NCBI GenBank assembly: GCA_902780565.1
Contig: CACZGD010000040.1
Span: 1-47,411, forward strand
DNA from: Oscillospiraceae bacterium
Lineage (GTDB): Bacteria; Bacillota; Clostridia; Oscillospirales; Acutalibacteraceae
DNA: 47,411 nucleotides
Reading direction: 5' to 3'
In this document: in pieces, positions 1-47,411 of the stretch
Numbering within the stretch: the first letter of the stretch is position 1
How the letters are laid out: the number at the start of each line of letters is the position of its first letter
Translations under genes and position numbers: made by a program
The notes under the pieces: model-generated
The model's input: only the letters and a program-made list of their open reading frames with translations
The model's database searches: none
What the model was told of the DNA's origin: nothing

Positions 1-239
1 TGATCCGCGAGCGCCGCGACGTTGTCGGGGTCGTCCGCCGGTTTTTTCGGGGTATAAACCTTTGCGGATTGATAATTGCCGCGCTTGCTCTGCATCGTCT
101 GCAGGGAATCGATCGTCTCCAGCTGGGCGCGGACGGCGGCGACGGCGTCGTCCTCCGCCATGGCAGCCGGGGCAAAGACGGCGGCAAGGATCAGCAAGGT
201 CAATACAAGAGAAATCAAGTGTTGAAGCTTGCGTGTCAT
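1..239 (-). CDS. Secreted protein of unknown function, N-terminal fragment
   Basis: This is the first 79 codons of a gene that runs off the left edge of the window. The ATG is preceded by AGGAG at good spacing. Residues 1-28 form a typical Sec signal peptide: a basic start (MTRK), a Leu-rich core and a likely signal-peptidase cut after AMA. The visible mature part begins EDD and is polar, with a short stretch that could be helical. No domain can be named from so little sequence. The roughly 350 bases between this start and metG contain no other gene I can support. Confidence 0.75.
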   Translation of the reverse strand, partial: MTRKLQHLISLVLTLLILAAVFAPAAMAEDDAVAAVRAQLETIDSLQTMQSKRGNYQSAKVYTPKKPADDPDNVAALAD

Positions 240-346
240 ATACACACTCCTATCTTTTTTCGGGATTTGCAGGGTCGGCAGGAATGTGCGGTACAATCAA
301 ACCGGCGAAACGCCCGCTCATCTTATATTTCCCATTATTCTTACAG

Positions 347-369
347 CAGAAATATGAACAGAATATGAA
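347..369. repeat. Short tandem direct repeat upstream of the secreted-protein gene
   Basis: CAGAAATATGAA is followed directly by CAGAATATGAA. The two copies lie about 110 bases upstream of the minus-strand secreted-protein start, in an AT-rich stretch. They could be a regulator site, but I see no convincing promoter next to them, so the role is unknown. Confidence 0.35.
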
Positions 370-526
370 CTTTTGTTCTGTTAATCATTCATATTTTTCA
401 TATCGCTCCCATTTATGTAAAATAGCATAATTTTCGTGATATCCGCAGCTCATTTTCGTCAGATCCATGCAAAAGGCGGACGTTTTCCGCAGAGCCGTCA
501 AAAGGCGACATTCTTTGAAATAAAGC

Positions 527-555
527 TTGCAAAACGGCGCCGGAACGGATATAAT
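527..555 (+). promoter_or_regulatory. SigA-type promoter of metG-tatD
   Basis: TTGCAA (527-532) and TATAAT (550-555) are separated by 17 bases. Transcription would start near 562, leaving a leader of under 30 bases before the metG start. That leaves no room for a T-box or SAM riboswitch. Confidence 0.8.
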
Positions 556-589
556 AATAAGGATATTAAAGTCCAAAGGAATGAACGCC

Positions 590-2527
590 ATGAACAAAGG
601 TAAATATTACATCACGACCGCGATCGCGTACGCATCCAAAAAGCCGCACATCGGCAACTCCTATGAGATCGTGCTGACGGACGCCATCGCCCGTTTCAAA
701 AGGCTGCAGGGCTACGACGTGTTTTTCTGCACCGGCACGGACGAGCACGGGCAGAAGATCGAGAATTACGCGAAGGAGGAGGGCATCACGCCCAAGGAGC
801 ACGTGGACCGCGTGGCCGGGGAGATCCGGAGCATCTGCGACCTGCTGAACACCACCTACGACCACTTCATCCGCACGACAGACGGCTACCACGAGCGCGT
901 GGTGCAGAAGATCTTCAAGAAGCTCTACGATCAGGGCGATATCTACCTCGGCGCGTACGAGGGCAATTACTGCGTGCCCTGCGAATCCTTCTTCACGGAT
1001 TCCCAGCTTGTGAACGGCCGCTGCCCCGACTGCGGCGGCGAGGTCAGGAAGGCGAAGGAGGAGGCTTATTTCCTCAAGCTGTCGAAGTATCAGAAGCAGC
1101 TGGAGGATTATATCGAGAGCCACCCGGATTTCATTTATCCCGAAGCGCGCAAGAAGGAGATGCTCAACAATTTCATCCGGCCCGGCCTACAGGATCTGTG
1201 CGTCTCGCGTACGTCCTTCAAATGGGGGATCCCGGTGACGTTTGACGACAAGCACGTGATCTACGTGTGGATCGACGCGCTGTCAAACTATATCACCGCC
1301 CTCGGCTACGACCCCGACGGCAGCAGCGAGCAGTACAAAAAGTATTGGCCCGCGGACGCGCACATCATCGGCAAGGATATCGTGCGCTTCCACACCATCT
1401 ACTGGCCCATCATGCTGATGGCGCTGGGCGAGCCGCTGCCGAAGCAGGTGTACGGCCATCCGTGGCTGCTGATGGGCGACGGCAAAATGAGCAAATCCAA
1501 GGGCAACGTGATCTATGCGGACGAGCTGGTGCGCCGCTTCGGCGTGGACGCCGTGCGCTATTATCTGCTCAGCGAAATGCCCCACGCGAACGACGGCTCC
1601 ATCTCCTATGAGACCATGATCGACCGCTATAACGCCGACCTTGCGAATACGCTGGGCAACCTTGTGAACCGCACGGTCGCGATGGCGAATAAGTATTTTG
1701 ACGGCGTGCTGCCCGCGAACGGCGCAAAAACGGAGCTGGACGACGCGTTTATTGCGGATATCCTTTCCGCCGTGCCCGCCGTGGAAAAGGGCTTTGCAGA
1801 ATTCAAGATCGCGGACGCCGCCGAGGCCGTCATGAACGCCGCGAAGCGCTCCAATAAATATATCGACGAGACCGCCCCGTGGGCGCTGGCAAAAACCGAA
1901 GACGACCGCGAGCGGCTGTCCACCGTGCTGTATAACCTCCTCGAAGCCATCCGCTTCATCGCCGTGCTGCTCACGCCCTTCATGCCCGAGACCGCCGAAA
2001 AGATCCTTGCCCAGATCAACTGCGACGTGAAGGATTACGATTCCCTGTCCGTCTTCGGCGCGTACCCCGTCGGGACCAAGGTGGGAGAAGCGACCCCGCT
2101 GTTCGGGCGCATCGACGCGAAGGCCATGCTGGAGGAGATCGAAAAGGAGCTTGCAGAAAAGGCGCAGGCCGCGAAGAACGCCGCCGAGATCGAGGGCGTT
2201 GCAAAAATCGGGATCGAGGATTTCGGGAAGGTGGACCTTCGGGTCGCCGAGATCGTGGCGGCGGAGCCCGTGAAAAAGGCAAAAAAGCTGCTGAAGCTCA
2301 CGCTTGACGACGGCGCGAAGACCCGCACGGTCGCTTCCGGCATCGCAAAGTTCTATAAGCCCGAGGACCTTGTCGGTAAAAAGGTGGCGCTGGTGTCGAA
2401 CCTGAAGCCCGCCGTGCTGTGCGGGATCGAGAGTCAGGGCATGATCCTTGCCGCAGACTGCGGCGAGGACGACGTGAAGGTCCTGTTCCTCGACAGGGAT
2501 ATGCCGAACGGCGCGAAGATCCGCTGA
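590..2527 (+). CDS. metG: Methionyl-tRNA synthetase
   Basis: This class I aminoacyl-tRNA synthetase charges tRNA-Met with methionine in the cytoplasm. It is 645 residues long with the usual bacterial layout. The HIGH-type signature is HIGN at residues 20-23 and KMSKS is at 299-303. A zinc-knuckle insertion carries C128, C131, C145 and C148. The C-terminal 110 residues are a Trbp111/EMAP-type tRNA-binding domain (IEDFGKVDLRVAEI and following), which dimerises the enzyme. The chosen ATG sits 9 bases after AAAGGA; an in-frame ATG at 581 touches that site directly and is less likely. The TGA overlaps the tatD start by one base, so the two genes are probably translationally coupled. Confidence 0.97.
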   Translation: MNKGKYYITTAIAYASKKPHIGNSYEIVLTDAIARFKRLQGYDVFFCTGTDEHGQKIENYAKEEGITPKEHVDRVAGEIRSICDLLNTTYDHFIRTTDGYHERVVQKIFKKLYDQGDIYLGAYEGNYCVPCESFFTDSQLVNGRCPDCGGEVRKAKEEAYFLKLSKYQKQLEDYIESHPDFIYPEARKKEMLNNFIRPGLQDLCVSRTSFKWGIPVTFDDKHVIYVWIDALSNYITALGYDPDGSSEQYKKYWPADAHIIGKDIVRFHTIYWPIMLMALGEPLPKQVYGHPWLLMGDGKMSKSKGNVIYADELVRRFGVDAVRYYLLSEMPHANDGSISYETMIDRYNADLANTLGNLVNRTVAMANKYFDGVLPANGAKTELDDAFIADILSAVPAVEKGFAEFKIADAAEAVMNAAKRSNKYIDETAPWALAKTEDDRERLSTVLYNLLEAIRFIAVLLTPFMPETAEKILAQINCDVKDYDSLSVFGAYPVGTKVGEATPLFGRIDAKAMLEEIEKELAEKAQAAKNAAEIEGVAKIGIEDFGKVDLRVAEIVAAEPVKKAKKLLKLTLDDGAKTRTVASGIAKFYKPEDLVGKKVALVSNLKPAVLCGIESQGMILAADCGEDDVKVLFLDRDMPNGAKIR

Positions 2528-3297
2528 TGCTGACGAATATTTTTGACTCCCACGCCCATTACCACGACGAAAGGTTTGACGAAGACCGCGCCGCCGTTCT
2601 GACTTCCCTGCCGGACAAGGGGGTCGTGGGGCTCGTCAACTGCGGGACGGACGTGCCGTCCTCCGAGGAAAGCCGGGCGCTTGCCGAAGCATACCCGTTC
2701 GTCTGGTTTGCGGCGGGCGTTCATCCCGAGGACTGCGGGGACAAGCCGCTTTCCGATCTCGAAAAGATCCGGGATCTGACGGCGCACGAAAAGTGCGTGG
2801 CGGTCGGCGAGATCGGGCTGGATTTTTACTGGCCCGAGCCGGACCGGGACGTCCAGCGCGTGTTTTTTGAAAAACAGTTGGCGCTGGCGAACGAGGTGGG
2901 GCTGCCCGTCATCATCCACGACCGGGAGGCGCACGGTCCCACGATGGAGCTGCTGCGAAAGTACCGTCCCAAAGGCGTGCTGCACTGCTTTTCCGGGAGC
3001 GTGGAAACGATGAAGGAGGCCGTAGAGCTCGGGCTTTATATCGGGCTCGGCGGCGCCGTGACGTTCAAAAACGCAAGAAAGGCCGTGGGGGTCGCAAAGG
3101 CGGTGCCGGAGGACCGGCTGCTGCTGGAGACCGACTGCCCGTATATGGCGCCGACGCCCTTCCGGGGCAAGCGAAACGATTCGTCCCTGATCGCGTTTTC
3201 GGCGCAGTTCATCGCCGAGCTGCGCGGGGTGGAAGCACAGGCGCTTGTGAACCGCTGCACCGAGAACACGCTGCGGCTGTTTTCCAAAATCAAATGA
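2527..3297 (+). CDS. tatD: TatD-family metal-dependent deoxyribonuclease
   Basis: This is a 256-residue TatD/YcfH-type hydrolase of the amidohydrolase (TIM-barrel) superfamily. Members are metal-dependent 3'-5' exonucleases and quality-control DNases. Metal-site motifs are visible in order: SHAH at residues 8-11, GEIGLDFY, IIHDRE, HCFSG and ETDCPY near the C-terminus. The ATG shares its A with the metG stop codon. The metG-tatD pairing is common in Firmicutes, and both are presumably read from the metG promoter. The name follows family membership; its physiological substrate is not shown here. Confidence 0.93.
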   Translation: MLTNIFDSHAHYHDERFDEDRAAVLTSLPDKGVVGLVNCGTDVPSSEESRALAEAYPFVWFAAGVHPEDCGDKPLSDLEKIRDLTAHEKCVAVGEIGLDFYWPEPDRDVQRVFFEKQLALANEVGLPVIIHDREAHGPTMELLRKYRPKGVLHCFSGSVETMKEAVELGLYIGLGGAVTFKNARKAVGVAKAVPEDRLLLETDCPYMAPTPFRGKRNDSSLIAFSAQFIAELRGVEAQALVNRCTENTLRLFSKIK

Positions 3298-3318
3298 TCC
3301 GCGTATAAAGAAAGATTG

Positions 3319-3347
3319 CCCGTACATACTATGTACGGGTGATTTTT
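3319..3347 (+). terminator. Rho-independent terminator-like hairpin after metG-tatD
   Basis: CCCGTACAT and ATGTACGGG form a perfect 9-bp stem around an ACT loop, followed by GATTTTT. The position 22 bases after the tatD stop suits a terminator. The T-rich tail runs straight into the start of the next small ORF. Confidence 0.65.
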
Positions 3348-3548
3348 ATGGCTAAAAAGAATAAGAAAAACAGAAATCCGTCTCCGCTCCGGGAGCCCGA
3401 CCCCTATCTCGCGCCGGGGCTGTTTAACGCCGTTTCGCCGGAATTTACACCCGGGACCGAAACGCGCAGACTCGGTACGCCGGACGCGAACGTCGAGCAC
3501 TTCTTCGACGTACTCCCGGAGCTTCGGGGAGACCGGTTCATGGACTGA
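3348..3548 (+). CDS. Small hypothetical protein (66 aa)
   Basis: I do not recognise this family. The protein starts with a strongly basic MAKKNKKNRNPS segment. The rest is polar and Pro-rich, ending in a short acidic/aromatic part (VEHFFDVLPELRGDRFMD). There is no signal peptide or membrane span. The ATG has only a weak ribosome site because the metG-tatD hairpin lies directly upstream; a GTG at 3339 is possible but falls at the end of the hairpin. Codon use matches the GC-rich neighbours and a good terminator follows, which supports a real short gene. Confidence 0.5.
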   Translation: MAKKNKKNRNPSPLREPDPYLAPGLFNAVSPEFTPGTETRRLGTPDANVEHFFDVLPELRGDRFMD

Positions 3549-3552
3549 AGGA

Positions 3553-3581
3553 AGAAAGCGGCTCGAAACGGGCCGCTTTCT
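3553..3581. terminator. Bidirectional terminator between converging genes
   Basis: AGAAAGCGGC and GCCGCTTTCT form a 10-bp stem with a 9-base loop. A/T-rich flanks on both sides allow use by the small plus-strand gene and by the minus-strand DUF2442/XRE gene. Confidence 0.75.
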
Positions 3582-3586
3582 CAATT

Positions 3587-4048
3587 TCAGGAAATGGAGA
3601 TCGTGAGCTGCCCGCCGAGCGCTGCGGCGATCCGCTCCATCGTTCCGACAGAAGGGTTTGCGGTCCCGCGTTCGATTTTGGAAAGGTCCGACTGGTCGAT
3701 CCCGGTCAGAGCGGCAAGCTCCTTTTGTGAAACTCCCGCTGCGGCGCGCGCCTTGGAAACGGCGGCGGCTGACGCCGGATGGAGAGGGACGCTTTGCGTG
3801 CGCACCGTTTCACCGTCTTCATAAACCGTTTCGGTTTCGACGTCCAATTCGTCGTTCCAGATGATCCCATACGGACCCATCAGTTTTCCGGAAAGAAAGA
3901 GAGAACGATCCTCCAGCGCCTTTAACTGCGGATATTTCGGAAACAACATGTGCATATCATACCGCTTGACTTCACCAGTCTGAAACAACACCTCCAAGGC
4001 TGTGCCTTCCAGAAAGCGGAGTTCGATTGCTTTATGGAACACATACAT
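3587..4048 (-). CDS. DUF2442 plus XRE helix-turn-helix protein
   Basis: This is a 153-residue, two-domain protein. Residues about 5-65 look like DUF2442 (LRFLEGTALEVLF, then KRYDMHMLFPKYPQLKAL). Residues about 95-150 are an XRE/Cro helix-turn-helix (SQKELAALTGIDQSDLSKIERG). Proteins of this build are often chromosomal antitoxin-like DNA-binding regulators, but no toxin is evident beside it. The start lies 5 bases after the stop of the upstream lipoprotein gene, so the two may be cotranscribed. Composition changes sharply at this junction: this gene is GC-rich like the chromosome, while the two upstream genes are AT-rich. The ribosome site (GAGATAAG) is weak. Confidence 0.85.
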   Translation of the reverse strand: MYVFHKAIELRFLEGTALEVLFQTGEVKRYDMHMLFPKYPQLKALEDRSLFLSGKLMGPYGIIWNDELDVETETVYEDGETVRTQSVPLHPASAAAVSKARAAAGVSQKELAALTGIDQSDLSKIERGTANPSVGTMERIAAALGGQLTISIS

Positions 4049-4053
4049 ATATC

Positions 4054-4692
4054 TTATCTCAAATTGAATACAATTGTTTCTAAATTTTCTGTATCTTCAG
4101 TTGAATTAGGGATATTAAGCAGTAACCGAAGAGATTTCTCACTTTCATTTTGCACCTTTTGATTTACTGCATAATACAGATTCTCCTCTACACCTGCAAA
4201 CAACAATGGATCATCAATATCGATTGAACATGCAAGTGGGAATATATAATAAGAAGAAATACCGACACCAGTTGTAAGTTTTGGACTGGCATGAGACTTG
4301 ATTGATTCAAGATCAAAAGAATATCCATTATCAAAATCTAATTCAGGGACTAACTGATATCTTATGTTTGTTTTCCCCTTATAATTACTTACTTTTATGA
4401 CAATTTTCATTAACGTATAGCCTTCATCGGGAACAACGTCCATCTCCTCAAGATATTGTTTAGGTCCTGCAGAGGAATTGACCCAACTTTTTTTAACAAA
4501 TCCTTTTGGAATTGAAGAAACAAAACCAGCGGACTTAACTGTTATATCAAATAACGTTCCTTCCGCAGTATCTCCAACCTTATATTCTATTGCAGCCGGG
4601 GAATCAGTTCCTTCATTCGTGTTTTCAATACCACATGCACACAAAGCCATCGTCAGAACAATCGAGATGAATAACGAAATTGCTTTTTTCAT
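4054..4692 (-). CDS. Putative lipoprotein, AT-rich
   Basis: This is a 212-residue exported protein. A signal peptide ends in the lipobox LCAC followed by G (around residues 17-21), so it is predicted to be lipid-anchored on the outer face of the membrane. The mature part has the feel of an immunoglobulin-like DUF4352 ectodomain, with alternating beta strands (YKVGDTAEGTLFDITVKSAG, then YTLMKIVIKVSNYKG), but I cannot assign a family firmly. AAAGGAG precedes the ATG. The start overlaps the stop of the upstream small gene as ATGA. Composition is distinctly AT-rich compared with the surrounding genes, a sign of recent acquisition. Confidence 0.75.
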   Translation of the reverse strand: MKKAISLFISIVLTMALCACGIENTNEGTDSPAAIEYKVGDTAEGTLFDITVKSAGFVSSIPKGFVKKSWVNSSAGPKQYLEEMDVVPDEGYTLMKIVIKVSNYKGKTNIRYQLVPELDFDNGYSFDLESIKSHASPKLTTGVGISSYYIFPLACSIDIDDPLLFAGVEENLYYAVNQKVQNESEKSLRLLLNIPNSTEDTENLETIVFNLR

Positions 4693-4910
4693 AGTTGGTC
4701 TCCTTTCGTTAGTGTAATTGTTTTTTCTTGAAGAATTATTTTAAAACCATACTTTTTACACAATTTAGCTATTGCAGATTTATTCAGCAAATAATATTTC
4801 TCTTTTGGTAAAGCAATACCTGTTTTCTTCTCATATTGCGCATCAGTCAGAGTAATGGGTTTTCCTTTTGCCAACATTTCTTCAATCTTTTCAAGTTTTG
4901 GTCTTGCCAC
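4689..4910 (-). CDS. Small basic hypothetical protein (73 aa), AT-rich
   Basis: I do not recognise this protein. It is Lys-rich and looks mainly helical, with a central segment LLNKSAIAKLCKKYGFK that might be a small helix-turn-helix or RNA-binding helix pair; that is a guess. The start codon is GTG with GGAGGT upstream. The stop overlaps the lipoprotein ATG as ATGA, so the two are translationally coupled. About 65 bases upstream is the terminator of the folded RNA at 4976-5162. Expression may therefore depend on read-through of that terminator. The gene is AT-rich like the lipoprotein gene. Confidence 0.6.
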   Translation of the reverse strand: MARPKLEKIEEMLAKGKPITLTDAQYEKKTGIALPKEKYYLLNKSAIAKLCKKYGFKIILQEKTITLTKGDQL

Positions 4911-4975
4911 TTATAATCACACCTCCAGAATAATTAATCAATATAAAATCTTTGCTGCCTCCCTCCGCGCAAAAC

Positions 4976-5162
4976 AAAAAAGTGCGGCAAACCGAAGCTG
5001 CCGCACCGAAAAATACAAAGCTCCGATTTGTCGCTACACAAAATTACTAAACTTTTCCCACACTAAAGCGTAAAAGGATAGAAGAGCCTGTATTTTTACC
5101 AAAAGATAAAAATACACGCTTAGTGTGAGTAGAAAAAAACTCATTATGTAATTTTGTGTAGC
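4976..5162 (-). ncRNA. Candidate structured non-coding RNA or leader with own promoter and terminator
   Basis: A strong promoter places a minus-strand start near 5162. The first 15 bases (5162-5148) pair perfectly with 5047-5033. Inside lies an 11-bp stem with one bulge (5127-5117 with 5070-5059), then a 10-bp stem (5116-5107 with 5098-5089) and an 8-base loop, with large unpaired bubbles between. About 26 bases later an 8-bp GC stem (5006-4999 with 4989-4982) and a T run make a clear terminator. No ORF lies inside. A length near 187 nt and a long bubbled hairpin with paired 5' end recall 6S RNA, but I cannot confirm the family. A leader or attenuator of the downstream small-protein and lipoprotein genes is equally possible. 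Confidence 0.65.
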
Positions 5163-5168
5163 ATTATT

Positions 5169-5197
5169 ATTATAGCACACCGTTTCGTATTTTTCAA
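5169..5197 (-). promoter_or_regulatory. SigA-type promoter of the structured RNA
   Basis: Read on the minus strand, TTGAAA (5197-5192) and TATAAT (5174-5169) are separated by 17 bases. The predicted start coincides with the outermost base of the long inverted repeat. Confidence 0.8.
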
Positions 5198-5270
5198 GGC
5201 AAAAATGCTATTAATTCCCTGATTCTCTTTGAATCTGTTCATCAAAAACAATGATAAAAAGGCACGGGAA

Positions 5271-5302
5271 AGACAAAACGGACCGTGCTGAAACGGTCCG
5301 TT
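5271..5302 (-). terminator. Terminator of the histidine phosphatase / UPF0291 operon
   Basis: AACGGACCG and CGGTCCGTT form a 9-bp stem with an 8-base loop. On the minus strand it is followed by TTTTGTCTTT. It lies 16 bases after the UPF0291 stop. Confidence 0.8.
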
Positions 5303-5318
5303 CGTGTGTGTCTGATTC

Positions 5319-5540
5319 TTATTTCTTTTGTTTTCCCGCTTGCGACAGCGGTTTGCGGCTGCCGTCGGGGTAGATGACGACGGTGTTGTCGAGGTGGCCG
5401 CGAAGGGACTGGCGCATCGCCTCGACGTAGGCCTTGCGAAGCGTTGCCTGCTCGGTCTTTTCGGCTTCGGTCAGCCCCTCGTCCGTGCGGCTTTTTCTTG
5501 CCAGCTCGTTGATCCGGTCCAGTTGTTCCTGTGTGATCAT
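5319..5540 (-). CDS. UPF0291 (DUF896) family small protein
   Basis: This 73-residue protein matches the Bacillus YnzC/DUF896 family. The start (MITQEQLDRINELARKSR) and the central run EAEKTEQATLRKAYVEAMRQ are characteristic. Members are short, cytoplasmic helical-hairpin proteins; their function is poorly defined, with some Bacillus members tied to SOS or sporulation regulons. Here the family core is followed by an extra segment, HLDNTVVIYPDGSRKPLSQAG. The gene starts 12 bases after the histidine-phosphatase stop and is probably the second gene of that transcript. Confidence 0.88.
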   Translation of the reverse strand: MITQEQLDRINELARKSRTDEGLTEAEKTEQATLRKAYVEAMRQSLRGHLDNTVVIYPDGSRKPLSQAGKQKK

Positions 5541-5552
5541 AGATAATGCTCC

Positions 5553-6260
5553 TTATTCCATGCCGGGGGTATAAAAGCCCCGGAACTCGTCGGGGTCGAT
5601 CTCCTCGTCCCAGTTGATATTGGGGTCGTCCTCGTCCTCTTCGCGGGGCTTTAAGGGGATCTCGGCGAAGGCCTCGGCCTTTGTGGTGTTGCCCCAAATG
5701 GAGGGGATGACGTTTAAGGTATAGCCGCAGCCGTTCGGCGTGAGCCACCGGTGCATGGGGGCTTCGGGAATGGCGAACATTTCCATGATCGTCATGATCA
5801 CGCCGCCGTGGGTGATGATGGCGACGGAATCCGTGCCCGCCTTGAGCACGCCGTTGACGATATCGTAAAACGCGCGGCAGACGCGCTTCTGGAACGCGGC
5901 GTTCGATTCGCCGAAGGGGGCGGCGGCGTCCGGCCCGCCGGACAGCCAGGCGGCGAATTCCTTTTCGCCCTTGAGGTCGTCGGCGGTCTGTCCCTCGAAC
6001 TCCCCGAAGTCGTATTCGATCAGGTTGTCGAAGATCAGGGGCGACACGTCCGGGTACAGGATGCGCGCGGTCTCGAGGCAGCGGTCCAGCGGGGACGAAA
6101 GGACGGCGGAGACGGCGGGATATTCGTAATCGCGCTTCATCTGCTGCAATTGGCGGCGGCCTTCGTCCGTGAGCGGCACGTCCGTGTGCCCGATGTACTG
6201 GCCTTCGACGCTGCCCTCGGCTATGCCGTGGCGGATCAGGTGGATCTTGCAGGTTTTCAT
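5553..6260 (-). CDS. Histidine phosphatase superfamily (phosphoglycerate-mutase-like) protein
   Basis: This is a 235-residue branch-1 histidine phosphatase. The catalytic RHG is at residues 10-12 and the second catalytic histidine is in ITHGG (H151). The phosphate-pocket arginine is in SSPLDR and the acid is in EYDFGEFEG. Family members remove phosphate from small metabolites such as sugar phosphates or alpha-ribazole phosphate; the sequence does not say which. The last 30 residues form an unusually acidic tail (REEDEDDPNINWDEEIDPDE) absent from the basic fold. AAAGGA lies 8 bases before the ATG. It is divergent from the XRE regulator, whose promoter overlaps its own. Confidence 0.88.
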   Translation of the reverse strand: MKTCKIHLIRHGIAEGSVEGQYIGHTDVPLTDEGRRQLQQMKRDYEYPAVSAVLSSPLDRCLETARILYPDVSPLIFDNLIEYDFGEFEGQTADDLKGEKEFAAWLSGGPDAAAPFGESNAAFQKRVCRAFYDIVNGVLKAGTDSVAIITHGGVIMTIMEMFAIPEAPMHRWLTPNGCGYTLNVIPSIWGNTTKAEAFAEIPLKPREEDEDDPNINWDEEIDPDEFRGFYTPGME

Positions 6261-6271
6261 AGGATCTGTCC

Positions 6272-6299
6272 TTTACAAAACGAAAAAGTATGCTATAAT
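6272..6299 (+). promoter_or_regulatory. Promoter of the XRE regulator, extended -10
   Basis: TTTACA (6272-6277), a 16-base spacer and TATAAT (6294-6299) preceded by TGC make an extended -10 promoter. Its -10 overlaps that of the divergent phosphatase promoter by two bases. Confidence 0.75.
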
Positions 6300-6326
6300 T
6301 ATACTATCTTCGTGGAACATTTGCAA
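6298..6326 (-). promoter_or_regulatory. Promoter of the histidine phosphatase operon
   Basis: On the minus strand, TTGCAA (6326-6321) and TATAAT (6303-6298) are 17 bases apart. The -10 shares bases 6298-6299 with the opposing XRE promoter, so polymerase can probably occupy only one of the two at a time. Confidence 0.75.
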
Positions 6327-6338
6327 GGGGTGAATGCT

Positions 6339-6905
6339 ATGAGCGCGGAATTTTCCGCAAAACTTTCCATGCTCCGCAAGGAAAAGGACGTCAGCCAGAA
6401 GCAGGCCGCGGCGGATCTCGGCGTGTCGCAGGCGTTGCTGTCGCACTATGAAAAGGGAATCCGGGAATGCAGCCTCGATTTCGTCAAAAAAAGCGCCGCG
6501 TATTACGGCGTTTCGGCAGATTATCTGCTGGGGCTTTCCGCCCAGAAGCAGGGCTCCAACGACCTGACCTTTTTCGACGCGCTGGAAACGGACCGCGTGC
6601 TGCAGCCGAAAACCGTGCTGCGGGCGATGATCCGCCTGTCCGAAGCGGCGCGGGACCCGGAATCCGAAGCGTTTTTTGACACATTCTTTTCCCTGTGCGT
6701 CGAAAAATACGCGCTCACGCTCGGCGGGGACGTCGGCAACGCCCTGCCCCTGAACGCGCTCGCCGCCGACCTGCTGGTCCGGGAACGGCTGCGAGACCGC
6801 CCCGCACCCGTAAACGCCGAGGGCGAACCGGCGCTGGAGACCGTGCTGGAGGCTGCGAAACTGGAGCGGAACGAAAAACTCAGCCGCCTTATGCGCGGCG
6901 GCTGA
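6339..6905 (+). CDS. XRE-family transcriptional regulator
   Basis: This is a 188-residue regulator. Residues about 5-60 form a classic Cro/CI helix-turn-helix (LRKEKDVSQKQAAADLGVSQ, then ALLSHYEKGIREC, then GVSADYLLGLS). The remaining 125 residues are a helical domain with no motif I can name, probably for dimerisation or ligand binding. The start is the ATG 9 bases after AAGGGG. Its promoter overlaps that of the divergent phosphatase/UPF0291 operon, so it may control itself and that operon; this is inference from the arrangement. Confidence 0.88.
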   Translation: MSAEFSAKLSMLRKEKDVSQKQAAADLGVSQALLSHYEKGIRECSLDFVKKSAAYYGVSADYLLGLSAQKQGSNDLTFFDALETDRVLQPKTVLRAMIRLSEAARDPESEAFFDTFFSLCVEKYALTLGGDVGNALPLNALAADLLVRERLRDRPAPVNAEGEPALETVLEAAKLERNEKLSRLMRGG

Positions 6906-6955
6906 GAGCACAAGCTTTTGATTTGAAAACAGGTTTTTCCGCCGTAAAAAAACGC

Positions 6956-7105
6956 TTACGCGCGGCGGGTGAGCTGCCATAACGCCCTGCCGGTATGCAG
7001 CAGGGGCAAACAGATCGCGATCAGGCTGACAAGCTTTGCCGCCCGGGCAAGCCGGGAGGCGAAGCGGAGCAGCCTGATTTCTTTTAACAGGCGCGTCATA
7101 TTCAT
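6956..7105 (-). CDS. Small ORF coupled to spoVAD (49 aa)
   Basis: The ATG overlaps the spoVAD stop as ATGA and has a strong GGGAGGGGAG site within the end of spoVAD. The predicted peptide begins MNMTRLLKEIRLLRFASRLA, a basic amphipathic helix, then has a short hydrophobic segment (LVSLIAICLPLL). It could be a small membrane-associated forespore protein. It is not SpoVAE, which is about 120 residues with several membrane spans. Coupling and ribosome site support translation; no homology is claimed. Confidence 0.5.
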   Translation of the reverse strand: MNMTRLLKEIRLLRFASRLARAAKLVSLIAICLPLLHTGRALWQLTRRA

Positions 7106-8121
7106 CTTCGCTCCCCTCCCGTCAGCTCCACCGCGTGGCAGATGCAGGGGATGCTTTCCCCCTGCAGGCTGGTCAGCGGGCTCATGAGCGCCCCGGTGCC
7201 CGCAAACAGGACCCGACGCAGCTTGCCTGCCGTCAGCTCCCGAAGGATCCTGGTGGAAAACACCGACGCGCTGCAGCCGCAGCCGGAGCCGCCCGCGTGC
7301 ACGTCCTGTTTTTTGGGATCGAAGATCATAAGGCCGCAGTCGTCGTATACGCGCCCGAGGTCCGTGTCGTAATCGCTTTTCAGCACGTCGCGCAGCAGCG
7401 CCGCGCCGACGCTGCCGAGGTCCCCGGTCAGGATCAGGTCATAGTCCTCCGGCACCGTTTTGGTATCGAGCAGGTATTCCCCGATCGTGGATGCCGCCGC
7501 CGGCGCCATCGCCGCGCCCATGTTGGCGGGGTCCGAAACGTCCATATCCGTAATGCGTCCCACGCTCCCGCGCACGATCCGGGGACCGCTCCCCCGGCTG
7601 CCGATCACGCACGCGCCCGCGCCCGTCACGGTGCGCTGCGCGGTCTGGGACCGCTGCCCGCCGTATTCCAGCGGCATGCGGAACTGCTTTTCCGCCGAGC
7701 AGAAATGGGAGGAGGCCTCCGCCAGCGCGTGCGAGGCGTAGCCACCGTCCACAAACAGCGCCGCCATGAACAGCGCCAGCGCGAAGGTGGAGCAGGCGCC
7801 GAACAGCCCCGCCAGCGGGATCTGCAGCTCCCGGAAGCCGAAGGTGGAGGCGGTGCACTGGTTGAGCAGGTCCCCCGCGAACGCCACGTCGATTTCGGAC
7901 GGATGCAGCCCAGCCTTGTCGATCGCGAGCGTGACCGCCTGCCGCACAAGCGACGCCTCCGCCTTTTCCCACGTGGCGGAGCCGATTCCGTCGTTTTCGT
8001 TGATGAAATCGAATTCGTACGCCAGCGGGCCTTCGCCCTCGGTCTTGCCCACGCTCCCCGCGCCGGACAGGATCACCGGCGCGTTTTCAAAGATATAGGT
8101 GTATTTCCCCAGCTTTTTCAT
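7102..8121 (-). CDS. spoVAD: Stage V sporulation protein AD
   Basis: This 339-residue protein belongs to the SpoVAD family, a thiolase-fold protein of the SpoVA channel complex. The complex loads dipicolinic acid into the forespore and releases it on germination. Family features seen are the N-terminal YTYIFENAPVILSGAGSVGK, GDLLNQC, LFGACSTFA (the thiolase-like Cys position) and the C-terminal GTGALMSPL. It starts 3 bases after the spoVAC stop in the usual order. The partner spoVAE normally found next is absent here and is replaced by a 49-residue ORF. Confidence 0.95.
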   Translation of the reverse strand: MKKLGKYTYIFENAPVILSGAGSVGKTEGEGPLAYEFDFINENDGIGSATWEKAEASLVRQAVTLAIDKAGLHPSEIDVAFAGDLLNQCTASTFGFRELQIPLAGLFGACSTFALALFMAALFVDGGYASHALAEASSHFCSAEKQFRMPLEYGGQRSQTAQRTVTGAGACVIGSRGSGPRIVRGSVGRITDMDVSDPANMGAAMAPAAASTIGEYLLDTKTVPEDYDLILTGDLGSVGAALLRDVLKSDYDTDLGRVYDDCGLMIFDPKKQDVHAGGSGCGCSASVFSTRILRELTAGKLRRVLFAGTGALMSPLTSLQGESIPCICHAVELTGGERR

Positions 8122-8124
8122 CGC

Positions 8125-8562
8125 TTACCCCCGCAGAAAACAATAATAGATCAGCCCGTACAGCGACGCCGCCGAGCAGCCGTAAACGATCACGGGACCC
8201 GCGATTGTGAACATCCGCACCGCCGTGCCGGTGACGCGACCCTCCGTGACGAACTCCACCGCCGGAGATACCACGGAATTCGCAAAGCCCGTGATCGGCA
8301 CCATCGTCCCCGCGCCCGCGTGCTTGGCGATCCGGTCAAAAACGCCGATCCCGGTCAGGGCGGCGGTCAGAACGATCAGCGTGACGCTGACCAGCGTGGG
8401 AGCCAGTTTTTCGTCCGCGCCGAGATACGAATAGAGCGTGAACAGCGCCTCCCCCAGCAGGCAGATCGCGCCGCCCACGCAAAACGCCCACAGGCAGTTT
8501 TTCAGCAGCGGAGAGTTCGGCGACGCGCGTTTGACCTTTTCTCGATAGATCTCTTTTTCCAT
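8125..8562 (-). CDS. spoVAC: Stage V sporulation protein AC
   Basis: This is a 145-residue integral membrane protein of the SpoVAC/SpoVAEB family, part of the dipicolinate channel in the inner forespore membrane. It has several hydrophobic spans and the family block GAGTMVPITGFANSVVSPAVEF followed by VTGTAVRMFTIAGPVIVYG. AAAGGA precedes the ATG at 11 bases. The upstream region carries a sigma-G-like promoter, consistent with late forespore expression. Confidence 0.95.
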   Translation of the reverse strand: MEKEIYREKVKRASPNSPLLKNCLWAFCVGGAICLLGEALFTLYSYLGADEKLAPTLVSVTLIVLTAALTGIGVFDRIAKHAGAGTMVPITGFANSVVSPAVEFVTEGRVTGTAVRMFTIAGPVIVYGCSAASLYGLIYYCFLRG

Positions 8563-8584
8563 GTTCTCACGGTCCTTTCCCCGT

Positions 8585-8613
8585 TAGTATGACCGAAGAA
8601 AACCGCGTTATGC
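8585..8613 (-). promoter_or_regulatory. Sigma-G-like forespore promoter of spoVAC-spoVAD
   Basis: Read on the minus strand, GCATA (8613-8609) is followed after 17 bases by CATACTA (8591-8585). These match the known sigma-G pattern (GHATR, 17-18 bases, CATNNTA). No SigA promoter is evident, fitting forespore-only expression. Confidence 0.7.
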
Positions 8614-8627
8614 GAAAACAAGGCGAC

Positions 8628-8654
8628 AAAAAAACCTCCGCGCAAAACGGAGGT
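8628..8654 (-). terminator. Terminator of the rpsF-ssb-rpsR operon
   Basis: ACCTCCG and CGGAGGT form a 7-bp stem with a 7-base loop, followed on the minus strand by a T run. It lies about 20 bases after the rpsR stop. Confidence 0.85.
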
Positions 8655-8674
8655 CATTTTGTTTCGGCTTGTTA

Positions 8675-8932
8675 TCAGTCGCTGATGTAGGGCAGCAGGG
8701 CAAGCTGGCGGGCGCGCTTGATGGCGACGGTCAGTTCTCTCTGATGCTCAGCGCAGGTACCGGTCACTCTGCGGGGCAGGATCTTCGCGCGCTCGGAAAT
8801 GAAGCGACGGAGCTTGGCGGTATCCTTATAATCGATGAACTCGCTCTTTTCCACACAGAACGTGCAGACTTTCTTGCGTTTTCTGTTCATAGGACGGGCG
8901 GGTCTTGCGCCTTCCTTTTTCTCAAAAGCCAT
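8675..8932 (-). CDS. rpsR: 30S ribosomal protein S18
   Basis: This is an 85-residue S18 protein that binds 16S rRNA together with S6 in the platform of the small subunit. The family core is clear: [36 protein letters not shown] and [14 protein letters not shown]-like C-terminal residues. It keeps two cysteines of the zinc-binding form (CTFC). A perfect TAAGGAGG lies just upstream. It is the last gene of rpsF-ssb-rpsR, the standard bacterial order. Confidence 0.98.
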
Positions 8933-8960
8933 GATATTTCCTCCTTATCGTAATGTTTTC

Positions 8961-9404
8961 TCAGAACGGAAAACCGTCGTCCTCTACCACGGTCTGAAAA
9001 TCATCGGACCCGGCATTCTGATAGGACGCGGCAGGCTGCGCCGCAGCGGGCGCGGAGCTGTAATCGGCGTTGCCGTTATCAGCCTTGGAGCCGCAGAAGC
9101 GAACGGAATTCGCAACGACCTCATAGGACGTGCGCTTCTGACCGGTCTGCCTGTCATCATAGGTATCCATGTGGAGCTCGCCCTGAATCGAGATCAGAGA
9201 GCCCTTGTGGAAATACCTGCTGACAAAATCAGCCTGCTGTCTCCATGCGACAATATTGATGAAGTCAGTCTTCTTCTCTTCGCCGGCACGGGTAAAGCTG
9301 CGGTCAATCGCAATGCGGAATCTGGCAACGGACAACCCGGAAGAGGTCGTGCGAAGCTCGGGATCGGCAACAAGTCTGCCGACCAATGCAACACAGTTCA
9401 GCAT
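8961..9404 (-). CDS. ssb: Single-stranded DNA-binding protein
   Basis: This is a 147-residue SSB. The N-terminal OB fold (about residues 1-105) shows LVGRLVADPELR, FRIAIDR, TDFINIVAW and GSLISIQGEL. A short Gln/Ala/Ser linker follows. The acidic tip EDDGFPF is a variant of the usual DDDIPF that docks partner proteins. It lies between rpsF and rpsR with short gaps, as in Bacillus. It coats single-stranded DNA in replication, repair and recombination. Confidence 0.97.
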   Translation of the reverse strand: MLNCVALVGRLVADPELRTTSSGLSVARFRIAIDRSFTRAGEEKKTDFINIVAWRQQADFVSRYFHKGSLISIQGELHMDTYDDRQTGQKRTSYEVVANSVRFCGSKADNGNADYSSAPAAAQPAASYQNAGSDDFQTVVEDDGFPF

Positions 9405-9419
9405 GTTTTCTTCCTCCCC

Positions 9420-9698
9420 TTATCTTGCGACGATAATGGAACGAAGAACGCCGTCGGTGATGTTGTAGATACGGTCAAGCTCAGCCGGGAAATCGACGTT
9501 GGCTTCGAACGTGTAAAGCACGTAATAACCGTCCGTCTCGTAGTTGATCTCGTAAGCAAGCTTACGGACACCCCACTCATCGACTGCCTCCATCGTACCG
9601 TTCGCTTCGATCAGAGCCTTGAACTTTTCGACAAGGTTCTTTGCAGCCTCTTCGCCTTCCTTCACGGAAAACACTGCAATGGATTCGTACTTGGACAT
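9420..9698 (-). CDS. rpsF: 30S ribosomal protein S6
   Basis: This is a 92-residue S6 protein, first gene of the rpsF-ssb-rpsR operon and partner of S18. Family motifs are YESIAVFSVKEGEEAAKNLV, WGVRKLAYEINYETDGYYVLY and the C-terminal ITDGVLRSIIVAR. The ATG chosen (MSKYES) has AAGGAGGTG at 9 bases; an upstream in-frame extension would place the ribosome site inside the gene. The leader contains two small hairpins described separately. Confidence 0.98.
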   Translation of the reverse strand: MSKYESIAVFSVKEGEEAAKNLVEKFKALIEANGTMEAVDEWGVRKLAYEINYETDGYYVLYTFEANVDFPAELDRIYNITDGVLRSIIVAR

Positions 9699-9724
9699 TT
9701 GATTGCACCTCCTTCTGGACTTTG

Positions 9725-9766
9725 GCCACCGAAGTGGCAAGGAATGTTGTAAAACGCATTACAACA
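9725..9766 (-). promoter_or_regulatory. Two hairpins in the rpsF leader
   Basis: On the transcript, an 8-bp hairpin (9766-9759 with 9752-9745, 6-base loop) begins at the predicted start. It is followed by a 5-bp stem capped by UUCG (9738-9734 with 9729-9725). The S6:S18 complex is known in several bacteria to bind its own leader. I cannot show that this leader has the conserved CCG bulge of that motif, so the regulatory role is a guess. Confidence 0.35.
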
Positions 9767-9772
9767 GATCGT

Positions 9773-9801
9773 ATTTTAACAGAACGCACAAATAAAGTCA
9801 A
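9773..9801 (-). promoter_or_regulatory. SigA-type promoter of rpsF-ssb-rpsR
   Basis: On the minus strand, TTGACT (9801-9796) and TAAAAT (9778-9773) are separated by 17 bases. No terminator separates it from the upstream propeller-like gene, so some read-through may also reach rpsF. Confidence 0.85.
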
Positions 9802-9834
9802 GCTTTTTTATGAACAATTTCCATTTATTTTTCT

Positions 9835-10956
9835 TCAATCGGCAAGGAACCGGATGTTTTCCGTATCGATGCGCTCGAGCAGGGCGTCCCCCTCATAAAG
9901 AAACAGGAACCGGCCCGCCGTTTCGTAGGTGTAATCGTGAAATGCGCGGAAGGGTTTTTTCTCCTGTTTGAGCTGCCCGACCTGATCGCCGGTATTGCGG
10001 TCATAGAAATCATAGGACAGCGTTTGCAGGCGGTAGATCATATAGACGTTCTCGTCCGCATAGACGATGCGCTCGCCCGCGCCGGTCTCGGCGACGGGAC
10101 GGATGGAGCCGTCCCGCGCATCAGCGCACAGCAGAATATCCCCCTCGTATTTCGACAAATCGCATTCTTCCGGATCGTAAGGGGAATTGAAATCCCGGAA
10201 CAGCACGACAAAACAGAACCTTTCCGTTTCCCGCCGCATAGTGGTCTTAAAAGTCACGCTGTCAAAGCTCTTTCGGACAGGGAACGAGAGTTCTTTGCTT
10301 GCGGTCAGACCGGATGGCGGCGACAGACGCAGGAAGCCGTTTTCTTCGTATTCGTTGAGCAACAGCCCCCAACTGCAATTCGCATCCGGCGTCATGGCGA
10401 CATTCTCACAGCGGTCAAGGGATTCCGAAGAAAACGTCCATCGAAAAGGGGAATCGGGCGTTCTTAAATAGGCGTCCTGATCAAGCAGTCCCACAAGCAC
10501 GCCGTTTTTATAAAGGAAACGGTTGGGAAGCCGCTCCCGCGCGTCCTTCCCCTTCAGCCGGATCTCGCTTTGCACCACGCCCTCCGGCGTCAGCTTTTTC
10601 AGCGTTTTCGCTTCCCGGAGATAAAGGGCGTCCTCGGCGAATGCGATTCCGTTAACGGGCTTTGTTTTTGTCAGAAACACGCGTTCTCCCGTCGGCGGCA
10701 GCTTGCACAGCCCGCCCGCAGCGCTGTCGTAATAGTACGCGTTTTCTCCGTCTGACGTGACGTGCGCCTGCGGCATCGTATCCGATAACGCATCGACGAA
10801 CACGTGCGGAGCGGGATCCCGCATTCTTGTAAGAACAGCCCGGTAATAATCTCCGAAATAAGCGTTTATGATATACGGTGCAGAGAGAAGGACGGAAAAC
10901 ACAAGGATGCCGATCAGAATGCGCCGCAATTTGGATTTTTTGTTTTTCTGTTTCAT
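9835..10956 (-). CDS. Membrane-anchored propeller-like protein, copy A
   Basis: This is a 373-residue protein with a basic N-terminus (MKQKNKKSKLRR) and one membrane span at about residues 12-31, so most of it should lie outside the cell. The ectodomain has recurring short beta motifs (DGENAYYYDSAAGGLC, ENVYMIYRLQTLSYDFYDRN, AGRFLFLYEGDALLERID) that look like blades of a beta-propeller. There are no catalytic motifs. The last 100 residues are almost identical to those of the next gene upstream, down to the DNA. It is the third gene of a minus-strand cluster and runs toward rpsF without a clear terminator. Function unknown. Confidence 0.8.
   Translation of the reverse strand: MKQKNKKSKLRRILIGILVFSVLLSAPYIINAYFGDYYRAVLTRMRDPAPHVFVDALSDTMPQAHVTSDGENAYYYDSAAGGLCKLPPTGERVFLTKTKPVNGIAFAEDALYLREAKTLKKLTPEGVVQSEIRLKGKDARERLPNRFLYKNGVLVGLLDQDAYLRTPDSPFRWTFSSESLDRCENVAMTPDANCSWGLLLNEYEENGFLRLSPPSGLTASKELSFPVRKSFDSVTFKTTMRRETERFCFVVLFRDFNSPYDPEECDLSKYEGDILLCADARDGSIRPVAETGAGERIVYADENVYMIYRLQTLSYDFYDRNTGDQVGQLKQEKKPFRAFHDYTYETAGRFLFLYEGDALLERIDTENIRFLAD
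9864..10114. repeat. 251-bp near-identical segment, copy 1
   Basis: This stretch matches 11012-11262 in direct orientation with no gaps and only scattered substitutions. It encodes the C-terminal blades of one propeller-like protein; the rest of the two genes is much more diverged. Confidence 0.85.
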
Positions 10957-10982
10957 ACTATCACCGGTCCGTCTTGAAAAAA

Positions 10983-12056
10983 TCAGTCTGAAAGGAAGCG
11001 AATGCTTTTCATATCGATGCGCTCGAGCAGGGCGTCCCCCTCATAAAGAAACAGGAACCGGCCCGCCGTTTCGTAGGTATAGTCGTGAAATGCGCGGAAG
11101 GGGTTTTTCTCCTGTTTGAGCTGCCCGATCTGATCGCCGGTATTGCGGTCATAGAAATCATAAGTCAGCGTTTGCAGGCGGTATATGACGTATACGTTCT
11201 CATCCGCATAGACGATGCGCTCGCCCGCGCCGGTCTCGGCGATGAGGCGGATGGAGCCGTCCGTCAAATCCGCGACCAGCAGCACGTCGCCCGAATACCT
11301 CTTCAGCGCGTATTCTTCCGGAGCCTTCTGCCCGGTCCCTCTTTTGAAAATGCACACCAGACACCCGGTCGGAAGCTCCCTGCGCATGGGGAGCTTATAA
11401 TCGCAATCGCCGAAAGCTGCTTCTGTCTCATAGGAGAAGGAGGGCTGCGAAGGCCGGTCCGCCGGACCTTGCAGCGTCAGCAGCCGCGGGAGCTGATCGG
11501 ACCGAAGCCCGACCCTCCAAGCGCCCCCAAGGTCCGGCGTCGCGGAGCATCTGCCAAGCAGCGTCAGGTCCGAAGGCGAAAAGGCATGAGACAACTGATG
11601 CGCGTCAGCGTCCACGTACTCCAGCGTATCGCACAGCCCGATCAAAGAGGAATCATGATAGGCCAACAAAACGGGTTCCAATTCATACTGCGGGATCGAA
11701 AGAGGCGCGGTACAGAGCAGGGGCCCATCCGATGAGACCTTGCGCAGGGTATCGCCGTCCCGGAAAAAGACGTCGCCATCGCCACAGGCAATCCCCTGTA
11801 CCGTATCGCAGACTGCAAAAAGCGACGTTTCGCCTCTGGGACCCATGAGGCAGAGTCCGCCCGCCTTTTGATCGTAGTAGTATACGTTCTTTCCGTCGCT
11901 TGCGACGTGCGGCTGCGGGAAGGCGTCAGACAAGGCGGAAACCTCAATAATCGGCCCGTCATGCTCGCCCGCCCGGAGAAAGACAACCGTACCAATGATA
12001 GCCAGACCGAACAATAACACGATCACGGCAGGAATTTTCAGTCTTTTCAAGATCAC
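10983..12056 (-). CDS. Membrane-anchored propeller-like protein, copy B
   Basis: This 357-residue paralogue of the downstream protein has one N-terminal span (about residues 8-26) and an extracellular beta-rich domain. Shared motifs include SALSDAFPQPHVASDGKNVY, near the N-terminus, and the near-identical C-terminal block starting AETGAGERIVYADENVY. The start codon is uncertain: GTG at 12056 sits too close to AAAGG, while TTG at 12050 has proper spacing. The two proteins differ most in the middle, where a ligand might bind. Function unknown; it is probably cotranscribed with its neighbours. Confidence 0.8.
   Translation of the reverse strand: MILKRLKIPAVIVLLFGLAIIGTVVFLRAGEHDGPIIEVSALSDAFPQPHVASDGKNVYYYDQKAGGLCLMGPRGETSLFAVCDTVQGIACGDGDVFFRDGDTLRKVSSDGPLLCTAPLSIPQYELEPVLLAYHDSSLIGLCDTLEYVDADAHQLSHAFSPSDLTLLGRCSATPDLGGAWRVGLRSDQLPRLLTLQGPADRPSQPSFSYETEAAFGDCDYKLPMRRELPTGCLVCIFKRGTGQKAPEEYALKRYSGDVLLVADLTDGSIRLIAETGAGERIVYADENVYVIYRLQTLTYDFYDRNTGDQIGQLKQEKNPFRAFHDYTYETAGRFLFLYEGDALLERIDMKSIRFLSD
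11012..11262. repeat. 251-bp near-identical segment, copy 2
   Basis: This is the partner of 9864-10114 at a constant 1148-base offset. The sharp contrast with the diverged 5' portions suggests recent duplication or gene conversion limited to this block. Confidence 0.85.
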
Positions 12057-12074
12057 ACCGCCTTTCTTCCGATT

Positions 12075-13058
12075 TCACGCAGCCGCATCCCAACACAGGG
12101 ACCCGATTTCCCCGAACGGGGTCGGGATTGGAAACGTTGTATAATAGTTGGAGATCGAATACGACCTGCCATCCTCCAGAGAGAATACGACAAGCTTGTA
12201 TTCCCCCGTCATCGGTTCCCCGCCCTCCTGCATCATGCAAAGAACGCAGGAGCCGTCCGGGGACAGCGCCGCCATGGGCAGATCGTTATGCTGCCGCCGA
12301 CCGTCCGTCAGCGGCGTATCATAGGCCCGGAGCGTCTGCCCCGTTTCAAGGGAAACGACGCAGAACGCATTTTTGCTCCGGTCATACGTGAGCAGATCGC
12401 CGTCCGGCAGCAGCGCGGCGCACGTCAGCGATCCGGACAGCCTGAGCGCACGCTCCGTCTGCACGGACCAATCGTAAACGTACCACGCCGATTGTGCGGG
12501 CAGGGATTCGTTCGTCCGGCGATAAACAAGATGCGCGTCGTCCGCAAGGAGCCGGACGCTTGCAGTAAAGCCGTCCGGCTCCGCAAGCGCGGTACATACC
12601 GTTTGACGCAGCTCGATCCCGCCGCCTGCCTCCTGCATAACGGCTGCGGCAACGCCTTCCCGAAACGGCGTAAGCCCGATACAGTGAACGCCGGCGCTTG
12701 CCAGTACGGCGCCGTCCCGAGACGCGCACAGCAGGCAGAGCCGGTTTTCTGCGTCCGCCGCGGTGCACCAGACGTGCCCGTCCTTTCCGACGGCAAGATT
12801 GGCGGGACGCTGATATCCCGGCGGCGAAAACAACGTTTTTTCTCCGCTGCCGAGGTCCACGAGCTCCACGGCGTCCGGGCGTCCGACCCAAAGACTGCCG
12901 CCTTTTTCACAGAGTATCTGCTTTGCCTCGGGAGAAGCAAGCCGCGCAAAGCCCCGCAGGACCCCGCCCGAAAGGACGCAGATCAGAAAAACCGAAAGCG
13001 CGGCGACGCCGACGGCAAGCATTGTGATTCTGATTGTTTTTATCGACATACGTTTCAC
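12075..13058 (-). CDS. Membrane-anchored propeller-like protein, divergent paralogue
   Basis: This is a 327-residue protein with one span at about residues 8-30 (ITMLAVGVAALSVFLICVLS) and an extracellular domain with propeller-like repeats (GSLWVGRPDAVELVDLGSGE, GKDGHVWCTAADAENRLCLL, LSPDGSCVLCMM). It is related in build, but weakly in sequence, to the two genes that follow. The start is GTG with AAGGAG at 9 bases; an ATG three codons in is too far from that site. It is the first gene of the three-gene cluster. Function unknown. Confidence 0.78.
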   Translation of the reverse strand: MKRMSIKTIRITMLAVGVAALSVFLICVLSGGVLRGFARLASPEAKQILCEKGGSLWVGRPDAVELVDLGSGEKTLFSPPGYQRPANLAVGKDGHVWCTAADAENRLCLLCASRDGAVLASAGVHCIGLTPFREGVAAAVMQEAGGGIELRQTVCTALAEPDGFTASVRLLADDAHLVYRRTNESLPAQSAWYVYDWSVQTERALRLSGSLTCAALLPDGDLLTYDRSKNAFCVVSLETGQTLRAYDTPLTDGRRQHNDLPMAALSPDGSCVLCMMQEGGEPMTGEYKLVVFSLEDGRSYSISNYYTTFPIPTPFGEIGSLCWDAAA

Positions 13059-13095
13059 GAGAAGGACTCCTTGTTTCTTTGACCCTCATTCCCAA

Positions 13096-13104
13096 ATTAT
13101 AACA
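13096..13104 (-). promoter_or_regulatory. Extended -10 promoter of the three-gene propeller cluster
   Basis: On the minus strand the motif is TGTTATAAT, an extended -10. No good -35 lies 17 bases upstream. It is positioned about 40 bases before the GTG start of the first gene. Confidence 0.55.
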
Positions 13105-13194
13105 CGCCCCGCTCGGAAAGGACAGGCAAATAAACGATTTGTAACGGATTCTTAATCACTTCGTAATATCTGAATCAATTCGAAATAAAAAATC

Positions 13195-14298
13195 TCATTG
13201 TGAATCCCGCGTTCCTTGATTTTCGACGATCAGGAAACAGGTGTCCGTTTTATCATGGAAATAATAGGACCCGTCCGGCGCATAGGGGTTATTTTTTTTG
13301 TCGCCCGCGACGATCACGTAGGCATGATTGTTTTGCCCAAGCGCGGAAAGATCGACATCCGGTTTCAGCCTTGTAAGCATCCCCGGCATAACCGTACAAT
13401 CCATATAGGTGCTTCCGTTTCCGAGATCCACCGGCTCGTGGTTGATAAACAGGCTCAGGCGCAGCGTTTCCGGCGCGCCGAAGGCGTCGATATACAAAGC
13501 GTCGGAATCAGGCTCCCGCACGTAAAGCACCGTGTTTGCTTCCGTTTTATAAGAAGACAAAAGATAAACGTAGGTCGCGTCCCCGTCGGAGAGATTCGCG
13601 CCGTGCGTATCGGCGTCTTCCAATGGGACGACCTCCGAAGCGACCTCCGCCGGCGGCATCTGCACGGGAGCATCCGCCAGCATATTCACGCACATAAAAT
13701 GATGATGCTGCGACAAATGCTCATAAAACCGTCCGTACCGGTAATGTCCCGTAAACACCGTCGTGTAGGACGGCATGATCACGGTCCAGAATTCCAGATC
13801 AAGCACGTCGCCGCGCCGTCCGGTATTCGGCACAAACGTAACGCGCAGACGGACCGTTTCCCGGGAGCGAAGCGTCAGCGTCTGCATGTATGCAGACGCC
13901 GTTTTGTCCCCGGACGCGGGCTGAACGGAAAAAACCTGATGCACGCCGTTCAAAAGTAAAAATATGCCGTGCTCCGTCTCGTCTTCCCCGCCGGTGAAAG
14001 CAATCTCCAAAGCGACCTCCCCGCCGGCATAATCGACATAATAGCCGGATGCATCGCAAGGATTCCCTTCCAAAGAGGAGAAACAATAGCGATCCCTGTA
14101 TTTTTCCCCGTCGTCGTTTTCAGCGGGGATCTCCGGTTGACGCTCGGTCGGCGCCGTCGTTTGACGGACAGACGCTGCCGTCGGCACGGCAGGAACGCCG
14201 GATTCAGATGAAACGCCGCCGTTACACGCGGATAATACATACATACCGCACAAAAGGATGAAACATATTCTGAAGAAAGCTTTTTTTATACAAATCAT
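13195..14298 (-). CDS. Lipoprotein sharing the ectodomain of the anti-sigma-like protein
   Basis: This is a 367-residue protein starting MICIKKAFFRICFILL with lipobox VLSAC, so it is predicted to be lipid-anchored outside. The chosen ATG has AGGAG at 10 bases. Two blocks match the N-terminal half of the neighbouring 779-residue protein: GIFLLLNGVHQVFS with VTFVPNTGRRGDVLDLEFWT, and LRLSLFINHEPVDLGNGSTY with NNHAYVIVAG. It may be a duplicate of that sensing ectodomain without the propeller and cytoplasmic part. It lies just after the terminator of the sigma operon; no clear own promoter is seen. Function unknown. Confidence 0.8.
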   Translation of the reverse strand: MICIKKAFFRICFILLCGMYVLSACNGGVSSESGVPAVPTAASVRQTTAPTERQPEIPAENDDGEKYRDRYCFSSLEGNPCDASGYYVDYAGGEVALEIAFTGGEDETEHGIFLLLNGVHQVFSVQPASGDKTASAYMQTLTLRSRETVRLRVTFVPNTGRRGDVLDLEFWTVIMPSYTTVFTGHYRYGRFYEHLSQHHHFMCVNMLADAPVQMPPAEVASEVVPLEDADTHGANLSDGDATYVYLLSSYKTEANTVLYVREPDSDALYIDAFGAPETLRLSLFINHEPVDLGNGSTYMDCTVMPGMLTRLKPDVDLSALGQNNHAYVIVAGDKKNNPYAPDGSYYFHDKTDTCFLIVENQGTRDSQ

Positions 14299-14335
14299 TT
14301 TATCATCACTCCTGATAACCGCTCCGGGGGAGACG

Positions 14336-14376
14336 GAAAAACCCAAAAGCCGCCGCAGCGGTCCGGCTGCGGCGGC
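14336..14376 (-). terminator. Terminator of the ECF sigma / anti-sigma operon
   Basis: GCCGCCGCAGC and GCTGCGGCGGC form a perfect 11-bp GC stem with a 6-base loop, followed on the minus strand by TTTTGGGTTTTT. Confidence 0.8.
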
Positions 14377-14389
14377 GGGAGCAGGGTTC

Positions 14390-16729
14390 TTAATACGTGA
14401 AGGCGACGACGTCCTGCGGCTGGTAGCCGTCCGCCTGCTGCGGCAGGTCGGCGTCCGCTTTCAAGTATACCGTCCGGTTTTCGGTATCGACGGCGCAGAG
14501 CGTATCGATCAGGAAGGCGGTGACGTTGCCGAGACGCAGCAGCTCTTCGCCGCTGGCGACGTCAACCACGCGGGTCAGCGCGCCGTCCGTACGCTGCAGC
14601 ACGATCACGCTGCCGTCCGCGGACACGGCGCCGCCGGTCGGCTCAGAATCCGTCTCCACCGGCACCTCAGTGAGCGTGAGCGTCTGCCCGTCGATCACAT
14701 AACAGGACGTAGGCAGGTTCCCGGCTGCGCTGGGACGGTTGGCGTGGGGCGTCAGCAGATAGTATCTGCCTCTGCCGGAGAGCATGAATGCGGCGGAATC
14801 CACGCGCACGGGACCGGCGATGCGCTCGCCGAGGACGTTCACAAGGCTGAACTCGATCGCGTCGTCCGCCTCGCTGTAATGCTCCGTCAGGAAATGATCG
14901 CCGATCATCCCCTTAACGATACCGTAGTCCGTGTACTGCATCAGGCCGCTTTGTGCGGTCACCTCGCCGTTTTCTCCGTTCAAGGCGCTGCCGATCTCGG
15001 TCTTTTTGCCGGTATACACGTCGATCAGATAGGTCTTCCAGTCCGCCTCGCCTCTGCCGGAGCGGAAATACAGGATATTGCGCCCGTCGTCGGAGACGAT
15101 GATATTCCGGAAGGAATTCTGGTAGTCGTATTTCAGATCGTGTATCGCGGTATTCTGTGAAAAATCGGGATCGTAGGCGACATAGGAAACGCGTTCGGCG
15201 TTTTCGTCAAAGACCGCGATATGCGGGTCGTCGAGCGCGGGATTGTCCACGGCGATCAGCCGGTTCCCCGCAACGGACCAGACGGTCGCGGACGGGGGCA
15301 GCTCCGCCTCGGCACGGCTGCCGGAAACGGGATCAACGATCGTCAGATCCAGCGGAGAGGTCCACGCGTTTTCACCGCGCTGGGTGATCACCGCGACCTT
15401 GCCGTTCTCGAGCAGGCCCGTATAGCAGATGATCTCATCGGTAAAGCCGAGCGAACGGACCTCGCCTGCCGGAGCGGTGAGCGCCGGCGCCTTTTCCGGC
15501 AGCGCTTCGGGCGCGGGCGTTTCGCCGACGAACAGGAATTCCGTGGGGAGCTTATCGACCAGCGAGTCGCCGTTTTCCGTCCGCTGCAGGAGCGCGTAAA
15601 CATGGTGCGCGCCGGACAGCGCCGACGCGTCCACTGGCAGCGTCACGTTCGTCGCCATGCCGCCCTGCGTTTCCACGTCGGCATAGAGCGAGCCGCCGAG
15701 ATCCACGGGCGTGTGGTCCACGAAAAGGCTCAGGCGGACGCGAGAAGCGGGACCCGTCAGGCAGACCGTGATCGTCCCGGCGTCCCCGGACACGACGTTC
15801 ACGCTTTTCGACGCGGCCTCCGCCGTGAGAGACGTGAACAGCATCCCGTTCGCGTCGGCGGCGAAGTCAGCAGAAAGCGCCTTGAGATCGGCGGCGTCGC
15901 CCGTTTCCCCGACGAGCGCGGCGCGGTACGTCTCCTCCGGCGTTTCCACGCCGACCGGGACCGCCGCCGCGGGCATGGCGTCCGGCGCGTGCTTTTTCAT
16001 GTCAAGCGCGCCGACGCGTTGGAAGGTCGTGCGGTGCGGCTCAAAGCCCACGCCTCCGGTAAAGCCGTAGCCGTATGCGGGACCGTAATACGACGCAACG
16101 TAGGACGGATAATGCATTTCCCCGAGCTGCAGCGGGAGGCTTTCCCCTTTCTCCCCCACGTTCGGCGTAAATGCGACCGTAAACGATTTTGCCTCCTTCG
16201 CCTCAAACAGCACGGGCTGCACCGCCGCTTGCCCGGTCTCGCTGCCGTCTGCAAAGCGCAGCCGGATGCTCTGCGGCACGCCGTTCAGCAGTACCAGAAA
16301 GCCGGATTCATACGCCGCGTTCATGGCGTTTTCGGTTTCGACGCGGAGCAGGACCTCGCCGCCGTTCCATGCGACAGAATTACCGGCGTTCGCATCCGCC
16401 GCCCCCTCGACGGCATAGCCGCGGACCACGCTGTTCATGTCGATCAGCCGCGCGTAATAGCTGCCGTCCGACTTTGCGATCGCGTTGATACGGTCGCGGT
16501 TTTTCTGCGCCTCCGACAGCGGGAACGCATAGCCCACGCCGACTCCGGCGGGCAGCACGGTCGGCTGCGATTTGTGAAGCGTTACGCCGAGCACGGCGGA
16601 AAGCGCCAGCACAACGGCAAGCGCGGCGGCGGCCGTGCGGCGGATCAGCCTTTGCTGTTTCCGTTTCTGCTGCGCGCCGGTCTGCACGCGTTCTGTCACG
16701 GCGCGGATCATTTCTTCATCAGATCTCAT
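14390..16729 (-). CDS. Anti-sigma-factor-like membrane protein with large ectodomain
   Basis: This is a 779-residue protein. Residues 1-30 are a short cytoplasmic segment (MRSDEEMIRAVTERV, then basic residues), residues 32-51 are one membrane span, and the rest is outside. The ectodomain has two beta-rich modules shared with the adjacent lipoprotein (about residues 100-400), then a propeller-like C-terminal half (VAGNRLIAVDNP, ILYFRSGRGEADWKTYLIDV, SADGSVIVLQR). Its ATG lies inside the end of the ECF sigma gene (11-bp overlap), the typical place for the cognate anti-sigma factor. The cytoplasmic part is short and lacks a recognisable zinc-binding anti-sigma motif. The role as the sigma inhibitor and sensor is inferred from arrangement. 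Confidence 0.75.
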   Translation of the reverse strand: MRSDEEMIRAVTERVQTGAQQKRKQQRLIRRTAAAALAVVLALSAVLGVTLHKSQPTVLPAGVGVGYAFPLSEAQKNRDRINAIAKSDGSYYARLIDMNSVVRGYAVEGAADANAGNSVAWNGGEVLLRVETENAMNAAYESGFLVLLNGVPQSIRLRFADGSETGQAAVQPVLFEAKEAKSFTVAFTPNVGEKGESLPLQLGEMHYPSYVASYYGPAYGYGFTGGVGFEPHRTTFQRVGALDMKKHAPDAMPAAAVPVGVETPEETYRAALVGETGDAADLKALSADFAADANGMLFTSLTAEAASKSVNVVSGDAGTITVCLTGPASRVRLSLFVDHTPVDLGGSLYADVETQGGMATNVTLPVDASALSGAHHVYALLQRTENGDSLVDKLPTEFLFVGETPAPEALPEKAPALTAPAGEVRSLGFTDEIICYTGLLENGKVAVITQRGENAWTSPLDLTIVDPVSGSRAEAELPPSATVWSVAGNRLIAVDNPALDDPHIAVFDENAERVSYVAYDPDFSQNTAIHDLKYDYQNSFRNIIVSDDGRNILYFRSGRGEADWKTYLIDVYTGKKTEIGSALNGENGEVTAQSGLMQYTDYGIVKGMIGDHFLTEHYSEADDAIEFSLVNVLGERIAGPVRVDSAAFMLSGRGRYYLLTPHANRPSAAGNLPTSCYVIDGQTLTLTEVPVETDSEPTGGAVSADGSVIVLQRTDGALTRVVDVASGEELLRLGNVTAFLIDTLCAVDTENRTVYLKADADLPQQADGYQPQDVVAFTY

Positions 16730-17273
16730 AGGTAAAACCCTCCTTCAGTAATTCTTCCTTGAGCGATTTCTTCGCCCGGTAGACGAGCGCGGAGGCGTTA
16801 TGCCGACTCAGATGCAGGATCTTCGCAAGCTCCCCGATACTGAAATCCTCAAAGAAGCGCAGGTACAAGGCCTGCCGCTGGTCGTCCGGCAGCCGCGCCA
16901 TGCAGGCGCCGAGCAGCGCGGCGTCCGTTTTGGCGTCGTAAAGCTCCGCCGCCGAGGGAAGCGCCCAATCCAGAAAGGAAAAATCCTCGAAGCAGACCTC
17001 CGCGCGTCTTCCCTGCCGCCGGAAATGGTCGATCGCGAGATTTCTCCCGATGGTATAGAGCCAGGTGCGGAAGGAACACGTTTCCGTGTTGCGCGGCCGC
17101 TTGACCAGGAGCTTTACGAAGGTATCCTCTGTCAGATCGTCCGCCAGCTCCGGGTCGTGCACGAGCCCCAGAAGATAGTGGTACAGCCCGCGGCGGTAGG
17201 ATGCGACCAACTGCGCGATCGCGTCGTCCTCCCCCGCGAGGAAACGGCGGTATACGCCGTTGCCGTCTTCCAT
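16719..17273 (-). CDS. ECF-type RNA polymerase sigma factor
   Basis: This is a 184-residue group IV sigma factor. Region 2 is visible at about residues 15-80 (YRRGLYHYLLGLVHDPELAD, DLTEDTFVKLL, SFRTWLYTIGRNLAIDHFRR). Region 4 is at about 125-180 (LPDDQRQALYLRFFEDFSIG, then ELAKILHLSRHNASALVYRA). The start MEDGNG has AAAGGAGGG at 8 bases; a longer upstream reading is not needed. A small hairpin (17292-17309) lies in the leader. It overlaps the anti-sigma-like gene and probably redirects polymerase to genes for cell-envelope stress or surface proteins. Its target promoters are not identifiable here. Confidence 0.92.
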   Translation of the reverse strand: MEDGNGVYRRFLAGEDDAIAQLVASYRRGLYHYLLGLVHDPELADDLTEDTFVKLLVKRPRNTETCSFRTWLYTIGRNLAIDHFRRQGRRAEVCFEDFSFLDWALPSAAELYDAKTDAALLGACMARLPDDQRQALYLRFFEDFSIGELAKILHLSRHNASALVYRAKKSLKEELLKEGFTYEI

Positions 17274-17351
17274 CGGATTGCCCTCCTTTCCGAAGAGAAA
17301 AATCTCTTCATGAATTACACGCCGGTTTCGCCGTTTTATCACCGAAAAGGA

Positions 17352-17380
17352 TTGCAAAACCGGCGGCGCCGTGATAGAAT
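17352..17380 (+). promoter_or_regulatory. SigA-type promoter of the Cys-rich small gene
   Basis: TTGCAA (17352-17357) and TAGAAT (17375-17380) are separated by 17 bases, with the start codon 22 bases downstream of the -10. Confidence 0.7.
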
Positions 17381-17401
17381 GAACAGGAAGAAGGTGATTT
17401 T

Positions 17402-17620
17402 ATGTTCGGGAAAAAGCTTGTCGGCAACGGGATCGAGCCCGCGTGCGGCCTTTGCGAGTTCGCCGAGGCGACCGCAGACGGGGAAACCTTGCGGTGCAAA
17501 AGGACCGGCGGCGCCGCGCCGGATGCGCCCTGCAAAAAATTCAGATACGACCCCCTGAAGCGCACCTTCCGCCGTCCGAAGCCCCTGCAGACCTTCTCCG
17601 CCGAGGATTTTGAGCTTTGA
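17402..17620 (+). CDS. Small Cys-rich, probably zinc-binding protein (72 aa)
   Basis: This short cytoplasmic protein has cysteines at residues 15, 18, 32 and 44 (CGLC, then C and C), a pattern that suits one zinc or iron-sulfur site. The N-terminus is MFGKKLVGNGIEP and the C-terminus is basic, then acidic (SAEDFEL). I recognise no named family. It has its own promoter, AAGGTG as ribosome site, and a strong terminator. It is divergent from the ECF sigma gene. Confidence 0.7.
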   Translation: MFGKKLVGNGIEPACGLCEFAEATADGETLRCKRTGGAAPDAPCKKFRYDPLKRTFRRPKPLQTFSAEDFEL

Positions 17621-17631
17621 TGCGCAAGATG

Positions 17632-17668
17632 AAAAAAACCGTCGGAATCCCTCCGGCGGTTTTCATTT
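17632..17668. terminator. Bidirectional terminator between converging genes
   Basis: AAAACCGTCGGA and TCCGGCGGTTTT form a 12-bp stem (one G-T pair) with a 5-base loop and T runs on both strands. It serves the Cys-rich gene and the secreted hydrolase gene. Confidence 0.85.
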
Positions 17669-17675
17669 TTCCGTT

Positions 17676-19235
17676 TTATTTCTTCCCGATCCCGGCCAAC
17701 GCCTGTTTGACCAGCGCGAAGAACGCTTTCATCAGCCTGCAAAGGGCGGCGAAGGGATTTGCCTTTTCCCATTTACGGTCGCCGGGATCGTCGGCGGTCA
17801 GGGGGACGACCTGCCCGGACTGGTCCTTATGCATGAACTGCGGGAAAGCGGGGTCGTCGAAGACCGTGAGCTGCGCCGTCGCCTCGGCGCATTTCGTCAT
17901 CAGAGAGGAGATCGTCGCGTCCATCTCCAGATGCTTGACGTCCTTGAAGAACCACGTCTGATCCGGGTAGCGGCAGGTGGAGGCGTCCACCTTGCCGTCC
18001 GGGGAGAGGTAAACGCCGAAGCCCGCGTCGCGGCGTTCGGCAAGATAGGATTCCGGCAGAACGGTGTTGATCGTGGAGGTCGTGGCGCCGAAGGACTGGC
18101 GGGTCAGGGAGTTGGAGGAATCCGTCAGGTAGTCGCTCCCCTCAAAATAGGGATAGGTCGGCACGCCGTATTTCGTGACGATATTGAGCTTCATGCCCGC
18201 CCCCTGCAGCGCGTCGAGCGTTTCATACAGCGGGACCTGTACGGTTTCGTGATAGCGGTCGATCTTTTCGATCAGCCCCGCATACTCCCCTTCGGCCCCG
18301 CCGAGGACGTAAGCCTTCGCCTCATCGTAACGCTCCGCGCCGATCATCGCCCAATAGCCGGGGTATGTCCCGTACCCCGCGCGGATCAGGGGCGGGAGGA
18401 TCAGGTCCTTGAACTCCCCGATCAGCTTTTCGAGCGCGAATGCCGTGACGTGCACGCCGCCGGAATAATAGACCACCGGGATCAGGGCGGCAAGGAATTC
18501 ATTCAGCACGGCGTCGGAGACCGGCTTTTCCTCGTTGAGCCAGTATTCGCCGTACATGCGCACCGTGTCGGCGTTCAGGCGGATGCCGCCGGTGAAAAGC
18601 GCCTCCTCCGTCTCCACGCCCGTGACCATGGGCATATACATGATGCAGGTATCGACCTTTTCACAGCCGTAGGCGGTGAGATAGGCCGAAACGACGCAGG
18701 CGCCGTAGCAGCGCCCCACAAGCGCGACCTTTTTCGCGCCGGTCGCGGCAAGCACCGCGTCGATATAGGCATCCAGATCCCGCGCGGTCTCAAGCGGGTC
18801 CATGCGCCAGTCATAACGGTAGTAATAGTCCCCCTCGCGGAAGCCCGCGGTCTTTTTCTGCACGGAGGCAGGGGTCCAGGTCCAGGTCGTGCGGTCGCCG
18901 TGCTGCGGCTCGCCGTTCCCGTCAAAGGCGGCGGGAGACCAGATCGGAGAGAGCGCGGCGACGAGCATATCCGCGTATTTCTGCCAGCGGTGCGTAAGCA
19001 TGGCCTTTGCGAATTCCTTCAGCAGCGGCTCCATCGCCGCGCGGTCCTTTAGGAACGCGCCGATATCGAAATCGTCCGGCACGATCGTTTCGCCGGCGGC
19101 GTTCAGAATGTGCGTGTTGCTGGTGCCGGGCACCGTGATGATCGGGATATCCTGCGTCCCGTCCGCCGCAAAGGCCGACAGCAGCAGCGAGAAGCAGATA
19201 CAAACGGAAAGAACCAGAGAAAGCGCTTTTTTCAT
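17676..19235 (-). CDS. Secreted alpha/beta-hydrolase-like protein with GxCxG nucleophile motif
   Basis: This is a 519-residue exported protein. Residues 1-23 are a Sec signal peptide ending AFA. The mature part starts with an oxyanion-like segment (IITVPGTSNTHIL) and a nucleophile elbow GRCYG at 174-178. Cys176 stands where serine is usual (GxSxG). Near the C-terminus are YPDQTWFFKDVKHLEMD, candidates for the acid and histidine of the triad. The fold resembles LCAT/lipase-like hydrolases; the substrate is unknown. The last 30 residues (NPFAALCRLMKAFFALVKQA and following) form an amphipathic aromatic/basic helix seen in three other secreted enzymes here. The ATG at 19235 has AAGGGG at 8 bases. 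Confidence 0.8.
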   Translation of the reverse strand: MKKALSLVLSVCICFSLLLSAFAADGTQDIPIITVPGTSNTHILNAAGETIVPDDFDIGAFLKDRAAMEPLLKEFAKAMLTHRWQKYADMLVAALSPIWSPAAFDGNGEPQHGDRTTWTWTPASVQKKTAGFREGDYYYRYDWRMDPLETARDLDAYIDAVLAATGAKKVALVGRCYGACVVSAYLTAYGCEKVDTCIMYMPMVTGVETEEALFTGGIRLNADTVRMYGEYWLNEEKPVSDAVLNEFLAALIPVVYYSGGVHVTAFALEKLIGEFKDLILPPLIRAGYGTYPGYWAMIGAERYDEAKAYVLGGAEGEYAGLIEKIDRYHETVQVPLYETLDALQGAGMKLNIVTKYGVPTYPYFEGSDYLTDSSNSLTRQSFGATTSTINTVLPESYLAERRDAGFGVYLSPDGKVDASTCRYPDQTWFFKDVKHLEMDATISSLMTKCAEATAQLTVFDDPAFPQFMHKDQSGQVVPLTADDPGDRKWEKANPFAALCRLMKAFFALVKQALAGIGKK

Positions 19236-19292
19236 AGTCGATCCCCTTCTGACGTCAGTTGATCGGACCGGCTCCCGGTCCGCCTTCATCAT

Positions 19293-19322
19293 ATCATATC
19301 CCGCGCTGTTTTACCAGTCCAA
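19293..19322 (-). promoter_or_regulatory. Promoter of the secreted hydrolase
   Basis: On the minus strand, TTGGAC (19322-19317) and TATGAT (19298-19293) are 18 bases apart. A second overlapping TATGAT lies 5 bases further on. The leader carries a 6-bp hairpin GGACCG/CGGTCC (19265-19281). Confidence 0.6.
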
Positions 19323-19363
19323 AAGTGAAAAAACAGAAGAACAATATACATGGGAAGTGTATA

Positions 19364-19389
19364 AAAAACCGGCGCGAACGCCGGTTTTT
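19364..19389. terminator. Terminator of the secreted phosphoesterase
   Basis: AAAAACCGGCG and CGCCGGTTTTT form an 11-bp stem with a CGAA tetraloop and T runs on both strands. It ends the minus-strand phosphoesterase transcript. Confidence 0.85.
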
Positions 19390-19406
19390 GATAACATGCG
19401 GAGATT

Positions 19407-20561
19407 TTATGCATGAAACGCCGCTTTGATGCGGTCGAACAGCCGTTCGAACCAGTCGCCGATACGGACGAAGAATTCACGCATCTGATAGAACGGCATG
19501 AGGGAATCCTTTTCCATCAGGTCCTCAAAGCGCACGACGAAGGTCTCGTAGGTCCAGTTGTCTTCTTCGTTGAGGTCGATGACGCGCATCCCGCGGGTCT
19601 CGGCGTTGCCGTAGGAGCTGAAGCCGCAGGTGGGGGTATTGATCAGATCGATCCCCTGATACGGGATCACGAAGGAGTTGACGTGGTCATGCCCGAACAC
19701 GCAGGCGAGCACGTCGCCGCCGTCCAGGAACGCCTGGAATTCGCCGTTGTTGACGGTGCCGGGGCAGGGGCCTTCGCCGAGGATCGAGCCTTCGGCGGCG
19801 GTTTCGGGGAGCTTATAATAGGTTCCGCGCGCGGCGACCGCGCCTTCCGGATTGTCCGTCTCCTCCAGCGCGTCATAGATCTCCGGCACAATGATGTGCT
19901 GGAACGCCATGGAGGGCACCGGGCCGCCGTTCTCCGCGGCAAGGCGGGCGGAGGTCTCGCGGTACCAGTCGAGCTGGCTGTCCTTGACGTGATCGTAACC
20001 GCCGTTCACCTCATCATAGGTGCCGGAGTCGATCATCCAGATATTGAATTTCACTTTGCCGTCCCCGTTCGAGGAATAGATCGGGACGTTATAGGTGCCG
20101 CAGCCGTCGATTTCGGGACCGTCGTCCACGGAGACGCTGCACGAATAGGTATTATACAGCGCCATCTGTTCTTCCTTGGACATTTTGGTATCCTGATCGT
20201 CATGGTTGCCGAATACGATCGCGACCGGCACGCCGAGCTTCTCGAAGATATCCATATACTGGCGGATGGCGCGCGTTGCGCCGTTTTTGTTCTTGGTGGA
20301 ATAGCCCGCGATGTTATCGCCCGTCAGAATGATCAGATCGGGCTGATACGTCTTGACGGACCGCTCGATAAAGCGCTTGGTATAGAGAGAAAGAACGGCG
20401 TCGTCCTGAATATCAGAGAAATTCAGAATGCGGAAGGAGCCGTCCTCCCGGAAATGCAGGCGCGCTTCCTCGGCGCGGGTCTCGGCGCTGACCGCCGGGA
20501 TGAGCAGCGCCGCAAGCAGCAGAACGGAAAGCAGCACGGACAGGATTTTTTTCAGCTTCAT
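19407..20561 (-). CDS. Secreted metallophosphoesterase
   Basis: This is a 384-residue exported calcineurin-like phosphoesterase. Residues 1-26 are a signal peptide ending VSA. Metal-binding blocks appear in order: SDIQ (D50, with Q in place of the usual H), GDN, GNHD, FQH and GHDH. The Q variant is known in the purple-acid-phosphatase-like branch. It should hydrolyse phosphomonoesters or diesters outside the cell; the substrate is not predictable. The C-terminal 25 residues (MREFFVRIGDWFERLFDRIK) form an amphipathic aromatic/basic tail shared in style with three other secreted enzymes in this window. GGGAGG lies 8 bases before the ATG. Confidence 0.92.
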   Translation of the reverse strand: MKLKKILSVLLSVLLLAALLIPAVSAETRAEEARLHFREDGSFRILNFSDIQDDAVLSLYTKRFIERSVKTYQPDLIILTGDNIAGYSTKNKNGATRAIRQYMDIFEKLGVPVAIVFGNHDDQDTKMSKEEQMALYNTYSCSVSVDDGPEIDGCGTYNVPIYSSNGDGKVKFNIWMIDSGTYDEVNGGYDHVKDSQLDWYRETSARLAAENGGPVPSMAFQHIIVPEIYDALEETDNPEGAVAARGTYYKLPETAAEGSILGEGPCPGTVNNGEFQAFLDGGDVLACVFGHDHVNSFVIPYQGIDLINTPTCGFSSYGNAETRGMRVIDLNEEDNWTYETFVVRFEDLMEKDSLMPFYQMREFFVRIGDWFERLFDRIKAAFHA

Positions 20562-20592
20562 AAAGAAACCTCCCTTTTTGTCTTATACTATT

Positions 20593-20620
20593 ATTATAAA
20601 GCCATACCGGAAAAAGTCAA
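20593..20620 (-). promoter_or_regulatory. SigA-type promoter of the phosphoesterase
   Basis: On the minus strand, TTGACT (20620-20615) and TATAAT (20598-20593) are separated by 16 bases. Confidence 0.8.
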
Positions 20621-20698
20621 CGGCGTTTTTGTGAATTATATATGAATCGGATCATTTTTTTGCAGTTTTTTCGGCAGAAAAGCCGGACAAGGAAACAG

Positions 20699-20726
20699 GC
20701 GGCGGACCCGAAACCGGGTCCGCCGC
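20699..20726 (-). terminator. Hairpin after the zinc-ribbon/OmpA gene
   Basis: GCGGCGGACCCG and CGGGTCCGCCGC form a perfect 12-bp stem with a 4-base loop. The T tail on the minus strand is weak (CTGTTTCC), so termination may be partial. Confidence 0.6.
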
Positions 20727-20744
20727 GCTTGCATAGGAATCGTT

Positions 20745-23102
20745 TTATTTGTTTTCTTCTTCACCCGTCAGCTCCTGCGTCATGATGAGCAGGGTGAAGG
20801 TCACGCGACGGGAGCCTTCCATATCGACGGTGCCGTCCGCGTTCATGACCGGGCGGTCGTCCGCAATACCGACGGCGGAGAACATATCCGCCACGTCCGC
20901 GTTGTCGCCGCATTCGGCGGACAGGCAGTAATTCATGACGTTATTCGCACGGTTCTGCGAGAGCTCCATGTTGTGCTCACGCGTGCCGTCCGTATCCGTA
21001 TGACCTTCGATCAGGATCGAGTCGATATAGCCCTCATAGCGCTTATCGAACACGACGCTGGTGTAGGCGCGCATGAACTTCTGCAGGAAGGCCTTGCCTT
21101 CGGGGGAGAGATCCGCCTTGTCCAGCGCGAAGAGGACGGTGTTATCCAGCGCGACCTCGCCGGTGGTCAGATCCACGACCGCGGAGATGCCTTCCTTCTT
21201 GAATGCCTCATCCAGCGCGGTCAGGACCGTACGCTTGACTTTTTCGGCGGCGATGTAGTCGTTCTCGTGGATCGAGTAGATCTCCCAGGTGCCGTCAGCA
21301 GTCTGCGCGTAGACGCATTCATTATCAGATCCGTAATCGATCTTTTCGTATTCGCAGGGCAGCAGCATCTCGCCGGAGAAGGTATCCAGAAGGCCGTATT
21401 TGCCGTTCGTATCGCAGACCTTCACAATAAATTTTGTAAAATAGCCCAAATGTTCACAGGAAATCGTGCGATAATCCTCATCTGCGAAAATAAAGACTCT
21501 GTATTCCCCTTCCTGAACCTTTTCGGTGATCACGCCCGTAGAAGGAGACTCCGAGGTATTCAGGATGTAACCATCCGGGAAAATGGTCGAATACTGATCC
21601 TGCTTGAACTTCACGCAAACAAAGCCTGTTGCGGGGCTGTTTTCGTTGATATAGTCCGCCTCGGCGGGAACGATCACATTACCCTCAAGATCAAGGAGGC
21701 CGTACCGAATATCGGCAAGTGTATCTTTATAATAGAGGAGGCTGGAACCGATCATCTTAAAATGATAATCAGATTTCTGATCGAAGACTCTCTCTCCGTC
21801 TTTATTGTAAAGATAGTATCCGTCATCCTCCCTAACGGAATAAAAACGTCCGTCAATAATGTTTGAAAGATACCAAACTTTACTATCCGTTGACGTAAAC
21901 AAAAGATTCGCGTCGGTATCGTATACGCTGTAAACATCGTCCTTCTTAAAGATGGGGTATTGGGAAGGAAAACTGAGCATGCCTTCCGTCGGGAAGCCGG
22001 TCACTTCCTCGCCGACTTCATTATACATGACAGCGCGATCGTTCTCGTGATATTTGATGGCAAAATGATCGCCATAGTGATAAATAAAATCATAATGATG
22101 CGAAAGCTTGACTCCGGGCAGTTTTTTGCCTTCCACGATATCGTAGATCTCGCAATACCCGTCATAATTCGTCCTTTCCTTGTTTCCTCCATTTGTATAA
22201 ACGAAGCCTTTGGAATCCACGCTCAGGAAGGCGTTATCAACATCCGTCGTCTCATCCGTCGCATAATAGACGGCAAAGAAACGCTCGTTGATCTGATCAA
22301 TCCGGGCAGCATCGTACGGGATATACACCACACCGGTATTCATGCTGACAAGGCCACAGTTGTTCGGTTCGTTGCCCTTGACGTTCACGGTCGCAAGGCC
22401 CTTTGCCTCCTGAATCATATGATAACGCGTAAAGGTCCTGTTCAGCCTGTCCGTGCCAAAAGGATCGCAAAGAGTATACTCGCCCTCGCTGTTTTGGGTC
22501 ACGATCTTATTATATGCACGGAAGGACTCGTCCTTAACCTCGCCGATATGCTTGAACACGATGGGGCTGGAGCCGAGACCGGTGCCGTCGCTTTGACCGG
22601 TGAGGACAGTGGGCTTATTGAAGAACAGGAAGAAGGCTGCGACGCCGAGCGCGATCACGGCGGCGGCGATGCCGAGGATCAGGAACAGCGTTTTCTTGCT
22701 GCCCTTCTTCTCTTCGCCGTTATCGTCCGTCTGCTGAGGCTTGGGCTGCTTTGCCTTCTTTTCTTTCTTGGCCTTGGTCTGCGTGGGCGCAGCGGGCTCC
22801 GCCACGGGCGGCTGATAGGGATCCATCGGCTGCTCCTGGATCGGCTCGGGTCCCCATGCGGGTTCCGTCGGCTGCTGCTCCGGGATAAACTCGGACGGCT
22901 GATACAGGTCGCCGGGCTGATAATAAAGCTGCGGGTCCGCTGCGGGTGCCTGATAGGGATCCGGCTCCGCCGGACGGAACATCTGCTCCTGAACGGGCTC
23001 CACGGGCATGTCCGCGACGGGCTCAAAGCTCATGCTGCCGCACTGGGGGCAAAAGCCGTCCGCGTCGTTTACAAGGTTCTGACAGGTCGTGCATCTTTTC
23101 AT
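20745..23102 (-). CDS. Zinc-ribbon, WG-repeat-like, OmpA-domain membrane protein
   Basis: This is a 785-residue mosaic. Residues 4-21 are a zinc ribbon (CTTC and CPQC). Residues about 25-110 are Pro/Gln/Tyr-rich. A Lys-rich stretch precedes one membrane span at about residues 135-160. Outside are repeats resembling WG/KWG units (YGLLDLEGNVIVPAEADYIN, YGLLDTFSGEMLLPCEYEKI). The last 110 residues are an OmpA-type domain (ALDKADLSPEGKAFL, then ILIEGHTDTDG, LSQNRANNVMNYCL) expected to bind peptidoglycan. It would tie the membrane to the wall, with a zinc ribbon inside. The ATG at 23102 has GAGGAG at 10 bases. Confidence 0.88.
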   Translation of the reverse strand: MKRCTTCQNLVNDADGFCPQCGSMSFEPVADMPVEPVQEQMFRPAEPDPYQAPAADPQLYYQPGDLYQPSEFIPEQQPTEPAWGPEPIQEQPMDPYQPPVAEPAAPTQTKAKKEKKAKQPKPQQTDDNGEEKKGSKKTLFLILGIAAAVIALGVAAFFLFFNKPTVLTGQSDGTGLGSSPIVFKHIGEVKDESFRAYNKIVTQNSEGEYTLCDPFGTDRLNRTFTRYHMIQEAKGLATVNVKGNEPNNCGLVSMNTGVVYIPYDAARIDQINERFFAVYYATDETTDVDNAFLSVDSKGFVYTNGGNKERTNYDGYCEIYDIVEGKKLPGVKLSHHYDFIYHYGDHFAIKYHENDRAVMYNEVGEEVTGFPTEGMLSFPSQYPIFKKDDVYSVYDTDANLLFTSTDSKVWYLSNIIDGRFYSVREDDGYYLYNKDGERVFDQKSDYHFKMIGSSLLYYKDTLADIRYGLLDLEGNVIVPAEADYINENSPATGFVCVKFKQDQYSTIFPDGYILNTSESPSTGVITEKVQEGEYRVFIFADEDYRTISCEHLGYFTKFIVKVCDTNGKYGLLDTFSGEMLLPCEYEKIDYGSDNECVYAQTADGTWEIYSIHENDYIAAEKVKRTVLTALDEAFKKEGISAVVDLTTGEVALDNTVLFALDKADLSPEGKAFLQKFMRAYTSVVFDKRYEGYIDSILIEGHTDTDGTREHNMELSQNRANNVMNYCLSAECGDNADVADMFSAVGIADDRPVMNADGTVDMEGSRRVTFTLLIMTQELTGEEENK

Positions 23103-23134
23103 AAACGCTGCTCCTCTTGTTTTTATTTTTATAT

Positions 23135-23163
23135 ATGATATCACGACCTCGGAATGATTTCAA
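23135..23163 (-). promoter_or_regulatory. SigA-type promoter of the zinc-ribbon/OmpA gene
   Basis: On the minus strand, TTGAAA (23163-23158) and TATCAT (23140-23135) are separated by 17 bases. Confidence 0.7.
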
Positions 23164-23211
23164 CAAAAATCCTGAAATTCCGCACCAATGCCGACAAAAT
23201 TTTGATCGAAT

Positions 23212-23239
23212 AAAAAAAGACGGGCTCCTGCAGAAGCCC
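23212..23239 (-). terminator. Second terminator downstream of tRNA-Leu
   Basis: GGGCT and AGCCC form a short GC stem followed on the minus strand by GTC and a run of seven T. It backs up the stronger terminator next to the tRNA. Confidence 0.6.
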
Positions 23240-23266
23240 CGGCAAACAAACCAAAAACCAGACAAA

Positions 23267-23290
23267 GAAAAAAGCACGCTTTCGCGTGCT
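23267..23290 (-). terminator. Terminator of tRNA-Leu
   Basis: AGCACGC and GCGTGCT form a 7-bp stem with a 4-base loop and a T run on the minus strand, starting 7 bases after the tRNA CCA end. Confidence 0.85.
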
Positions 23291-23296
23291 GATTTC

Positions 23297-23379
23297 TGGT
23301 GCGAGAGACGGGACTTGAACCCGTACGTAAAAACACACGCCCCTCAAACGTGCGCGTCTGCCGATTCCGCCACTCTCGC
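23297..23379 (-). tRNA. tRNA-Leu (anticodon GAG)
   Basis: The acceptor stem GCGAGAG pairs with CTCTCGC, and A plus an encoded CCA follow. The D stem is GCG/CGC. The anticodon stem CACGT/GCGTG holds the loop TTGAGGG, giving anticodon GAG, which reads CUC and CUU. A class II variable arm is present and the T stem is ACGGG/CCCGT with TTCAAGT. It stands alone between its own promoter and terminators. Confidence 0.97.
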
Positions 23380-23400
23380 ATTCCGCTTGGAACAGTTGAC

Positions 23401-23429
23401 AGTATAGCACAGCGAAGCGGCGATGTCAA
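23401..23429 (-). promoter_or_regulatory. Strong SigA promoter of tRNA-Leu
   Basis: On the minus strand, consensus TTGACA (23429-23424) and TATACT (23406-23401) are separated by 17 bases. Confidence 0.9.
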
Positions 23430-23510
23430 GAGTTAATTTCATTTTTTTGAATAATTTTTGGAGCTGCGGATAAAAGCGAAAAGAGGCTGCGCGCCGGGGT
23501 GCGGGGGACG

Positions 23511-23542
23511 AAAAAAAACGCGCTCCGGAACAGAACGCGTTT
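23511..23542 (-). terminator. Terminator of the hydrogenase maturation operon
   Basis: AAACGCG and CGCGTTT form a 7-bp stem, followed on the minus strand by a run of T. It lies 16 bases after the hydF stop. Confidence 0.8.
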
Positions 23543-23558
23543 CGATCGGGGTATACGG

Positions 23559-24731
23559 TCAGCGGAACACGGCGGTGGCGCGGGGCAGGATACCGGTCAT
23601 GGCGGCGATGGCGACGCCGTAGTTGACCACGGGCACGTTCGCCTCACGCAGCACGGAAAGCCTTCGGCGCATCTCGGTTTCGGTGAGCATGCAGCCGCCG
23701 CAATGGACGACGAGCGCGTATTCCGTCAGATCCTCCGGGAATTCCCCGCCGGAGGTAAAGGAAAATTCCGGCGCGGCACCGGAGAGCTTTCGGATCATGT
23801 TCGGCAGCTTGACCGTGCCGATATCGTTGCACTGGCGGTGGTGCGTGCAGCCCTCCGAAATGAGGACCCGGTCGCCGTCGCGCAGTCGCGACAGGCGCTC
23901 GGCGCCCGCCATGAGCTGCGCCAGCTCCCCTTTATAGCGGGCAAACAGGATCGAGAAGGAGGTCAGCGCCACCGATTCCGGTACCATGGCGGCAACGGCT
24001 TTGAACGCCTGCGAATCCGTCACGACCAGACGGGGCGGTGACTGCAGGGCAGAAAGCGTATTCGGCAGCGTTTCGGGCTGACAGCAGACCGGGATGCAGC
24101 CCACGTCCAGCAGCTCGCGCAGGACCTGCTGCTGCGGCAGGATGAGCCGTCCCTTGGGCGCGGATTCGTCGATCGGGATCACGAGGACCACAACGTCCCC
24201 GGGCGAGACCAGATCCGCAAGGATCTTTTTATCCTTGCGCACGGTTTTCGCAAAGTCGCCGAGGCGGTTTTTCAGCGCCTCGATCCCCTCCCCCGTCACG
24301 CTGCTGACGAAAAGCGCGTCCGGGACGTCTGGTCTTGCGAGGTCCGCCTTGGTGCAGACGAGCAGATACGGGAGGTTCCGCTCCCGGAACAGCGCAAGCA
24401 GCGCTTCGTCCTCGGCGGAGACGCCGAGGGTCGCGTCCACGGCGAGGATGGCGATATCCGTTTTGCCGAGGATCTCCTTCGCCTTCTGCACCCGCTTTTC
24501 GCCGAGCGCGCCCTCGTCGTCGAAGCCGGGGGTATCGATGATCAGCACGGGACCGAGCGGCAGCAGCTCCATCGCCTTTTTGACGGGGTCCGTGGTGGTG
24601 CCCTTCACGTCCGATACGACGGAGAGCGCCTGCCCCGTGACGGCGTTGACAAGGCTGGATTTCCCGGCGTTGCGCCTGCCGAAAAAGCCGATATGGATCC
24701 GCTCGGCGGATACGGTTTCGTTGAGGCTCAT
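23559..24731 (-). CDS. hydF: [FeFe]-hydrogenase maturation GTPase HydF
   Basis: This 390-residue protein is the scaffold on which the 2Fe subcluster of the hydrogenase H-cluster is finished and from which it is handed to the apo-enzyme. The N-terminal GTPase domain has the P-loop GRRNAGKS (18-25), DTPGFDD and TKAD. The C-terminal iron-sulfur site has C295 and H297 (CTH), then C344 and C347 (HCGGC), as in characterised HydF. It starts 9 bases after hydG in the same operon. The hydrogenases it serves are outside the window. Confidence 0.96.
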   Translation of the reverse strand: MSLNETVSAERIHIGFFGRRNAGKSSLVNAVTGQALSVVSDVKGTTTDPVKKAMELLPLGPVLIIDTPGFDDEGALGEKRVQKAKEILGKTDIAILAVDATLGVSAEDEALLALFRERNLPYLLVCTKADLARPDVPDALFVSSVTGEGIEALKNRLGDFAKTVRKDKKILADLVSPGDVVVLVIPIDESAPKGRLILPQQQVLRELLDVGCIPVCCQPETLPNTLSALQSPPRLVVTDSQAFKAVAAMVPESVALTSFSILFARYKGELAQLMAGAERLSRLRDGDRVLISEGCTHHRQCNDIGTVKLPNMIRKLSGAAPEFSFTSGGEFPEDLTEYALVVHCGGCMLTETEMRRRLSVLREANVPVVNYGVAIAAMTGILPRATAVFR

Positions 24732-24740
24732 GGCGTCACC

Positions 24741-26198
24741 TCAAAACCGGAAGTCCCGGCGGTTGGAGTTTTTGATGTCCTCGATATGCTCCGTTGCGAT
24801 GCGCCGGACCTTGTCGGACGGTATCTTTTTGAGCTCCTCCTCGACCATACGATAGCCGACCGCCTTCGTTTCGGGGGAAGCGTAATCCTCCAGATATTCG
24901 GTCAGGGTCATCAGCGCGTTCGGATGGCAGCAGTTCAGGATCTGCCCGGACTTGCACAGGCTCATAAAACGGTCGCCGGTGCGCCCCTCTCGGTAGCAGG
25001 CGGTGCAGAAGGACGGGATATGCCCGTTTTCCATCAGCCAGCGCACGACCTCGTCCAGACTGCGCTGGTCCGACACGTCGAACTGCTCGGTATCGTGCGG
25101 ACGCTCGTCATTGGAATAACCGGCATACCCGCCGACGCTGGTCCTTGAACCGCCGGAGACCTGCGAGATGCCAAGGCGCAGAAGCTTGGAGCGCACGGCC
25201 TCGGTCTCACGCGTGGAGATGATCATGCCGGTATAGGGCACCGCCAGACGGATGATCGCCGTGATCTTGGCGAAGATCTCGTCCGAGATGCCGTTATCGA
25301 ACTGCGTGGGATCAATATCGTCCGCCTTTTTGACGCGGGGCACGGAGATCGTGTGCGGGCCGACGCCGTGGACGGCCTCCAGATGCTCCGCGTGCATGAT
25401 GAGCCCGGCCAGCTCGTATTTATACAGCTCAAGGCCGAACAGAACGCCGAGTCCCACGTCGTCGATGCCGCCCTCCATCGCGCGGTCCATGGCCTCCGTA
25501 TGATAGTCGTAATCGTGCTTCGGTCCGGTGGGATGGAGCTTAAGATAGCTCTCCTTGTGATAGGTCTCCTGGAACAGGATATAGGTGCCGATGCCGGCCT
25601 CCTTCAGCCTGCGGTAATTCTCCACCGTGGTGGCGGCGATGTTGACGTTCACGCGGCGGATATCGCCGTTTTTATGATGCACGGAATAGATCGTTTTGAT
25701 GCACTCGAGGATATACTCGATCGGGTTGTTTTTGGGGTCCTCGCCCGCCTCGATCGCAAGGCGCTTGTGCCCCATGTCCTGCAGCGCGACGACCTCCGCC
25801 TTTACTTCCTCTTGCGTCAGCTTTTTGCGCGGGATATGCTTGTTTTTGAGATGATAGGGGCAGTAGACGCAGCCGTTCACGCAGTAATTCGACAGATACA
25901 GCGGCGCGAAGATCACGATGCGGTTGCCGTAAAACGCAAGCTTGATCTCCTCCGCGATCCTGTAGATCTCCTCCAGAACGGCGGGATCGTCGTTCGCAAG
26001 CAGAAGACTCGCCTCCCGGTGGGTCAGCCCCTTGCAGGTATAGCCCTTTTCCTTGCGGACCGGGCGCGCTTTCTCCAGGATCTCTCGGATCAGCGCCTGA
26101 TCGTTTTTGTGTTCCTCCGCCCAGCGGAGGGTGTCGCGGATCTCTTCATCGTTGATGAATTCCTCCGCCTTCAGGGATTTCGGATCGTAAATTGCCAT
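24741..26198 (-). CDS. hydG: [FeFe]-hydrogenase maturation radical SAM tyrosine lyase HydG
   Basis: This 485-residue enzyme cleaves tyrosine to p-cresol and yields the CO and cyanide ligands of the H-cluster. The radical-SAM cluster cysteines are C106, C110 and C113 (CVNGCVYC, a ThiH-like CX3CX2C). The C-terminal domain has CTACYREGRTGDRFM and LNCCHPNAL, which hold the auxiliary cluster. Length and order match known HydG. A purine-rich site AAAGGA lies about 12 bases upstream of the ATG. It is placed between hydE and hydF. Confidence 0.97.
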   Translation of the reverse strand: MAIYDPKSLKAEEFINDEEIRDTLRWAEEHKNDQALIREILEKARPVRKEKGYTCKGLTHREASLLLANDDPAVLEEIYRIAEEIKLAFYGNRIVIFAPLYLSNYCVNGCVYCPYHLKNKHIPRKKLTQEEVKAEVVALQDMGHKRLAIEAGEDPKNNPIEYILECIKTIYSVHHKNGDIRRVNVNIAATTVENYRRLKEAGIGTYILFQETYHKESYLKLHPTGPKHDYDYHTEAMDRAMEGGIDDVGLGVLFGLELYKYELAGLIMHAEHLEAVHGVGPHTISVPRVKKADDIDPTQFDNGISDEIFAKITAIIRLAVPYTGMIISTRETEAVRSKLLRLGISQVSGGSRTSVGGYAGYSNDERPHDTEQFDVSDQRSLDEVVRWLMENGHIPSFCTACYREGRTGDRFMSLCKSGQILNCCHPNALMTLTEYLEDYASPETKAVGYRMVEEELKKIPSDKVRRIATEHIEDIKNSNRRDFRF

Positions 26199-26256
26199 TT
26201 CTTTCGTTTCCTTTCTTTGAGGTCAGAACCGAAGGGAACTTCCCCCGTAGATTGAT

Positions 26257-27303
26257 TTATTTTTTCACGTCGCCGCGGTCTGTTACCAGCCGGGCGCCGA
26301 CGCTTTTCATGCGCAGCGCAAGACAGTCTTTGCACTGGGCGCTTTCGTCCCCCGTGCAGATCTTGTTGTCGTACAGGGCGTACTTTTTGCGGACGGACAC
26401 CGGGGAGAGATTCGGCATGACAACGTTCGCCCCGGCTTCGATCCCCATCTCCCTGCCGCGCGGATGGATGGTGCCGAGCGCCGTGGTGGCGGGCAACAGG
26501 ATGTGCGGAACGATCAGCCGGATCACGGAGAGCAGATAGAGCGTCAGCTCCGGCGTGCCGGCGGGTTCCCTGCCGAACGGGGTATCCTTTTGCGGAATGA
26601 ACGGACCGATGCCGCACATATCCGGCCGAAAGGTCTCGATAAACTTCAGGTCCTTTGCGAGCGTGCCGTTCGTCTGGAAGGGCGAACCGACCATGAAGCC
26701 CGCGCCGACCTGATAGCCGAGGTCCCGCAGATCGTAAAGGCAGCGCATACGGTTTTGAAAGGACATTTCCGGCGGGTGCAGCCGCCCGTAGTGCGCTTCG
26801 TCCGCCGTCTCGTGCCGCAGGAGATAGCGGTCCGCGCCCGCCTGACGCAGGCGGGCATAGCTTTCGCGGCTGCGCTCCCCCATAGAGAGCGTGACGGCGC
26901 AGTCGGGGTGCTTTTCCTTGATGGCGAAAACCAGCGCGCAAAGACGCTCGTCCGTAAACCACGGGTCCTCGCCGCCCTGCAGCACGAAGGTGCGGAAACC
27001 GAGCGCATACCCCTCGTCCGCGCAGGACAGGATCTCCTCCGGTGTCAGGCGGTAGCGGTCCGCGTGCGGATTGCCGCGCCGGATGCCGCAGTAATAACAG
27101 TCGTTTTTGCAGATGTTGGAGATCTCGATCAGACCGCGGGTATACACGGCGTCGCCGTAGACGGCCTCCTTCGCTTCGCGGGCGTACCGGCGCAGCAAGG
27201 CTGCCCCCTCGGCGGTCCGCTGAGAGAGCAGCGCCTCATATTCCGCTTCCGTCAGCGCATGATCCTGCCGCAGCGCCTCGATGAGGGCGATCTCAGTCTT
27301 CAT
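26257..27303 (-). CDS. hydE: [FeFe]-hydrogenase maturation radical SAM protein HydE
   Basis: This 348-residue radical SAM protein of the BioB-like group acts in assembly of the dithiomethylamine-bridged 2Fe subcluster. The cluster cysteines are C65, C69 and C72 (CKNDCYYC). Family motifs seen are GFRTFVLQGGEDPWFT, MGERSRESY, ETADEAHYGRLHP and GAGFMVGSPFQT. Its ATG lies inside the 3' end of the regulator gene (11-bp overlap) with a poor ribosome site, implying translational coupling. Confidence 0.96.
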   Translation of the reverse strand: MKTEIALIEALRQDHALTEAEYEALLSQRTAEGAALLRRYAREAKEAVYGDAVYTRGLIEISNICKNDCYYCGIRRGNPHADRYRLTPEEILSCADEGYALGFRTFVLQGGEDPWFTDERLCALVFAIKEKHPDCAVTLSMGERSRESYARLRQAGADRYLLRHETADEAHYGRLHPPEMSFQNRMRCLYDLRDLGYQVGAGFMVGSPFQTNGTLAKDLKFIETFRPDMCGIGPFIPQKDTPFGREPAGTPELTLYLLSVIRLIVPHILLPATTALGTIHPRGREMGIEAGANVVMPNLSPVSVRKKYALYDNKICTGDESAQCKDCLALRMKSVGARLVTDRGDVKK

Positions 27304-27550
27304 TGCCGACGCCGGAATAGGCGGTTTTGACGCTGACGCCCGGCAGGTTGCCGATCTTGCCCGAAAGGGCGCTGATCGCGTCAGCGGGCGCGTCGATGGC
27401 GATGGAAATGATGTTGATGTGCTTGGCCCGGTAAGGGATGCCCATTCTGCCGATGATATATTCGGCGCAGTCGTGCAAAAGCGCGTTCAGCCTTTCCACG
27501 GATTCGTAGTTCTCCACGATGATGCTCATAACGGCGACTCTGTTTTCCAT
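27293..27550 (-). CDS. TM1266-family iron-only hydrogenase system regulator
   Basis: This 85-residue ACT-like protein belongs to the TM1266 family, which is regularly encoded with [FeFe]-hydrogenase genes and is presumed to be regulatory; its mechanism is not established. Visible motifs are AVMSIIVENYESVERLN, CAEYIIGRMGIPY and ISIAIDAPADAISALSGKIG. The start MENRVAV has GGGAG nearby; longer upstream readings have no ribosome site. It is the first gene of the operon, followed by hydE, hydG and hydF. Confidence 0.9.
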   Translation of the reverse strand: MENRVAVMSIIVENYESVERLNALLHDCAEYIIGRMGIPYRAKHINIISIAIDAPADAISALSGKIGNLPGVSVKTAYSGVGNED

Positions 27551-27601
27551 TTCGCGACTCCCGTTTCTGCGGATTTCGGCCCCATAATGTCCGATGATAG
27601 C

Positions 27602-27630
27602 AGTATAGCACAAGCCCCGGGGATTTGCAA
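27602..27630 (-). promoter_or_regulatory. SigA-type promoter of the hydrogenase maturation operon
   Basis: On the minus strand, TTGCAA (27630-27625) and TATACT (27607-27602) are separated by 17 bases. Confidence 0.8.
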
Positions 27631-27659
27631 GCAAAAACGGGCGATCAAAAAAAGAAAGT

Positions 27660-27696
27660 AAAAAACAGGCGCTCCCGACCGGATCGGCGGAAGCGC
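27660..27696 (-). terminator. Terminator of the GH5 glycosidase gene
   Basis: GCGCTCCC and GGAAGCGC form an 8-bp stem with one G-T pair and an inner GC-rich loop. It is followed on the minus strand by CTGTTTTTTA. Confidence 0.65.
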
Positions 27697-27742
27697 AGAT
27701 TTTTGCACAAAGGGATATTTTGCCGCAGGGACAAACGGAAAA

Positions 27743-29134
27743 TCAGAGCAGATCGCCGGTTTTGAGTTTTCTGAGCCAGTCGAGGATCGTGGTCCACACA
27801 GCCTTGAGTTTATCCACAAACAGATTCCAGCGGGTCGGGAAATCGCCGATGGAGTCCACCCCGCCGAAGGTATAAAGCGCGGCGTAGTCAATGGAGCCGT
27901 CCACGTATTCGGCGCAGTAATCGGCAAATGCGGTCTTCGAAAACGCGCCGGAAGCCGTCCGCAGCACGCCGCCCCACTTGGTCATCAGCGTCTCATAGGA
28001 ATCGTTTTTGTAATCGACCTTCTCGATCGAGGAGGAGCCGTAAAGGAACCACGGGGAATTATCCGCGGAGGGACCCGCGCCCTTATAGGTCCAGGTCGTC
28101 CACGAGAAGCCGCGCTGATTGAACACGGAGAACAGATAATCGAAGGAGGACACGCCGCGGGGATAGAACTCGCCGATATAGAACGGCGCGTGATAGTTCG
28201 CGCGGCGGATCTCGTTGACCTTATGGAGATAAGAGATATTCGTCACGTCGTAGAGATGCTCCTGATAGACGATATTGGTCCAGCCGTAAACGTCGGGCGA
28301 CGCGATGGCGGAGGGGTCCCAGATCGCCTCCATCGTGATGATGTGATCGGGGTCGACGGCGCGGATCGCACGATAGAGCTCGTCGCTGAAATCCCAGAAA
28401 TTCTGCTTGAGACTTTTGTCGCGCGTGATGTTGGTGCCGAGCGGTTCATTGAGAAGGTCATACATCGCAACAGTCGGATTTCCGGCGCAGTGCTTCGCAA
28501 GCTCCGTCCAGAAATCGAGCGTGACCGCGCGATAGCGGCGCCCCGCTTCCGTGTCGTCAAACAGGGACATGGATTTGGAGCGGCCGCAATGGTCGTAGTC
28601 GTTCTGATAGCCCGGCGCGCCGTGCAGGTCGAGGATCAGATACAGCCCGTACTTTTCACACAGGCGCAGCACCTCGTCCAGCTCCGACCAGTCGATCTCG
28701 CCGTCCGGCGTACGGTACCACGTGCCGTTGTCGTCGGACTGGAAATTCCGGTACCAGATCGGCAGCCGGATCACGTTCATGCCGAGAGCAGCGACGTTCT
28801 GATAGTCAAGCTCGGTGATCCAGTTTTCGCGATAGGTCTGAAACAGCGCGTGCGTTTTCTCCACGCCGAAGCGGGAGACCAGCGCTTCATACATATTGTC
28901 TTCGCCGGCGGCGTCGGTGAACGGGGTGAACCAGTCCTCCATGATGCCCCAGCCGCCGAAGTTCGTCCCGCGCAGGACCACGGTCTCCCCTTTTCCATTG
29001 ACGATGTTCTCGCCCTCGGTGTGAAGCAGCCGCCCGTCGTCGGCAAACGAGACCCCGAACAGGACCGTGAACGCGGAGAGCACAAATACCGCGCTCAACA
29101 GCAGGGAAAGCGTCTTTTTCATCATTCTTCGCAT
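27743..29134 (-). CDS. Secreted glycoside hydrolase family 5 enzyme
   Basis: This is a 463-residue exported GH5-type (endoglucanase-like) TIM-barrel enzyme. A signal peptide covers about residues 1-31. The catalytic acid/base is E230 in LLNEP and the nucleophile is E322 in YIGEFYP. Other family marks are GTNFGGWG near the start, NVIRLPIWY and LYLILDLHGAPG. It should cleave beta-linked glucan or mannan-type glycans outside the cell; the exact substrate is not readable. There is no dockerin or CBM. Instead the last 35 residues (WNLFVDKLKAVWTTILDWLR) form an amphipathic aromatic/basic tail like that of three other secreted enzymes here. GGGAGG lies 8 bases before the ATG. Confidence 0.92.
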   Translation of the reverse strand: MRRMMKKTLSLLLSAVFVLSAFTVLFGVSFADDGRLLHTEGENIVNGKGETVVLRGTNFGGWGIMEDWFTPFTDAAGEDNMYEALVSRFGVEKTHALFQTYRENWITELDYQNVAALGMNVIRLPIWYRNFQSDDNGTWYRTPDGEIDWSELDEVLRLCEKYGLYLILDLHGAPGYQNDYDHCGRSKSMSLFDDTEAGRRYRAVTLDFWTELAKHCAGNPTVAMYDLLNEPLGTNITRDKSLKQNFWDFSDELYRAIRAVDPDHIITMEAIWDPSAIASPDVYGWTNIVYQEHLYDVTNISYLHKVNEIRRANYHAPFYIGEFYPRGVSSFDYLFSVFNQRGFSWTTWTYKGAGPSADNSPWFLYGSSSIEKVDYKNDSYETLMTKWGGVLRTASGAFSKTAFADYCAEYVDGSIDYAALYTFGGVDSIGDFPTRWNLFVDKLKAVWTTILDWLRKLKTGDLL

Positions 29135-29166
29135 ACTGCGACCTCCCGATTATTGTTTATGAAATA

Positions 29167-29195
29167 ATCATATCACAGGGCAGTCCGATTTGCAA
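29167..29195 (-). promoter_or_regulatory. SigA-type promoter of the GH5 gene
   Basis: On the minus strand, TTGCAA (29195-29190) and TATGAT (29172-29167) are separated by 17 bases. It is divergent from the PadR promoter with under 20 bases between the two -35 elements. Confidence 0.7.
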
Positions 29196-29213
29196 TGAAA
29201 ATATCAAAAAATC

Positions 29214-29242
29214 TTGACAACGGCCATACCTCGGTTTATAAT
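29214..29242 (+). promoter_or_regulatory. SigA-type promoter of the PadR operon
   Basis: Consensus TTGACA (29214-29219) and TATAAT (29237-29242) are separated by 17 bases, predicting a start near 29249. Confidence 0.9.
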
Positions 29243-29248
29243 GTATAT

Positions 29249-29269
29249 ATACCTTGGATTGCAAGGTAT
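29249..29269 (+). promoter_or_regulatory. Probable PadR operator
   Basis: ATACCTTG and CAAGGTAT form a perfect 8-bp inverted repeat around GATTG, covering the predicted transcription start. PadR regulators with a linked membrane protein commonly control themselves through such palindromes, so this is the likely autoregulatory site. Confidence 0.7.
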
Positions 29270-29297
29270 CATACTTTATAAGAGAGGATGAGAAAAC

Positions 29298-29627
29298 GTG
29301 CGCATCAGCAAGGAACTGATGAAAGGGACCGGCGCAACGCTGATCCTCGGCGTTCTGGCGAACGCCGACCTTTACGGCTACCGGATCGTGAAGGCGCTGG
29401 AGGAGAAGAGCGCCGGGGAGTTTGTCATGAACGAGGGGACGCTCTATCCGATCCTGCACGCGCTGGAACAGGAAGGGTGTCTGGAAAGCTATTGGGAGGA
29501 GGCGGAGGGACGCCGCCGCAAGTATTACCATATCACGGCAAAGGGCAGGCGCAGGCTGAAGGAAAAAGCGGAGGAATGGGAGCGCTTTTCCAAGGCGGTC
29601 AGCGGCGTACTGCAATGCGCGACCTGA
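29298..29627 (+). CDS. PadR-family transcriptional regulator
   Basis: This is a 109-residue winged-helix regulator of the short PadR type. Typical motifs are MKGTGATLILGVL, DLYGYRIVKALEE, NEGTLYPILHALEQEGCLES and GRRRKYYHITAKGRRRLKE. The start codon is GTG with AGAGGA about 10 bases upstream. A palindrome overlaps its transcription start. The next gene begins 15 bases after the stop and encodes its usual membrane partner type. Such pairs often respond to envelope-active compounds; no ligand can be assigned. Confidence 0.94.
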   Translation: MRISKELMKGTGATLILGVLANADLYGYRIVKALEEKSAGEFVMNEGTLYPILHALEQEGCLESYWEEAEGRRRKYYHITAKGRRRLKEKAEEWERFSKAVSGVLQCAT

Positions 29628-29642
29628 ACGGGAGACGGCCCT

Positions 29643-30935
29643 ATGCGGAATTATATCCAAAACGTCCTGTCCAATATCCGGGATAAGCGGGTACAGAAAG
29701 AGGTGCAGACGGAGCTGACGGACCATCTGTTGTCTGCCGAAGCGGAGCTGACGGCGCTGGGCTGCGGCCCCGAGGAAGCAGCAAAGCGCGCGGAAGCGGC
29801 GCTGGGCGAGGATGCCGAAGGCGTGGGGCTGCGGCTGAACCGGATCCACAGGGGGCGCACGGCGCTGCGCGCCGCCGTGACCGTGCTGCCGACGGTCCTG
29901 CTTTTGCTGTATTTCGGTCTGCAGGTCCTTTTCAACAACTTATCCGCCGAAGCGGAGGAGCTGTGGCTGTCCCCCACGGTCTCCGCGCTGATCCTAACCG
30001 CGATCTGTCTGCTGACAGCCCTTGCGCTGAAAAAACGGTCGCTGCTGTATCTGCTCCCCGCTGCCGTGCTGCTGACGGAATACCGTTCGTTCGCGCCAAA
30101 CGCCCCGACCCTGCTGCTGATGCTTCTGTCCGGCAGGGGCGAAGCCTACATCCACGCGGCACAGCGCTATTACATTCTGAACACACACAGACCGGAGCAG
30201 CTCGCGGGCGTCGTCCTGCTTTCCGCGCTGCTGCTGTTCGCCTTCGTCCGGATCGTCCGCCAAAAGCTGCGGCGGACCAAAAAATGGGAGCTTGCCGCCG
30301 CGCGGGTCCTCGGCGCCATGCTCCTGTCGCTTAGCTGTCTGTTTCTGCTCGTGTTTTCCGCCGGGACCGTCTTTCAGCAGACCGCGCCGGAGGACAAGGG
30401 GTTTGATGAATGGTATTTCCTGTTCAGCGATACGCCGCTGACGGAGGAGGAGCTTACGCTCATCCGGGAGGATATCGAAGGCAGATCCCCCAAGGTCGAC
30501 CCGTTTGAGACGAAACGGAACGCCTGGTTTTCACATTTTTATCTTTCCGGGGAACGCGTTCCGGAGGCCTTGAGCCTCCAGCCCTATATCGATCTCGGTC
30601 GGGTTTACCATTTTTTCAGGGATGCGGTCCCCTTGCCGAGCGTCCATCAGGCCGTAACAAGACTTGCGGGCGAAAGCTATGAACAGCGGATCGAGCTTCT
30701 GCCGGACGTGTTCATCCACGCCGACGCCATGCGGGCCGGCCTTTCGTCGGCGCATCGGTATCTGACCGTGATTTCGACGTACTCAGACTATTCCGAAAAG
30801 GATCAGAGGTTTTTGTACACCATGGACGCCGCTTCGTACGACCTGACGCAGCAGCACGTTTTTCATCTGCAGGAGGACTTTTTTTCCTCCGTGGTCATAC
30901 TGGATCTTGACGTAGATTACGAAATCGTCTCTTGA
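29643..30935 (+). CDS. Membrane protein with permease-prefix-like N-terminus, PadR partner
   Basis: This is a 430-residue integral membrane protein. Residues 1-60 (YIQNVLSNIRDKRVQKEVQT, then ELTDHLLSAEAELTALG) match the permease-prefix/HAAS-like helical module often coupled to PadR regulators. Four to six hydrophobic spans follow at about residues 72-240. The C-terminal 190 residues are soluble, with no motif I can name. It is cotranscribed with padR. A role in sensing or responding to membrane stress is inference from the pairing. Confidence 0.75.
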   Translation: MRNYIQNVLSNIRDKRVQKEVQTELTDHLLSAEAELTALGCGPEEAAKRAEAALGEDAEGVGLRLNRIHRGRTALRAAVTVLPTVLLLLYFGLQVLFNNLSAEAEELWLSPTVSALILTAICLLTALALKKRSLLYLLPAAVLLTEYRSFAPNAPTLLLMLLSGRGEAYIHAAQRYYILNTHRPEQLAGVVLLSALLLFAFVRIVRQKLRRTKKWELAAARVLGAMLLSLSCLFLLVFSAGTVFQQTAPEDKGFDEWYFLFSDTPLTEEELTLIREDIEGRSPKVDPFETKRNAWFSHFYLSGERVPEALSLQPYIDLGRVYHFFRDAVPLPSVHQAVTRLAGESYEQRIELLPDVFIHADAMRAGLSSAHRYLTVISTYSDYSEKDQRFLYTMDAASYDLTQQHVFHLQEDFFSSVVILDLDVDYEIVS

Positions 30936-30960
30936 CAAATTCGCTGAAGGTTTATAGAAT
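30932..30960 (+). promoter_or_regulatory. SigA-type promoter of the MFS transporter
   Basis: TTGACA (30932-30937) and TAGAAT (30955-30960) are separated by 17 bases. The -35 overlaps the stop codon of the preceding gene. Confidence 0.8.
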
Positions 30961-30994
30961 AAAGATGTAAACTTTGTGCAAAGGGGCGAATCAT

Positions 30995-32338
30995 ATGAAG
31001 AAGCATCTTACCGAGGCCCGGCGCTCGGGCTTCAGCATGTGGCTGCTGGTCTGGGGACTCGGTCTTGCGGGGCAGATCTGCTGGAATATGGAAAACCAGT
31101 GGTTCAACACCTTCGTCTACGCCAAGATCGGCAAGGATCCCTCCATCATCACGGGTATGTTGATCTGCTCGGCGGCGGCCACGACCTTCGCGACCTTCTT
31201 CTTCGGCACGTGGGCGGACCGGACCGGCAAACGGCGGACGCTGATCTCCGTCGGCTATATTCTGTGGGGCATATTTACCATCGCGTTCGGGCTGACGCAG
31301 TTTATCAGCCACGAGCTGTATCTGCTGATGGGCATGAGCGTGGTGCTGGCGGATACCGTGATGAGCTTTTTCGGCAGCATGGGCAACGACGCGGGCTTCA
31401 ACACCTGGGTGACGGACCGCATGACGGACAAGAATCGCGGCGGTCTCGGCGCGGCGCTGGCGACGCAGCCGGTACTGGGCACCATCCTCGGCACCGTGGT
31501 CGGCGGCATGCTGGTCGGCGAAAACGACAACTATATGCGGCTGTTCATCGTGATGGGCGTGTTCGTAATCGTGTTCGGCGTGATCTCCATGTTTACGCTC
31601 GGCAAGGAGGACGACGTAACGCCGCATAAGGACGGCTCGTTCTGGAAGCAGTTTTTCAGCGTATTCAATTTCAAACGCTTCTTCCGGATGAAGGAGCTTG
31701 TTCTGGTGCACGTCGCCATTGCGGTGTTCTTCATCGGGTTCAACGTCTATTTCGCCTATATCGGCAATTACCTGATCCACTATCTGCACTACTCCCCCGA
31801 CCAGATGGGCATTATTGAAGCGGTGCCACTGGTGCTCGCGATGCTGACCGCGATCCCGATCGGGATCCTGATCAACAAAAACAAGCATCCCTTTATCTGC
31901 CTCGCGGCGGTCGTGACCAATATCGTCGGTCTGTTCATTCTGTATCCGATCACGCCGGATAAAGTGGACCCCGCGTCGATCTTCAACTGGCAGATCTGGC
32001 TCGGGATCTTCGTGGTGGGCGTCGGCTACGTCGGCATCCTGCAGGTGACGAAGGTGTGGGCCAAGCAGCTTTACCCCGCCAACGCCAAGGGGCAGTTCGA
32101 GGGGATCTGGATCCTGTTCTTCGTACTGATCCCGATGATCGGCGGCTCGCTGATCGGCGAAGCCGTGGTCAAAACCAGCGGCGAGACCTTTGAAAACCTC
32201 GAAAGCGGTCTGACGGAGTATATCCCGAACGGCAATATCTTCCTCGTCGGCGCGTGCGTGATCGTGCTCACGCTCATCCCGCTGCTGCTGACGCTCAAGC
32301 TCCACCGGCAGCGTCTTGCGCAAAATCCGGCAAAATAA
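30995..32338 (+). CDS. MFS-type membrane transporter
   Basis: This is a 447-residue transporter with about twelve hydrophobic spans. The loop between spans 2 and 3 has GTWADRTGKRRTLI, the MFS signature. The sequence has a glycoside/pentoside-symporter-like feel (SMWLLVWGLGLAGQICWN at the start; FAYIGNYLIHYLHYSPDQMG after the midpoint). The substrate may be a sugar or small organic molecule; it is not readable. AAAGGGG lies 10 bases before the ATG. The gene has its own promoter and terminator. Confidence 0.88.
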   Translation: MKKHLTEARRSGFSMWLLVWGLGLAGQICWNMENQWFNTFVYAKIGKDPSIITGMLICSAAATTFATFFFGTWADRTGKRRTLISVGYILWGIFTIAFGLTQFISHELYLLMGMSVVLADTVMSFFGSMGNDAGFNTWVTDRMTDKNRGGLGAALATQPVLGTILGTVVGGMLVGENDNYMRLFIVMGVFVIVFGVISMFTLGKEDDVTPHKDGSFWKQFFSVFNFKRFFRMKELVLVHVAIAVFFIGFNVYFAYIGNYLIHYLHYSPDQMGIIEAVPLVLAMLTAIPIGILINKNKHPFICLAAVVTNIVGLFILYPITPDKVDPASIFNWQIWLGIFVVGVGYVGILQVTKVWAKQLYPANAKGQFEGIWILFFVLIPMIGGSLIGEAVVKTSGETFENLESGLTEYIPNGNIFLVGACVIVLTLIPLLLTLKLHRQRLAQNPAK

Positions 32339-32360
32339 GATCGACGCGTTGGTTTCCGCA

Positions 32361-32397
32361 GCGGCAGACGGCCAGACGGGTCGCCTGCCGCTTTTTT
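32361..32397 (+). terminator. Terminator of the MFS gene
   Basis: GCGGCAG and CTGCCGC form a 7-bp stem extended by two further pairs, followed by six T. Confidence 0.85.
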
Positions 32398-32440
32398 CAT
32401 GCCCTGGCGCTCAAAACGCATTACGTGGATAGGAAGCGCT

Positions 32441-32488
32441 TTGGCAGATTTCGCCAAAATTCGGGAAACCGGAAAAAAGACGAATTTT
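32441..32488 (+). promoter_or_regulatory. Two inverted repeats upstream of hisR
   Basis: TTGGC/GCCAA (32441-32457) is followed by AAAATTCG/CGAATTTT (32456-32488, 17-base spacer). They lie 25-70 bases before the hisR start and are candidates for the operator or leader hairpin of the histidine operon. I see no convincing -35/-10 pair, so the promoter is not assigned. Confidence 0.4.
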
Positions 32489-32512
32489 CCTATGTTTTCG
32501 GAGTTGATCTAC

Positions 32513-32809
32513 ATGACTGATTTGCATTCCCCCGGGCTGGACGAGCTGTTCGACGCGATCCTGTCCTTACGTAACCGGGAGGATTGTTACCGTTTTTTCG
32601 AGGATCTTTGCACGGTCAAGGAGCTGACCGATATGGCGCAGCGGCTGGAGGGCGCGCGCCTGCTGGCGGCGGGGGAAAGCTACGCCGCCGTGGCGGAGAA
32701 AACGCAGATGAGCAGCGCGACCATCAGCCGCATCAACCGCTGCCTGCGGTACGGGGCCGGCGGCTACCGCGACGCGATTCAAAGAAGCGGAGGGACCCGG
32801 GATGAATAA
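32513..32809 (+). CDS. hisR: TrpR-related (YerC/YecD type) repressor, probable HisR
   Basis: This is a 98-residue protein of the YerC/YecD group related to TrpR. The core is FFEDLCTVKELTDMAQRLEG, then EKTQMSSATISRINRCLRYG, the latter being the DNA-contacting helix-turn-helix. Members placed in front of histidine operons in Clostridia are thought to sense histidine and repress the operon. The ATG chosen has GGAG at 9 bases; an in-frame ATG at 32492 is less likely. Its last 8 bases overlap hisZG. Confidence 0.82.
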   Translation: MTDLHSPGLDELFDAILSLRNREDCYRFFEDLCTVKELTDMAQRLEGARLLAAGESYAAVAEKTQMSSATISRINRCLRYGAGGYRDAIQRSGGTRDE

Positions 32810-34379
32810 CCGAACCGACGCCGTTCTCACACAAACGGAACGCGCAGCCCTTGCGCAGCGGGCAATCTATCGGGACGCGGGCTTTACCCCGTTCCGCCTG
32901 CAGGCCTTTGAGCCATACGACCTGTACGCCGGCTGCAGGGATTATCTGGAGCCGGACGGCATTCTGACCTTCACGGATACCGACGGGCGGCTGAAGGCGC
33001 TGAAGCCCGACGTCACGCTTTCGATCATCCGCCACGCCCTGTATGCCGGCGCGGACGTGACAAGGCTTTATTACGATGAAAACGTCTACCGCGCAGCCCC
33101 GGGCGAGGGGTTCCGCGAGCTCAGGCAGACCGGGATCGAGTGCATCGGGAGCCTGACCGAAGAGGAGACAAACGCGGTGCCGGTGCTGGCGGCGAAAAGC
33201 CTTGCCGCCGTCGACCCGCGCGGCGTGCTGGCGCTGGGCGCGCCGGATCTGCTGGCGGAGCTGATTCGCCGCCTGAAGCTGACGCCGTCCGCCGAAAAAC
33301 AGGCTGCCGGGCTTGCGGCGTCCAAAAATCTGCACGAGCTTGCAAGCCTGTGTCAGGCGCAAAACGCCGAGCCCGCGGCGATGGCAGCGCTTTTCGACGC
33401 GCTGAGCCACACGGGAAAACCTGCCGAGGTCCTGCCCGTTCTCGGGGGCATTTGCAAGGACGATACGCTTTCCGCCGCCGCGCAGCCGCTTTTGCAGGCG
33501 GTGGATGCCCTGCGGGAAGCTGGTTACGAAGACGCCACGGTGATCGACCTGTCCCTGACCGGCGGCATGCGGTATTATAACGGCATCGTGTTTCAGGGCT
33601 TTTTGCCCGGCGCGCCGCAGGCGGTGCTGTCCGGCGGCAGATATGACCGGTTGACCGCGGTGCTGGGCACCTCCGCCATGGCGGCGGGCTTTGCGGTGTA
33701 TCTGGACCGGCTGCCCGACGCGTCAGGAACAAAAAACGGCGAAGCGGACGACTGGCTGAACCTCGCGCTGCCGAAGGGCAGGCTCGGGGAGAAGGTCGTC
33801 AGGATGCTGCGGCAAGCGGGTCTTGCGAGCGCGGCGCTGGCGGAGGACGACCGCCGTCTGACGCTGGAGCTGCCGGAAAGCAAATTGCGGATCTTTTGGG
33901 TCAAGCCTGTGGACGTGCCCGCATATATCGTGCGCGGCGCCGCCGACCTCGGGGTCGCGGGCAAGGACGTGCTGGCGGAATCCGACGCCGCCGTATTTGA
34001 GCTCGCAGATCTCGGCTTCGGCGCCTGCAGACTCGCGGTCGCCGCGAAGGCGGGCTTTCAGGAGCCGACCGACCGGGCGCTGCGGGTCGCGACGAAATTC
34101 CCCGCGTGCGCAAAACGGTTCTACGGCGCAAAAGGCAGACGGATCGACGTGATCAAGCTCAGCGGCTCGATCGAGCTTGCGCCCCTGACGGGGCTGGCGG
34201 ACGTGATCGTGGACATCGTGGAATCGGGCAGGACCCTGAAGGAAAACGGGCTGACCGTGATCGAGGACGTGCTGCCCGTCTCCGCAAGACTCGCCGTGAA
34301 CAAAGCGGCCTATCATTTCAAGAAAAACAGAATCGAGGAGCTTCTGGCAAAGCTCCTGCCAAAGGAGGAGACCCTATGA
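32802..34379 (+). CDS. hisZG: HisZ-HisG fusion: ATP phosphoribosyltransferase with regulatory domain
   Basis: This is one 525-residue reading frame. Residues 1 to about 305 are HisZ, a histidyl-tRNA-synthetase-like regulatory subunit without charging activity (LQAFEPYDLYAGC, LKPDVTLSIIRH, LYYDENVYR, GGMRYYNGIVFQG, LSGGRYDRL). After a short linker (SGTKNGEADD) residues about 318-525 are a complete short-form HisG, the first enzyme of histidine synthesis (LALPKGRLGEKVVRML, YIVRGAADLGVAGKDVL, DVIVDIVESGRTLKENGL). These are normally two proteins in an octamer. GGAGGG precedes the ATG, which overlaps hisR by 8 bases. The stop overlaps hisD as ATGA. Confidence 0.93.
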   Translation: MNNRTDAVLTQTERAALAQRAIYRDAGFTPFRLQAFEPYDLYAGCRDYLEPDGILTFTDTDGRLKALKPDVTLSIIRHALYAGADVTRLYYDENVYRAAPGEGFRELRQTGIECIGSLTEEETNAVPVLAAKSLAAVDPRGVLALGAPDLLAELIRRLKLTPSAEKQAAGLAASKNLHELASLCQAQNAEPAAMAALFDALSHTGKPAEVLPVLGGICKDDTLSAAAQPLLQAVDALREAGYEDATVIDLSLTGGMRYYNGIVFQGFLPGAPQAVLSGGRYDRLTAVLGTSAMAAGFAVYLDRLPDASGTKNGEADDWLNLALPKGRLGEKVVRMLRQAGLASAALAEDDRRLTLELPESKLRIFWVKPVDVPAYIVRGAADLGVAGKDVLAESDAAVFELADLGFGACRLAVAAKAGFQEPTDRALRVATKFPACAKRFYGAKGRRIDVIKLSGSIELAPLTGLADVIVDIVESGRTLKENGLTVIEDVLPVSARLAVNKAAYHFKKNRIEELLAKLLPKEETL

Positions 34380-35662
34380 TACCGATCCTGAAAGCCGTCG
34401 ATCTGCAGACGGAAACGTTCCGCAGCCGCCGGGACGCGGGCGCGGGAAACGTGACGGCAACGGTAACGGAAATAATACGGGACGTGCGTGAAAACGGCGA
34501 CGCCGCCCTGTTTGCCTATACGAAACGCTTTGACGGCGCGGCGCTGACCGAACTGACGGTCTCCCCGGAAGAGACGGCGGCGGCGATCGAGGCGCAGGAC
34601 GGGGAATGGATGGCGATCCTGCACGGCGCCGCGGCGCGCATCCGCCGCTTTCACGAGCGGCAGCGCAGGCAGGGCTTTCGGCTGGAGGACCCTGAAAGCG
34701 GAACGGTGATCGGCCAGCGCGTCACGCCGCTGGAGCGCGTGGGGCTGTACGTCCCCGGCGGCACGGCGGCCTATCCCTCCACCGTGCTGATGGACGCGAT
34801 CCCTGCAAAGCTGGCGGGCGTGAAGGAGCTGGCGATCGCAACGCCGCCGGGACCGGACGGGAAGATCTCCCCTGCCATCCTTGCCGCGGCGCACGTGGCG
34901 GGCGTGGACAGGATCTATAAAATGGGCGGCGCGCAGGCGATCGCGGCGCTCGCCTACGGGACCGAAAGCGTCACGCGCGTGGACAAGATCGTGGGGCCGG
35001 GCAACGCCTACGTGGCGGAAGCGAAACGGCAGGTGTTCGGGATCGTGGATATCGACATGATCGCCGGACCGAGCGAGATCCTGATCGTTGCGGACGGCAA
35101 AAGCGACCCGCGCCACGCGGCGGCGGACCTGCTGAGTCAGGCCGAGCACGACCGCAACGCCTGCGCCATTCTGATCACGGACGATCCGGTTTTCGCCGCC
35201 GCCGTTCAGCGGGAAACGGAGCGGCAGCTTGAGAGCCTGCCGCGCGCGGAGATCGCCCGCACGTCGATCGACGCGCAGGGCAAAATCATCGTGGCGGATT
35301 CTCTGACGGAAGCGGTCGCGCTGGCGAACGAGATCGCGCCGGAGCATCTGGAGCTGATGACGGACGAGCCCTTTGCCTTGTTTGAACAGGTCCGGCACGC
35401 GGGCAGCGTGTTCCTCGGCCGGAACTGCCCGGAGGCGCTGGGCGACTATTACGCGGGGCCAAACCACACCCTGCCGACCAGCGGCACGGCGCGGTTCTCC
35501 AGTCCCCTGTCCGTGGATGATTTTGTGAAGAAAACGCAGTTTACCTATTATACCCGCGAGGCGCTGCGGCAGGACGCCGCAAGCATTGCGCGCTTTGCAA
35601 GAACGGAAGGACTGGAGGCGCACGCGCGCAGCGTGCTGGTCCGCACGGAGGAAGAACAATGA
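34376..35662 (+). CDS. hisD: Histidinol dehydrogenase
   Basis: This 428-residue NAD- and zinc-dependent enzyme catalyses the last two oxidations from histidinol to histidine. Family motifs are LYVPGGTAAYPSTVLMDAIP, MGGAQAIAALAYGTESV, DMIAGPSEILIVAD, LLSQAEHDRNA and the C-terminal GPNHTLPTSGTARFSSPLSV. The ATG overlaps the hisZG stop and has GGAGGAG a few bases before it. A long same-frame extension upstream is an artefact of the neighbouring gene. Confidence 0.97.
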   Translation: MIPILKAVDLQTETFRSRRDAGAGNVTATVTEIIRDVRENGDAALFAYTKRFDGAALTELTVSPEETAAAIEAQDGEWMAILHGAAARIRRFHERQRRQGFRLEDPESGTVIGQRVTPLERVGLYVPGGTAAYPSTVLMDAIPAKLAGVKELAIATPPGPDGKISPAILAAAHVAGVDRIYKMGGAQAIAALAYGTESVTRVDKIVGPGNAYVAEAKRQVFGIVDIDMIAGPSEILIVADGKSDPRHAAADLLSQAEHDRNACAILITDDPVFAAAVQRETERQLESLPRAEIARTSIDAQGKIIVADSLTEAVALANEIAPEHLELMTDEPFALFEQVRHAGSVFLGRNCPEALGDYYAGPNHTLPTSGTARFSSPLSVDDFVKKTQFTYYTREALRQDAASIARFARTEGLEAHARSVLVRTEEEQ

Positions 35663-36717
35663 GCCGGTTTTTGCATCCGTCGCTGAGATCTTTGACCCCG
35701 TACGTGCCCGGCGAACAGCCGAAAGCAGCGGGGCTTATCAAGCTGAATACGAACGAAGCGCCGTTCTCCCCGCCGCCGGCGGTGCGGGAAGCGGTTACGT
35801 CGGCGGCGGGAAGGCTGCGCCTGTATCCCGACCCGGAGTCGACCGCCCTGCGGGAGGCGCTCGGGGAAAAGCTCGGCGTGCCGCGAGAAAGCCTGCTGAT
35901 GACGAACGGCTCCGACGAGCTGCTGTATTACGCGTTTCTGGCGTACGCGAGGAACGGCGTCGCCTTCCCGGACGTGACCTACGGGTTTTATCAGGTGCTG
36001 GCGGACCTGCTGGACTGCCCGACCCGAATCCTGCCGCTGCGGCAGGATCTTACTGTGGACGCGGACGCGTTCTGCGCCGCGCCGGAGATGGCGGTCATCA
36101 CGAATCCGAACGCCCCGACGGGACTCTCACTCCCGCTTCGTCAGATCGAGCGGATCGTGCGGAGCGCCCCGGACCGGCTCGTGCTGATCGACGAAGCTTA
36201 CGTTGACTTCGGCGGCGAGAGCGCCGTCGGTTTGACGCAAAGCTGCGACAACCTGATCGTGGCGCGCACCTTCTCGAAATCGCGCGCGCTGGCGGGCGGA
36301 CGGCTCGGCTTCGGCGTCGCGAACGAGGCGGTCATCCGGGAGCTGACCGCGATCAAGAACGCGATCAACCCCTATAACGTCAACGCGCTGACGCAGGCGG
36401 CGGGGCTTGCCTGCCTTGCGGAGGACGCGTATTTCACCGAGGCCTGCGCCGCGCTGGCGGCGCTGCGCGACAAAACCGCGGACACGCTGCGGGCGATGGG
36501 CTGCGCTGTCACGGAATCGAAAGCGAACTTTTTGTTCGTCGAGGCGCCGGGCGTGCCGGGCGAAACGCTGTTCCGCCGGCTGCGGGAACAGAATATCCTG
36601 ACGCGGTATTTCAATCAGCCGCGCACGAAGGACCGTATCCGCGTCACGGTCGGCACACCGGAGCAAATGGACCTGTTTATAAAAGAAGTCGGGCGGATCA
36701 TGGAGGTTGCAAAATGA
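35659..36717 (+). CDS. hisC: Histidinol-phosphate aminotransferase
   Basis: This 352-residue fold-type I PLP enzyme transfers the amino group to imidazole acetol phosphate. Visible motifs are IKLNTNEAPFSPPPAV, NGSDELLYYAF, ITNPNAPTGLSLPL, IDEAYVDF and the PLP lysine in ARTFSKSRALAGGRLGFGV. The start overlaps the hisD stop as ATGA, and the stop overlaps hisB in the same way, showing a coupled operon. Confidence 0.97.
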   Translation: MSRFLHPSLRSLTPYVPGEQPKAAGLIKLNTNEAPFSPPPAVREAVTSAAGRLRLYPDPESTALREALGEKLGVPRESLLMTNGSDELLYYAFLAYARNGVAFPDVTYGFYQVLADLLDCPTRILPLRQDLTVDADAFCAAPEMAVITNPNAPTGLSLPLRQIERIVRSAPDRLVLIDEAYVDFGGESAVGLTQSCDNLIVARTFSKSRALAGGRLGFGVANEAVIRELTAIKNAINPYNVNALTQAAGLACLAEDAYFTEACAALAALRDKTADTLRAMGCAVTESKANFLFVEAPGVPGETLFRRLREQNILTRYFNQPRTKDRIRVTVGTPEQMDLFIKEVGRIMEVAK

Positions 36718-37301
36718 GACAGGCTGAGATCATACGCAAAACGAACGAAACGGATATTTGTCTGCGCTTTTCCCCGGACGGAACGGGGCGGGCGGACGTG
36801 GACACCGGGATCGGCTTTCTGGATCACATGCTGACCCTGTTTGCCTGTCACGGGCGCTTCGATCTGTTCGTCCGCTGCAAGGGCGACGTCCGGGTCGACG
36901 ATCACCATTCCGCGGAGGATATCGGGATCGCGCTCGGCATGGCGCTGAAGCAGGCGCTCGGCGACAAGCGCGGGATCGCCCGTTACGGGAGCTGCATCCT
37001 GCCGATGGACGAGGCGCTGGTCCTGACCGCGGCGGATCTGTCCGGGCGGGCGTTCCTCGGCTTTGACGTCCGCTTCCCGACCGAGAAGGTCGGCTCGTTC
37101 GATACCGAGCTCGTCAAGGAATTCTGGCTCGCTTTCGTGCGGGAAAGCGCCCTGACCCTGCACGTGCGGCTGCTCACCGGCGAAAACAGCCACCACATCG
37201 CCGAAGGAATCTTCAAATCCGCCGCACGCAGCCTGCGACAGGCGGTCGCGCCGGACGCCGCCATCGGGAACGAGATCCCGAGCTCGAAGGGGGCGCTTTG
37301 A
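36714..37301 (+). CDS. hisB: Imidazoleglycerol-phosphate dehydratase
   Basis: This 195-residue monofunctional dehydratase lacks the phosphatase half found in enterobacterial HisB; here that step is done by the PHP phosphatase at the operon end. Metal-site motifs are TGIGFLDHMLTLFACHG, DDHHSAEDIGIALG and ENSHHIAEGIFKSAARSLR. It starts with an ATGA overlap with hisC. Confidence 0.97.
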   Translation: MRQAEIIRKTNETDICLRFSPDGTGRADVDTGIGFLDHMLTLFACHGRFDLFVRCKGDVRVDDHHSAEDIGIALGMALKQALGDKRGIARYGSCILPMDEALVLTAADLSGRAFLGFDVRFPTEKVGSFDTELVKEFWLAFVRESALTLHVRLLTGENSHHIAEGIFKSAARSLRQAVAPDAAIGNEIPSSKGAL

Positions 37302-37922
37302 ATGATCGCGATCGTGGACTACGGCGTCGGGAACCTGTTTTCCCTCACCGCCTCCCTGCAGAAGCTCGGCGCGCCGTCCGTTGTGACGGACGACCCGGAG
37401 ACGCTGGCTGCCGCCGACCGGATCATCCTGCCGGGCGTGGGCGCGTTCGGCGACGCGATGAAAAAGCTGAAACAGTCCGGCCTTGACGAAACGGTCTGGG
37501 CGCTGGCAAATACCGGGAAGCCGCTGCTGGGGATCTGCCTCGGAATGCAGCTTTTGTTCGAGGTCGGCACCGAAAACGGCAGAGAACCGGGTCTGGGGCT
37601 GCTGCCGGGCGAGATCCGTCCGCTGCGCGAGATCCTGCCGCCCGGATACAAGATCCCGCACATGGGCTGGAACGCCCTGACGAAACACGGGGAGAGCCGT
37701 CTGCTGCAAAACGTGAGACAAGGCGCGCACGTTTACTTCGTCCATTCCTATTACGCAGCGGCAAAGGAACGCGACGTGACGGCGACGGCAGAGTACGGCG
37801 CGCCCGTAACGGCGACCGTTGAACGCGGCTGCGTGTTCGGCTGCCAGTTCCATCCCGAAAAAAGCGGTCCCGTGGGACTTGCGATCCTGAAAGCATTCAA
37901 CGAAACGGAGGCGATCCTATGA
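37302..37922 (+). CDS. hisH: Imidazole glycerol phosphate synthase, glutaminase subunit
   Basis: This 206-residue class I glutamine amidotransferase supplies ammonia to HisF. The catalytic Cys lies in LGICLGMQLLF and the His/Glu pair in CQFHPEKSG. The start MIAIVDYGVGNLFSL is standard. Its ATG follows the hisB stop directly. HisF, its partner, is abnormal in this window (see that entry), so channelled activity is uncertain. Confidence 0.97.
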   Translation: MIAIVDYGVGNLFSLTASLQKLGAPSVVTDDPETLAAADRIILPGVGAFGDAMKKLKQSGLDETVWALANTGKPLLGICLGMQLLFEVGTENGREPGLGLLPGEIRPLREILPPGYKIPHMGWNALTKHGESRLLQNVRQGAHVYFVHSYYAAAKERDVTATAEYGAPVTATVERGCVFGCQFHPEKSGPVGLAILKAFNETEAIL

Positions 37923-38632
37923 AGATCTTTCCCGCGATCGATCTGTTTGACGGCTGTGCGGTGCGCCTGACGAAGGGCGATTACGGCAGCATGAAGATCT
38001 ATTCGCGCGACCCCGCGTCGCTCGCGCTGCGTTTTTGTGAGGCGGGCGCAAAAAACCTGCACCTCGTGGACCTGCAGGGGGCGAAGGACGGGTCAACGCC
38101 CGCGTTTGAGCTGGTGCGCAGGATCAAACGGGAAACGGGGCTGTTCTGCGAGATCGGCGGCGGTATCCGGACCGAAGCGCAGATCGAACGGTACCTGAAC
38201 GCGGGCGTGGACCGTGTGATCCTCGGGACCGCCGCCGTGGAGGACGAAGCGCTGCTGCGGAAGGCGGCGCAATACGGGGACCGGATCGCGGTTGGCGCGG
38301 ACCTGAAAAACGGACTCGTCGCCGTTCGCGGCTGGACCGAAACGACGGCGCTTGGGGCGGAGGCCTTTCTGAAACGCCTGGACGGGATCGGGATCCGCGC
38401 CGTGATCTGCACGGATATCGGCCGGGACGGCATGCTTTCCGGCGTGGACGTCGGCTTTTACCGCGCGCTGAAGGCGGCTTTCGGCGGCGAGCTGATCGCC
38501 TCCGGGGGGATCACGGAGCCGAAGGATCTGACGGCGCTGCGCGAGGCCGGGATCGACGGCGCGGTAATCGGCAAGGCGCTGTATGAGAACCGGATCGATC
38601 TGAAACGGGTGCTGGAGGAATACGCATGCTGA
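37919..38632 (+). CDS. hisA: ProFAR isomerase (HisA)
   Basis: This 237-residue (beta/alpha)8-barrel enzyme isomerises ProFAR to PRFAR. Motifs are FPAIDLFDGCAVRLTKGDY, LHLVDLQGAKDG, EIGGGIRTEAQI, VILGTAAV, ICTDIGRDGML and LIASGGITEPKDL. Both phosphate-binding glycine loops are intact, in contrast to its paralogue HisF just downstream. It overlaps hisH by ATGA and hisF by 7 bases. Confidence 0.97.
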   Translation: MKIFPAIDLFDGCAVRLTKGDYGSMKIYSRDPASLALRFCEAGAKNLHLVDLQGAKDGSTPAFELVRRIKRETGLFCEIGGGIRTEAQIERYLNAGVDRVILGTAAVEDEALLRKAAQYGDRIAVGADLKNGLVAVRGWTETTALGAEAFLKRLDGIGIRAVICTDIGRDGMLSGVDVGFYRALKAAFGGELIASGGITEPKDLTALREAGIDGAVIGKALYENRIDLKRVLEEYAC

Positions 38633-39336
38633 CGAAACGCATCATCCCCTGTCTGGACGTTCGGGACGGCAGGGTCGTGAAGGGGGTCCGGTTTGCGGAT
38701 CTGGCGGACGTGGCCTCCCCCGCCGGGCTTGCGGCGTATTATTCGTCTGCCGGGGCGGACGAGCTGGTGTTTTATGATATCACAGCCTCCGCCGAGGGGC
38801 GGCGGCTGTTTACCGAGGCGCTGCGGGAGACCGCCTCGCAGGTCTTCATCCCGCTCACGGTCGGAGGCGGCGTGAACGGGCTGGCGGATTTTGACCGTCT
38901 GCTGAAAAGCGGCGCGGACAAGGTGAGCGTGAACACCGGCGCGATCGCGGACCCGACCCTTATATCGCGCGCGGCGGACCGCTACGGCTCGCAGTGCGTC
39001 GTGCTGAGCGCGGACGTGAAGCTGGTCGACGGCGCATATCACGTTTTCGCGAAGGGCGGACGGGTCGATACCGGAATGGAGGCGATCGAATGGCTCCGGC
39101 AGGGAGAGCGCGCCGGCGCCGGAGAGGTCGTGGTCAACTCCATCGATACGGACGGCGTAAAGGGCGGCTTTGACCTGCCGCTGCTGAAAAAGGTCTGCGA
39201 GGCCCTGACGATCCCGGTCGTCGCCTCGGCGGACGCCGGACTTGCGGCAAGTGTTTTTCACTTCGGGACCGTTTCGATAGCGGAGCTCAAACGGGAGATG
39301 CGGGCGTGCGGGATCCCGGTCAGAACGGAGGAATAA
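38626..39336 (+). CDS. hisF: Imidazole glycerol phosphate synthase, cyclase subunit, with internal deletion
   Basis: This barrel enzyme normally turns PRFAR and ammonia into IGP and AICAR. The first part is normal: IIPCLDVRDG with catalytic D11, TVGGGVNG, ADVKLVDG with the second catalytic Asp, and DGVKGGFD. Near residue 200 the usual order, beta-7 with SGGAG, helix alpha-7, then beta-8, is collapsed. IPVVAS runs straight into ADAGLAASVFHF. About 16 residues, including the phosphate-binding SGGAG and all of alpha-7, are missing in frame, so the protein is 236 rather than about 252 residues. The gene may be damaged, or the sequence may be misassembled here. Confidence 0.92.
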   Translation: MLTKRIIPCLDVRDGRVVKGVRFADLADVASPAGLAAYYSSAGADELVFYDITASAEGRRLFTEALRETASQVFIPLTVGGGVNGLADFDRLLKSGADKVSVNTGAIADPTLISRAADRYGSQCVVLSADVKLVDGAYHVFAKGGRVDTGMEAIEWLRQGERAGAGEVVVNSIDTDGVKGGFDLPLLKKVCEALTIPVVASADAGLAASVFHFGTVSIAELKREMRACGIPVRTEE

Positions 39337-39339
39337 GAA

Positions 39340-39981
39340 ATGAATATCGACGAACTGAAATTTGACGACAGAGGGCTGATCCCGGCGATCGTGCAGGACG
39401 CCGCGACCGGGCAGGTGCTGACCCTTGCTTATATGAACAGGGAAAGCCTGCTGATCACCCTGCGGGAGGGACGGACCTGCTTCTGGAGCCGGTCGCGAAA
39501 TACGCTTTGGCGCAAGGGAGAGACGAGCGGCAACGTGCAGAAGGTGAAGGAGATCCGCCCGGACTGCGACGCGGACGCCCTGCTGGTGCTGGTCGAGCCC
39601 GCGGGACCCGCCTGTCACAAGGGCACGACCTCGTGCTTCACGGACGTGATGTTTCAGGATGAGGAGCCGCCATTCACCTATGAAGCCCTGTACGATCTGA
39701 TCCGGGGACGCAAGGAGACCGATACGGACGGCTCCTATACGAGCTACCTGTTCCGCAAGGGCTTGGACAAGATCCTGAAAAAGGTCGGGGAGGAAGCGAC
39801 GGAGGTCATCATCGCCGCAAAGGCCCGGGACCGGAAGGAAACGGTTTACGAGATCGCGGACCTTTTGTATCACCTGACCGTTCTGATGGTGGAAGCGGAT
39901 ATTCCGATCGGGGACGTCACACGCGAGCTTGCCTCGCGCCGTGTGGTCGATAAAAAGGTCAAGCAGGAGAAAATGACGTGA
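39340..39981 (+). CDS. hisIE: Bifunctional PRA-CH / PRA-PH protein (HisIE)
   Basis: This is a 213-residue fusion doing the second and third steps of the pathway. Residues 1-110 are phosphoribosyl-AMP cyclohydrolase ([38 protein letters not shown], with metal-binding Cys). Residues about 120-213 are the pyrophosphohydrolase ([20 protein letters not shown], then [13 protein letters not shown]). It starts 3 bases after hisF and overlaps the next gene as GTGA. Confidence 0.96.
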
Positions 39982-40772
39982 ACGCGCGCTGGGATCTGCA
40001 TATTCACACGCCGTACTGCGACGGGGCCTCCCCCGCGCGGGAGAGCGTGGAGGCGGCGCTTGCGCTCGGGCTGGAAACGATCGGCTTTTCGGGACACGCG
40101 CACACGCCCTTCGATGAAAGCTACTGCATGAGCGTTGAGAATACCGCTCGGTACGTCAGCGAGATCCGCGCCCTGCAGGCGGAATACCGGGACCGGATAC
40201 AGATCCTGCTCGGCATAGAGCAGGATCTGTATGCGGACCCGCCGTCAGCCGATTACGATTACGTCATCGGCAGCGTCCATTATCTGCGCCTCGGGGATTC
40301 ATATATCCCGGTGGACGAGGGAAACGATCACCTGCGAAAAGCCGCCGACGTTTGGTTCGGCGGCGATCCGCTTGCCGTAGCAGAAGCCTATTTCGCGGCG
40401 GTCGGGGACCTGGCGGAAACGGTGAAGCCCGATATCGTGGGGCATTTCGACCTGATCATGAAATATCAGGAGCGAGATCCGTTTCCGGATCCGTCCGCTC
40501 CCCGTTACGTGCGCGCATGGCGGCAGGCAGCGGACAGGCTTCTTGCCGCGGGCGCGGTCTTTGAGATCAACACCGGGGCGATCGCCCGCGGGCTGCGCGG
40601 CGTCCCCTATCCGGCACAGGACATTCTGCGATATCTGCGGGATGGCGGCGGGCGGTTCGTGTTTTCGAGCGACAGCCACAGGGCGGACACGCTCGCTTAC
40701 GGCTTTGCGGAATGCCGGGCGCTTGCGGACGCGCTGGGGCTGCGCTTCGGCGGGGACCTGCCGAAGCGCTGA
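39978..40772 (+). CDS. hisK: PHP-family histidinol-phosphatase
   Basis: This is a 264-residue PHP-domain phosphatase of the HisK/HisJ type that removes phosphate from histidinol phosphate. Metal ligands are seen in [46 protein letters not shown] and [10 protein letters not shown]. Placement at the end of a his operon that has a monofunctional hisB supports this job. The start is GTG, overlapping the hisIE stop, with AGGAG at 9 bases. Confidence 0.94.
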
Positions 40773-40784
40773 GAGACAGAAAAA

Positions 40785-40822
40785 GGGACCGTGCCTGCGG
40801 AAAAGGACGGTCCCCTGTTTTT
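40785..40822. terminator. Terminator of the histidine operon, also usable by the converging peptidase gene
   Basis: GGGACCGT and ACGGTCCC form an 8-bp stem with a 14-base loop, followed by CTG and seven T. On the other strand an AAAAAGGG flank gives a T run as well. Confidence 0.85.
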
Positions 40823-40835
40823 TTGTTCTTACGGA

Positions 40836-42344
40836 TCAGGAATTCGGCTCTTCGGCGCCGCGCCCGGCTTTCATGCTGCCGACAAGGCGGCGGACGAAAT
40901 GCCCGGGCTGGAAGCCGTCCCCGCCCGAAACGGAATGCGCGAAAACGAAGGAATAGCCCTCGCTGCGTCCGAAGTCGGCGCTGTCGGCGGCCTCCAGTTT
41001 TTCGATCAGCCGCAGGAAGGTCTCCGTCTGCTCCGCCATGAGGTCGAGATCGAATTTTTCAACCTCCATCGTGGGGCTCTCGACGCAGAGGTAATAGGGA
41101 CCCGGCACCAGACAAACGCCCGGAATGCCCATCGTGAAGAAGTTCTGTCCTTCGCCGAAGTGCAGCATATTATGCCCCTTCAGCGTCATGCTGCGGGTGA
41201 GCTGCCGGTGCTCCCGCACGGTCTCGATATACAGCGCGTCCATATATTTATTGCCGGTATACACCATCTCCACGTCCGGCCGGCCGGTGCCGACGTACTG
41301 CCCGTCCTCCACAAGCCATTCAAGGCAGCCGAGGTGCTCCACGGCAAGGTTCGCCACACATTTCAGGTGATTGCCCTTGCCGTCCCAGAGGTTACGGTGA
41401 TACTGCAGCCAGCGGGAGGCGGACTGGAAGCCGCCGGTGCGGATATCCTTGAACACCGGCAGACGGAAATGTCCGGTCGTGAACAGGAAGATATGCGTCC
41501 TGCGGGGCTTTTTCGCCGCGACGTGACGGAGGAGCTCCAGCAGCGCGACGCCGCCGTTCTCCTCCACGGCGTTCGGACCGTCCGTATGCGTATTGACGAT
41601 CACACACTCGCCCTTTTCCTCCCCTTCCACGATGGTGTAGAAGGTCTCGGTATAGGCCAGTTTCTCCTTTTCGGCGGTCAGCACGAACCGCGCGGTCCGT
41701 TTCTCCTTCGCGGCGGCGATCAGCGTTTCGCCGTCGGTCGCATTGAGCCAGACGACCGGCAGCCCGAGATAGTCCTGAATGAAGGGCATCCACTGCCCTT
41801 CCACGGCGGCGTCCGGAATCCCCTCCCACACAAAGACCGCCGCGGCGGGCTTCAGAAGCTTCAGCGCCCCTTCGGCAAGGCAGCGCACCATGGCGGTGGC
41901 GACGGGCCCGTTATAAAACGCGGGCATGGTGGTATCCGCCGGATACGCGGAACGCATATCGAAGGCAAGCTCGGAGGGGAGCTTGCCGAGGTCCTCGATC
42001 TTCATGACCACGATTTTGCCCTCCGCCTTGACGGCCTTGTCGAGCCCGGAGAGGTAGAGCAGCGGCGCCGTGACGCCCTCCTCCGGCGTTTCGCCGGAAT
42101 AGGGATGCACGGAGGAAATATGCAGCGGCGTTTCTTCGCCGTCCTCCCCGATGAGCGAAAGCGAGGCGTCCGTCGCCTCCCAGCGGTCAAAATAGAACGG
42201 ATCGGCGTACACGGGCAGACCCAGCGCGCGGATCTCCTCTTTCAGATATTCAATATAGGCGAGCTGCCCGGCGGAGCCCGTGAGCTTTGGGCCGATGGAG
42301 ATCAGCGTCTCCATACCCTTTTGCAGAATCTCTTTGCTGATCAT
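40836..42344 (-). CDS. M28-family (aminopeptidase-like) metallopeptidase
   Basis: This is a 502-residue protein without signal peptide, so probably cytoplasmic. The metal centre is in NTHTDGPN (H253, D255), followed by EENGG at 261-265 where the usual order is D-D-N-G. The remaining ligands are probably in the region 300-440, for example HFRLP and KGHNMLHF. An inserted segment at about residues 95-190 has the position of a protease-associated domain. It is M28-like with atypical spacing; a peptidase or amidohydrolase role is plausible. AAGGAG lies 9 bases before the ATG. It is divergent from the ene-reductase gene. Confidence 0.8.
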   Translation of the reverse strand: MISKEILQKGMETLISIGPKLTGSAGQLAYIEYLKEEIRALGLPVYADPFYFDRWEATDASLSLIGEDGEETPLHISSVHPYSGETPEEGVTAPLLYLSGLDKAVKAEGKIVVMKIEDLGKLPSELAFDMRSAYPADTTMPAFYNGPVATAMVRCLAEGALKLLKPAAAVFVWEGIPDAAVEGQWMPFIQDYLGLPVVWLNATDGETLIAAAKEKRTARFVLTAEKEKLAYTETFYTIVEGEEKGECVIVNTHTDGPNAVEENGGVALLELLRHVAAKKPRRTHIFLFTTGHFRLPVFKDIRTGGFQSASRWLQYHRNLWDGKGNHLKCVANLAVEHLGCLEWLVEDGQYVGTGRPDVEMVYTGNKYMDALYIETVREHRQLTRSMTLKGHNMLHFGEGQNFFTMGIPGVCLVPGPYYLCVESPTMEVEKFDLDLMAEQTETFLRLIEKLEAADSADFGRSEGYSFVFAHSVSGGDGFQPGHFVRRLVGSMKAGRGAEEPNS

Positions 42345-42367
42345 GCGAAAGTCTCCTTAAAAAACAC

Positions 42368-42396
42368 TTGTATCTTGATTTTCTGTGTGTTATGAT
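42368..42396 (+). promoter_or_regulatory. SigA-type promoter of the ene-reductase gene
   Basis: TTGTAT (42368-42373) and TATGAT (42391-42396) are separated by 17 bases in the AT-rich divergent spacer. Confidence 0.65.
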
Positions 42397-42483
42397 TATT
42401 TTAACAGGGATCAGCCCCGAATACATGACGAAAGTGTGAATTTTTCCGCACTTTTCGTTCAGAATGCAGAGAGAAGGTTTATT

Positions 42484-44538
42484 ATGGATAAACGCTTGGA
42501 ACCCTTATTCACGCCGTGGAGGATCGGCAGCTGCGAGATCAAGAACCGGATCGTGCTGACCTCCATGGGCGGCACCGACCTGTTCGGCTGGATGGAGAAA
42601 AACCACTTCGACAAGGCCGGGGCGCGCTTCATCTACGAGGTCGCGAAGAACAACGCGGGGCTCGTGCTGCCGGGCTGCCAGCCGGTGTATAATCCCATGC
42701 TGGGGCAATGGCTGCACAAAAACGACAAAATGTACCGCGACCTGGCGGGCTGGCTGCCGGAGTTCCACAAGACCGGCGCGAAGCTGTTCGTGCAGCTCAC
42801 CGCGGGCTTCGGGCGCTCCTTCACGGTCAGCGCCATGATGGAGACGCTGTATACGAATCCGCTGCTACGAAAGCTCTCGAAGCCGGTGATGGATCTGGAT
42901 AAGATCACGGCGTCCGCCTCCCCCGCCCCGAACCGCTGGTCGGACAAGATCCCCTCCCGCGAGCTGACGAAGGCGGAGATCCATGAGTTCGTGATGGCGT
43001 TCGCCTATTCTGCGCAGAAGCTGCAGGCGGCGGGCGTGGACGGCGTGGAGATCCACGCCGTGCATGAAGGGTATCTGCTCGATCAGTTCACCCTGCCCTA
43101 CGTCAATCAGCGCACGGACGAATACGGCGGCAGTCTGGAAAACCGCTACCGCTTCGCAACCGATATCGTGCGGGCGATCAAGCGCCTGTGCGGCAAGGAC
43201 TTCCCGGTCTCCCTGCGCTATTCCGTCGTGTCCAAAACAAAAGGCTTCCGGCAGGGCGCACTGCCCGGCGAGGATTACGAAGAGGTCGGGCGCACGATGG
43301 AGGAGAGCGAACAGGCGGTCCGGCTTCTGGAGGAAGCGGGCTACGATATGCTCAATTGCGACAACGGCACCTACGACGCGTGGTACTGGGCGCATCCCCC
43401 GATCTATATGCCCGAAAACTGCAACCTTGCGGACGTGGAGCACATCAAGCAGTTCACGTCCCTGCCCGTCGTCCCTGCGGGTCGGCTGGATCCCTTCGTC
43501 GCGGCGGACGCGATCCGGGACGGCAAGATCGACGGCGCGGGCTTCGCGCGGCAGTTTTTGGCGGACCCGGAATGGGTCACAAAACTCATCGAGGACCGCG
43601 CGGACGACATTCGTCCCTGCATCCTCTGCCATAACGGCTGCTTCAACATGTGCCACTATCAGGGCGTGCCGAACGACCAGTCCCTGTCCGATTCCCTGGG
43701 GCTTGCGCGCTGCGCCGTGAACGCCGAAATGATGCAGTGGGACAAGCATTTCATCAAGCCCGCGAAAACGCCGAAGCGCGTGCATATCGTGGGCGGCGGC
43801 ATCGGCGGCATGGAGGCCGCGCGCGTGCTGAAGCTGCGGGGGCACGAGCCCGTCATTTATGAAAAGAGCGGCAGGCTCGGCGGCACGTTCATTCCTGCCA
43901 GCGCGGAAAGCTACAAGGGCAAGCTGCGCGAGCTGCTTCAGTGGTACCTGCGCCAGATGGACAAGCTCGGGATCGAGGTCAATCTGAACACGGAGATCGA
44001 CGATATCCGTCTGTTCGGCGACGAGCCCGTGATCGTCGCGACCGGCGCCGTGCCGCGCTTCCTCGGCAACGTGCCGGGCTTTGAAAAGACCGTGGAAGCC
44101 TGCGAATACCTGAACAAGGAAAAGGAGGTCGGCGAAACGGTAGCCGTGATCGGCGGCGGTCTGACCGGCTGCGAGATCGCCTATGAGCTTGCGCTGACCG
44201 GGCACAAGCCCCTGATCGTTGAAATGAAGAACGATCTGGTCGCGCAGACCGGCGTTTGCCTCGCGAATTCCTCCTACCTGCGCGAATGGTTCGCATTGAA
44301 CGAGGTGCCCGTGTATCTGAACGCGACGCTGCAGGAGGTGCAGAACGGCGCGATCGTCGTGAAGCAGGACGGAGAAACCCTCACGCTCCCCTGCGACTCG
44401 GTCATCAGCTCCGCCGGTTATATCCCGAACCCGCTGGCGCGCGGCGGGAAAAACGTGATCCTTGTCGGCGACTGCAAAAAGGTCGGCAACCTCAGAAGCG
44501 TGATCTGGGGCGCTTATGAAGCCGCAATGAAAATCTGA
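42484..44538 (+). CDS. NADH:flavin oxidoreductase, 2,4-dienoyl-CoA reductase / BaiCD type
   Basis: This is a 684-residue enzyme with the three-cofactor layout of the enoate and 2,4-dienoyl-CoA reductase family. Residues 1 to about 380 are the FMN barrel (NRIVLTSMGGTDLFGW, VDGVEIHAVHEGYLLDQF, RTDEYGGSLENRYRF). A 4Fe-4S site follows (CILCHNGCFNMC). The C-terminal half is an FAD/NAD(P) domain (IVGGGIGGMEAARVL, VIGGGLTGCEIAYELA). It reduces activated C=C bonds; the active loop HAVHEGYLLDQF differs from the common HGYL form. Substrate unknown: fatty acyl, bile-acid or plant-derived enones are options. The secreted nuclease-like gene follows after 20 bases. Confidence 0.92.
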   Translation: MDKRLEPLFTPWRIGSCEIKNRIVLTSMGGTDLFGWMEKNHFDKAGARFIYEVAKNNAGLVLPGCQPVYNPMLGQWLHKNDKMYRDLAGWLPEFHKTGAKLFVQLTAGFGRSFTVSAMMETLYTNPLLRKLSKPVMDLDKITASASPAPNRWSDKIPSRELTKAEIHEFVMAFAYSAQKLQAAGVDGVEIHAVHEGYLLDQFTLPYVNQRTDEYGGSLENRYRFATDIVRAIKRLCGKDFPVSLRYSVVSKTKGFRQGALPGEDYEEVGRTMEESEQAVRLLEEAGYDMLNCDNGTYDAWYWAHPPIYMPENCNLADVEHIKQFTSLPVVPAGRLDPFVAADAIRDGKIDGAGFARQFLADPEWVTKLIEDRADDIRPCILCHNGCFNMCHYQGVPNDQSLSDSLGLARCAVNAEMMQWDKHFIKPAKTPKRVHIVGGGIGGMEAARVLKLRGHEPVIYEKSGRLGGTFIPASAESYKGKLRELLQWYLRQMDKLGIEVNLNTEIDDIRLFGDEPVIVATGAVPRFLGNVPGFEKTVEACEYLNKEKEVGETVAVIGGGLTGCEIAYELALTGHKPLIVEMKNDLVAQTGVCLANSSYLREWFALNEVPVYLNATLQEVQNGAIVVKQDGETLTLPCDSVISSAGYIPNPLARGGKNVILVGDCKKVGNLRSVIWGAYEAAMKI

Positions 44539-44558
44539 TTCAAAAAAGGAGGATTCCC

Positions 44559-45629
44559 ATGAAAAAAGCGATCAGCGTAATTCTCAGCGTTCTGTTAACC
44601 CTTGGACTTCTTCCGGCGACGTTTGCCGCCGAGCCGAAAAACACGGCGAACTCGGGCAGCTTCTCCGTTTTATGCTACAACGTCGCGGGCTTGCCGGATA
44701 TCTCCTTCATTACCGGCGGGACCCGAGACGTGCCCGCCAATCAGCGCGCCATCGGCGCCTTCGTTTCGGAAAAGCAGTACGACATTTTCGCGGCGCAGGA
44801 GGATTTCGGCTACCACGACGAATTGGTCTCCACGCTGCGGGGATACAACTATTCCACCTTCCACAGGGGAATCGTACCGTTCGGCGACGGCACCTCCACC
44901 TTTACAAGAAGCTTTCCGATGTATAATGAAAAGCATATCCAGTGGAATTCCCTTTACGGCATCGTCGACGACGGCGCGGATCAGTTTTCCACAAAGGGGA
45001 TCACCTACACCTGCATCAACGTCGCACCGGATGTATACATCGACTTTTACAACATCCACGCCGACGCCTATGGCGACGCAGGCAGCCTTGCCGCGAGACG
45101 CGACAACTTCACGCAGCTTCGCGACCTGATCAACGGCAGAGATACCGACCGCGCGGTGATCGTGACCGGCGACTTCAACGCCTATCTCTTCAACGACGCC
45201 TCCGGGCTCAAGGAGCTTCTGATCGAGGGCGCGGGGCTGAAGGACGCCTGGGTCGAAATCGAGAACGACGGCAATTACGACGACTGCAGCCGGTGGATCG
45301 CTGAAATGGGCGAGGGCTGGACCGGGAAATGGGGGCGCTGGGATTCCGTGGAACGGTTCCTTTATAAAGACGGCGGCGGCGTGACGCTGACCGCCGAGGC
45401 GTTCAGTTACCTCCATGTTTATAACGCAAACGGAGAGGACTGCTCCGACCATGCAGCCGCCGACGCGGTGTTCTCCTACACGGTAAACGCCGCCGATCCA
45501 GGCGAGGAGCTCTCCGAGAAGCAGTATTCCTCCGTGCTGGAATTCTTCCGCCGCGTTTTCGAGTTTTTCAAAGCGTTGCTGCTTGGATTCGGCAACCTGG
45601 ACAAGGTCTTCGAGTACTTTAAGAAATAA
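44559..45629 (+). CDS. Secreted endonuclease/exonuclease/phosphatase-fold protein
   Basis: This is a 356-residue exported protein. A signal peptide covers residues 1-24 (ending TFAA). EEP-fold motifs are seen in order: LCYNVAGLPD, AAQEDFGYHDE (metal Glu), YNIHADAY, VTGDFNAYL and CSDHAAADAVF at the C-terminal end of the domain. Such enzymes cut phosphodiesters or phosphomonoesters in nucleic acids, lipids or inositol phosphates. The last 35 residues (FFRRVFEFFKALLLGF, then KVFEYFKK) make an amphipathic aromatic/basic tail. AAGGAGG lies 8 bases before the ATG. It is probably cotranscribed with the ene-reductase. Confidence 0.9.
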   Translation: MKKAISVILSVLLTLGLLPATFAAEPKNTANSGSFSVLCYNVAGLPDISFITGGTRDVPANQRAIGAFVSEKQYDIFAAQEDFGYHDELVSTLRGYNYSTFHRGIVPFGDGTSTFTRSFPMYNEKHIQWNSLYGIVDDGADQFSTKGITYTCINVAPDVYIDFYNIHADAYGDAGSLAARRDNFTQLRDLINGRDTDRAVIVTGDFNAYLFNDASGLKELLIEGAGLKDAWVEIENDGNYDDCSRWIAEMGEGWTGKWGRWDSVERFLYKDGGGVTLTAEAFSYLHVYNANGEDCSDHAAADAVFSYTVNAADPGEELSEKQYSSVLEFFRRVFEFFKALLLGFGNLDKVFEYFKK

Positions 45630-45674
45630 CAGGGACCTCTGCAATCCCCATGCTTTGGCTTCTGAACGAAAGAC

Positions 45675-45711
45675 GGGCGCGCCGCAATTCATTTTGCAGC
45701 GCGCCCTTTTT
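45675..45711. terminator. Terminator between the secreted EEP gene and ileS
   Basis: GGGCGCGCCGCAA and TTGCAGCGCGCCC form a 13-bp stem with one mismatch, a 6-base loop and a T run on the plus strand; the other strand has a moderate T tail. Confidence 0.85.
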
Positions 45712-45731
45712 GAAAAAACAACAGGATGGCA

Positions 45732-47411
45732 TTAAACGACCTTTACGCCGATGGTCGCGTTTTCGCCGTTGACGTCCCAGTCCTTGACGTGGCCTTCGGG
45801 CTTAGCGACCGCAATCGAATCCGCCAGCACGTCGCCCGCGATCTCGCTGCCGTGCGCTTCCACGATGGCGTTGATCTTATCGCTGCCAGAAATCGTGACG
45901 CGGATGTGATCGGTGACGTTGAAATCCGCGTCCTTGCGCATGGTCTGGATCTTGGAGATCAGCTCGCGCACAAAGCCCTCGTCAATGAGCGCCTGCGTGA
46001 GAACGGTGTTGAGCGCCACGGTGACGCCGTGGTCGGAGACCGTGAAGGCGTTATTGACCTGCTCTGTGGAGATCAGCAGATCCTCGGGCGCAAGCTCGAT
46101 ATCGCCGTCGGAAAGATGCAGTGTCAGCGTGCCCTTTTCGTCCAGCTCCGCCTTGGCGGCAAGCCCGTCCAGCGTAGCAAGCTGATTGCGGATCTCGCCG
46201 AGCTTTTTGCCGTACTTCGGACCGAGGGTCTTGAGCTGCGGCTTGAAGGAGAAATTCAGCAGTCCCGCCGCCGTGTCCGCATAATGGACCTCCTTGACGT
46301 TGAGCTCATCCGCGACGATCGCGGCAAACTCCGGCTGCAGCACCTTTTCGCCGACGACCGTGACGTCCTGCAGGGGCTGGCGGTTCTTGATGTTGGAGCC
46401 GTTTCTGGCGGCACGGCCGAGCTCCACGATATCCAGCACCTCACGCATGGAGGTTTCAAGGGACGCGTCGATCAGGCTTTCGTCCGCCGTGGGGAACGCG
46501 CAGAGATGCACGCTTTCGGGCGCGGTCGGATCGGCAGACAGGACCAGATTGCGATAGATATCCTCCGCCATGAAGGGGATCATGGGCGCGGAGATCTTTG
46601 CGACGGTCACAAGCGCGGTATAGAGCGTGAGATAGGCGTTGATCTTATCCTGCTCCAGACCGGTCGCCCAGTAGCGCTCGCGGGAGCGGCGGACGTACCA
46701 GTTCGAGAGCTCGTCCACAAAGGTATCGAGCGCCTTGCCCGCCTCCGGGATGCGGTAGTTTTCAAGATGGGAGTCGACCGCCTTGACCGTGGAGTGCAGA
46801 CGCGAAAGCAGCCAGCGGTCCATAACGCCGGGGTCCTTCAGTTCGTGCTTCGTGGGATCGAATTCATCGATGTTCGCATACAGGACGTAGAACGCATAGG
46901 TGTTCCACAGCGTGCCCATGAACTTGCGCTGCCCCTCCAGCACCGCCTTGTCATAAAAGCGGTTCGGCAGCCAGGGCGCGGAGTTCGTATAGAAATACCA
47001 GCGGATCGCGTCCGCGCCGTATTTCTGCAGCGCGTCGAACGGATCGACGGCGTTGCCCTTGGACTTGCTCATCTTCTGCCCGTTTTCGTCCTGCACGAGG
47101 CCGAGCACGATGACGTTCTTATAGGGAGACTGATTGAACAGGAGCGTGGAGATCGCAAGCAGCGAATAGAACCAACCGCGCGTCTGATCGACCGCCTCGC
47201 TGATGAAGTCCGCCGGGAACTGCGATTCGAACAGGTCCTTGTTCTCGAACGGATAGTGATGCTGCGCAAAGGGCATGGAGCCGGAGTCAAACCAGCAGTC
47301 GATGACCTCCGGCACGCGGCGCATCTCCTTGCCGCACTTCTCACACGGGATCGTGACCGCGTCGATATAAGGACGGTGCAGCTCGATATCGTCCGGGCAG
47401 TTGTTCGACAG
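45732..47411 (-). CDS. ileS: Isoleucyl-tRNA synthetase, C-terminal part
   Basis: This reading frame of about 560 codons runs off the right edge. It charges tRNA-Ile. The class I KMSKS loop (NGQKMSKSKGNAVDPFDAL) is present. Upstream, VPEVIDCWFDSGSMPF and DQTRGWFYSLLAI are typical of the IleRS catalytic core, and a Cys pair (CEKCGK) lies just inside the edge. The anticodon-binding domain is MDRWLLSRLHSTVKAVDSHL and onward. The C-terminal 250 residues follow the long (type 2/eukaryote-like) IleRS form, with GRAARNGSNIKNRQPLQ, and no zinc finger at the very end. Any T-box leader would lie outside the window. Confidence 0.96.
   Translation of the reverse strand: MSNNCPDDIELHRPYIDAVTIPCEKCGKEMRRVPEVIDCWFDSGSMPFAQHHYPFENKDLFESQFPADFISEAVDQTRGWFYSLLAISTLLFNQSPYKNVIVLGLVQDENGQKMSKSKGNAVDPFDALQKYGADAIRWYFYTNSAPWLPNRFYDKAVLEGQRKFMGTLWNTYAFYVLYANIDEFDPTKHELKDPGVMDRWLLSRLHSTVKAVDSHLENYRIPEAGKALDTFVDELSNWYVRRSRERYWATGLEQDKINAYLTLYTALVTVAKISAPMIPFMAEDIYRNLVLSADPTAPESVHLCAFPTADESLIDASLETSMREVLDIVELGRAARNGSNIKNRQPLQDVTVVGEKVLQPEFAAIVADELNVKEVHYADTAAGLLNFSFKPQLKTLGPKYGKKLGEIRNQLATLDGLAAKAELDEKGTLTLHLSDGDIELAPEDLLISTEQVNNAFTVSDHGVTVALNTVLTQALIDEGFVRELISKIQTMRKDADFNVTDHIRVTISGSDKINAIVEAHGSEIAGDVLADSIAVAKPEGHVKDWDVNGENATIGVKVV

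Follow-up and report, generated by a model that had tools for sequence, protein, structure and literature searches.

The C-terminal tails of four exported enzymes encoded in a 47,411-nucleotide stretch of an Oscillospiraceae genome (contig CACZGD010000040.1; the whole stretch analysed is called the window below) are, as read from sequence, rather likely to be interchangeable surface-retention modules of Sec-exported proteins, in-plane membrane anchors that would be clamped by a metal in two Cys/His-bearing forms, type A and type B. The helical tails probably hold the four enzymes at the cell surface, retention at the membrane being considered more likely than at the wall. The preliminary description had proposed one retention signal shared by the four tails. 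The retention role is supported by the enrichment of such tails on exported proteins, by their position outside the catalytic cores and by their exchange for other C-terminal ends, but the idea of one common sequence signal at the four loci was not supported. The window tails have common physics and no common sequence; it is the Cys/His modules of types A and B, borne by other exported proteins, that qualify as truly shared signals.

Tails of the four window enzymes

All four open reading frames lie where they had been described, three of them on the minus strand and one on the plus strand, and each protein starts with a Sec-type signal peptide according to a heuristic call. The minus-strand genes encode an alpha/beta-hydrolase-like enzyme of 519 residues (17676..19235; Pfam Abhydrolase_1 with an E-value of 2e-4, below Pfam's cut-off), a calcineurin-like phosphoesterase of 384 residues (19407..20561; Metallophos, 3.8e-12) and a GH5 glycoside hydrolase of 463 residues (27743..29134; Cellulase, 6.1e-24, residues 102-352). 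The plus-strand gene encodes a 356-residue protein of the endonuclease/exonuclease/phosphatase (EEP) family (44559..45629; Exo_endo_phos, 1.2e-5). The tail sequences given in the preliminary description are real, but they were listed in another order than the proteins. The correct assignment is LCRLMKAFFALVK for the hydrolase (last 28 residues, 17679..17762, minus strand, devoid of the type A and B Cys/His motifs), RIGDWFERLFDRIK for the phosphoesterase (residues 355-383, 19413..19499, minus strand), LKAVWTTILDWLR for the GH5 enzyme (last 29 residues, 27746..27832, minus strand, ending in DWLRKLKTGDLL) and FFRRVFEFFKALL for the EEP protein (last 33 residues, 45528..45626, plus strand).

The tails are strongly amphipathic and aromatic, as had been claimed, with hydrophobic moments of 0.55-0.73. 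Of 20,000 shuffles that kept the composition of the segment, 0.1-0.7% reached these values, a test of residue order only since the segments were chosen by eye. In the AlphaFold2 model of the phosphoesterase, residues 355-383 form a single helix, preceded by the final strand (338-344) and a short helix at 345-348. The absence of classical attachment signals was likewise borne out. No lipobox occurs within the first 40 residues of the four proteins, and a scan for the LPxTG pattern found no sortase signal, the sole LPxT-like string being an internal LPETA of the phosphoesterase, far from its C-terminus. No dockerin (PF00404) appears among the Pfam matches at E<=1, the tails show no dockerin calcium-loop pattern, and no curated CTERM model of NCBIfam matched the four proteins.

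That the four tails might have one motif in common was rejected after comparing them. Each tail was scored against the helix profile of type A (described below) together with its own shuffles. The share of shuffles doing as well or better was 1.0% for the phosphoesterase tail and 1.5% for the EEP tail, but 24% for the hydrolase tail and 32% for the GH5 tail; the latter two are thus unrecognised by this profile.

The tails lie outside the catalytic domains. Among homologues, 17 of 29 GH5 reading frames end without the tail, which is well conserved among close orthologues. Using a loose rule, an amphipathic end was found in 32 of the 33 EEP homologues possessing a stop and in 36/40 phosphoesterase frames. 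In the family of the window hydrolase, the C-terminal end is an amphipathic tail, a dockerin or a transmembrane anchor. Apart from the well-kept GH5 tail, the window tails vary in sequence and chiefly retain their amphipathic character. Neither type A nor type B was encountered among the 33 EEP, 10 hydrolase, 40 phosphoesterase and 29 GH5 frames compared, so that the link between the window tails and these modules rests on other families, best on the L259/L260 pair presented below.

Cys/His modules of types A and B

Type A consists of a CxxCGxxH motif and an amphipathic helix carrying an invariant His. It was detected at 36 places of the own genome at E<=4e-8, 35 of them C-terminal; one type A module is N-terminal, after the signal peptide of a metallophosphoesterase. 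Read by eye, 18 of the 36 copies belong to frames starting with an in-frame signal peptide, 9 are cut at the 5' end, and in the other 9 the frame changes, its start is unclear or it is too short. The helix His was absent from the search pattern, yet it is invariant in 29/29 own-genome tails, an alignment from which 4 of the 33 pattern matches were left out as not being modules. From 28 loci fetched by profile in other genomes, all 26 credible modules keep both Cys, the Gly and both His, one row devoid of the motif having been set aside. Single matches in the genomes G096 and G006 look spurious. Among the 36 own-genome copies, the exceptions are an Asp for the second Cys in two, a changed Gly in two and CxCG in one; a copy of unclear frame (L163) lacks the first Cys.

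The AlphaFold2 prediction for type A (pLDDT 94.9) comprises a bridge 2/9 and a helix at 12-31, with the invariant His at 135 degrees from the hydrophobic direction. The helix is amphipathic, with a mean-profile moment of 0.55, and not transmembrane-like, so it differs from the transmembrane helix of CTERM-type signals. A fold search of this model in the PDB gave no match and no help on function. Neither Pfam nor NCBIfam has a model for type A or type B, and scanning 29 type A and 25 type B tails with NCBIfam gave no CTERM match. A wide spread of type A in the class was rejected: of 391 genomes, the own one alone yielded it. As scoring covered no more than 19 candidates in each genome and the own recall was 19/36, genomes with few copies may be missed.

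Type B is formed by Cx[HCD]xCH, a helix, then CxCGxxH[YW] and the stop, and reaches up to 18 copies in the genomes of relatives. Twenty-five tails chosen by eye were aligned (24 of 30 rows plus L302; the rows left out are two frames, 12 and 14 residues long, and four in which CxCxCH is followed by a longer stretch). Cys1, Cys5 and His6 never vary, and position 3 holds His, Cys or Asp in 25/25; the CxCG..H end was demanded by the search itself. Over the class, the end pattern matched 60/391 genomes, mostly at single places, and by eye, not totalled, it was no commoner than a backward control. Both modules thus conserve a residue set of metal-ligand type resembling that of zinc knuckles, with few own-genome exceptions in type A, and these residues predict a probable metal site. 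A heme reading of the CxxxCH in type B was set aside, since this string is missing from type A and the residue at position 3 changes from one ligand type to another.

The bearers of A and B include subtilases, a papain-type protease and leucine-rich-repeat, beta-helix and Ig-like exported proteins. Copy numbers of the two types are inversely related over the 26 genomes of the genus (Spearman -0.77), which may reflect one lineage split. The presence of cohesins was rejected as the cause, cohesins being found in 25/26 of these genomes. We also discarded the idea that scaffolding proteins carry the tail: the gene at the one own-genome cohesin locus inspected looks like a lipoprotein.

Exchange and enrichment of C-terminal ends

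Homologous bodies end in type A, in type B, in a dockerin or in a Cys-less tail. Fourteen pairs were compared, among 60 of 251 body pairs listed; in two of them (L185/L265 and L255/L253) the match rests on repeated segments. Two adjacent paralogues in L286 share 61% identity over about 750 residues, one ending in type A and the other in a dockerin. A type A variant (L259) and a Cys-less end (L260) share 62% identity over 236 residues, and a type A (L179) and a type B protein (L347), 38% over 420. The window hydrolase is 23% identical over about 470 residues to a protein with a dockerin end (L040) and 27% to one ending in a transmembrane segment and basic residues (L298), and a phosphoesterase homologue (L076, 38%) has a transmembrane-like stretch at its end. 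These alignments show that the modules are exchanged with dockerins, with a transmembrane anchor and with each other.

The common C-terminal place of dockerins and of A, B and Cys-less tails on homologous bodies would also suit tails that attach, instead of to lipid, to a receptor protein of the cell surface or of a scaffold, in the way that cohesins receive dockerins. Such docking would agree with the near-general presence of cohesins in the genus and with a conservation of A and B, residue by residue, that exceeds the needs of a lipid anchor. However, window tails that vary while keeping mainly an amphipathic character (except in GH5) fit lipid better than a specific receptor, and the fact that we know of no receptor for them also weighs against docking, which we hold to be unlikely.

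The earlier proposal implied that similar tails should be commoner on exported proteins. In 80 stretches from three genomes, the window being left out, Cys-less tails were counted on 6/90 exported and 3/555 cytoplasmic-looking proteins (p = 4e-4). Before correction the count was 7/91 against 3/555 (p = 7e-5), one of the seven (L302) being a type B tail. Excluding L297, whose contig had been picked through a phosphoesterase match, leaves 5/89 (p = 0.002), and excluding L285 as well, a short protein with a doubtful tail, leaves 4/88 (p = 0.008). In G000 alone the counts were 2/53 and 1/300 (p = 0.06, not significant). The 310 other genes (membrane or unclear), kept outside this test, include no Cys-less tail and two of type A. 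The enrichment of bare tails on exported proteins is thus a modest effect. The majority of the sampled exported proteins bear no such tail.

So modest an enrichment, the lack of a common sequence and the amphipathic ends kept in most phosphoesterase and EEP frames, as an integral part might be, would be compatible with ordinary extensions, involved in oligomerisation or completing the fold, that resemble each other through chance composition. This is improbable given that the enrichment persists after exclusions, that more than half of the GH5 frames do without the tail, that the helix is separate in the phosphoesterase model and that dockerin and transmembrane ends take its place. Least probable is that the tails are C-terminal signals cut or modified after export by a dedicated enzyme, like GlyGly-CTERM or MYXO-CTERM: that many unrelated exported proteins end in a short Cys-bearing motif with a helix would suit such processing, but the type A helix is amphipathic and not transmembrane-like, one type A module is N-terminal, the conserved residues resemble a metal site, and NCBIfam, which holds CTERM models, gives no match.

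A candidate class of surface anchor

In the preferred reading, that of in-plane membrane anchors, the module of the window enzymes would be an amphipathic helix alone, one face made of Phe/Trp/Leu/Ile and the polar one bearing Lys/Arg. Type A would add a CxxCGxxH hairpin at the start of the helix and the invariant His on its polar side, and type B would place Cx[HCD]xCH before the helix and CxCGxxH[YW] after it. Once exported, the helix would lie within the outer leaflet of the cytoplasmic membrane with its aromatic face turned down. The Cys/His part of A and B would be clamped onto the helix by a metal ion, probably zinc, which would leave the greasy face free. Membrane insertion, metal binding and retention in the cell are what we infer from the module's repetition, position, exchange, co-occurrence with signal peptides, ligand-type conservation and predicted type A fold. 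Counting against this reading, a membrane anchor would need to act beneath the Gram-positive wall.

A close likeness is to PBP5/DacA-type low-molecular-weight penicillin-binding proteins, exported enzymes whose C-terminus is an amphipathic helix separate from the catalytic domain. The helix of PBP5 holds to the outer face of the cytoplasmic membrane, as the window tails, with a helix predicted for the phosphoesterase only, may do, and loss of the last 18 residues of E. coli PBP5 disturbs its localisation (PMC2909392). Unlike PBP5, the window enzymes have no penicillin-binding or D,D-carboxypeptidase domain, judging from their Pfam matches; the tails are Phe/Trp-rich, A and B add a Cys/His site, the bearers are many and unrelated, and the ends are exchanged with dockerins. 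A helix parallel to the membrane, as proposed here, also characterises the 21 reported in-plane anchors of monotopic proteins in the AmphipaSeeK set (PMC1564421), but, unlike those examples, one genus would employ such a helix again and again, in part of the cases together with a Cys/His clamp. With PEP-, GlyGly- and MYXO-CTERM the modules share a short homologous C-terminal domain across many exported proteins. MYXO-CTERM is described as tripartite, with an invariant Cys motif; its further parts are a transmembrane and a basic segment. Here, by contrast, the helix is amphipathic, the Cys/His residues flank or stud it, and no NCBIfam model matches. Like type I dockerins, finally, the modules are C-terminal on exported proteins of the same genomes and occupy the same place on homologous bodies, but the four enzymes have no Pfam dockerin match and their tails no calcium-loop pattern.

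A full-text literature search including exact peptide strings, which covered a minority of subscription journals and no bioRxiv preprints, gave no account of these tails. In a review of monoderm surface display (PMC5817068), a word search found none of amphipathic, amphiphilic and monotopic. We consider it about evenly balanced whether A, B and the bare window helices form an undescribed class of anchor: a metal-clamped amphipathic helix in two arrangements, each favoured by a different species group within one gut Clostridia genus, and able to replace, or be replaced by, dockerins and transmembrane anchors on proteases, glycosidases and phosphoesterases. Gram-positive bacteria display proteins through lipoproteins, sortase, S-layer-homology domains, dockerins and transmembrane anchors. 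If true, the present reading would add a further route to these, would make dozens of surface proteins in each gut-bacterial genome, now annotated without a location, recognisable by a sequence signature, and would make the metal-dependent membrane clamp a compact and testable tag.

Amphipathic tails of the four exported enzymes

The hydrolase (17676-19235), phosphoesterase (19407-20561) and GH5 enzyme (27743-29134) on the minus strand and the EEP protein (44559-45629) on the plus strand are all encoded by real ORFs. Upstream of their tails, Pfam detected alpha/beta-hydrolase (a weak assignment, under the cut-off), Metallophos, Cellulase/GH5 and Exo_endo_phos domains, respectively. The tails themselves had no Pfam match, and NCBIfam added nothing further for them. 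When the residues of each tail, in segments picked by eye, were shuffled in 20,000 trials, the observed hydrophobic moment was reached by 0.4% (hydrolase), 0.1% (phosphoesterase), 0.7% (GH5) and 0.2% (EEP) of the shuffles, which bears out the preliminary description of amphipathic C-terminal tails on exported enzymes.

That the tails might simply belong to the catalytic domains is made unlikely by two results. First, of the 29 stop-terminated GH5 ORFs, 11 obeyed a loose amphipathic rule and a twelfth (L228) bears a tail although the rule missed it, while the remaining 17 end without one; the ending DWLRKLKTGDLL is nearly constant among close GH5 orthologues. Second, the AlphaFold2 model of the phosphoesterase (alignment of 25, pLDDT 89.5) has its last strand at residues 338-344 and a short helix at 345-348, followed by a separate, single C-terminal helix at 355-383. 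The loose rule was obeyed by 32/33 EEP, 36/40 phosphoesterase (including at least one unconvincing tail, L283) and 8/10 hydrolase homologues; a comparable loose rule marked 14 of 555 cytoplasmic-looking proteins. The two hydrolase homologues outside the rule end in a dockerin (L040) and in a transmembrane stretch with basic residues (L298).

The window is an entire single contig; the genome totals 3.29 Mb and is split into 240 contigs. The 11 loci with named EEP relatives come from MAGs titled Clostridia, Clostridiales or bacterium, with goat rumen or omasum named in 5 titles and water-buffalo cecum in 1. By eye, the neighbouring minus-strand genes at 9835-10956 and 10983-12056 have almost the same last ~80 residues, as in a tandem duplication or conversion. 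Also by eye, the minus-strand segment 23559-27303 appears to encode a GTPase and two radical-SAM-like proteins that resemble the [FeFe]-hydrogenase maturases HydF, HydG and HydE.

Enrichment among exported proteins

Tails were counted in 40 stretches of 20 kb from the genome of the window (G000) and in 20 stretches of at most 20 kb from each of two compared genomes, G011 and G013, with genes called by a purpose-written ORF finder and signal peptides assigned heuristically. Strict tails lacking the Cys/His motif of type A (see below) were found, outside the window, in 2/53 exported versus 1/300 cytoplasmic-looking proteins of G000, 2/21 versus 0/145 in G011 and 3/17 versus 2/110 in G013. Pooled, this gives 7/91 versus 3/555 (p = 7e-5), one of the 7 (L302, from G013) having a type B tail. 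Without L302, a modest enrichment is left (6/90 versus 3/555, p = 4e-4). It fell to 5/89 (p = 0.002) on removing the G013 phosphoesterase L297, whose contig had been reached through its own phosphoesterase match, and to 4/88 (p = 0.008) on also removing the doubtful tail L285; two of the remaining tails (L204 and L209) belong to homologues of the window hydrolase. Five other cut-offs, looser or stricter, gave p values of 7e-7 to 4e-4 prior to these removals. Exported proteins with a lipobox, counted separately, had a tail in 4/42 cases. With the window and Cys-bearing tails included, the strict rule marked 9/65 exported proteins; the window hydrolase was apparently classed as 'other' in this count because the caller took an upstream start.

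Two Cys/His modules, types A and B

Other exported proteins of the same genome have ends such as CRWCGKVHTGFFGRIVQFFHNIAYFFTHLFR. The DNA pattern for CxxCGxxH occurs at 49 places in this genome versus 19 for a backward control, and 29 of the 49 represent one C-terminal module, type A, with an additional invariant His on its helix. A type A profile recovered 36 copies at E<=4e-8 (next match 0.012), of which 35 are C-terminal. By reading, 18 copies follow an in-frame signal peptide, 9 are cut and 9 are frame-changed, unclear or short; the background exported share is 83/574 genes. In 15 bearers, Pfam detected four subtilases, a papain-type protease with a lectin-like domain, LRR_5 in two, and one each of a beta-helix protein, a DUF6273 protein, a ubiquitin-domain protein and a metallophosphoesterase; the rest had no match above cut-off. 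The module has no Pfam or NCBIfam model, several zinc fingers being among its weak matches. Its predicted fold, of high confidence, is a small hairpin plus a single helix with a Phe, Ile and Leu face and the invariant His on the polar side, 135 degrees off.

The Cys, Cys, Gly, His and His residues are intact in all 26 credible copies from other genomes (28 loci). In the own genome, the second Cys is replaced by Asp in two copies, the Gly is replaced in two, one has CxCG, and one, with an unclear frame there, has no first Cys.

Several individual type A genes of G000 stand out. The exception in position, L137:3398-4567 (plus strand, contig C133), carries its module soon after the signal peptide and before a metallophosphoesterase domain; the module is therefore not necessarily C-terminal. 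The 96-residue ORF L117:1405-1692 (minus strand, contig C54) consists of little more than a signal peptide, an acidic linker and the module, and is possibly a free-standing surface peptide. The exported, type A-tailed L136:1501-3594 (minus strand, contig C125) contains a ubiquitin-family domain (PF00240, E 5.7e-20, residues 241-311), which points either to genome contamination or to a gut bacterium that secretes a ubiquitin-like domain. In L250, L251, L140, L123 and L255, the coding frame changes upstream of the module, through either assembly indels or gene decay.

In genus members lacking type A, a second C-terminal module, type B (Cx[HCD]xCH, helix, CxCGxxH[YW]-stop), for example CDHLCHKGGFLGFIWKILRFFMKLFNCNPVCDCGAAHY, is seen on exported proteins; Pfam and NCBIfam have no model for it. 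All 25 aligned tails have His, Cys or Asp at position 3. Of 39 distinct type B ORFs, 26 have their 5' end cut; among the 13 others, a signal peptide was marked in 9 (weakly in L393) and a tenth, in L373, was recognised on reading. The swaps among ligand types noted above in both modules are what a zinc site would allow.

Type A was matched in 21/98 genomes, own included: 18 of the 26 genus genomes (G006 doubtful; none in the other 8), plus G039, G074 and G096 with one copy each, that of G096 being rejected as spurious on inspection. Type B was matched in 25/147 genomes, namely 23/26 genus members, G028 (9 matches) and G502 (2), with 0 to 3 matches in A-rich species. The A and B counts over the 26 genus genomes are inversely related (Spearman -0.77), which may reflect one or few historical events. 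Cohesin domains in 25/26 genus genomes and dockerin-like ends on 9/58 sampled exported proteins of G000 suggest a cohesin-dockerin system.

Exchange of C-terminal modules and proposed working

When the final 60 residues were disregarded, the bodies of type A proteins matched bodies with other ends in 251 pairs; the following cases are the best among 60 listed. Two adjacent genes of G011 (L286) have an A and a dockerin end on bodies 61% identical over ~750 residues. A variant A end and the Cys-less FGWLIALFKRILAFFKGLCA follow bodies with 62% identity over 236 residues in the own genome (L259 and L260). An A and a B end, respectively, are carried by L179 and L347 (38% over 420) and by L129 and L387 (37% over ~490). 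In two more pairs, the match depends on repeated segments. The bare tails of the window are best linked to type A by the pair L259/L260; at the profile level, this link is weak.

The simplest reading is that a putative metal clamp in types A and B would steady the helix, leaving its aromatic face free for the membrane. In the small enzymes, an unclamped helix would act likewise, as in PBP5 (PMC2909392). The Cys/His modules of both types seem to be undescribed in the libraries and literature searched. One shared retention signal at four loci, as originally suggested, is too strong a claim; the sequence comparisons instead support a class of interchangeable C-terminal modules with a putative retention role, mainly through their exchange and more modestly through enrichment. 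As our confidence rests mostly on the exchanges, it was unchanged when the enrichment figures fell.
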